A stretch of DNA of 22,107 nt, taken from IMG/VR virus record IMGVR_UViG_3300000265_000007, positions 15,581 through 37,687 of that record; one strand, written 5' to 3'. Position numbers and translations under genes: made by a program. This document shows positions 1-22,107 of the stretch, one piece after another. Every line of letters starts with the position of its first letter. The stretch's first letter is position 1. Under the pieces are notes generated by a model that worked only from the letters and a program-made list of their open reading frames with translations, had not been told where the DNA came from and ran no database searches. The DNA comes from a virus.

Positions 1-360
1 CTGTTAGCTGATAGAATTACAGAAACACCAACACGTTCTGAGTACAATGGTTACTTAGTTGGCGATGGTATACCACCTAATGGAGAAGCATTTGGACATG
101 GACCTGGGTTTCCAACTAGTTCAACCGAAGGCGACTATTGGTTAAGGACAGACTTTATGCCTAATAGATTATTTAGACAAGACGGTAGCCGTTGGGTCAA
201 ACAAGAAGATGCAGTACGCATGACAATGACAAATACAGATACTAGAGCAACACAAAAAGGTACATTTGTTAACAACTCAACACAAAACACTATTGGCGGA
301 GAAACTGTTGTAGAAAGACAACCGTTAAGTAAAACACTAAAGCCAAAGGCAGATAATTAA
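1..360 (+). CDS. Virion structural protein, C-terminal part (5' truncated by window edge)
   Basis: The frame is open from base 1 to the TAA at 358-360, so this is the last 119 residues of a longer protein; the first internal Met is only at 157 and is unlikely to be the start. Visible features are a Gly/Pro-rich stretch (residues about 20-40), a segment reading YWLRTDF followed by LFRQDGSRW, and a polar Asn/Thr-rich tail ending in KPKADN. I recall similar tails from unnamed structural proteins of marine T4-like phages, but that is memory, not a search. It lies one base upstream of the gp15-like gene. In T4 the genes before gp15 are the neck proteins gp13 and gp14, so a neck/tail role is plausible. 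I do not see a gp14 match and do not assign a name. Confidence 0.75.
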   Translation: MLADRITETPTRSEYNGYLVGDGIPPNGEAFGHGPGFPTSSTEGDYWLRTDFMPNRLFRQDGSRWVKQEDAVRMTMTNTDTRATQKGTFVNNSTQNTIGGETVVERQPLSKTLKPKADN

Positions 361-361
361 G

Positions 362-1780
362 ATGCAACATTTTTATGATGGACAAATAAGAAGATACATT
401 ACTCAAATGGTTAGACTGATGAGTAATTTTTCATATGCTGACAGCAAAGGCAATCTTGTACAAGTTCCTGTTATGTACGGAGACATTACAAGACAAGTTG
501 GCGCTATTATAAAAGACAACAGCGAAAATAAAATTCCAAGTGCGCCACGCATAGGAGTATATGTTACTGGATTAGAAATGGATCGTACTAGAACTGCTGA
601 TTCATCATACACAGGCAAAGTACATCTTAGAGAACGTGCATATGATGCAGAAGGTAAAGAATATTTAAATACACAAGGTAAAAATTATACAGTTGAACGT
701 ATGATGCCTACACCGTATACACTAAATGTTAATGCAGATATTTGGTCTACTAACACAGAACAAAAACTACAAATTATGGAACAGTTATTAATGTTCTTTA
801 ATCCTAGTTTAGAAATACAAACTACAGACAACTATGTAGACTGGACAAGTTTAAGTGTTGTTAATTTAGAAAATATTAATTTTAGTAGTAGAAGTATTCC
901 TATGGGAGTTGATACTGAAATAGATGTAGCAACACTAGGATTTTCAACACCAATTTATATTAGTCCTCCTGCTAAAGTTAAAAAGCTAGGTATTATTACA
1001 GATGTTATAATGAGTATCTTTGATGAAACTAAAGGCACTATTAACTTAAAACAATCAATGCCAGAGCTTAATGCATATGATGATAGTTGGGCAAACAGTA
1101 CTAAAAACAAAGACAGTTCAGAAAGAATACATATACAAGTGAATACAGCATTAAACTATGATGCTATTGTTACTAACAATATTGTACAACTTGGTAAGAA
1201 TGGTATATCAGGAGAGATCAGTTGGCGTAATCAACTTGAAATACTACCTGGAGAATACAGAGCAGGATTAAGTAAGATTTATTTAAACAGAATTGATTTA
1301 GGTGCTCCTGTTGTAGGTACTATTGCACTAAACGATTTAGACGAAACACAACTTATTGTTAATTGGGATGAAGATACTATTCCAACTAATACAGTAATGG
1401 GATTACCAAATAGTCCGCAAAAAGGAACTATTGAAGCAATTATTGATCCAACAAGAACTAATCCAACTAGCTTAAAAGTACCTGGTAATAGAATACTACT
1501 ACTAGGTGATATTGGTGCTACAGAAAATACAGATGGTGCTGATGCTTGGAAGGATACTAGCGGTAATGACACATTAATTGCTAGTGAAAATGACATTATT
1601 GAATGGTCTGGAACACACTGGCAAATTGTATTTGACTCAAGTACTAAAACAGAGCCAGCAACAGATGTTACATATACAACCAATTTAACCACTGGCATAC
1701 AGTATAAATGGGACGGTGTAGAATGGACACTATCCTTTGAAGGCGAATATCGAAAAGGAAGCTGGCGCTTAGTACTCTAA
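362..1780 (+). CDS. 15: T4 gp15-like tail sheath stabiliser / tail terminator
   Basis: Residues 1-222 follow the plan of T4 gp15, which caps the tail tube and sheath and joins the tail to the neck. The N-terminus has FYDGQIRRYITQMVRLMSNF (T4: FYNSSFRRYATLMGDLFSNI), then VPVMYGD at 36-41, MPTPYTLNVNADIWSTNTEQ at 115-134, IMEQLLMFFNPSL at 138-150, and PIYISPPA at 197-204. T4 gp15 is 272 residues; this protein is 472. The extra 250 residues are Asn/Thr/Ile-rich and contain two W-x-G-x-x-W elements (WSGTHW and WDGVEW), so an added decoration domain is likely. The start at 362 follows the previous stop by one base, and the next in-frame product would lose the conserved N-terminal motif. Family assignment is from motif recall; the function of the extension is unknown. 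Confidence 0.85.
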   Translation: MQHFYDGQIRRYITQMVRLMSNFSYADSKGNLVQVPVMYGDITRQVGAIIKDNSENKIPSAPRIGVYVTGLEMDRTRTADSSYTGKVHLRERAYDAEGKEYLNTQGKNYTVERMMPTPYTLNVNADIWSTNTEQKLQIMEQLLMFFNPSLEIQTTDNYVDWTSLSVVNLENINFSSRSIPMGVDTEIDVATLGFSTPIYISPPAKVKKLGIITDVIMSIFDETKGTINLKQSMPELNAYDDSWANSTKNKDSSERIHIQVNTALNYDAIVTNNIVQLGKNGISGEISWRNQLEILPGEYRAGLSKIYLNRIDLGAPVVGTIALNDLDETQLIVNWDEDTIPTNTVMGLPNSPQKGTIEAIIDPTRTNPTSLKVPGNRILLLGDIGATENTDGADAWKDTSGNDTLIASENDIIEWSGTHWQIVFDSSTKTEPATDVTYTTNLTTGIQYKWDGVEWTLSFEGEYRKGSWRLVL

Positions 1781-1789
1781 ATAAGTACT
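1771..1789 (+). promoter_or_regulatory. T4-late-promoter-like octamer inside an AGTACT inverted repeat
   Basis: TCTAAATA at 1776-1783 matches 7 of 8 bases of the T4 late promoter TATAAATA and overlaps the gp15-like stop codon. It is framed by two copies of the self-complementary hexamer AGTACT (1771-1776 and 1784-1789), which could form a 6-bp stem with a 7-base loop. The Nudix ATG follows 9 bases after the octamer, so a transcript from here would have almost no leader. It may be a weak promoter, an RNA hairpin between genes, or chance. Confidence 0.35.
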
Positions 1790-1792
1790 TGT

Positions 1793-2239
1793 ATGGAACA
1801 AATAATTTGTAGTGGTGCTCTATTCTATTCGTTGACAACACAACGTTTCTTATTCTTACACCGTACACAATCAAAACAAAACAATGTTTGGGGTCTTGTT
1901 GGTGGAACTAACGAAGATAAAGAAATCCCTTACAAAGCTCTGCTACGTGAAGTTGAAGAAGAACTTGGCAGTATTCCAAAAATTATTAAATCAATACCAT
2001 TAGAAACATTTGTAAGTAATGATGATAAGTTTCAATTTCATACTTATTTGTGTGTTGTAAAAGATGAATTTCTACCTGTACTAAATGACGAGCATAACGG
2101 ATATGCTTGGGTTAGTTTTCAAAATTGGCCAAAGCCATTGCATATGGGATTACGCAACACATTACAAAATAAACAAAACTTAACCAAACTACAAACAGTA
2201 TTTCAACTAGTTTCGTTATTACAAGAATCGGACATTTAA
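1793..2239 (+). CDS. Nudix hydrolase
   Basis: A complete Nudix box lies at residues 38-59: G38, five residues, E44, seven residues, R52-E53-V-E-E56-E57-L-G59. The Glu cluster binds the divalent metal used to cleave nucleoside diphosphate-X bonds. The length (148) is typical of a single-domain Nudix enzyme, and the strand before the box (VWGLVGG) is also typical. The substrate cannot be read from sequence. The gene opens the heptose cassette and shares one base with hldE (TAATG), so hydrolysis of a nucleotide sugar, of nucleotide by-products, or of mutagenic nucleotides are all possible. No clear Shine-Dalgarno sequence precedes the ATG. An in-frame stop three codons beyond the preceding codons fixes the start here. 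Confidence 0.9.
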   Translation: MEQIICSGALFYSLTTQRFLFLHRTQSKQNNVWGLVGGTNEDKEIPYKALLREVEEELGSIPKIIKSIPLETFVSNDDKFQFHTYLCVVKDEFLPVLNDEHNGYAWVSFQNWPKPLHMGLRNTLQNKQNLTKLQTVFQLVSLLQESDI

Positions 2240-3384
2240 TGAATAAGGTATTAGTAATCGGTGATGTAATCATCGACAAATATATATACGGAACTTCAAC
2301 ACGGATTAGTCCTGAAGCACCTGTGCCTATAGTTAATCTTGGAAGTGTTTCAACATCTTTAGGTGGTGCAGGACTTGTTTATGAAAATTTAAAAAGCCTA
2401 GATGTTGATATAGAACTATTTGAAACTAATCAACCTAGAAGTATTAAAACTAGAGTAATCTGTGACGGACATTATATTACACGGTTAGATGAAGATGAAA
2501 CTGCAAATTCAAATGCAGTCTTAGATGAAGTATTAAGTAGTGATTTTTCTAAGTACGATTATGTTATCCTAAGCGATTACAATAAAGGTGTACTAGATAA
2601 CGCAAAACAGATTATTGCACATATTAATAGTCAAGGACCTAAAGTAATTGTAGATCCAAAACGTTATGCATGTGACTACGAAGGTGCTTGGTTAGTTAAA
2701 CCTAATAATAGTGAATTTACTAAATTTGAATTTGACGAATGGCAAGGTAATATTATTACTACTGATGCAGGACGTAGTGTATCTGCTACAATAGATAATA
2801 TTGAATATAATATTCCTGTTGAACAAGTTGAAGTATCAGATGTTACAGGTGCAGGAGATTGTTTCCTTGCTACGTTTGTATATGCACTAACAAAAGGTTA
2901 CACACATAAACGCTGTTTAGAATTGGCTGTCAAAGGTGCTACCGAAGCAGTCAAACATGTAGGCACACATATCATAACAATTGATGATATTAATGATACT
3001 ATTGTATGGACTAATGGAGTGTTTGATATACTGCATATAGGCCATTTAAAGCTACTAAGACACGCACACACGCTTGGAAAACGCCTCGTGGTGGGCATTA
3101 ATAGCGATGCAAGTGTAAAGCGTTTAAAAGGCGAAACTAGACCCATTAATGACGAACAAACACGCAAAGCCGCATTGTTAGAATTAGGATTTATTGATGA
3201 GGTAATCATATTTGACGAAGATACACCGTTAGAAACTTTGAGTAATATTATGCCCAATATAATTGTTAAGGGTGGAGATTATACAGTTGATACAGTAGTA
3301 GGAAATGAACTAGCAGAAGTTGTTATTTTTCCAACTATTGCAGGTGCAAGTACAACTAAAATTATAGACGAGATTAGAAAATGA
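2239..3384 (+). CDS. hldE: HldE-like bifunctional heptose-7-phosphate kinase / heptose-1-phosphate nucleotidyltransferase
   Basis: Two domains in the order of bacterial HldE (RfaE). The N-terminal ribokinase-like domain (1 to about 250) has GDVIIDKY (8-15), RISPEAPVP (22-30), LGGAG (41-45), LSDYNKG (111-117), VDPK (138-141), KPNNSEF (154-160) and DVTGAGD (201-207), with D207 as the expected catalytic base. The C-terminal nucleotidyltransferase domain (256-381) has TNGVFDILHIGH (258-269), NSDASVKRLKG (288-298), RPIN, EDTP and VKGGDY. In bacteria HldE phosphorylates D-glycero-D-manno-heptose-7-phosphate at C1 and, after GmhB removes the 7-phosphate, joins it to ADP. E. coli HldE is 477 residues; this one is 381. 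The loss falls after the LGGAG motif, before the GAGD motif and in the interdomain linker, while the motifs are kept. It overlaps hldD by 4 bases (ATGA), implying translational coupling. Confidence 0.93.
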   Translation: MNKVLVIGDVIIDKYIYGTSTRISPEAPVPIVNLGSVSTSLGGAGLVYENLKSLDVDIELFETNQPRSIKTRVICDGHYITRLDEDETANSNAVLDEVLSSDFSKYDYVILSDYNKGVLDNAKQIIAHINSQGPKVIVDPKRYACDYEGAWLVKPNNSEFTKFEFDEWQGNIITTDAGRSVSATIDNIEYNIPVEQVEVSDVTGAGDCFLATFVYALTKGYTHKRCLELAVKGATEAVKHVGTHIITIDDINDTIVWTNGVFDILHIGHLKLLRHAHTLGKRLVVGINSDASVKRLKGETRPINDEQTRKAALLELGFIDEVIIFDEDTPLETLSNIMPNIIVKGGDYTVDTVVGNELAEVVIFPTIAGASTTKIIDEIRK

Positions 3385-4199
3385 ATATTTTAATTACAGG
3401 ACATGAAGGCTTTATTGGTCAAAACCTTGGAGCATACTTACAATCTAAAGGACATAATGTTGAGGGCTTTGAATGGAAGCCTAACATTATACCAGATCCT
3501 GAACCTTATGATAGAGTAATTCATTTAGGTGCTATTAGTAGCACTACTGAACGTGACGTTGAAAAAATTATGGAACAGAACTATGAATTTTCAATGCGTC
3601 TATTGCAACTATGTGATCAAAAAGGAACTACATTTATGTATGCTAGTAGTGCTAGTGTATACGGTGATAAGTTTGAAGAAAATGCTAAACTACAACCACA
3701 AAATGGTTATGCATGGAGCAAGTATTTGTTTGATAGATTTGTAATGCAAGTTCCAGAGTTTATGATTAATGTACAAGGATTTAGATTCTTTAATGTATAT
3801 GGCCCAGGTGAAGAACACAAAGGCGACCAACAAAGTGTATTTGGCAAGTTTGAAAAACAAGCTAAAGAAACGGGAGTTATAAAAGTGTTTGAAGGTAGTG
3901 ATAAAATAGATAGAGATTTTATCCATGTTGGTGATGTATGCGAAATTATTGAAAAGTTTATTGATGTTGATAATACAGATATATGGAATGTTGGTACAGG
4001 CACACCTCGTTCATTTATGGACATTGCTAAACTGTATGCTAAAAAGTATAATGCTAAGATTGAAGAAATACCTATGCCAGAAAACCTTAAAGGGCAGTAC
4101 CAGTATTACACCTGCTCTCACAATAAAAAGTTAATTAATAGTATAGGTGTTCATAATTTTAGAACAATTGAGGAGTATGTAAATGCCAGCAAGACATAG
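3381..4199 (+). CDS. hldD: HldD-like ADP-L-glycero-D-manno-heptose 6-epimerase
   Basis: Extended short-chain dehydrogenase fold with an NAD(P)-binding GHEGFIG (7-13) in place of the usual GGAGFIG, the HLGAISSTTE segment (48-57), MYASSASVYG (86-95), and the Y110-x3-K114 catalytic pair. HldD-specific stretches are well kept: GFRFFNVYGP (133-142), EHKGDQQSV (145-153), FEGSDKIDRDFIHVGDV (170-186), NVGTG (203-207) and IPMPENLKGQYQ (230-241). The family inverts C6 of ADP-D-glycero-D-manno-heptose to the L-glycero form used in LPS core. At 272 residues it is about 40 shorter than E. coli HldD, mainly in the loop after the first strand-helix unit. Its position directly after hldE supports the specific assignment over a generic sugar epimerase. 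Confidence 0.92.
   Translation: MNILITGHEGFIGQNLGAYLQSKGHNVEGFEWKPNIIPDPEPYDRVIHLGAISSTTERDVEKIMEQNYEFSMRLLQLCDQKGTTFMYASSASVYGDKFEENAKLQPQNGYAWSKYLFDRFVMQVPEFMINVQGFRFFNVYGPGEEHKGDQQSVFGKFEKQAKETGVIKVFEGSDKIDRDFIHVGDVCEIIEKFIDVDNTDIWNVGTGTPRSFMDIAKLYAKKYNAKIEEIPMPENLKGQYQYYTCSHNKKLINSIGVHNFRTIEEYVNASKT
4170..4175 (+). promoter_or_regulatory. Strong ribosome binding site for the cupin gene
   Basis: GAGGAG ends 7 bases before the ATG at 4183. It sits inside the end of hldD and fixes the cupin start, giving a 17-base overlap with hldD. It is the best Shine-Dalgarno match in the left cassette. Confidence 0.7.
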
Positions 4200-4596
4200 T
4201 GGTAAAGTAGACAAAGGTTGGGGATATGAATTAATCTGGGCCACTAACGATCAATACTGTGGTAAGATTATGGTATTTGATAGAGTTGGTGCTAAGTTTA
4301 GTATGCACTTTCATAAAGAAAAAGACGAATCATGGTTTGTAAACTCAGGTTCATTTAAGTTACGATATATTGATACATCAACTGCATTAGTAATGGAAAG
4401 AGTTTTAAACTCCGGCGATACATGGAGAAATCCTCCATTAATGCCGCATCAATTAGAAGCATTAGAAGCCGGTAGTAGTATTACTGAAGTAAGCACTCCT
4501 GACTCTATTGAAGATAATTATCGTATTGCTCCAGGTGATAGTCAACCGCCACCACCACAACAAGAGATTGTTAATGATCCCAATACACAGGCGTAA
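4183..4596 (+). CDS. Small cupin-fold protein (sugar isomerase/epimerase-like)
   Basis: A 137-residue single cupin domain. Motif 1 supplies H42-x-H44 and E49 (SMHFHKEKDESW) and motif 2 supplies H89 (MPHQ), a complete 3-His/1-Glu metal site. The WGYELIW opening and the motif spacing resemble the small cupins annotated as mannose-6-phosphate isomerase-like. The last 20 or so residues are a Pro/Gln-rich disordered tail beginning PPPPQQE. The gene overlaps hldD by 17 bases, so it is very likely part of the heptose pathway, perhaps isomerising or epimerising a sugar. A cupin cannot replace the phosphatase GmhB by any mechanism known to me. Exact reaction unknown. Confidence 0.8.
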   Translation: MPARHSGKVDKGWGYELIWATNDQYCGKIMVFDRVGAKFSMHFHKEKDESWFVNSGSFKLRYIDTSTALVMERVLNSGDTWRNPPLMPHQLEALEAGSSITEVSTPDSIEDNYRIAPGDSQPPPPQQEIVNDPNTQA

Positions 4597-5170
4597 GTTA
4601 GATCTAAATTTAAGTCAATTAAAACATAATTGTAATTTTGTTTATAAGCAAATTATAGACGAGATTGCAATTCCTAATCAAGAAATTGATACTAAACACA
4701 CATCAATTCCAACGGCAGTAAGTCAATACTATAACTTGTTTACAAGTATTATGCCTGGTATGTTTGAACTACAACGTGATATTAGAAACGAATTTAAAAA
4801 CAACATTCCGCATGATGAAAGTCTAGAGTACTGGATTGTTGGTTGGTTAAATTATTGGCCCAAACAAGGAACAACACTTACCTGGCACGGACACGAGTAC
4901 GGAGATGATGATAATTGTTTCCACGGGTACTTAGGTGTACAATGTGAACCATCGCAAACTATATATCGCAACATAGGTGAAGAAGCATTAGAAATTGCTG
5001 TTGAAAACAAAAACGGACAGTTAGTTATTACTAACAGCAAAGGTGTTGAACATATGACTAGTGATTGGAAACAAGATGATCCTCGTATTACTATTGCGTT
5101 TAATATACAACCTAGAGAAACTGTTTTACAAGAAGTAGGAAATAAACTTAATTATTATGTCGGACTTTAA
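4574..5170 (+). CDS. Putative 2OG-Fe(II) oxygenase (first of a pair)
   Basis: I use the ATG at 4574 (198 residues) rather than an upstream TTG at 4508, which would read deep into the cupin gene; the chosen start overlaps the cupin by 23 bases. The double-stranded beta-helix pattern is visible: WHGHE with H105 and H107 (104-108), a strand FHGYLGV (116-122), then H160, and PRITIAFN with R171 (170-177). This fits the iron-binding histidines and the 2-oxoglutarate-binding Arg of phage-type 2OG oxygenases. Which of H105/H107/E108 bind iron cannot be settled by eye. The role is unknown. Such enzymes hydroxylate proteins, nucleic acids or small molecules. The context suggests a link to sugar or virion modification, but that is inference. 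Confidence 0.7.
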   Translation: MIPIHRRKLDLNLSQLKHNCNFVYKQIIDEIAIPNQEIDTKHTSIPTAVSQYYNLFTSIMPGMFELQRDIRNEFKNNIPHDESLEYWIVGWLNYWPKQGTTLTWHGHEYGDDDNCFHGYLGVQCEPSQTIYRNIGEEALEIAVENKNGQLVITNSKGVEHMTSDWKQDDPRITIAFNIQPRETVLQEVGNKLNYYVGL

Positions 5171-5732
5171 AGAGCTATTTTCTGTTCCTATACTAGAACA
5201 TAATGTTCCGGATCGTATTGCAGATGACGTTGAACAATTTGTAGTACCACGTTTAAAACTTATACCAAGACCCGACAACAATGCTCCGCATGGTACAGAT
5301 TATTTTGAACCTAACAAAGTAGTACATTTAATGAATGATGTACCAGAACTGTTTAGCGAAATACAAGACTGTGTTAACAAGTTTCAAGACGCATGTCATA
5401 TTAAACAACTAAAAGAAGCTAATCAATACAATTGGTGGACACAAGATTATCACGAAGGCGACATACATAACGAACATGAACACGGTATGAATCAAATATC
5501 TGGAGTATACTGGGTAAGAGCAAATGAAAATGCTGGTGGGTTATGTTTTAGAAATCCTAATCCGTTTGTCGAATATTCATCCTGGATGGATGCAAAATAT
5601 GGATGTCAAGAATACGAATTCCAACCTATAAAGGGTAAACTATTATTGTTCCCTTCTTACTTAAAACATGCAGTAATGCCTAGTAGTAGTAACGTTGTAC
5701 GCACTACTATTGCTTTCAACGTAGTGTATTAA
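5157..5732 (+). CDS. Putative 2OG-Fe(II) oxygenase (TIGR02466-like, second of a pair)
   Basis: 191 residues with the layout of small phage 2OG oxygenases: HNEHEHG (104-110), SGVYWV (115-120), GGLCFRNPNP (127-136), GKLLLFPSYLKHAV (160-173) and RTTIAFN (182-188). Candidate iron ligands are H107, H109 and H171, with R182 as the 2-oxoglutarate anchor. The motif SGvYyv...FPs.L.H...R..iaFN is the hallmark of the TIGR02466 family. It overlaps the preceding oxygenase by 14 bases and its stop codon overlaps the stop of the convergent giant gene. The two oxygenases are of similar length and share motif order, but differ in most of their sequence, so this is an old duplication or two independent gains. 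Substrate unknown. Confidence 0.8.
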   Translation: MSDFKELFSVPILEHNVPDRIADDVEQFVVPRLKLIPRPDNNAPHGTDYFEPNKVVHLMNDVPELFSEIQDCVNKFQDACHIKQLKEANQYNWWTQDYHEGDIHNEHEHGMNQISGVYWVRANENAGGLCFRNPNPFVEYSSWMDAKYGCQEYEFQPIKGKLLLFPSYLKHAVMPSSSNVVRTTIAFNVVY

Positions 5733-8700
5733 GCCTGAGCTTCACCCCATCTTAGAATAATGTTCGCAGTAGTATCTGTACCACCCGTCTTATAAACGTT
5801 AATTGCTAGTACGTCTGGACCATTTGGATATGTTCCTCTACCACCTAGTGTAGTATTTGTAAGTTCTTTCAATGCTTCAAGACTCAATGCACTCGATTGT
5901 CCTGGTGTAGCAATGAATGAAAATACTGTTTCACCCGGTTGTGCGTAAGGAGGTTGTCCAAATAAGAACCCAACTGTATCACCTGGATTAACAGTAGTGT
6001 TAGCACTCTGTGTAAATGTTACTCTGTAATAGTCTGTTGTACCAAAGCTCAATTCTTCTACATTAGATACCGCAGTACCCGCTGAGAACTTACTATCTTC
6101 AACCAAGTCACCTGCAATAGCATTTGTTGCGTCCCATGTTGTTTTTGTAAAGAACAAATAGTTAGCATTACTTAATGGACCACCAATTTGGAATGTAACT
6201 GTTGGATCAGCACTTTGTACAGTAATATTTTGATTAAATCTTAAACGTACTCTACTGTACCATGGCTCCATATATACCTGGTCAATAATTCTTGGATTAC
6301 TTGCGTAGTTGTTAGTACCTGAAGCTGTAACAGTTGTACCTGTTGAAACTTCATCATTTAAACTTTCCCATTGTGACGTTGTTAAGTATTGGTATCTACT
6401 ATTTCTATTACCATATAAGAATTCAGCAGTTTGTGTCATTGCACCTTGTACTGTTGCACTTCTAATAATCTGTGTTGCACCAGTTGACCATACAACAGAA
6501 CCACCTGGAGCAACTTGAGCAAAGCTCGGTTGTCCACCAGCCGCCGCACCTGTTAGTGCTGACCAACCAACGTCTCCTGGGTTAATTGGATAGTTTTGTG
6601 GATTCAAAATACCTTCAACAACAATACCACCACTAATTGGATTATTTGAACCATCATATCCATCTGATGTAATTTCAATACCTTCTAGTAGTAACTGAGC
6701 TCTGTTTAGTAGTTCTCTTTCACCTAAGTCACCAACGATAGCGTTACTAACACTAGGTGCTAGTCTTAACATAAACACAGTATTTCTTGTTGTACTAATT
6801 TCGTTACCTGCAGATGTGTATGAGAAAATATAACCACGATCTTCATCAAAGCCACCGTCTGTTAAGAACGCTGATCCCCAGTGTGATATGATTGGAGTAA
6901 TTGTATTACTAATCAAAATTACACCAGTTCGTTCACTGTGTGTTACTGCACCACCTGCTGTATAAGTTCTTGTTGCACCTGCCGCAAAGTTTGTTAGTGG
7001 AGCACTTCTAGTACACCCTGTTAGGGTATCTCCTGTTACACCTGTATATGCTATCATTTCGTTATCAATAATAACTGTACCAGTTGTTGGGAAGAATGAC
7101 GCTGTAATTAACGGAATTGTAGTTTGTGTTGCATCCATGTCAGCCGCTAGTCTGTCATTAGGTCCTTCGTTAGTAACTTCATAACGCACAGGCATGTTAC
7201 CAGTACGCATAAATGCTTCTGTGTTAATGTTTGAGTTACGCATTCTGTGATAGAAAATAAAGTTACCATCATCACCACGTAGCATATAGTCAATAAAACC
7301 AGCACCATACCAACTGTACTGAATACCAATCATCTGCATCTTACTGATGTCCATGATATATCCACTACTACCTAAGCCGTCTAGTGTATCTTTGTTAAAG
7401 TCATCTTGTTTAGTTTTCTTATCACTAATTAAACATAGTTTAGCACCTGTAGCATTAGTGTTACCTCTAAAGTCAGGTGTTACTGTCATTGCAGTATCTG
7501 AAGTTACCTGTGAAACAACATGTGTCATTCCTTTAACAACAATTCTATCACCAGCTTTAAGTTGATCTCTAAATCTTGTTCCCGATCCTGTACATGTGTT
7601 TGAATCAACTGCTATTGCAACTGTACCTGCTAACTGTAGTGTAGCAGTTCTTTGTACAGCACTAAAGTTTGATCCATCGTACTCCATAAAGATTCCGTTT
7701 TGATCATCAAATGCACCTGAACGCACAGTTGCACCGTGCCAGTTAAGCAACGATACTTGTGCTCTTGTACTTAATATTGGCGATAATGACCCAACAGCAA
7801 TTTGTGATATAACTTTAAATGTTCTTTCACTTACAATACTTGCTACTGTATAATTTCCGTTATAACCTGGTGTTTCAATACCAATTAATCTAATTGCTCC
7901 ACCAACTTGTAGTCCGTGGTCAACATCGTCTGTTGTAACTGATATAAAGCTACCTGCTTGTAGATCGTCTGCTGTTACATTTAATAGATCGTAACTTGGA
8001 GCAAACAATGCACCAGTGGTATACATAATACCTTTACCTGACTGGTATCTAATATATTTTTTACTCTGTCTAATTGCTTGAGCACCATGTTGTGGTCCAC
8101 CTGTACCAAGCATAACTCCACCATCATATGGTCTGTGTACAAAGAATGAGTCTGGTCTTGGATAAAGCGTAGCACTAATATCACCAGTTTGTGTAATAGT
8201 ACCTGGAGCTCTACATTGGTATCTTAAACTTGTTGTAGTTGGAACCTGTTGTGCAAAGAACGGACCTTCTAATAATGTGTGATTGTTAGTACCATCATCT
8301 GAGTTTTGTGTAACAATAAATGCATCACCTGGTATCAATCCGTGTGCTGATGCAAACGAAACTTCAGTTGTTGCCAAGGCCGCAAACGCAATTAATGTTG
8401 GGCTTGGTATTGCTTGTGTTATTGGTTCTGACATTGTTACAGTTGCATAAGTTACTGTTACATCACCTGGAACTGCTGTTCCTGTAATAGATGTGTCAAC
8501 AATACTACCGTCTGTTGATACTTCAGATATAACAATCGAAGCATCATTAGTTGGACTTGCACCGCCTAACTCAGTACCTAGTACTTTAATTTTGTTACCA
8601 ACTTGATAGTTTTCACCGTCAGTTTCTAATACTGGATTACTATAACTGCTACCAGTTCTTTGTATAGCAAACGTTGCACTTGTACCTGTGTTACTTAATG

Positions 8701-11700
8701 CTTGAGCACCAATATCAACATACGCGGCAGTTCCACTTGGACCTGTACCTGCAACACTAATTGTTGCAACAGAACCTTCATCAGTTCTTGTACCACTATC
8801 GTCTGTTGTATCAATAGTAATTGTTAAATCGTTTGCTGGACTTTGACCACCTAGTTGTGATCCTGGAACTAAAATTGTATGATCATCAAAGTAACCTGTA
8901 CCTGGAGTATTAACTACACCAGTATATGCTCCATTACTAATTGTAATATCAAAACTTGCAGTACTACCTTGTAGCATTTGAATCTGATTTGAACTCTGTT
9001 TAACATCTTGGAATACTACTTCGTCATTACCTGAACCACCTATTGTTGCTGTTAAGATTTCTCCACCAACGTCAATAGTAGCTACTGTAATTGTTGCGTC
9101 ATTTGCTGGCGTTGCTCCACCTAATATGTTACCTGCTACAACAAATGTTTCACCAGCTAAGTATCCTGTACCAGAGTTTGTAATTGTTACTCCGTATACT
9201 GAACCTGTTTTACTAATACTAAAGTCTGCTGTTGAACCTGAACCTGTTGGATATGTATATGCTACACTTGGATAAGTTTCGTTAGCTGTTGGACCTGTAC
9301 CTGTAATTGTAAAGCCAGTAATAACTCCTGTACTTACTGATGTAACTTCAATAAGTGCATCATTAAGTGGACTTGTTCCTCCTGGGAATACATCTCCTTG
9401 TATAGCTAATCTATCTCCAACTACATACCCTTGTGTTGGTGCTAATGCTGTACCTGAACTTGTAATACTCGTAATACTACCAGCGGCATCTACACCTGTA
9501 ATAGTAATTGTAATATCGTTTGCTGGACTTTGACCACCTACGTTATTACCAAGAATTGTAAGTGTTGAACTGTTAGCATAGTCTTGTCCAATAGTACTAC
9601 CAATTGAAACTGAATACGTTCCATTTGAATTTTGTGTAACATTAAATGTTGCACCTGTTCCTTGAACGTTATATCCTGAAGTAATATTAGTAAATGAGGC
9701 ACTATTAACTGCTGTACCTGTAATACTTAAACCTGTAATTTCTCCACTGCCGCCAACACTATCAATAGTAACTGTTGCATCGTTAGTTGGACTTGTACCA
9801 CCTAATTCTGTACCTAGTATTGTAAATGTTTCGTTTTGTGCATATCCTGAACCTGGTGCTGATGGGTTAACTGTGTATGTGCTACCTGTAAATGCAACGT
9901 TAACTTCTGCTCCTGTACCTATTGAACTTGTAGTAAATGAAGGTCCTGCAAAGTTTGCTACTGCGTCTGCACCTGCGCCTGATTCTGTAAAAGATGTAAT
10001 TGCACCTGTGCCGTCAACACCTGAGATTGTAATATCTAAATCGTTAGTTGGACTTGCACCTCCAAAAACGTTTCCTGGAATTCTAATAACTCCACCTACG
10101 GTATATCCTGCATCTGTTGATCCAGCATTTTTAGTAACTGGGTTATAAATGTTGTTAGTTAAAGTAACATCCCATGTTGCTCCAGTTCCGCCTGTTCCTG
10201 CTTCTGGAGGTAAATCTGTAAATGTTGGGTCATCAGTTACGGCTGTGTATGTACCGGCACTACTCGTAACATCAAGTATTAGTCCTGTACCAGCACCGTT
10301 AATATTTGTACCTACAACACTTGTTAATACTGCATTACCATCAAATGCTACACCTGTGAAACTAAATGTTAAAATTACTCCGCCAACATCAATAGTATCA
10401 ACTGTAATTCTTAAATCGTTTGTACCTGAAGTACCACCTAATGTTTGTCCGTCTACAACTAACACATCACCTGCTTCAAAGTTAATACCTGCTGTTTGCA
10501 TTGCAACTGTGTATTGTCCTAAAGTAGGATTACCTCTATCAATATTAAACGTTGCACCTGAACCTGCTGATTCATAATTAGTACCAGTAATTCCTGAGTA
10601 TGTTACTGTGTTACCAACAATCGCCCCTGTAGTATTTCCATCAAAGTTAAGTGTGTTACCTACAATAGTAGTAACATGAATCGCTGTTCCGTCACCTCTA
10701 TCAATTGCTTCACCTTGTGTAATACCTGTTGCGTCAACAAGAGTAATTGCATTTGTACCAATTGGATAATCTCCATTAACGTCAAGTGTATTTAAAACAC
10801 CACCGTTATCTGATACACCACTAACTCCGCCTGTTATACTTGTAACCTGAGCACCACTTCCAATACCAGCACCTTGTGTAATACTAGCAACTACAAACGT
10901 AAAGTCTGCGCCTCCACCAGCACCCAATGAACCGTCTACAACAGTAAGAATATCGCCTGCGGCGTTATTTCTACCTGGATTTAAAATTGTAATACTTGTA
11001 ACTTCACCAGTTCCGCTAACAACAATAGTATACGTACCTGTAATTAAATCTGCCGCAATGCTGTTTGAAAATGCTGTTGAAACTGTATATGTTCCGCCTG
11101 TTCTACTTGCGTCTGCGGCACCAAATGTACCAACTGTTGCTACTTGGCCACCTTCATTAATAACTGGAGCACCAACTTCTGGAGCAGTTCCTGACCAAGT
11201 AACAATACTTGATCCTGTTTCTGCCGCTAATGGGTTAATCCATGTACCTGCCGCACCCTGTGATAAAATAGTAAACTGTGGTTGACCAATTGCCGCACCT
11301 GTATAAAATCCTGCTTGTCTTAACTGCGTATAGTATGTTGATAATACTTCACCGTTAGTTGAGCCAACTTTTGATTTAGCAAAGAATGTAAATGTACTGT
11401 TAGTTGGAACAGTTGAAACAATAAACGATCCCTCTGCTCTACTTGCACCAGCAACACTATTTTCTAGTGCCTTAATTGTAATAGGAGTACCTGCTACAAT
11501 ACCGTGTGGTCCAACTGTAGTTACAGTAATTAAACTTTGTCCAACACCGTTTGTACCAGCTGAAGCATCTGTTACAACTGTTGATACAACTGTATCTGTG
11601 CCTGGTACTTCGTAAATACTTGGATACCCTCTTTGCATAGCAATCGCTTGCCACTTTGTAGGCTGTAGTCCATACTCAAAGTCAGCATCAAGCATAGATA

Positions 11701-13444
11701 CTGAATTACTAACACGCATACGTTCAATAGCATCTGTACCAAAGTCATGTGGTCTAGTAATAACATCACCTTGGTCAATAAATATTTGTATATCATCTGT
11801 ATCGTAAAACTGTTTAACTTCTTCTTTAATTGGAAGTACGCCTAAACCGTGTTCAATAACATTTGTAATAACAGCAAATAATTCTGTTACTCTTTGACTA
11901 ACATTTAATTCACTAATTTGTAAAATAGTATTTTGTGCAACTGCTCCTGCACCTGATTGTGCAGTTGGATATAACGTGTTTGAAAAAATATAACCGTTAA
12001 TTACATCTCTACAAAAATGTTTTGCTAAAACTTCTGGCATTCTATCGCCGTCAATTTGTGGCGTAGTTTGCACCCAATACTTACTAGCATTAAAGTGTGT
12101 TTTTGTATTACCAGAATATTTAATATCGTTAGTAATACCTTCAACATTAAAGCCCATATCTCTTTCACACTTAGCAGTATTATATGTGTAGTTGTACCAT
12201 ACATCTGAAATTGCGTTAGCTGTTGCTGATACAAATGTATGTTCTGAAGTATCAGATGAAATACCAATATTAACTGTAACTGTGTCCGTAGTAGAACTTT
12301 CAACTAAAATTGGTTTATTATAAAATGGATCTGTTCCTGTATCATTAGGCACCCCACTTGCTCTTGGATAAGCATGTTCAGTAGCATGGTTGTCATATCC
12401 ACAAGTAAATGTTAATCCACCTGTAGCAATTTTAATATAATCGCCTCTGTAATATCCATGCGCCGCCATTGTTAAAACTAACTTTCCACTTGCAGGACTG
12501 TATGCCGCCGCAGATGGAGTTTGTCTTGTACTTGCCGCAACCTTACCTGCAATCCAAGCAACTGTTTCTTTTTGTAAAAACGATTTATTTGCTTCTAATA
12601 GTGCTACTGCTCTTGGAGAATAAACTCTATTGTCTGTATCTTTAGCAAGAAAGATTGTAGTAACTGTACCAGTTCTTTCAAGGAACTTTGGAAAGTCTTC
12701 TTCAACACCTTTAGTTAACTGCGAAGTATCATCTGTTTGGAATGTTGTTGAAGCACCTAAATCAGGATCACTAAAGTTATATAAAATTTCATTGTTTGTT
12801 GAATCTGTAATCAACAATAAATCGTTTGCCGGAACACGAGTCTGAATCTTAACACTTGAAATCTGTGATCTCTGTAGCGTTGGAATAACATCTAGTCCGC
12901 CTGCAATAACAGTTGTAATGATACCCATTAGTTCTGTTATTCTTGCATCAGTACCTGTTTCATAACTACTACCTTGGTCGTAAACTTGTGTAGTTGTAAC
13001 TGGAACTGCTTGTAAACTTGTGTAAGCAACCTGTGGTAAAATGTAGTTGTTAATTAAACTAACAACAAAGTTCTTTGCCGCAATTTCAGGAGCTCTATCA
13101 CCATCAATCTGTGGTGTTGAATTGATCCAGTACTTACTTGCTAAGAAACGTGCTTGAAAGTTTCCGCCATAACGTAGGTCCCAAAGTACACCTGTTACTC
13201 CGTCTGTACCTTGTAAGTTATATCGTGTATCACGTCTACATAGCACATCGTTGTATGTATAGTTGTACCATATTGAACCCGGATTTCCTGTGTTTGCCGC
13301 AACTTGTGCAGTAAGCCATGCTGATAATTCGTCAACAATAAAGTCTGTATTATCGTTAATTAATTTGTATGCATATGGAAATCTATTTTCACTAACAGGA
13401 ATACCTGGTTGAAATATATACGAGTCAATTTTTTTCTTTGCCAT
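5729..13444 (-). CDS. Giant repeat-rich virion structural protein (2571 aa), probable tail fibre/adhesin
   Basis: A very long Ser/Thr/Gly-rich protein without signal peptide or membrane segment. From the N-terminus: two related modules of about 130 residues (about 57-192 and 414-542) that both open with WYNYTYN and contain SKYW, TPQIDGDR and a run ending in GL(D/G)V(I/L)P. Between them is a segment with GLTFTCGYDNHATEHAYPRA. Then comes a region with DFGTDAIERMRVSNSVSM, an array of about eight Gly/Thr repeats (about 955-1665), and a C-terminal third that includes an SGTVIIDNEMIAYTG-like module. HG(L/I/Y)xxG elements occur four times, at bases near 12440, 11500, 8330 and 7910. Proteins of this build are known as structural proteins of marine T4-like phages. 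The start is supported by AGGAAAA 5 bases upstream, overlapping the previous stop. The adhesin role is inference. Confidence 0.85.
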   Translation of the reverse strand: MAKKKIDSYIFQPGIPVSENRFPYAYKLINDNTDFIVDELSAWLTAQVAANTGNPGSIWYNYTYNDVLCRRDTRYNLQGTDGVTGVLWDLRYGGNFQARFLASKYWINSTPQIDGDRAPEIAAKNFVVSLINNYILPQVAYTSLQAVPVTTTQVYDQGSSYETGTDARITELMGIITTVIAGGLDVIPTLQRSQISSVKIQTRVPANDLLLITDSTNNEILYNFSDPDLGASTTFQTDDTSQLTKGVEEDFPKFLERTGTVTTIFLAKDTDNRVYSPRAVALLEANKSFLQKETVAWIAGKVAASTRQTPSAAAYSPASGKLVLTMAAHGYYRGDYIKIATGGLTFTCGYDNHATEHAYPRASGVPNDTGTDPFYNKPILVESSTTDTVTVNIGISSDTSEHTFVSATANAISDVWYNYTYNTAKCERDMGFNVEGITNDIKYSGNTKTHFNASKYWVQTTPQIDGDRMPEVLAKHFCRDVINGYIFSNTLYPTAQSGAGAVAQNTILQISELNVSQRVTELFAVITNVIEHGLGVLPIKEEVKQFYDTDDIQIFIDQGDVITRPHDFGTDAIERMRVSNSVSMLDADFEYGLQPTKWQAIAMQRGYPSIYEVPGTDTVVSTVVTDASAGTNGVGQSLITVTTVGPHGIVAGTPITIKALENSVAGASRAEGSFIVSTVPTNSTFTFFAKSKVGSTNGEVLSTYYTQLRQAGFYTGAAIGQPQFTILSQGAAGTWINPLAAETGSSIVTWSGTAPEVGAPVINEGGQVATVGTFGAADASRTGGTYTVSTAFSNSIAADLITGTYTIVVSGTGEVTSITILNPGRNNAAGDILTVVDGSLGAGGGADFTFVVASITQGAGIGSGAQVTSITGGVSGVSDNGGVLNTLDVNGDYPIGTNAITLVDATGITQGEAIDRGDGTAIHVTTIVGNTLNFDGNTTGAIVGNTVTYSGITGTNYESAGSGATFNIDRGNPTLGQYTVAMQTAGINFEAGDVLVVDGQTLGGTSGTNDLRITVDTIDVGGVILTFSFTGVAFDGNAVLTSVVGTNINGAGTGLILDVTSSAGTYTAVTDDPTFTDLPPEAGTGGTGATWDVTLTNNIYNPVTKNAGSTDAGYTVGGVIRIPGNVFGGASPTNDLDITISGVDGTGAITSFTESGAGADAVANFAGPSFTTSSIGTGAEVNVAFTGSTYTVNPSAPGSGYAQNETFTILGTELGGTSPTNDATVTIDSVGGSGEITGLSITGTAVNSASFTNITSGYNVQGTGATFNVTQNSNGTYSVSIGSTIGQDYANSSTLTILGNNVGGQSPANDITITITGVDAAGSITSITSSGTALAPTQGYVVGDRLAIQGDVFPGGTSPLNDALIEVTSVSTGVITGFTITGTGPTANETYPSVAYTYPTGSGSTADFSISKTGSVYGVTITNSGTGYLAGETFVVAGNILGGATPANDATITVATIDVGGEILTATIGGSGNDEVVFQDVKQSSNQIQMLQGSTASFDITISNGAYTGVVNTPGTGYFDDHTILVPGSQLGGQSPANDLTITIDTTDDSGTRTDEGSVATISVAGTGPSGTAAYVDIGAQALSNTGTSATFAIQRTGSSYSNPVLETDGENYQVGNKIKVLGTELGGASPTNDASIVISEVSTDGSIVDTSITGTAVPGDVTVTYATVTMSEPITQAIPSPTLIAFAALATTEVSFASAHGLIPGDAFIVTQNSDDGTNNHTLLEGPFFAQQVPTTTSLRYQCRAPGTITQTGDISATLYPRPDSFFVHRPYDGGVMLGTGGPQHGAQAIRQSKKYIRYQSGKGIMYTTGALFAPSYDLLNVTADDLQAGSFISVTTDDVDHGLQVGGAIRLIGIETPGYNGNYTVASIVSERTFKVISQIAVGSLSPILSTRAQVSLLNWHGATVRSGAFDDQNGIFMEYDGSNFSAVQRTATLQLAGTVAIAVDSNTCTGSGTRFRDQLKAGDRIVVKGMTHVVSQVTSDTAMTVTPDFRGNTNATGAKLCLISDKKTKQDDFNKDTLDGLGSSGYIMDISKMQMIGIQYSWYGAGFIDYMLRGDDGNFIFYHRMRNSNINTEAFMRTGNMPVRYEVTNEGPNDRLAADMDATQTTIPLITASFFPTTGTVIIDNEMIAYTGVTGDTLTGCTRSAPLTNFAAGATRTYTAGGAVTHSERTGVILISNTITPIISHWGSAFLTDGGFDEDRGYIFSYTSAGNEISTTRNTVFMLRLAPSVSNAIVGDLGERELLNRAQLLLEGIEITSDGYDGSNNPISGGIVVEGILNPQNYPINPGDVGWSALTGAAAGGQPSFAQVAPGGSVVWSTGATQIIRSATVQGAMTQTAEFLYGNRNSRYQYLTTSQWESLNDEVSTGTTVTASGTNNYASNPRIIDQVYMEPWYSRVRLRFNQNITVQSADPTVTFQIGGPLSNANYLFFTKTTWDATNAIAGDLVEDSKFSAGTAVSNVEELSFGTTDYYRVTFTQSANTTVNPGDTVGFLFGQPPYAQPGETVFSFIATPGQSSALSLEALKELTNTTLGGRGTYPNGPDVLAINVYKTGGTDTTANIILRWGEAQA
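8455..10580 (-). repeat. Array of about eight Gly/Thr-rich repeats within the giant protein
   Basis: The unit is roughly 85-90 residues: GTGATFxI, a strand with YxV, then GTGYxxGD, a short strand, LGGxSPxND, ITIxxVDxxGxI and TGTA. LGG(S/T)PxND-type cores are coded near 10430, 10050, 9795, 9530, 9370, 9112, 8845 and 8560. Most spacings are 255-285 bases. The 9530-to-9370 step is only about 160 because that copy lacks the GTGATF half, and the 10430-to-10050 step is longer. A degenerate extra copy precedes the array (LGAGGGADF). The pattern suggests a beta-rich shaft. Confidence 0.85.
11820..12205 (-). repeat. N-terminal module, copy 2, of the giant protein
   Basis: Residues about 414-542, with the same landmark order as copy 1: WYNYTYN, CERD, ASKYW, TPQIDGDR, PEVLAKHF, INGYIF, RVTEL and GLGVLP. 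About 220 residues of different type, including the GLTFTCGYDNH segment, separate the two copies. Confidence 0.8.
12870..13275 (-). repeat. N-terminal module, copy 1, of the giant protein
   Basis: Residues about 57-192. Shared landmarks with copy 2 are WYNYTYN, C-x-RD, ASKYW, TPQIDGDR, PE-x3-K-F, INxYI, RITEL and GLDVIP. Divergence between copies is large at the protein level, so the duplication is old. Confidence 0.8.
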
Positions 13445-13452
13445 TTGTTTTC

Positions 13453-14481
13453 CTACATTCCGAAAGCAACAGCCATTGCTGATGCCCTGCTGTCCACATA
13501 TTTTTTGTTAGTAACTGTCGTAGCCGATGTTGGTTTTGCTTGTACTTGTGCTGTAGCAAACGTTGCATTAGCCGGAGTTACTGCTCCAATTGTAGTGTTA
13601 TTTATTGTTCCTGAGGTCGCTATTAAGTTATTAGTGGTAACTGAGCCTGCCTTAGATAAACCAATGTTTACACCGTCTATATTACCGCCACCCGATGGAG
13701 CAACAGTTAATCTACCATTGCCTGCTGGGCTTACATTTACATCTGCATTTAAACCTGTAAAGTTTGAAGTTGAATTTACTGTTAATAAATTAGCAGTAAT
13801 ATCCATGTTACTAAGTGTTCCACCGTTTGCTGGATTAATAACTACTGTTCCCGAACTTCCACTAGGTGCAAGTGTAATAACTGCATTTTCGCCTTGGGCT
13901 GTTAAATTGCCTGTTGTTGTAATTCTACTAAAGTTACCAATACCACTAACTAGTGGGTCAATAACTGTAATTTCTACTAATGGTATTTGATCACCATCAC
14001 CATACCATAATGATGCTGGTGTGTTATCAGGTACACTAAAAGTTAATTTACCTTCAAACTTACTTTGAGCGTCAATACCTGTTACTGTTGTAGTACCATC
14101 TAAAGATGTGTGTGATAGCCCTGAAGTAAATGGTTGGTATACTGATCCATCAAAGCTATAAAAATTCAATGTCATGTTACCAGTAATATCACCGGCTTCG
14201 TTTAATTCTCTTAAAAATAAATTAAAAACATAACTACTTCCCCTAGTTAATTCAAACGTTGGGTTTGCTAATAAGTTAGGTTCGTCATCTGGATCTATTT
14301 TGCCATCAATAGTAAAACTGTTACCAGCTTGACGGAATAAAAAGTCACCAGCAGTATCTACAACATCTTCTGTAACTGTATATGTAAGTGTACGAAGTTG
14401 TACATTACCTACGTCATCGACTATGAAACCCGGGCTTTTAAAGCCATACTGAGCTTGGAAGGGTGATTTAATTACTGCCAT
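13453..14481 (-). CDS. Virion structural protein (342 aa), tail fibre-associated
   Basis: It opens with SPFQAQYGFKSPGF and a segment VQLRTLTYTVTEDV, followed by a beta-sandwich-like region (about 75-180) with LTRGSSYVFNL, SGLSHTS and LTFSVP. The second half is a low-complexity Asn/Thr/Ser/Gly region built from short strand repeats (LTAQGENAVITLAPSGS, VVINPANGGTLSNM and LTVAPSGGGNIDGV are related). The C-terminus reads NKKYVDSRASAMAVAFGM, a typical phage fibre-protein ending. I recall this class as a common structural protein of marine T4-like phages; the exact place in the virion is unknown. A GGAGAA Shine-Dalgarno at 14487-14492 supports the start. It lies 8 bases upstream of the giant gene, so the two are probably co-translated and assembled together. 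Confidence 0.8.
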   Translation of the reverse strand: MAVIKSPFQAQYGFKSPGFIVDDVGNVQLRTLTYTVTEDVVDTAGDFLFRQAGNSFTIDGKIDPDDEPNLLANPTFELTRGSSYVFNLFLRELNEAGDITGNMTLNFYSFDGSVYQPFTSGLSHTSLDGTTTVTGIDAQSKFEGKLTFSVPDNTPASLWYGDGDQIPLVEITVIDPLVSGIGNFSRITTTGNLTAQGENAVITLAPSGSSGTVVINPANGGTLSNMDITANLLTVNSTSNFTGLNADVNVSPAGNGRLTVAPSGGGNIDGVNIGLSKAGSVTTNNLIATSGTINNTTIGAVTPANATFATAQVQAKPTSATTVTNKKYVDSRASAMAVAFGM

Positions 14482-14497
14482 TTAGTTTCTCCAATAG

Positions 14498-14505
14498 TAT
14501 TTATC
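14498..14505 (-). promoter_or_regulatory. T4-late-promoter-like octamer upstream of the 342-residue gene
   Basis: On the minus strand this reads GATAAATA, 7 of 8 bases of TATAAATA, 16 bases before the ATG and next to the stop of the upstream gene. A good Shine-Dalgarno (GGAGAA) lies between it and the start. The best late-promoter match on the minus strand in this window; it would drive the 342-residue and giant structural genes. Confidence 0.55.
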
Positions 14506-14506
14506 A

Positions 14507-16207
14507 CTAGCTTTGTACCACTATTAATCCATGCATTGCTCCATGGAATTGACAGTTATAATGATAAGTTCCTACTGCTGAAGGTGTCCAAGCTACTGAT
14601 CCTGAAGATGATGCACCTTGTCCTGTTGCTAATGGATTTGTTACAATATTACCTGTACCTGTTGAGTTTTGTGCTTTAATATAGAATGGATGTCCTGGTG
14701 CATTCATAGTAAATGTAACTGTATCATTAACATTAATTGTTACCGTTTGGTTAGCACCATTTACTGTACCTAATCTATCTGTGCCGTTTAATGTATATGA
14801 ACCTGAGCCGTTATTTGAAGTTGCTATTGTATAACTGTTTCCTGGTGTTGTACTTGTATCAATAATAGCAATACTCTTAGTTGATTCTCCATTGTCTAGT
14901 GCAATTACAAATCCTTCATCGCCTTCTGTTGTTGCATCAGCTGTTGCAGTAAGTGTAATACTATCCGTTGTTCCAACAACAAAGTTTCCTGTTAATGCCG
15001 CGCCACCTATGTCTGCACCTGTTACACCTGAAATTGTATAAGGTAAAATAGTACCATTTTCAACATTTGATGTTGAAAGTGTAATTGTAAATACTCCGCC
15101 TTCGTTAACTGTGTTAGTAGATGATCCTAATGTATAACTTGGAATAATTGGACTTAAACTCGTGTCGCCGATTGCAACTTCAACGATTGTACTTGTACCG
15201 TCAATTGACATTTGGAATGTTTCTGCACCGTCTGTTAATAGATCTTCAGTTGCAGTATAAACAATTGATTCTACAGTTCCAATCTCAAAGTTACCTGTTA
15301 AGTCTGCTCCGCCTATATCTGCTGAGTCAACTCCTGTAATTGTATATCCAACTAGTGTGCCGTTTGCAACGTTTTCAGAAGTTAATGTAATAGTAAATGA
15401 TCCACCTTCATCAACTGTTGCCGCACTAGTTGTAAGTCCGTAACTGATAGCTGGTGTTGTACTTGTATCTTGGATAACAATACTAGTAGTAGCTTGATTG
15501 TTATCAAGTTTAACTGTCATTACTTCTTGACCTTCTGTTGCTAAGTCAACAGTAACAGGGAAACTAAGAATATCTGTTGTTCCAACAATAAATGTTCCTG
15601 TAAGATTTAATCCACCTATATCTGCACTTTGTATACCTGAAATTGTATAAGGTAAAACTGTACCCGCAAGTACATTTGATGTAACTAATTCTACTGTAAC
15701 TGTTTGTCCAAGTTCTCCAGTATTTGTAGTGCTTGGATTTAATGTATAAACTGGTGCGTTTGCCGCAACGTTTGATCCTAATAGTGTTGCTGTAGGTTCG
15801 TTCTGTGTTGCATAATAGTTTGCTGAGTAAATTACTTTTGCTCCTGCAATAGCAGTTGAGTCATCTTGTACTCTTGGATATGCCATAAGTTTAAAGTACG
15901 AATCTGTAACTTCAACTTCTAATTGTAATAGGTCATCTCCTAAATTACTACGTCCGTAAACAACAATATTTGCTTTACTAGTACTAGCTGTTGCCATTGC
16001 TTTAATTACTTCTTTGCGTTCACTATTTACATCACATGCAATAGTGTATTCTACACCAAAGTAACTACCAACGTACCAACGGTCTAATTCTGTTCCTGCC
16101 TCTACTAACGAATAGCTTGGCCCTGCATAAGACAAGTTGGTTCCATTACGAAACTCAATCGTACTATTTTGTCCGCGTCTAAAGTATTTGGTGATATCGA
16201 AGCTCAT
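14507..16207 (-). CDS. Virion protein with three Calx-beta-like repeats and a C-terminal cupredoxin domain
   Basis: 566 residues in three parts. Residues 1-150 are an alpha/beta N-terminal domain starting MSFDITKYFRRGQNSTIEFRNG; I know this type only as unnamed structural protein sequence. Residues 154-250, 256-351 and 358-453 are Calx-beta-like repeats (VNEGGxFTITL, PYTISGVxxADIGG, LTGNFxVGT, TEGxExF, IxDTS). Residues 457-566 form a cupredoxin-like domain: VNDTVTFTM, GHPFYIK with H506, then TYHYNCQFHGAMHG with C552, H555 and M558. This is the His/Cys/His/Met set expected of a type 1 copper site, though the C-x2-H-x2-M spacing is tighter than plastocyanin's C-x2-H-x4-M. No signal peptide is visible. 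Its neighbours are structural genes, so it is probably in the virion; copper binding is inferred. Confidence 0.8.
   Translation of the reverse strand: MSFDITKYFRRGQNSTIEFRNGTNLSYAGPSYSLVEAGTELDRWYVGSYFGVEYTIACDVNSERKEVIKAMATASTSKANIVVYGRSNLGDDLLQLEVEVTDSYFKLMAYPRVQDDSTAIAGAKVIYSANYYATQNEPTATLLGSNVAANAPVYTLNPSTTNTGELGQTVTVELVTSNVLAGTVLPYTISGIQSADIGGLNLTGTFIVGTTDILSFPVTVDLATEGQEVMTVKLDNNQATTSIVIQDTSTTPAISYGLTTSAATVDEGGSFTITLTSENVANGTLVGYTITGVDSADIGGADLTGNFEIGTVESIVYTATEDLLTDGAETFQMSIDGTSTIVEVAIGDTSLSPIIPSYTLGSSTNTVNEGGVFTITLSTSNVENGTILPYTISGVTGADIGGAALTGNFVVGTTDSITLTATADATTEGDEGFVIALDNGESTKSIAIIDTSTTPGNSYTIATSNNGSGSYTLNGTDRLGTVNGANQTVTINVNDTVTFTMNAPGHPFYIKAQNSTGTGNIVTNPLATGQGASSSGSVAWTPSAVGTYHYNCQFHGAMHGLIVVQS
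14849..15748 (-). repeat. Three tandem Calx-beta-like domains
   Basis: Three units of about 96 residues at bases 15748-15458, 15442-15155 and 15136-14849. Each carries a (V/G)(D/N/E)(E/L)G...(F/V)T(I/V)xL strand, an ADIGGxxLTG core and a C-terminal DTS. In characterised Calx-beta domains this fold is a beta-sandwich found in adhesion and extracellular proteins, often binding calcium; several acidic residues that could do so are present here. Confidence 0.8.
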
Positions 16208-16233
16208 TGTACCTTTTACATTCCTCTTTAGTA

Positions 16234-16241
16234 TATTTACC
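16234..16241 (-). promoter_or_regulatory. Weak late-promoter-like octamer upstream of the Calx-beta/cupredoxin gene
   Basis: The minus strand reads GGTAAATA, keeping the TAAATA core (6 of 8). It is followed by two purine-rich Shine-Dalgarno candidates, AAGAGGA and AAAAGG, before the ATG at 16207. The 56-base gap between the methyltransferase stop and this start is one of the larger ones here and could separate the sugar cassette from the structural genes. Confidence 0.35.
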
Positions 16242-16263
16242 TAATTATGGACTGTTACGATTG

Positions 16264-16893
16264 CTAGTGGTGTAAGCGTGTAATACCTAAATACCACATA
16301 TCTAAAGGGTATTGTTTGCTTACAAAATGATGTGTAATTTGTAAATTGTTATCAGTAATCATGTCTTGGAATGTGTCAGGATTTGATCCCCATACATTTT
16401 CAGCAAGTACAATAATTCCATCGTCGGTTAGGTAATTGTTAACATTGTTAAAGAAATTTTTATGTATAGACCAGTCTAAATCTTTATATTTCCTTGGATC
16501 GTCATAGTGTGCTACATACGGATCCATGTTAAAGTGAGGTGGATTAGCAACAATTAGGTCAAATTTTTGTTGCGGAATATTTGTAAAGTTGTCACTTAGA
16601 AAAAATTGTGCAGTATCTTGTAAGTTATTTTCTTTTATTGTTTGTAATACAGGAAGCTGAGTTGGCTCATAGATGTCTGCCAATGTAACTTTGTTTGCTA
16701 TGCCTGTTGCAAGTAATCCAAACCCCCAAAAGCCTGGTCCACTACACCATTCTAGTACATTGTTAAATTTTTTATCTTCGCTTATTGCTTGTGTTGCATC
16801 AATAAAGTCATCGACCATTGTATTGCCACAGCCGTCTGTGTCTTTGGTCCAGTGAATCTTTATATCAAAGTATTGGATAAAGTCATCTTCCAT
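16264..16893 (-). CDS. Class I SAM-dependent methyltransferase with an NPPH motif
   Basis: 209 residues. The SAM-binding motif I is VLEWCSGPGFWGFGLL (46-61), the acidic end of strand 2 is D73 (TLADIYEP), and motif IV is DLIVANPPH (112-120). An NPP(Y/F/W/H) motif marks enzymes that methylate planar nitrogens (RsmC, PrmC and N6-adenine DNA methyltransferase types); here the fourth residue is His. The length fits a small MTS-type domain without a target-recognition domain. It lies 4 bases after the carbamoyltransferase gene, so the target may be shared with that pathway, but the motif points to an amide or ring nitrogen rather than a sugar hydroxyl. No clear Shine-Dalgarno precedes the ATG. Target unknown. 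Confidence 0.85.
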   Translation of the reverse strand: MEDDFIQYFDIKIHWTKDTDGCGNTMVDDFIDATQAISEDKKFNNVLEWCSGPGFWGFGLLATGIANKVTLADIYEPTQLPVLQTIKENNLQDTAQFFLSDNFTNIPQQKFDLIVANPPHFNMDPYVAHYDDPRKYKDLDWSIHKNFFNNVNNYLTDDGIIVLAENVWGSNPDTFQDMITDNNLQITHHFVSKQYPLDMWYLGITRLHH

Positions 16894-16897
16894 GACT

Positions 16898-18709
16898 TTA
16901 ATTGTTTACTGTAATTAGCTTATTGTATTCTGGCAAATAAAGATATTCAATATCACTATTACGTAGTGTACGTACAGCATCATCTAGTGTTTCAACTAAC
17001 GGTTCGCCACCTAAGTTAAAACTAGTATTGAAAATTATACTAGTACCAGTACGTTCTTTGAACGCTTTGATAATGTCATAGTAATGTTTGTTTTGATCTC
17101 TATTAACTGTTTGAATTCTACATGTGCCATCTACGTGAATAATACTTGGAATCTTTTCAGCAATACCAGGTTGACAGTTTACAGCATACATCATTGTTGG
17201 TGAACTTTTCATTCCACGTAAGTCAAACCATTCATGTACATCTTCTTCTAGTATACTACCTGCAAACGGACGGAAGTATTCTCTACGTTTAACTTTGTTT
17301 ACATAATCTTTACCATTAGGATCACTTGGATCATACATAATAGTTCTATTACCTAATGCACGTGGACCGTTTTCACTACGTCCTTGGAATAATGTAACAA
17401 TCTTTCTATTAGCAAGTAAGTCTACAGCTTTAGTATTATCTGCATCTTCAACTGTTGCATTATACTTTTCTACAACTGCATTAATTTCTTCGTCTGTATA
17501 ACTGTAAGCTGGTCCTTCATATAGTGTTTCTTGCTGTTCTTGACGTTTGTTACTTTTAGTTAAACGTCTATGCATTAACATTGCACCACCCATTGCTGTA
17601 CCTGCATCGTTACTTACTGGTTCAACATAAATTTCAATGCCTTCGTCTTTTAATTCTTCTAAGTAATGATAGTTAGCAACACAATTAAGTCCGTATCCGC
17701 CACTAATAACTACTTTGTTCTTACCTGACATTGCAACTGCTTTGCGAATTAAATTTGCAACTTCTGTTTGGCTTTCTGTTTGTATTTGATAAGCCATGTT
17801 ACGTCTGTTTTCTAAATATGTTACATCTTGATTTTCTTCATCGCCATGATTAGTTAAGTATGTGTGCATGTTGTAATTAACATGAGCACCATTAGGATAC
17901 GTTGGAACAATAACATGTCTATCTGCTTGTGATGTCATTGTATCATGTCTAAATATTTTAGGTGCCGGACTGTCTGCTTTACCGTATGGAAATAATCCCA
18001 TAGTTTTACCTGCTTCAATAAAACTGAATCCACAGTACTCTGTAACTGCTTCATACGCTTTAACAATACCAGCATTTTCTGAAATAACTAATTCGTGTGT
18101 TTGATCCTTATCTTCGTCATACATTTCACTTGAAAATTCAGGCATCCATGCACCCATAACAGGTCCATTAGCACCAATGTGTTTGTATAATGTTTTAAAG
18201 TTATCTGGATAGTTGCAATCGTAAATACTTTCTGTTTCCCAAACAGTAGTAGGAACTCCGCCGATATCTAATGTAATAAATGTTCCAGCACCATCAACAA
18301 TAACTGCACAAGCATCTTCAAATCCTGAACGATAAAAAGCACAAGCGGCATGTAACTTGTGGTGTATGTTTGACATGTCAATTACTTGAGGATGATTTCC
18401 TCCTTGGTATGCTTCACGTTTAATAAGTCCTAGCTTACGTGCAAGTCCTGTATAAACATCATCGCCACTAAAGTCTACTTTGCCAGCAGTTTGTTCTAAA
18501 TTTTGTGTATGTGCAACAACTAAAAAGTCTAGCTTGTCTGTATATTCAAGTATCTTAATCATACTTGCATATGGGCCGCCATCGTATTTTTGTCTTGTTA
18601 GGCGTTCTTCTTCAATTGAAAAAACAATTTCACCATCTTTTAATAAACATACTCCGCCGTTATGTCCTCTAGCAATTCCAGCGATCCATACTGATTTTTT
18701 ACTTGGCAT
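16898..18709 (-). CDS. NodU/CmcH-family O-carbamoyltransferase
   Basis: 603 residues, full length for the family. The N-terminal kinase-like Kae1-type domain has SIEEERLTRQK (31-41), NIHHKLHAACAFY (114-126, with the conserved His residues), VDGAG (138-142), GKTMGLFPYG (234-243), SGGYGLNCVAN (336-346) and EPVSNDAGTAMGGA (363-376). The C-terminal domain has GRSENGPRALGNRTI (443-457), REYFRPFAGSIL (476-487), HVDGTCRIQTV (525-535) and NTSFNLGGEP (561-570). The family makes carbamoyl-adenylate from carbamoyl phosphate and ATP and transfers the carbamoyl to a hydroxyl. Targets include sugars (NodU), antibiotics (TobZ, CmcH) and, in some phages, hydroxymethylcytosine in DNA. No base-hydroxymethylase is in this window. 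It overlaps the SGNH gene by 11 bases, with GAGG 10 bases upstream of the ATG. Confidence 0.95.
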   Translation of the reverse strand: MPSKKSVWIAGIARGHNGGVCLLKDGEIVFSIEEERLTRQKYDGGPYASMIKILEYTDKLDFLVVAHTQNLEQTAGKVDFSGDDVYTGLARKLGLIKREAYQGGNHPQVIDMSNIHHKLHAACAFYRSGFEDACAVIVDGAGTFITLDIGGVPTTVWETESIYDCNYPDNFKTLYKHIGANGPVMGAWMPEFSSEMYDEDKDQTHELVISENAGIVKAYEAVTEYCGFSFIEAGKTMGLFPYGKADSPAPKIFRHDTMTSQADRHVIVPTYPNGAHVNYNMHTYLTNHGDEENQDVTYLENRRNMAYQIQTESQTEVANLIRKAVAMSGKNKVVISGGYGLNCVANYHYLEELKDEGIEIYVEPVSNDAGTAMGGAMLMHRRLTKSNKRQEQQETLYEGPAYSYTDEEINAVVEKYNATVEDADNTKAVDLLANRKIVTLFQGRSENGPRALGNRTIMYDPSDPNGKDYVNKVKRREYFRPFAGSILEEDVHEWFDLRGMKSSPTMMYAVNCQPGIAEKIPSIIHVDGTCRIQTVNRDQNKHYYDIIKAFKERTGTSIIFNTSFNLGGEPLVETLDDAVRTLRNSDIEYLYLPEYNKLITVNN

Positions 18710-19535
18710 CTTTTATTCCTCTATAACTTCTATCCCAATTTGCTAATTGCAAATTTGTAATATTTTTAATAGTTTCTTTGTAGTCGTTAGTTTTACAATC
18801 TATAACAGTATCTATCATTTTTTGTGTTTGTTCTGATAAGTTGTGGCTTAGATATGATTGGCAAAAACTTAAATGCTGTACTGGACTAGGGTGTAACTCT
18901 AACCATTTTTCGCCATTTCCTTCAAACCACCAACTAGAGTCTGGTCTATTCCAAGCATGTAATCCTAATGATTCTAGCCATTCAGGACCTTCTAGTACGT
19001 ATCTATATTGTTCTAGATTAAACTCTTTAAATGCATCAGCAAGTTCAGGTGTATTTCTTAAATTTTCACCATGTCCTTTTTGATGCGGAATATCTGTTCC
19101 TAATGTTTCTAAGTTACTAATACTTGTAAAATGAAACTTACAATTTGTATCTTTTAATAAACCCTTAGTAAGTATAATGTTATTCATTGTGTGTAAAAAC
19201 AATGCTTTTTCATCATAAAAAGTTTCTATCCATTTGTCATCAAATACTTCTTTGTTCTGATAACTGAATATACTACCTTTAGTTTGCCAAGGTTCTGCGT
19301 GTTTAAAGTTAAGATAATCGTAACGTAAATGACTTGACCATTGTACTATTACTGTATCGTCTTTGTCAAATTCATTTGTAGCGTGGCATTCTGCAACACG
19401 TTCAGCAATAGCTCTATTTCCTAAGCCTGCATGACCCCAATTTTCATAGTGGTCAAATTGCTGTGCATAAATGTCTGCGTAGGTTGGCCAATTCCATGAT
19501 GTATAGGAACACCCAAATACAAATAAGCGTTTCAT
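18699..19535 (-). CDS. SGNH/GDSL-like hydrolase or acyl esterase
   Basis: 278 residues. Block I is FVFGCSYT (6-12 with S10 as candidate nucleophile), block II GLGN (37-40), block III VQWSSH (65-69, where the usual Gly-x-Asn is replaced), and block V HPSPVQH (215-221) with H221 as candidate catalytic His. This is the layout of SGNH hydrolases, which add or remove acyl groups on sugars and other hydroxyls. The Trp-rich middle (WFEGNGEKW) is not a part of the family I can place. It starts 2 bases after the GT9 stop and overlaps the carbamoyltransferase start, so it is translationally coupled in the sugar cassette. The altered block III lowers certainty on catalysis. Confidence 0.7.
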   Translation of the reverse strand: MKRLFVFGCSYTSWNWPTYADIYAQQFDHYENWGHAGLGNRAIAERVAECHATNEFDKDDTVIVQWSSHLRYDYLNFKHAEPWQTKGSIFSYQNKEVFDDKWIETFYDEKALFLHTMNNIILTKGLLKDTNCKFHFTSISNLETLGTDIPHQKGHGENLRNTPELADAFKEFNLEQYRYVLEGPEWLESLGLHAWNRPDSSWWFEGNGEKWLELHPSPVQHLSFCQSYLSHNLSEQTQKMIDTVIDCKTNDYKETIKNITNLQLANWDRSYRGIKDAK

Positions 19536-19537
19536 TC

Positions 19538-20533
19538 TTAAGCAGGAGTTGCTTCTTTGGTCGTACTATTGTAGTTTACACCAACTTTTTTCTTATTTCT
19601 AATTCCTGCTGTTACTGAATCACAAATGACACTTTCAACTTTGTCATTCATTGCCATGATACCGTCATTAACTCTATCTGCATATTCATCTGTTGTAACT
19701 CTAATAGGTGAATATACTCTAGCACCTTCGCCCATGTCTAAAATATCAAAGTTTTTATCTTCTGGATACGAAACATTAACTGGAAAAGTTGATCCTATTA
19801 CTACTGTACATTTAATACCTAGTGCATGTGCAATATGTTGCCCTACACTATCACAGCCTAAAAAGTAATCTGCATTTGCAATAATTCCTGCCCAATGTCT
19901 TAGGTCTGCACCCATAGGACTTGCTACAGGTTCTTTACATCCGTGTTTTGAAAAGTCAATACCAAACTCTGCCATGTGTACCATTGCATATTTTTTAGAA
20001 AGTGATTTAACAATATTAACTGAATTTTCAGCTTCAAAACTTCTACCACTCCAGTCAGTAATTACACCATTGTCATGTTGTACTGCTCTACCAAATGGTT
20101 GAAAAACAACTACTTTGTCTTTTTTAGTTTTTTCTTTAACTTCGTCTACTAGCTTTTTACCAAACAACATTTCTTCTCTAGAAAGTTTTAAAATTGGTTT
20201 GCTTAATTTACGTAATCCTTTATTATTAATTTGAATATCGTATGCTTCTGCAATACTACATTGTTGGTTGTAGTATTCCCAAGCTCTGTAAGGCTCAGGT
20301 GTAATCAAATTCATATCTTTAAGTTTATCTTGGAAAAGATTCTTGTGCCAGTGATCGTATGCCTTTGCATGGAGTACTGGATGACCTTTATAAAAGTCAG
20401 TACCGCCTTCGCATACAATGATAAAGTTATCGTCTGGATTTTCTTCTGCAAACTTCTCAAGTGCCGGAATACTAGCAAGAACTCTGCCAGCGCCACCATT
20501 GATGAAAATAGCTGTATTTCTTTTATCTGTCAT
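19538..20533 (-). CDS. GT9-family glycosyltransferase (ADP-heptose:LPS heptosyltransferase-like)
   Basis: 331 residues with the two Rossmann-like domains of GT-B fold enzymes. The N-terminal loop INGGAGRVLASIPALEKF (11-28) matches the GGIGDxLxATPAL signature. The C-terminal half has VVVFQPFGRA (141-150), WSGRSF (161-166), ADLRHWAGIIANADYFLGCD (209-228), and DSVGQHIAHALG (228-239), the GT9 donor-binding region (usually DSGxxHxA). GT9 enzymes (WaaC, WaaF, WaaQ) move heptose from ADP-heptose to LPS core; the related autotransporter heptosyltransferases modify Ser residues of beta-helical adhesins. The usual acceptor-site Asp of WaaC cannot be confirmed by eye. The Shine-Dalgarno AAGGA is 8 bases before the ATG. 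Together with hldE and hldD on the other strand it completes a synthesis-and-transfer set. Confidence 0.85.
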   Translation of the reverse strand: MTDKRNTAIFINGGAGRVLASIPALEKFAEENPDDNFIIVCEGGTDFYKGHPVLHAKAYDHWHKNLFQDKLKDMNLITPEPYRAWEYYNQQCSIAEAYDIQINNKGLRKLSKPILKLSREEMLFGKKLVDEVKEKTKKDKVVVFQPFGRAVQHDNGVITDWSGRSFEAENSVNIVKSLSKKYAMVHMAEFGIDFSKHGCKEPVASPMGADLRHWAGIIANADYFLGCDSVGQHIAHALGIKCTVVIGSTFPVNVSYPEDKNFDILDMGEGARVYSPIRVTTDEYADRVNDGIMAMNDKVESVICDSVTAGIRNKKKVGVNYNSTTKEATPA

Positions 20534-20542
20534 TTTATATCC

Positions 20543-20573
20543 TTGTTACAATATGTGTAATTGCTTGTAACAA
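20543..20573. repeat. Perfect 9-bp inverted repeat in the leader of the GT9 gene
   Basis: TTGTTACAA (20543-20551) and TTGTAACAA (20565-20573) are exact reverse complements separated by 13 bases. The right arm lies just after a promoter-like octamer on the minus strand and the left arm ends near the GT9 Shine-Dalgarno. It is not followed by a T-run on either strand, so it is not a standard intrinsic terminator. An operator or an RNA hairpin controlling the sugar cassette is possible. Confidence 0.6.
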
Positions 20574-20581
20574 TATTTAAT
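20574..20581 (-). promoter_or_regulatory. Weak late-promoter-like octamer before the sugar cassette
   Basis: The minus strand reads ATTAAATA, sharing the TAAATA core (6 of 8) with the T4 late promoter. It lies about 41 bases before the GT9 start and immediately upstream of the inverted repeat. If active, it would make the four-gene cassette a separate late transcript. Confidence 0.35.
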
Positions 20582-20591
20582 GAAGATTAGT

Positions 20592-21962
20592 TTAGCTTGA
20601 TTGTTTTCTGGCTGTTACAGTCCCAGCAATACGTGTATTGCCTCTTGAGTCTGTAGGAGGTGTTGGAAGCCCGTCTGCTACGCCATCATCGTACGGTGTA
20701 CCGTCTGTACTTAGATTCAATCTTTCTAAATCATAAGCCATATAGTTGCCGCCTGTTTCTGGTGGAACAAAGTGTCCCGTTGCAGGGTGATATGTGTGTT
20801 CCATTAACCAACCATCTGCAGGATTGTTACGATCAGCTTCGCTTAAATAACGGCCAATCTGTCCTGGAAATTGATCTCTTTCGCCATACACACCTGGGCG
20901 TTTTGCGTTTGGACTCTGTGGAAATCTTACTTTCCAAGGGTCAATTCTAATTACTTTACTTAAATTAAATGTTGCACCTGAACCACCGCTTGTAGTTGCT
21001 GTAGTTGCTACTGCGTTAAGTGTACGTGCTTCTGCAATATGTCTTGCATTAAATGCGTTACGTGTTCTAACACCTGTAATTGCACCATCTGAATCAACTG
21101 CTGTAACAATAATGTTTACATCTAATGAATCATTTTCGTTAACAAGAGCTGTATCATCTAATCCACTAGTTGCCGCTTCAAAATCAAATCCGGGTCTCTT
21201 ACCCATTGGTTGACTTAAATCGTCTAATGTACCTACATCTGCACTTGAAAAACCAAATACACTTGCGTCAACGTTAAAGTTGTCGCCTACTGCATATCCT
21301 GTTCCTGCTGTTGCAATAGCTACTGACCATGCCGCACCATATGTAGCTGGTAAGTTTCTTAATGCTATTCTATAATCTTGCCATTCAGTAATTAAACTTG
21401 ATGGCATATCTTCTGATACGTGTCCGTCACTAGCGTTTAGTCTAGACCAACGTACTTTTTTAATTGCTTCCCAATCTGTGTGTGGCTTAATAAATGGAAA
21501 AGGTGTAACCCATTCTTGTGCAGTTGGATTGTATTCAATTTCATCTCTATCGTATGTGTGATCTGGTGTCGGAACTTTAGGCTCAATATGTACAAATGGA
21601 TTACCTTCCCAATCATTTATTGGAAGTGTAGTACTTATTTGTTCTCTGCCTTCTAAAAATAGTGTGTCTTGATCAGTTTCCATCAATTCGCAAAGTAAGG
21701 GATTGTCTTCACAGTTAACTTTAACCATGTATTCACTTGCCGCAGGTACAAAATCATCTTCAACTTGGTAGCTAAATTTAACTTCACCTGTACGCTTGTT
21801 ATCTCTTTTACGTAAAAATACCCACATCTCTTTAGGACCTTCATAAGTCCAAGTACCCACTTTACCTAAGTTGGCAGTTTGATACAGATATGCATCTGGC
21901 ATATCATATGAGAAGTCTACGTTTACTTCTACTACTCTATCTGTTGCATTTGGATCTATCAT
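20592..21962 (-). CDS. Virion structural protein (456 aa) with one copy of the giant-protein repeat
   Basis: Residues 1-150 are beta-rich with several acidic segments. A region around 164-206 (W164, R171, W194, YRIALRNLPA) resembles the W...R...SD...W..YR..LRDLPA pattern seen in small phage tail and fibre-assembly proteins. After it comes AGTGYAVGDNF (219-229) and, about 100 residues later, GGSGATFNL (about 328-336); these are the two landmark motifs of the repeat in the 2571-residue protein, in reversed order and split by an insert that has DSDGAIT. The C-terminus is Pro/Gly/Asp-rich. AGGAAAAT just upstream supports the ATG. Being upstream of the sugar cassette and beside a Gly-rich structural gene, it is most likely part of the tail or its fibres. 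No exact name is supported. Confidence 0.75.
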   Translation of the reverse strand: MIDPNATDRVVEVNVDFSYDMPDAYLYQTANLGKVGTWTYEGPKEMWVFLRKRDNKRTGEVKFSYQVEDDFVPAASEYMVKVNCEDNPLLCELMETDQDTLFLEGREQISTTLPINDWEGNPFVHIEPKVPTPDHTYDRDEIEYNPTAQEWVTPFPFIKPHTDWEAIKKVRWSRLNASDGHVSEDMPSSLITEWQDYRIALRNLPATYGAAWSVAIATAGTGYAVGDNFNVDASVFGFSSADVGTLDDLSQPMGKRPGFDFEAATSGLDDTALVNENDSLDVNIIVTAVDSDGAITGVRTRNAFNARHIAEARTLNAVATTATTSGGSGATFNLSKVIRIDPWKVRFPQSPNAKRPGVYGERDQFPGQIGRYLSEADRNNPADGWLMEHTYHPATGHFVPPETGGNYMAYDLERLNLSTDGTPYDDGVADGLPTPPTDSRGNTRIAGTVTARKQSS

Positions 21963-21985
21963 TCTATTTTCCTATTTGTTACCTT

Positions 21986-22107
21986 TTAATAAAACACCAC
22001 GTATACAGCGCCTTCAGCACCTGGTGAACCACAACAGCAACCGCCGCCATATGCTCTACCTGATTCTCCTGCACCACCTGGCCATGAACCAAATCCGCCA
22101 CACTCGC
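21986..22107 (-). CDS. Gly-rich structural protein, C-terminal end (5' truncated by window edge)
   Basis: The last 39 residues before a TAA at 21988-21986. The sequence is Gly-dominated with a Cys triplet (GGGCCCGSPG) and ends in EGAVYVVFY, the common phage ending in which a Gly-rich tip runs into a hydrophobic final strand (GxxGxVxVxY). It ends 23 bases before the next gene in the same direction. The family is likely a tail fibre or tip protein; the rest lies outside the window. Confidence 0.65.
   Translation of the reverse strand, partial: ECGGFGSWPGGAGESGRAYGGGCCCGSPGAEGAVYVVFY

Follow-up and report, generated by a model that had tools for sequence, protein, structure and literature searches.

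Gene content and layout of the locus

The window analysed here, a stretch of 22,107 nucleotides covering positions 15,581 to 37,687 of the viral record IMGVR_UViG_3300000265_000007, carries the following features (window coordinates, strand, description and main evidence):

1793..2239, +, NUDIX hydrolase, first gene of an overlapping operon (PF00293, E 6e-15)
2239..3384, +, HldE-like fused kinase-adenylyltransferase, 381 aa (NF008454, E 6e-83)
3381..4199, +, HldD-like ADP-heptose 6-epimerase, 272 aa (TIGR02197, E 8e-71; PDB 1eq2, E 5e-46)
4183..4596, +, small metal-site cupin, candidate phosphoheptose isomerase (invariant metal-site residues, fold model, neighbourhood)
4574..5170, +, 2OG-Fe(II) oxygenase-like protein, start uncertain (PHROG 2696, E 3e-14; PHROG 81 2OG oxygenase, E 2.5e-4)
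5157..5732, +, 2OG-Fe(II) oxygenase (PF13759, E 2e-18)
5729..13444, -, tail-fibre-like structural protein, 2571 aa (ORF; glycine-rich repeats)
16264..16893, -, small methyltransferase of the cassette (PF05175, E 3e-8)
16898..18709, -, NodU/TobZ-type O-carbamoyltransferase (PF16861, E 8e-58; PF02543, E 1e-22; PHROG 1601, E 2e-160)
18699..19535, -, protein of unknown function between the GT9-like and carbamoyltransferase genes (position)
19538..20533, -, GT9-fold glycosyltransferase-like protein, PHROG 8954 (AF2 fold; PF01075 below cut-off)

The first half, on the plus strand, consists of the overlapping genes for the NUDIX protein (Nudix box GTNEDKEIPYKALLREVEEELG intact), the HldE-like and HldD-like enzymes, the cupin and the two 2OG oxygenases. 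The second, on the minus strand, comprises the GT9-like protein, the protein of unknown function, the O-carbamoyltransferase and the methyltransferase, a homologue of which lies within the S-SSM7 cassette; the 2571-aa tail-fibre-like gene stands between both halves. A preliminary description had reported a split heptose system, with HldE and HldD on one strand and a GT9 heptosyltransferase on the other. The positions of these genes and both sugar-nucleotide enzymes hold, the GT9 label is borne out only at the level of fold, and the carbamoyltransferase, cupin, NUDIX and 2OG oxygenase members had been missed.

The two halves, NUDIX-HldE-HldD-cupin and GT9-like-carbamoyltransferase, are a single mobile cassette, which is compact in relatives and partly known already from cyanophages. 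Among 31 loci with a full 3.5-kb flank on both sides of HldE, the neighbours found within that distance are HldD (31/31), the cupin (30/31), NUDIX (26/31) and a GmhB-like protein (9/31). The carbamoyltransferase adjoins the GT9-like gene in all 68 loci with flank, and the protein between them, which has no Pfam or PHROG match, has a counterpart in 56 of the 68 GT9-like loci. HldE-like genes are also present in 23/23 annotated phage records having a GT9-like match of at least 38% identity. Both modules lie within about 10 kb in L108, L109, L112, L144, L149, L154, L157 and L164, while comparison of positions in several larger related records gives a distance from HldE to the GT9-like gene of about 12-20 kb, as in the window. 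Three large, incomplete records (G004, G010, G014) carry the GT9-like/carbamoyltransferase pair without HldE.

Judged by its sequence, this marine phage is T4-like, with kinship to jumbo phages by its terminase, which is closest to those of the jumbo T4-like phages PA5oct, Phosso and Atu_ph07. A cyanophage origin of the contig was therefore dropped as unsupported, and with it, for this contig, the earlier suggestion of a cyanobacterial host lacking heptose. The latter idea does fit the homologous cassette of the Synechococcus phage Sf-FS3.

ADP-heptose enzymes and the early pathway steps

The HldE-like protein combines a minimal kinase domain of about 250 aa with a nucleotidyltransferase (NTase) domain of about 130 aa, the closest solved structures being heptose-7-phosphate kinase 4e84 and NTase 5x9q. 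It is 38% identical to E. coli HldE, and alignment with this enzyme shows that DVTGAGD (with the PfkB GAGD motif), TNGVFDILHIGH and VKGGDY are kept, the nucleotidyltransferase HxGH occurring as FDILHIGH. The protein is shortened by gaps of 27, 17 and 30 columns and at its N-terminus, and a kinase without segments found in E. coli HldE speaks against the ADP-heptose reading. Its best NCBIfam model, NF008454, gives 279 bits, below the cut-off of 521, and the domain models TIGR02199 (155 vs. 181.5) and TIGR02198 (180 vs. 345) also fall below theirs.

The HldD-like protein, likewise shortened and 38% identical to its E. coli counterpart, reaches 238.8 bits with TIGR02197, under the cut-off of 274.6, and every one of its four PDB hits at E <= 1e-15 is an HldD. 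Alignment with E. coli HldD identifies Y110 and K114 as the YxxxK pair and K147 as the EGHKG lysine, the three residues being invariant across E. coli HldD and two phage homologues; the HldD-specific stretches SSTTE, FNVYGP-E-HKG and LKGQYQ are also retained. On this sequence evidence the HldE-like and HldD-like proteins are both real, with their catalytic residues kept, yet shortened and under the curated equivalog cut-offs.

The preliminary description had also proposed that the phage makes its own ADP-heptose while GmhA and GmhB are absent. The last steps are well supported by the adjacent, overlapping and co-conserved HldE-like and HldD-like genes; the early steps are without GmhA and GmhB, an absence which holds for the whole record. 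A search of all 37,687 bp for the GmhA family (PF13580/TIGR00441) gave no match with the limit set as loosely as E <= 10, and SIS-fold GmhA is missing from all 24 related viral records; a 268-kb near relative has neither GmhA nor GmhB. A 7-phosphate phosphatase, GmhB-like or mini-HAD, was likewise not found in the record, whereas such phosphatases occur in many relatives, a GmhB-like one in 6/24 related records and near HldE in five of these. The cyanophage protein annotated as "phosphoheptose isomerase" (T4-GC306) was considered as a GmhA and ruled out, since its matches are HAD capsule phosphatases and its HAD motifs are intact; by its sequence it is a HAD phosphatase.

The cupin as a candidate phosphoheptose isomerase

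The gap left by GmhA had been described without regard to the cupin beside HldD, which we newly propose as a candidate GmhA replacement. Its metal site HxHx4E...H (H42, H44, E49 and H89) is invariant in 27 phage sequences, and also in 40 phage plus cellular sequences. Among the structures resembling its model (pLDDT 87) are isomerases of D-lyxose (7nzp) and phosphomannose (7zvy), but also decarboxylases and dioxygenases. In cellular genomes found through the cupin, HldE domain II is present in 32/32, and a GmhA-like match above 80 bits in only 8. Within one bacterial class (118 genomes: 23 with cupin, 64 with GmhA and 1 with both), GmhA occurs in 1/23 cupin-positive and 63/95 cupin-negative genomes (Fisher p 2.9e-8). 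This exclusion perhaps reflects a single event, because the cupin-positive, GmhA-negative bacteria fall in one cupin clade. In the order of Marinoscillum the cupin occurs in 1/147, which makes a contrast with GmhA uninformative there, and the bacteria L173 and L174 carry it without heptose genes.

The small cupin near HldD may perform the first heptose step in a manner not previously described; a literature search found nothing relevant on a cupin phosphoheptose isomerase or on phage virion heptosylation. The broader proposal, which we put forward tentatively and at rather less than even probability, is that it represents a new class of phosphoheptose isomerase, a non-orthologous displacement of GmhA in marine phages and in a clade of HldE-positive, GmhA-negative bacteria, the phosphatase step alone being variable among phage lineages. 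The chances are evenly balanced that the cupin instead serves another sugar, as an isomerase of the mannose-6-phosphate type, or carries out a tailoring step downstream of HldD: it is weakly similar to phosphomannose and lyxose isomerases and, as read from sequence, has a GDP-mannose-dehydratase-like neighbour in L208, L211 and L232, whereas GDP-mannose genes are not seen in the phage cassette, the GmhA step is otherwise missing in 24/24 viral records, and cupin and GmhA are nearly mutually exclusive in the bacterial class above.

Sugar transfer, product and comparison with known systems

In the second half, the O-carbamoyltransferase is over the cut-off for both Pfam domains (PF16861, 195 bits; PF02543, 81 bits) and matches carbamoyltransferase 7xb6 (E 2e-55) and TobZ (E 4e-40) in the PDB. 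The plain label "GT9 family member" was dropped at the sequence level for the neighbouring glycosyltransferase, which scores 12.6 bits (E 0.086) on PF01075, under the gathering score of 22, and shows only a weak profile similarity to WaaC/WaaF (12% probability in hhalign). Its S-CAM1 homologue reaches 22.0 bits, and across the whole record PF01075 has no match at E <= 0.001. The AF2 model (pLDDT 86) retrieves 3tov first with Foldseek (8.5e-10), then WaaC, TibC and WaaF, which rank above almost every other fold; the protein is predicted to be GT9 by fold only. Alignment by hand through the GxxxxxxP spacing places R17, an Arg invariant in 42 homologues, at the position of the heptosyltransferase catalytic Asp13, and we therefore use the name "GT9-like"; D228, the equivalent of Asp261, is kept. 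Asp13 is present in all heptosyltransferases reviewed, and D13A costs 4688-fold (PMC5713226). The heptosyltransferase assigned earlier is half supported: it has the fold, and lacks both profile membership and the proposed catalytic Asp.

We lean slightly toward a reading in which the two gene groups on either side of the giant tail-fibre gene form a single phage glycosylation cassette, one group for ADP-heptose synthesis and the other for transfer and decoration, and the cassette likely supplies, as judged from its genes, ADP-heptose for a carbamoylated glycan. The cupin would convert sedoheptulose-7-P into heptose-7-P, which the HldE-like kinase domain would phosphorylate at C1; the 7-phosphate would be removed by a host phosphatase or one not seen here, and adenylylation by the HldE-like C-terminal domain and 6-epimerisation by the HldD-like enzyme would yield ADP-heptose. 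Transfer and decoration by the second half would probably leave a virion protein or a host surface glycan bearing carbamoylated heptose.

As to the target, it is a serious possibility, somewhat short of even, that the genes boost the host heptose pool or remodel host LPS (e.g., for a superinfection block) instead of glycosylating the virion. The related GT9 enzymes WaaC and WaaF work on LPS, and such a role has already been proposed for pelagimyophage sugar genes (PMC7029224). Against it, the cassette sits amid tail-fibre genes both here and in cyanophages, TibC is an equally good structural match to the GT9-like protein, and the LPS of Synechococcus WH8102, the listed host of phage Sf-FS3, is free of heptose. 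TibC is a protein heptosyltransferase. That the HldE-like and HldD-like enzymes have drifted to another sugar phosphate, with the GT9-like protein transferring that sugar, is unlikely: the sub-threshold scores of all three proteins, the minimal kinase and the replaced Asp would fit, but the HldD-like protein keeps its family-specific stretches and has only HldD as nearest structures, and sister cassettes repeatedly contain GmhB-like or HAD phosphatases, matching the need of a heptose bisphosphate route.

The cassette unites in one phage pathway proteins databased separately or wrongly (as "cysteine dioxygenase", "phosphoheptose isomerase" or "hypothetical protein"), and the heptose-based glycan pathway is found in many marine viral contigs and in a cultured phage of Synechococcus WH8102. 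Whether the foreign sugar goes to the phage's own virion or to the host surface is directly testable in a cultured phage-host pair. Should the cupin prove to catalyse the absent isomerase step, a textbook pathway gap would be filled for phages and for HldE-positive, GmhA-negative bacteria.

Compared with the bacterial ADP-heptose pathway (GmhA, HldE, GmhB and HldD in E. coli K-12), the record shares the fused kinase-NTase and the epimerase with their catalytic motifs, and differs in lacking GmhA and GmhB, in its minimal kinase and shortened HldD, and in the cupin and NUDIX genes alongside. Among GT9 heptosyltransferases (WaaC, WaaF, TibC), the predicted fold and the Asp261 equivalent are shared with the GT9-like protein, which differs in its sub-threshold PF01075 score and in the Arg that takes the place of Asp13 in all 42 homologues. 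In pelagimyophages, which are marine T4-like phages, sugar-activating genes (rfaE, glycosyltransferase) likewise lie in the region for host recognition; the passages of PMC7029224 consulted report rfaE and no such cassette, and the terminase here has its nearest matches in jumbo phages, PA5oct and Phosso among them. The marine cyanophage heptose cluster (P-SSM2, S-CAM1, S-SSM7, Sf-FS3; T4-GC 302-308) has GT9-like, carbamoyltransferase, NTase, kinase, cupin and HldD genes in common with the window, and also lies near tail-fibre genes. Its gene order in annotated phages is GT9-like, carbamoyltransferase, NTase, kinase, HAD, cupin and HldD. There the NTase gene precedes a separate kinase gene, the modules are contiguous and include a mini-HAD, whereas here the two activities form one fused enzyme, no mini-HAD was found, and a 7.7-kb fibre gene separates the modules.

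Layout and linkage of the heptose cassette

The heptose genes of the window form one cassette rather than three scattered genes, arranged as two modules:

1793-2239, plus strand: NUDIX protein
2239-3384, plus strand: HldE-like protein
3381-4199, plus strand: HldD-like protein
4183-4596, plus strand: cupin
16898-18709, minus strand: carbamoyltransferase, NodU/TobZ type (PDB 7xb6, E 2e-55)
19538-20533, minus strand: GT9-like protein

The first four, together with two 2OG-Fe(II) oxygenase-like genes, make a run of six plus-strand genes (1793-5732), each overlapping the next; the second module lies ~16 kb away, with a fibre gene between. Among viral contigs retrieved by searching with the HldE-like protein (31 fully flanked loci, radius 3.5 kb), HldD was found within 3.5 kb of HldE in 31/31 loci, the cupin in 30/31 and NUDIX in 26/31, and the carbamoyltransferase adjoins the GT9-like gene in 68/68 loci on viral contigs retrieved with the GT9-like protein as query. 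Both modules fall inside ~10 kb on the fetched contigs L108, L109, L112, L144, L149, L154, L157 and L164; comparison of coordinates places the split layout also in the larger relatives G001, G002, G003, G005, G007, G008, G012 and G013, with a spacing of ~12-20 kb. HldE-like genes are also present in 23/23 annotated-phage records with a GT9-like match of at least 38%; the converse fails, annotated phages with HldE-like genes not all carrying the GT9-like gene, and three large, incomplete records hold the GT9-like/carbamoyltransferase pair without HldE.

Several neighbours were also recorded. The product of 18699-19535 (minus strand), present in 56 of the 68 GT9-like loci, has a start (GCSYT...G.GN) recalling SGNH hydrolases, and 14507-16207 (minus strand) encodes a repeat-bearing structural protein whose C-terminal H...C..H..MHG is like a plastocyanin-type copper site. 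On viral contig L154 (7060-8906), a ferredoxin-dependent bilin reductase (PF05996, E 2e-19) in the cassette neighbourhood adjoins an apparent 5-aminolevulinate/oxononanoate synthase; two ORFs resembling flavin-dependent tryptophan halogenases lie between NUDIX and HldE in L110:7006-9995, and a tryptophan halogenase is annotated in the S-SSM7 cassette as well. The phage cassette also turns up on contigs assigned to bacterial or archaeal MAGs (L171, L172, L198, L204, L205, L206, L223; labelled Neomarinimicrobiota, Rhodobacteraceae, Planctomycetaceae, Thaumarchaeota, Euryarchaeota); these are probably phage sequences binned in error.

Proposed activation and transfer enzymes

The HldE-like protein is a minimal kinase fused to an adenylyltransferase; aligned with E. 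coli HldE (38% identity), it retains DVTGAGD, TNGVFDILHIGH and VKGGDY and lacks stretches of 27, 17 and 30 columns. The HldD-like protein retains Y110, K114 and K147, matching the YxxxK pair and second catalytic lysine of E. coli HldD, and its closest solved structures are all HldD. The preliminary description had called them HldE and HldD, but neither reaches the curated NCBIfam cut-offs; we therefore use "-like" names and claim function from motif and context.

The "GT9 heptosyltransferase" of that description stands as to predicted fold, but PF01075 scores 12.6 bits (cut-off 22) and a key residue is replaced. A PDB sequence search with the protein's profile found no glycosyltransferase, and one cyanophage homologue only just reaches the Pfam cut-off. 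A confident AlphaFold2 model (42 homologues, pLDDT 86) has as top structural matches the GT9 enzyme 3TOV, WaaC, TibC and WaaF. Asp13, the proposed catalytic base of WaaC, is found in all heptosyltransferases reviewed, and D13A causes a 4688-fold loss of activity (PMC5713226). Where WaaC has the GD motif containing it, this protein reads GR, and all 42 sequences share the Arg; the counterpart of Asp261 is aligned as D228. Given these matches and residues, the product is best described as having a GT9 fold but a changed active site, and we infer heptosyl transfer as its activity.

Based on homology-based gene identity, residue conservation, linkage and predicted folds, a pathway can be proposed: the cupin would convert sedoheptulose-7-P to heptose-7-P, the HldE-like protein would phosphorylate C1 and adenylylate, a host or unseen phosphatase would remove the 7-phosphate, and the HldD-like protein would epimerise; the GT9-like protein would then transfer the sugar, the NodU/TobZ-type enzyme would carbamoylate it, and methylation or hydroxylation might decorate it further, the acceptor being either the virion or the host surface. 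By analogy, a carbamoylated heptose is chemically plausible, since 7-O-carbamoylation is known in the Pseudomonas aeruginosa LPS core (PMC7168646).

Isomerase and phosphatase steps

The absence of GmhA noted in the preliminary description holds for the 37,687-bp record and for 24/24 records of related viruses, among them one of 268 kb. A GmhB-like phosphatase occurs in 6/24 of these, in five near HldE or the HldE NTase (in L164, NF006506, 132 bits), and is missing from a 48-kb contig nearly identical to the window phage. In some relatives HldE and HldD are separated by a gene resembling class I fructose-bisphosphate aldolase (L100:6738-7559; L124:3449-4237; L126:11146-11934, the last with PRK05377 at 241 bits), which might supply a seven-carbon precursor.

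Cyanophages carry a 110-aa protein annotated as "phosphoheptose isomerase", a label repeated in PMC7378029; these look-alikes of EcbF/BcbF-type HAD phosphatases are at:

L002:17312-17656
L003:15159-15482
L004:19055-19390
L237:8421-8747

As the protein matches capsule HAD phosphatases (TIGR01689, E 1e-8, under the family cut-off) and retains the HAD motifs DxDxT, T, K and DD, we reject it as an isomerase; by sequence, it is very likely a misannotated phosphatase.

The cupin is the sole isomerase-like protein of this GmhA-less cassette. It has an invariant metal site (HxHx4E...H), and its kin by structure and sequence include D-lyxose, L-ribose and phosphomannose isomerases, but also decarboxylases and dioxygenases. 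It occurs in 35/50,697 annotated-phage records, and each of the 35 is either a marine cyanophage or a virus record from marine single cells. A GTDB genome scan gave 62 loci, 12 with HldE-like genes nearby, of which L207, L208, L209, L217 and L232 look cellular; HldE domain II is present in 32/32 cellular genomes tested, a GmhA-like match above 80 bits in only 8/32. Within the class around one cupin-bearing genome (n=118), 23 genomes have the cupin, 64 GmhA and one both (Fisher p 2.9e-8); this exclusion may reflect one replacement event, because the cupin-bearing genomes all fall within one cupin clade. A supported branch separates the window cupin from the cyanophage cupins, giving two cupin lineages each tied to heptose genes; two marine genomes have the cupin without the company of heptose genes. 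That the cupin replaces GmhA is proposed tentatively, and we consider it somewhat doubtful. The contig L207 (8719-14408), from a MAG doubtfully labelled "Bifidobacterium breve", has a transketolase-like gene surrounded by the two halves of HldE, a cupin, HldD and a mini-HAD.

Phage lineage and relation to known systems

The window spans bases 15581-37687 of the 37,687-bp record. The left part of that record (L001) carries T4-like structural genes; those for the tail sheath, the tail tube and a protein like gp32 were recognised from their sequence.

The L001 large terminase is closest to jumbo T4-like phages (PA5oct 55%, Phosso 49%, Atu_ph07 52%). The cyanobacterial host suggested earlier is unsupported for this contig, since no cyanophage appears among the 25 best terminase matches. 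The related idea of a sugar foreign to the host is best placed for Sf-FS3, a phage listed on Synechococcus WH8102, because it has the full gene set and the host LPS lacks heptose (PMC4515613).

Cultured cyanophages hold a single run of GT9-like, carbamoyltransferase, NTase, kinase, mini-HAD, cupin and HldD genes, whereas the window has two modules apart; their kinase and NTase are separate genes, while the window HldE-like protein is a fusion. As heptose genes in one cyanophage (PMC7378029) and rfaE in pelagimyophages (PMC7029224) are already published, the finding is at its core of a known kind; what sets this case apart is the lineage of jumbo-like phages, the minimal fused HldE and the split cassette, together with the re-reading of the cyanophage "isomerase" as a probable phosphatase and the cupin hypothesis.

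Follow-up and report, generated by a model that had tools for sequence, protein, structure and literature searches.

A cupredoxin module with a type-1 copper ligand set in a probable particle protein of a T4-like phage and in tail proteins of marine phages

Gene neighbourhood and protein layout

The window analysed here, a stretch of 22,107 nucleotides, comes from a virus record of 37,687 bases (IMG/VR IMGVR_UViG_3300000265_000007, positions 15,581 to 37,687). It encodes a T4-like tail sheath stabiliser, a tail-assembly-chaperone-like protein and a 2571-aa protein that matches PHROG virion structural protein families, and these genes mark the virus as a tailed phage of the T4-like kind. In the whole window, the T4-type late promoter octamer TATAAATA occurs 0 times, against 3.4 occurrences expected by chance. 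Genes of the sugar/surface-modification type lie at 1793-5732 and 16898-18709. They encode heptose kinase/adenylyltransferase-like, nucleotide-sugar epimerase-like and oxygenase-like proteins, as well as a carbamoyltransferase identified by Pfam, and this gene content resembles that of P-SSM2.

The open reading frame under study occupies exactly 14507-16207, the position described from the sequence earlier; it lies on the minus strand and encodes 566 aa. It is followed by the gene for a 342-aa protein with tail-like features (13453-14481, minus strand) and then by that for the 2571-aa protein. The 566-aa protein starts with an N-terminal domain, continues with three Calx-beta-like repeats and ends in a cupredoxin domain. 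For the location at a tip named in the earlier note, what is seen is the C-terminal position of this last domain in the chain. Its orthologues on viral contigs share 61-89% identity over the full length, and all three parts are under purifying selection (dN/dS <0.45). A signal peptide is not apparent by eye. Judging from its context, the protein is probably an accessory protein on the phage particle.

The cupredoxin domain

The C-terminal 110 residues (residues 457-566; 14510-14839, minus strand) had been read in the earlier note as a cupredoxin domain, and profile matches and a confident predicted fold both bear this out. A single sequence gives little indication of it: the domain scores 19 bits with Pfam Copper-bind and 17.7 bits with Cupredoxin_1, both under the cut-offs. 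Such weak single-sequence matches to Pfam and the PDB may explain why the domain goes unannotated. When a profile is built from 20 diverse phage copies (alignment A2; 36-91% identity to the query and 50% mean column identity), type-1 copper proteins lead the matches, with E-values of about 5e-5 and above. Amicyanin, rusticyanin, Cu nitrite reductase, plastocyanin, auracyanin and azurin are all found, while the few unrelated matches are weak and all lie at E >0.05.

The earlier note had also recommended structure prediction for residues 457-566. The AlphaFold2 model, based on a 63-sequence alignment, has a cupredoxin fold with a pLDDT of 98.4, and every residue is at or above 90. As a Greek-key beta sandwich it matches solved cupredoxins over the whole domain, which places it within the fold. 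Superposition on the N-terminal cupredoxin of a three-domain CuNIR gives a Z-score of 11.3 and an rmsd of 1.9 Å over 93 residues, and rusticyanin aligns over nearly the whole domain with a Z-score of 10.2. Foldseek also supports the fold, with an E-value of 5e-6 for these closest folds. The domain evolves under purifying selection, with dN/dS values of 0.15-0.43.

The four residues singled out as candidate ligands are present at the positions first reported, all encoded on the minus strand. H506 (codon 14690-14692) is the first His ligand and lies in a GHPF motif; C552 (14552-14554) is the sole Cys of the domain; H555 (14543-14545) is the second His ligand, and M558 (14534-14536) is the axial Met. 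Judged by alignment and the model, these residues occupy the four ligand positions of a type-1 copper site. C552, H555 and M558 align with the ligand loop of amicyanin. In the model, one strand ends at Cys552, the loop after it holds His555 and Met558, and His506 is found just before another strand. Type-1 sites are normally built this way, with the Cys at a strand end, one His and the Met in the following loop, and the other His before a strand. The Cys-His-Met spacing had been noted as tighter than in plastocyanin. This is true, since the plastocyanin loop is C-x2-H-x4-M, but it is not anomalous, because C-x2-H-x2-M is the spacing of amicyanin.

The residue that follows the first His is a Pro, invariant in both A2 and A3, whereas most single-domain blue copper proteins have an Asn there. 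The details of the site may, on this sequence evidence, differ from those of blue copper proteins. Two further histidines, H549 and H559, flank the ligand loop (YHYNCQFHGxMHG, within 14510-14839, minus strand); they are invariant in the orthologues of the 566-aa protein, but copies of the module elsewhere do not share this invariance.

Conservation and loss of the ligands

Only nine columns of A2 are invariant, and these include all four ligands (20/20 for each). The chance that four residues named beforehand would all be invariant is about 2e-5, calculated as C(9,4)/C(108,4). Copies fetched with the CxxHxxM pattern were left out of the ligand counts. The exception is H506, which lies outside the search pattern and is invariant in 63/63 sequences.

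A motif-independent set of 51 copies with <80% identity was assembled from tblastn searches of phage records, profile searches of whole records, and second copies found beside a fetched one. The full HCHM set is present in 45 of these; the other six comprise two DSRM copies, two MNDA copies and two that are broken or partial, although strongly degenerate copies may be under-counted since the search profile includes the ligands. The axial Met is kept as tightly as the other ligands (47/49). Loss of ligands in full-length copies is confined to two lineages, DSRM and MNDA, in which three or four ligands have changed jointly and the remaining domain still matches. The MNDA copies (M, N, D and A at the four positions) are found in giant proteins of about 1921-4937 aa in close relatives of this phage (L174, L175, L176 and L177). 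In these relatives the orthologue of the 566-aa gene has an intact copy, and the ligand-less copy belongs to a different gene.

Since the domain can survive without its ligands, something else must explain why they are retained elsewhere, and a metal is the simplest explanation. This pattern of substitutions argues that the metal site, and not the fold alone, is under selection. It also disfavours the idea, raised in the earlier note, that the domain is a structural relic, given that 45 of 51 divergent copies keep the ligands and that the full-length losses affect three or four of them together. A single Cys is found in 90 of 114 module copies, and a disulfide inside the domain is impossible in these. 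Among individual phages, S-CAM1 has one copy that lacks the second half and a second one in which Lys replaces the first His.

Spread of the module

The earlier note had considered a metal-binding domain on a particle to be unusual. The cupredoxin domain is not peculiar to this phage, since it is present in 111 phage records and in at least 521 confirmed viral-contig matches. In S-SM1 (SSM1_103) and Syn9 (gp102) it is fused, with all ligands present, to a baseplate protein annotated as gp9, and a gp9-type baseplate fusion occurs in S-RIM2 as well. S-PM2, by contrast, gave no match. The S-SM1 virion comprises 41 proteins (PMC3037559). Annotated tail fibre or spike proteins of P-SSM2, S-CAM1 and Bellamy also carry the module, as do subtilase-like proteins and a collagen-like protein. 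Of 73 phage protein clusters, 33 have it as their final domain, and 11 contain more than one copy. From this sequence distribution, the module is a mobile, swappable add-on of marine phage tail proteins.

The module is not specific to phages. Marine Flavobacteriales carry it, several on apparent lipoproteins, and its role may therefore be generic. Three marine Bacteroidetes proteins (L115, L117 and L120) have lipoprotein-like N-termini and the module at the C-terminus.

A cyanobacterial host for the phage was considered and is unsupported, as psbA is absent from nine long module-bearing contigs, some of which are fragments.

The 342-aa protein encoded next to the 566-aa open reading frame probably contains a cupredoxin-like domain at about residues 42-174, without copper ligands. 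Its orthologue in L217 matches the cupredoxin region of PHROG 677 (5.7e-6). A profile of the 342-aa protein, made from an alignment free of cupredoxin rows, matches A2 with a probability of 78% and an E-value of 1.9e-5 and A3 with a probability of only 6%, which is suggestive.

The N-terminal domain and the repeats

Upstream of the cupredoxin lie the three adhesion-type beta domains recognised earlier. They were found as three homologous repeats of about 100 aa each that align to one another (residues 152-453; 14849-15754, minus strand), and they are modelled as Ig/Calx-like sandwiches resembling CBD12 of NCX1/CALX, among other Ig-like folds. Pfam Calx-beta matches 8 of 11 orthologues, with a best E-value of 9.9e-5. 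The copy in the window has an E-value of 0.99 and scores 9.9 bits, against a PF03160 gathering score of 27. Given this below-threshold match and the CBD12-like fold, the repeats are termed Calx-beta-like. They are a probable spacer.

The N-terminal domain (residues 1-151; 15755-16207, minus strand) is the best-conserved part of the protein, with 89% mean column identity and dN/dS values of 0.05-0.19. Modelling gave no confident fold for it (pLDDT <50). A tblastn search of phage records found no copies, and no PHROG match was found. Comparison with solved structures gave a designed protein at E 0.005 as the best match and weak matches to allophycocyanin, none of them convincing.

A stand-alone form of this domain, about 140 aa long, is found at the same locus in L213-L220 (for example, L217:5004-5426). 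In L216 and L217 it sits between the carbamoyltransferase and the 342-aa gene. The stand-alone protein stops where the Calx repeats would start. The three repeats and the cupredoxin are thus an optional extension of the N-terminal domain. Other arrangements also occur. In more distant phages the N-terminal domain is joined to fibre-like C-termini (L234), or is followed by a different middle region and a C-terminal HCHM cupredoxin (L239 and L250). It looks as if the cupredoxin has been joined to this domain at least twice, or has been kept through shuffling. The N-terminal domain resembles an anchor that receives outward modules, and we infer that it is probably the anchor to the particle.

Proposed function and alternatives

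The reading favoured here, with a probability of roughly two in three, is that the 566-aa protein is an accessory particle protein composed of an anchor, a spacer and a cupredoxin that holds a metal, likely copper, for structural or adhesive use. The N-terminal domain of about 150 aa would join the protein to the particle, and the three Calx-beta-like repeats would hold the cupredoxin outward. H506, C552, H555 and M558 would bind a metal, most likely copper, as in amicyanin. The ion might come from the host cell or, after lysis, from seawater. Its main effect would be to lock the ligand loop near the C-terminus of the module, which would be exposed and serve in adhesion or structure. Much of the earlier interpretation is retained in this proposal, namely the complete and conserved type-1 ligand set, the Calx-beta-like repeats and the virion-type gene set, while the relic and the unusual spacing are dropped.

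It is improbable that the fold serves only as a scaffold for adhesion or structure, in which packing and not metal accounts for the retention of the four residues. Ligand-less copies (MNDA and DSRM) are maintained in the same phages, and probably in the 342-aa protein too, as such a scaffold would allow. However, a domain that tolerates ligand loss would not be expected to keep all four ligands in 45 of 51 divergent copies, to hold them invariant at 50% mean column identity, or to lose them jointly, three or four at a time, in full-length copies. Purely structural binding of zinc or another divalent metal is also quite unlikely. Cys-His-His sets can bind zinc, and apo-cupredoxins load zinc on overexpression, but the axial Met is as conserved as the other ligands, which better fits copper.

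A redox-active blue copper centre is possible, and the full type-1 ligand set, including the axial Met, and the close structural relatives, which are electron carriers or copper redox enzymes, both speak for one. It could act in electron transfer or redox sensing at adsorption or ejection, or deliver copper to host uptake in analogy to the 'Ferrojan horse'. Yet there is no partner protein and no adjacent redox gene, and the Ferrojan horse is an idea about iron that is itself a hypothesis. Attachment to gp9, fibres and collagen-like proteins fits a generic module better; the presence of the module on so many unrelated structural proteins makes a stabilising or adhesive role likelier than a dedicated redox pathway. 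As the function of the domain, redox activity is thus given a low probability. The odds are similarly poor that the 566-aa protein acts outside the virion, released or displayed by the infected cell. The Flavobacteriales lipoproteins with the same module would be in keeping with this, but no signal peptide is apparent by eye, the gene lies within a run of virion-type genes, and elsewhere the module is part of annotated baseplate and tail fibre proteins.

Under the favoured reading of a metal-holding particle module, its recurrence in marine phage tail proteins suggests that particles may carry copper. If the sites are loaded, metal-bearing cupredoxins would be routine on the particles of abundant marine phages, and it could be asked whether phage particles matter for ocean copper. 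A far-reaching version, in which many marine T4-like phages have working particle-borne blue-copper centres for infection or for copper exchange with the host, and virions form a seawater pool of protein-bound copper, is considered unlikely. The module-bearing phages include cultured ones with known hosts, such as P-SSM2, Syn9 and S-SM1.

Comparison with known systems

Amicyanin is the best sequence match among solved structures and has the same C-x2-H-x2-M loop. It differs in having Asn after the first His, where the phage domain has Pro. The phage domain is part of a large multidomain protein and has no methylamine dehydrogenase partner. The amicyanin equivalog TIGR02657 was rejected (22.2 bits against a cut-off of 110.2), as was the plastocyanin equivalog TIGR02656 (21.2 bits against 87.85). 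The closest folds are rusticyanin and the N-terminal cupredoxin of CuNIR (Z 9-11, rmsd about 2 Å over 93-95 residues), with 19-33% identity to the phage domain in structural alignments. Rusticyanin is about 40 residues longer and is an electron carrier.

Phages are known to encode another cupredoxin. P-SSM2 and Syn9 carry petE, a phage plastocyanin (PMC2984593), and both also carry the module described here. Cyanophage PetE is a soluble photosynthetic electron carrier, whereas the module forms part of probable virion proteins and has the C-x2-H-x2-M loop in place of C-x2-H-x4-M. Phage structural proteins decorated with Ig-like or Calx-beta domains likewise combine an anchor domain with optional beta-sandwich repeats; in the 566-aa protein, by contrast, the presumably outermost domain has a putative metal site.

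No description of a phage cupredoxin module was found in the open-access literature, and what appears to be new is that a domain of the type-1 copper type recurs as a module in phage structural proteins. The assignment, if true, would allow domains in several PHROGs of tail proteins or of 'unknown function' to be named after a function. The module is found in PHROG 9158, 27200, 15006 and 677 (E 5e-24 to 8e-10). PHROG 9158 and 27200 lack a functional assignment, PHROG 677 is annotated as a baseplate wedge tail fibre connector, and none of the four annotations mentions a copper site.
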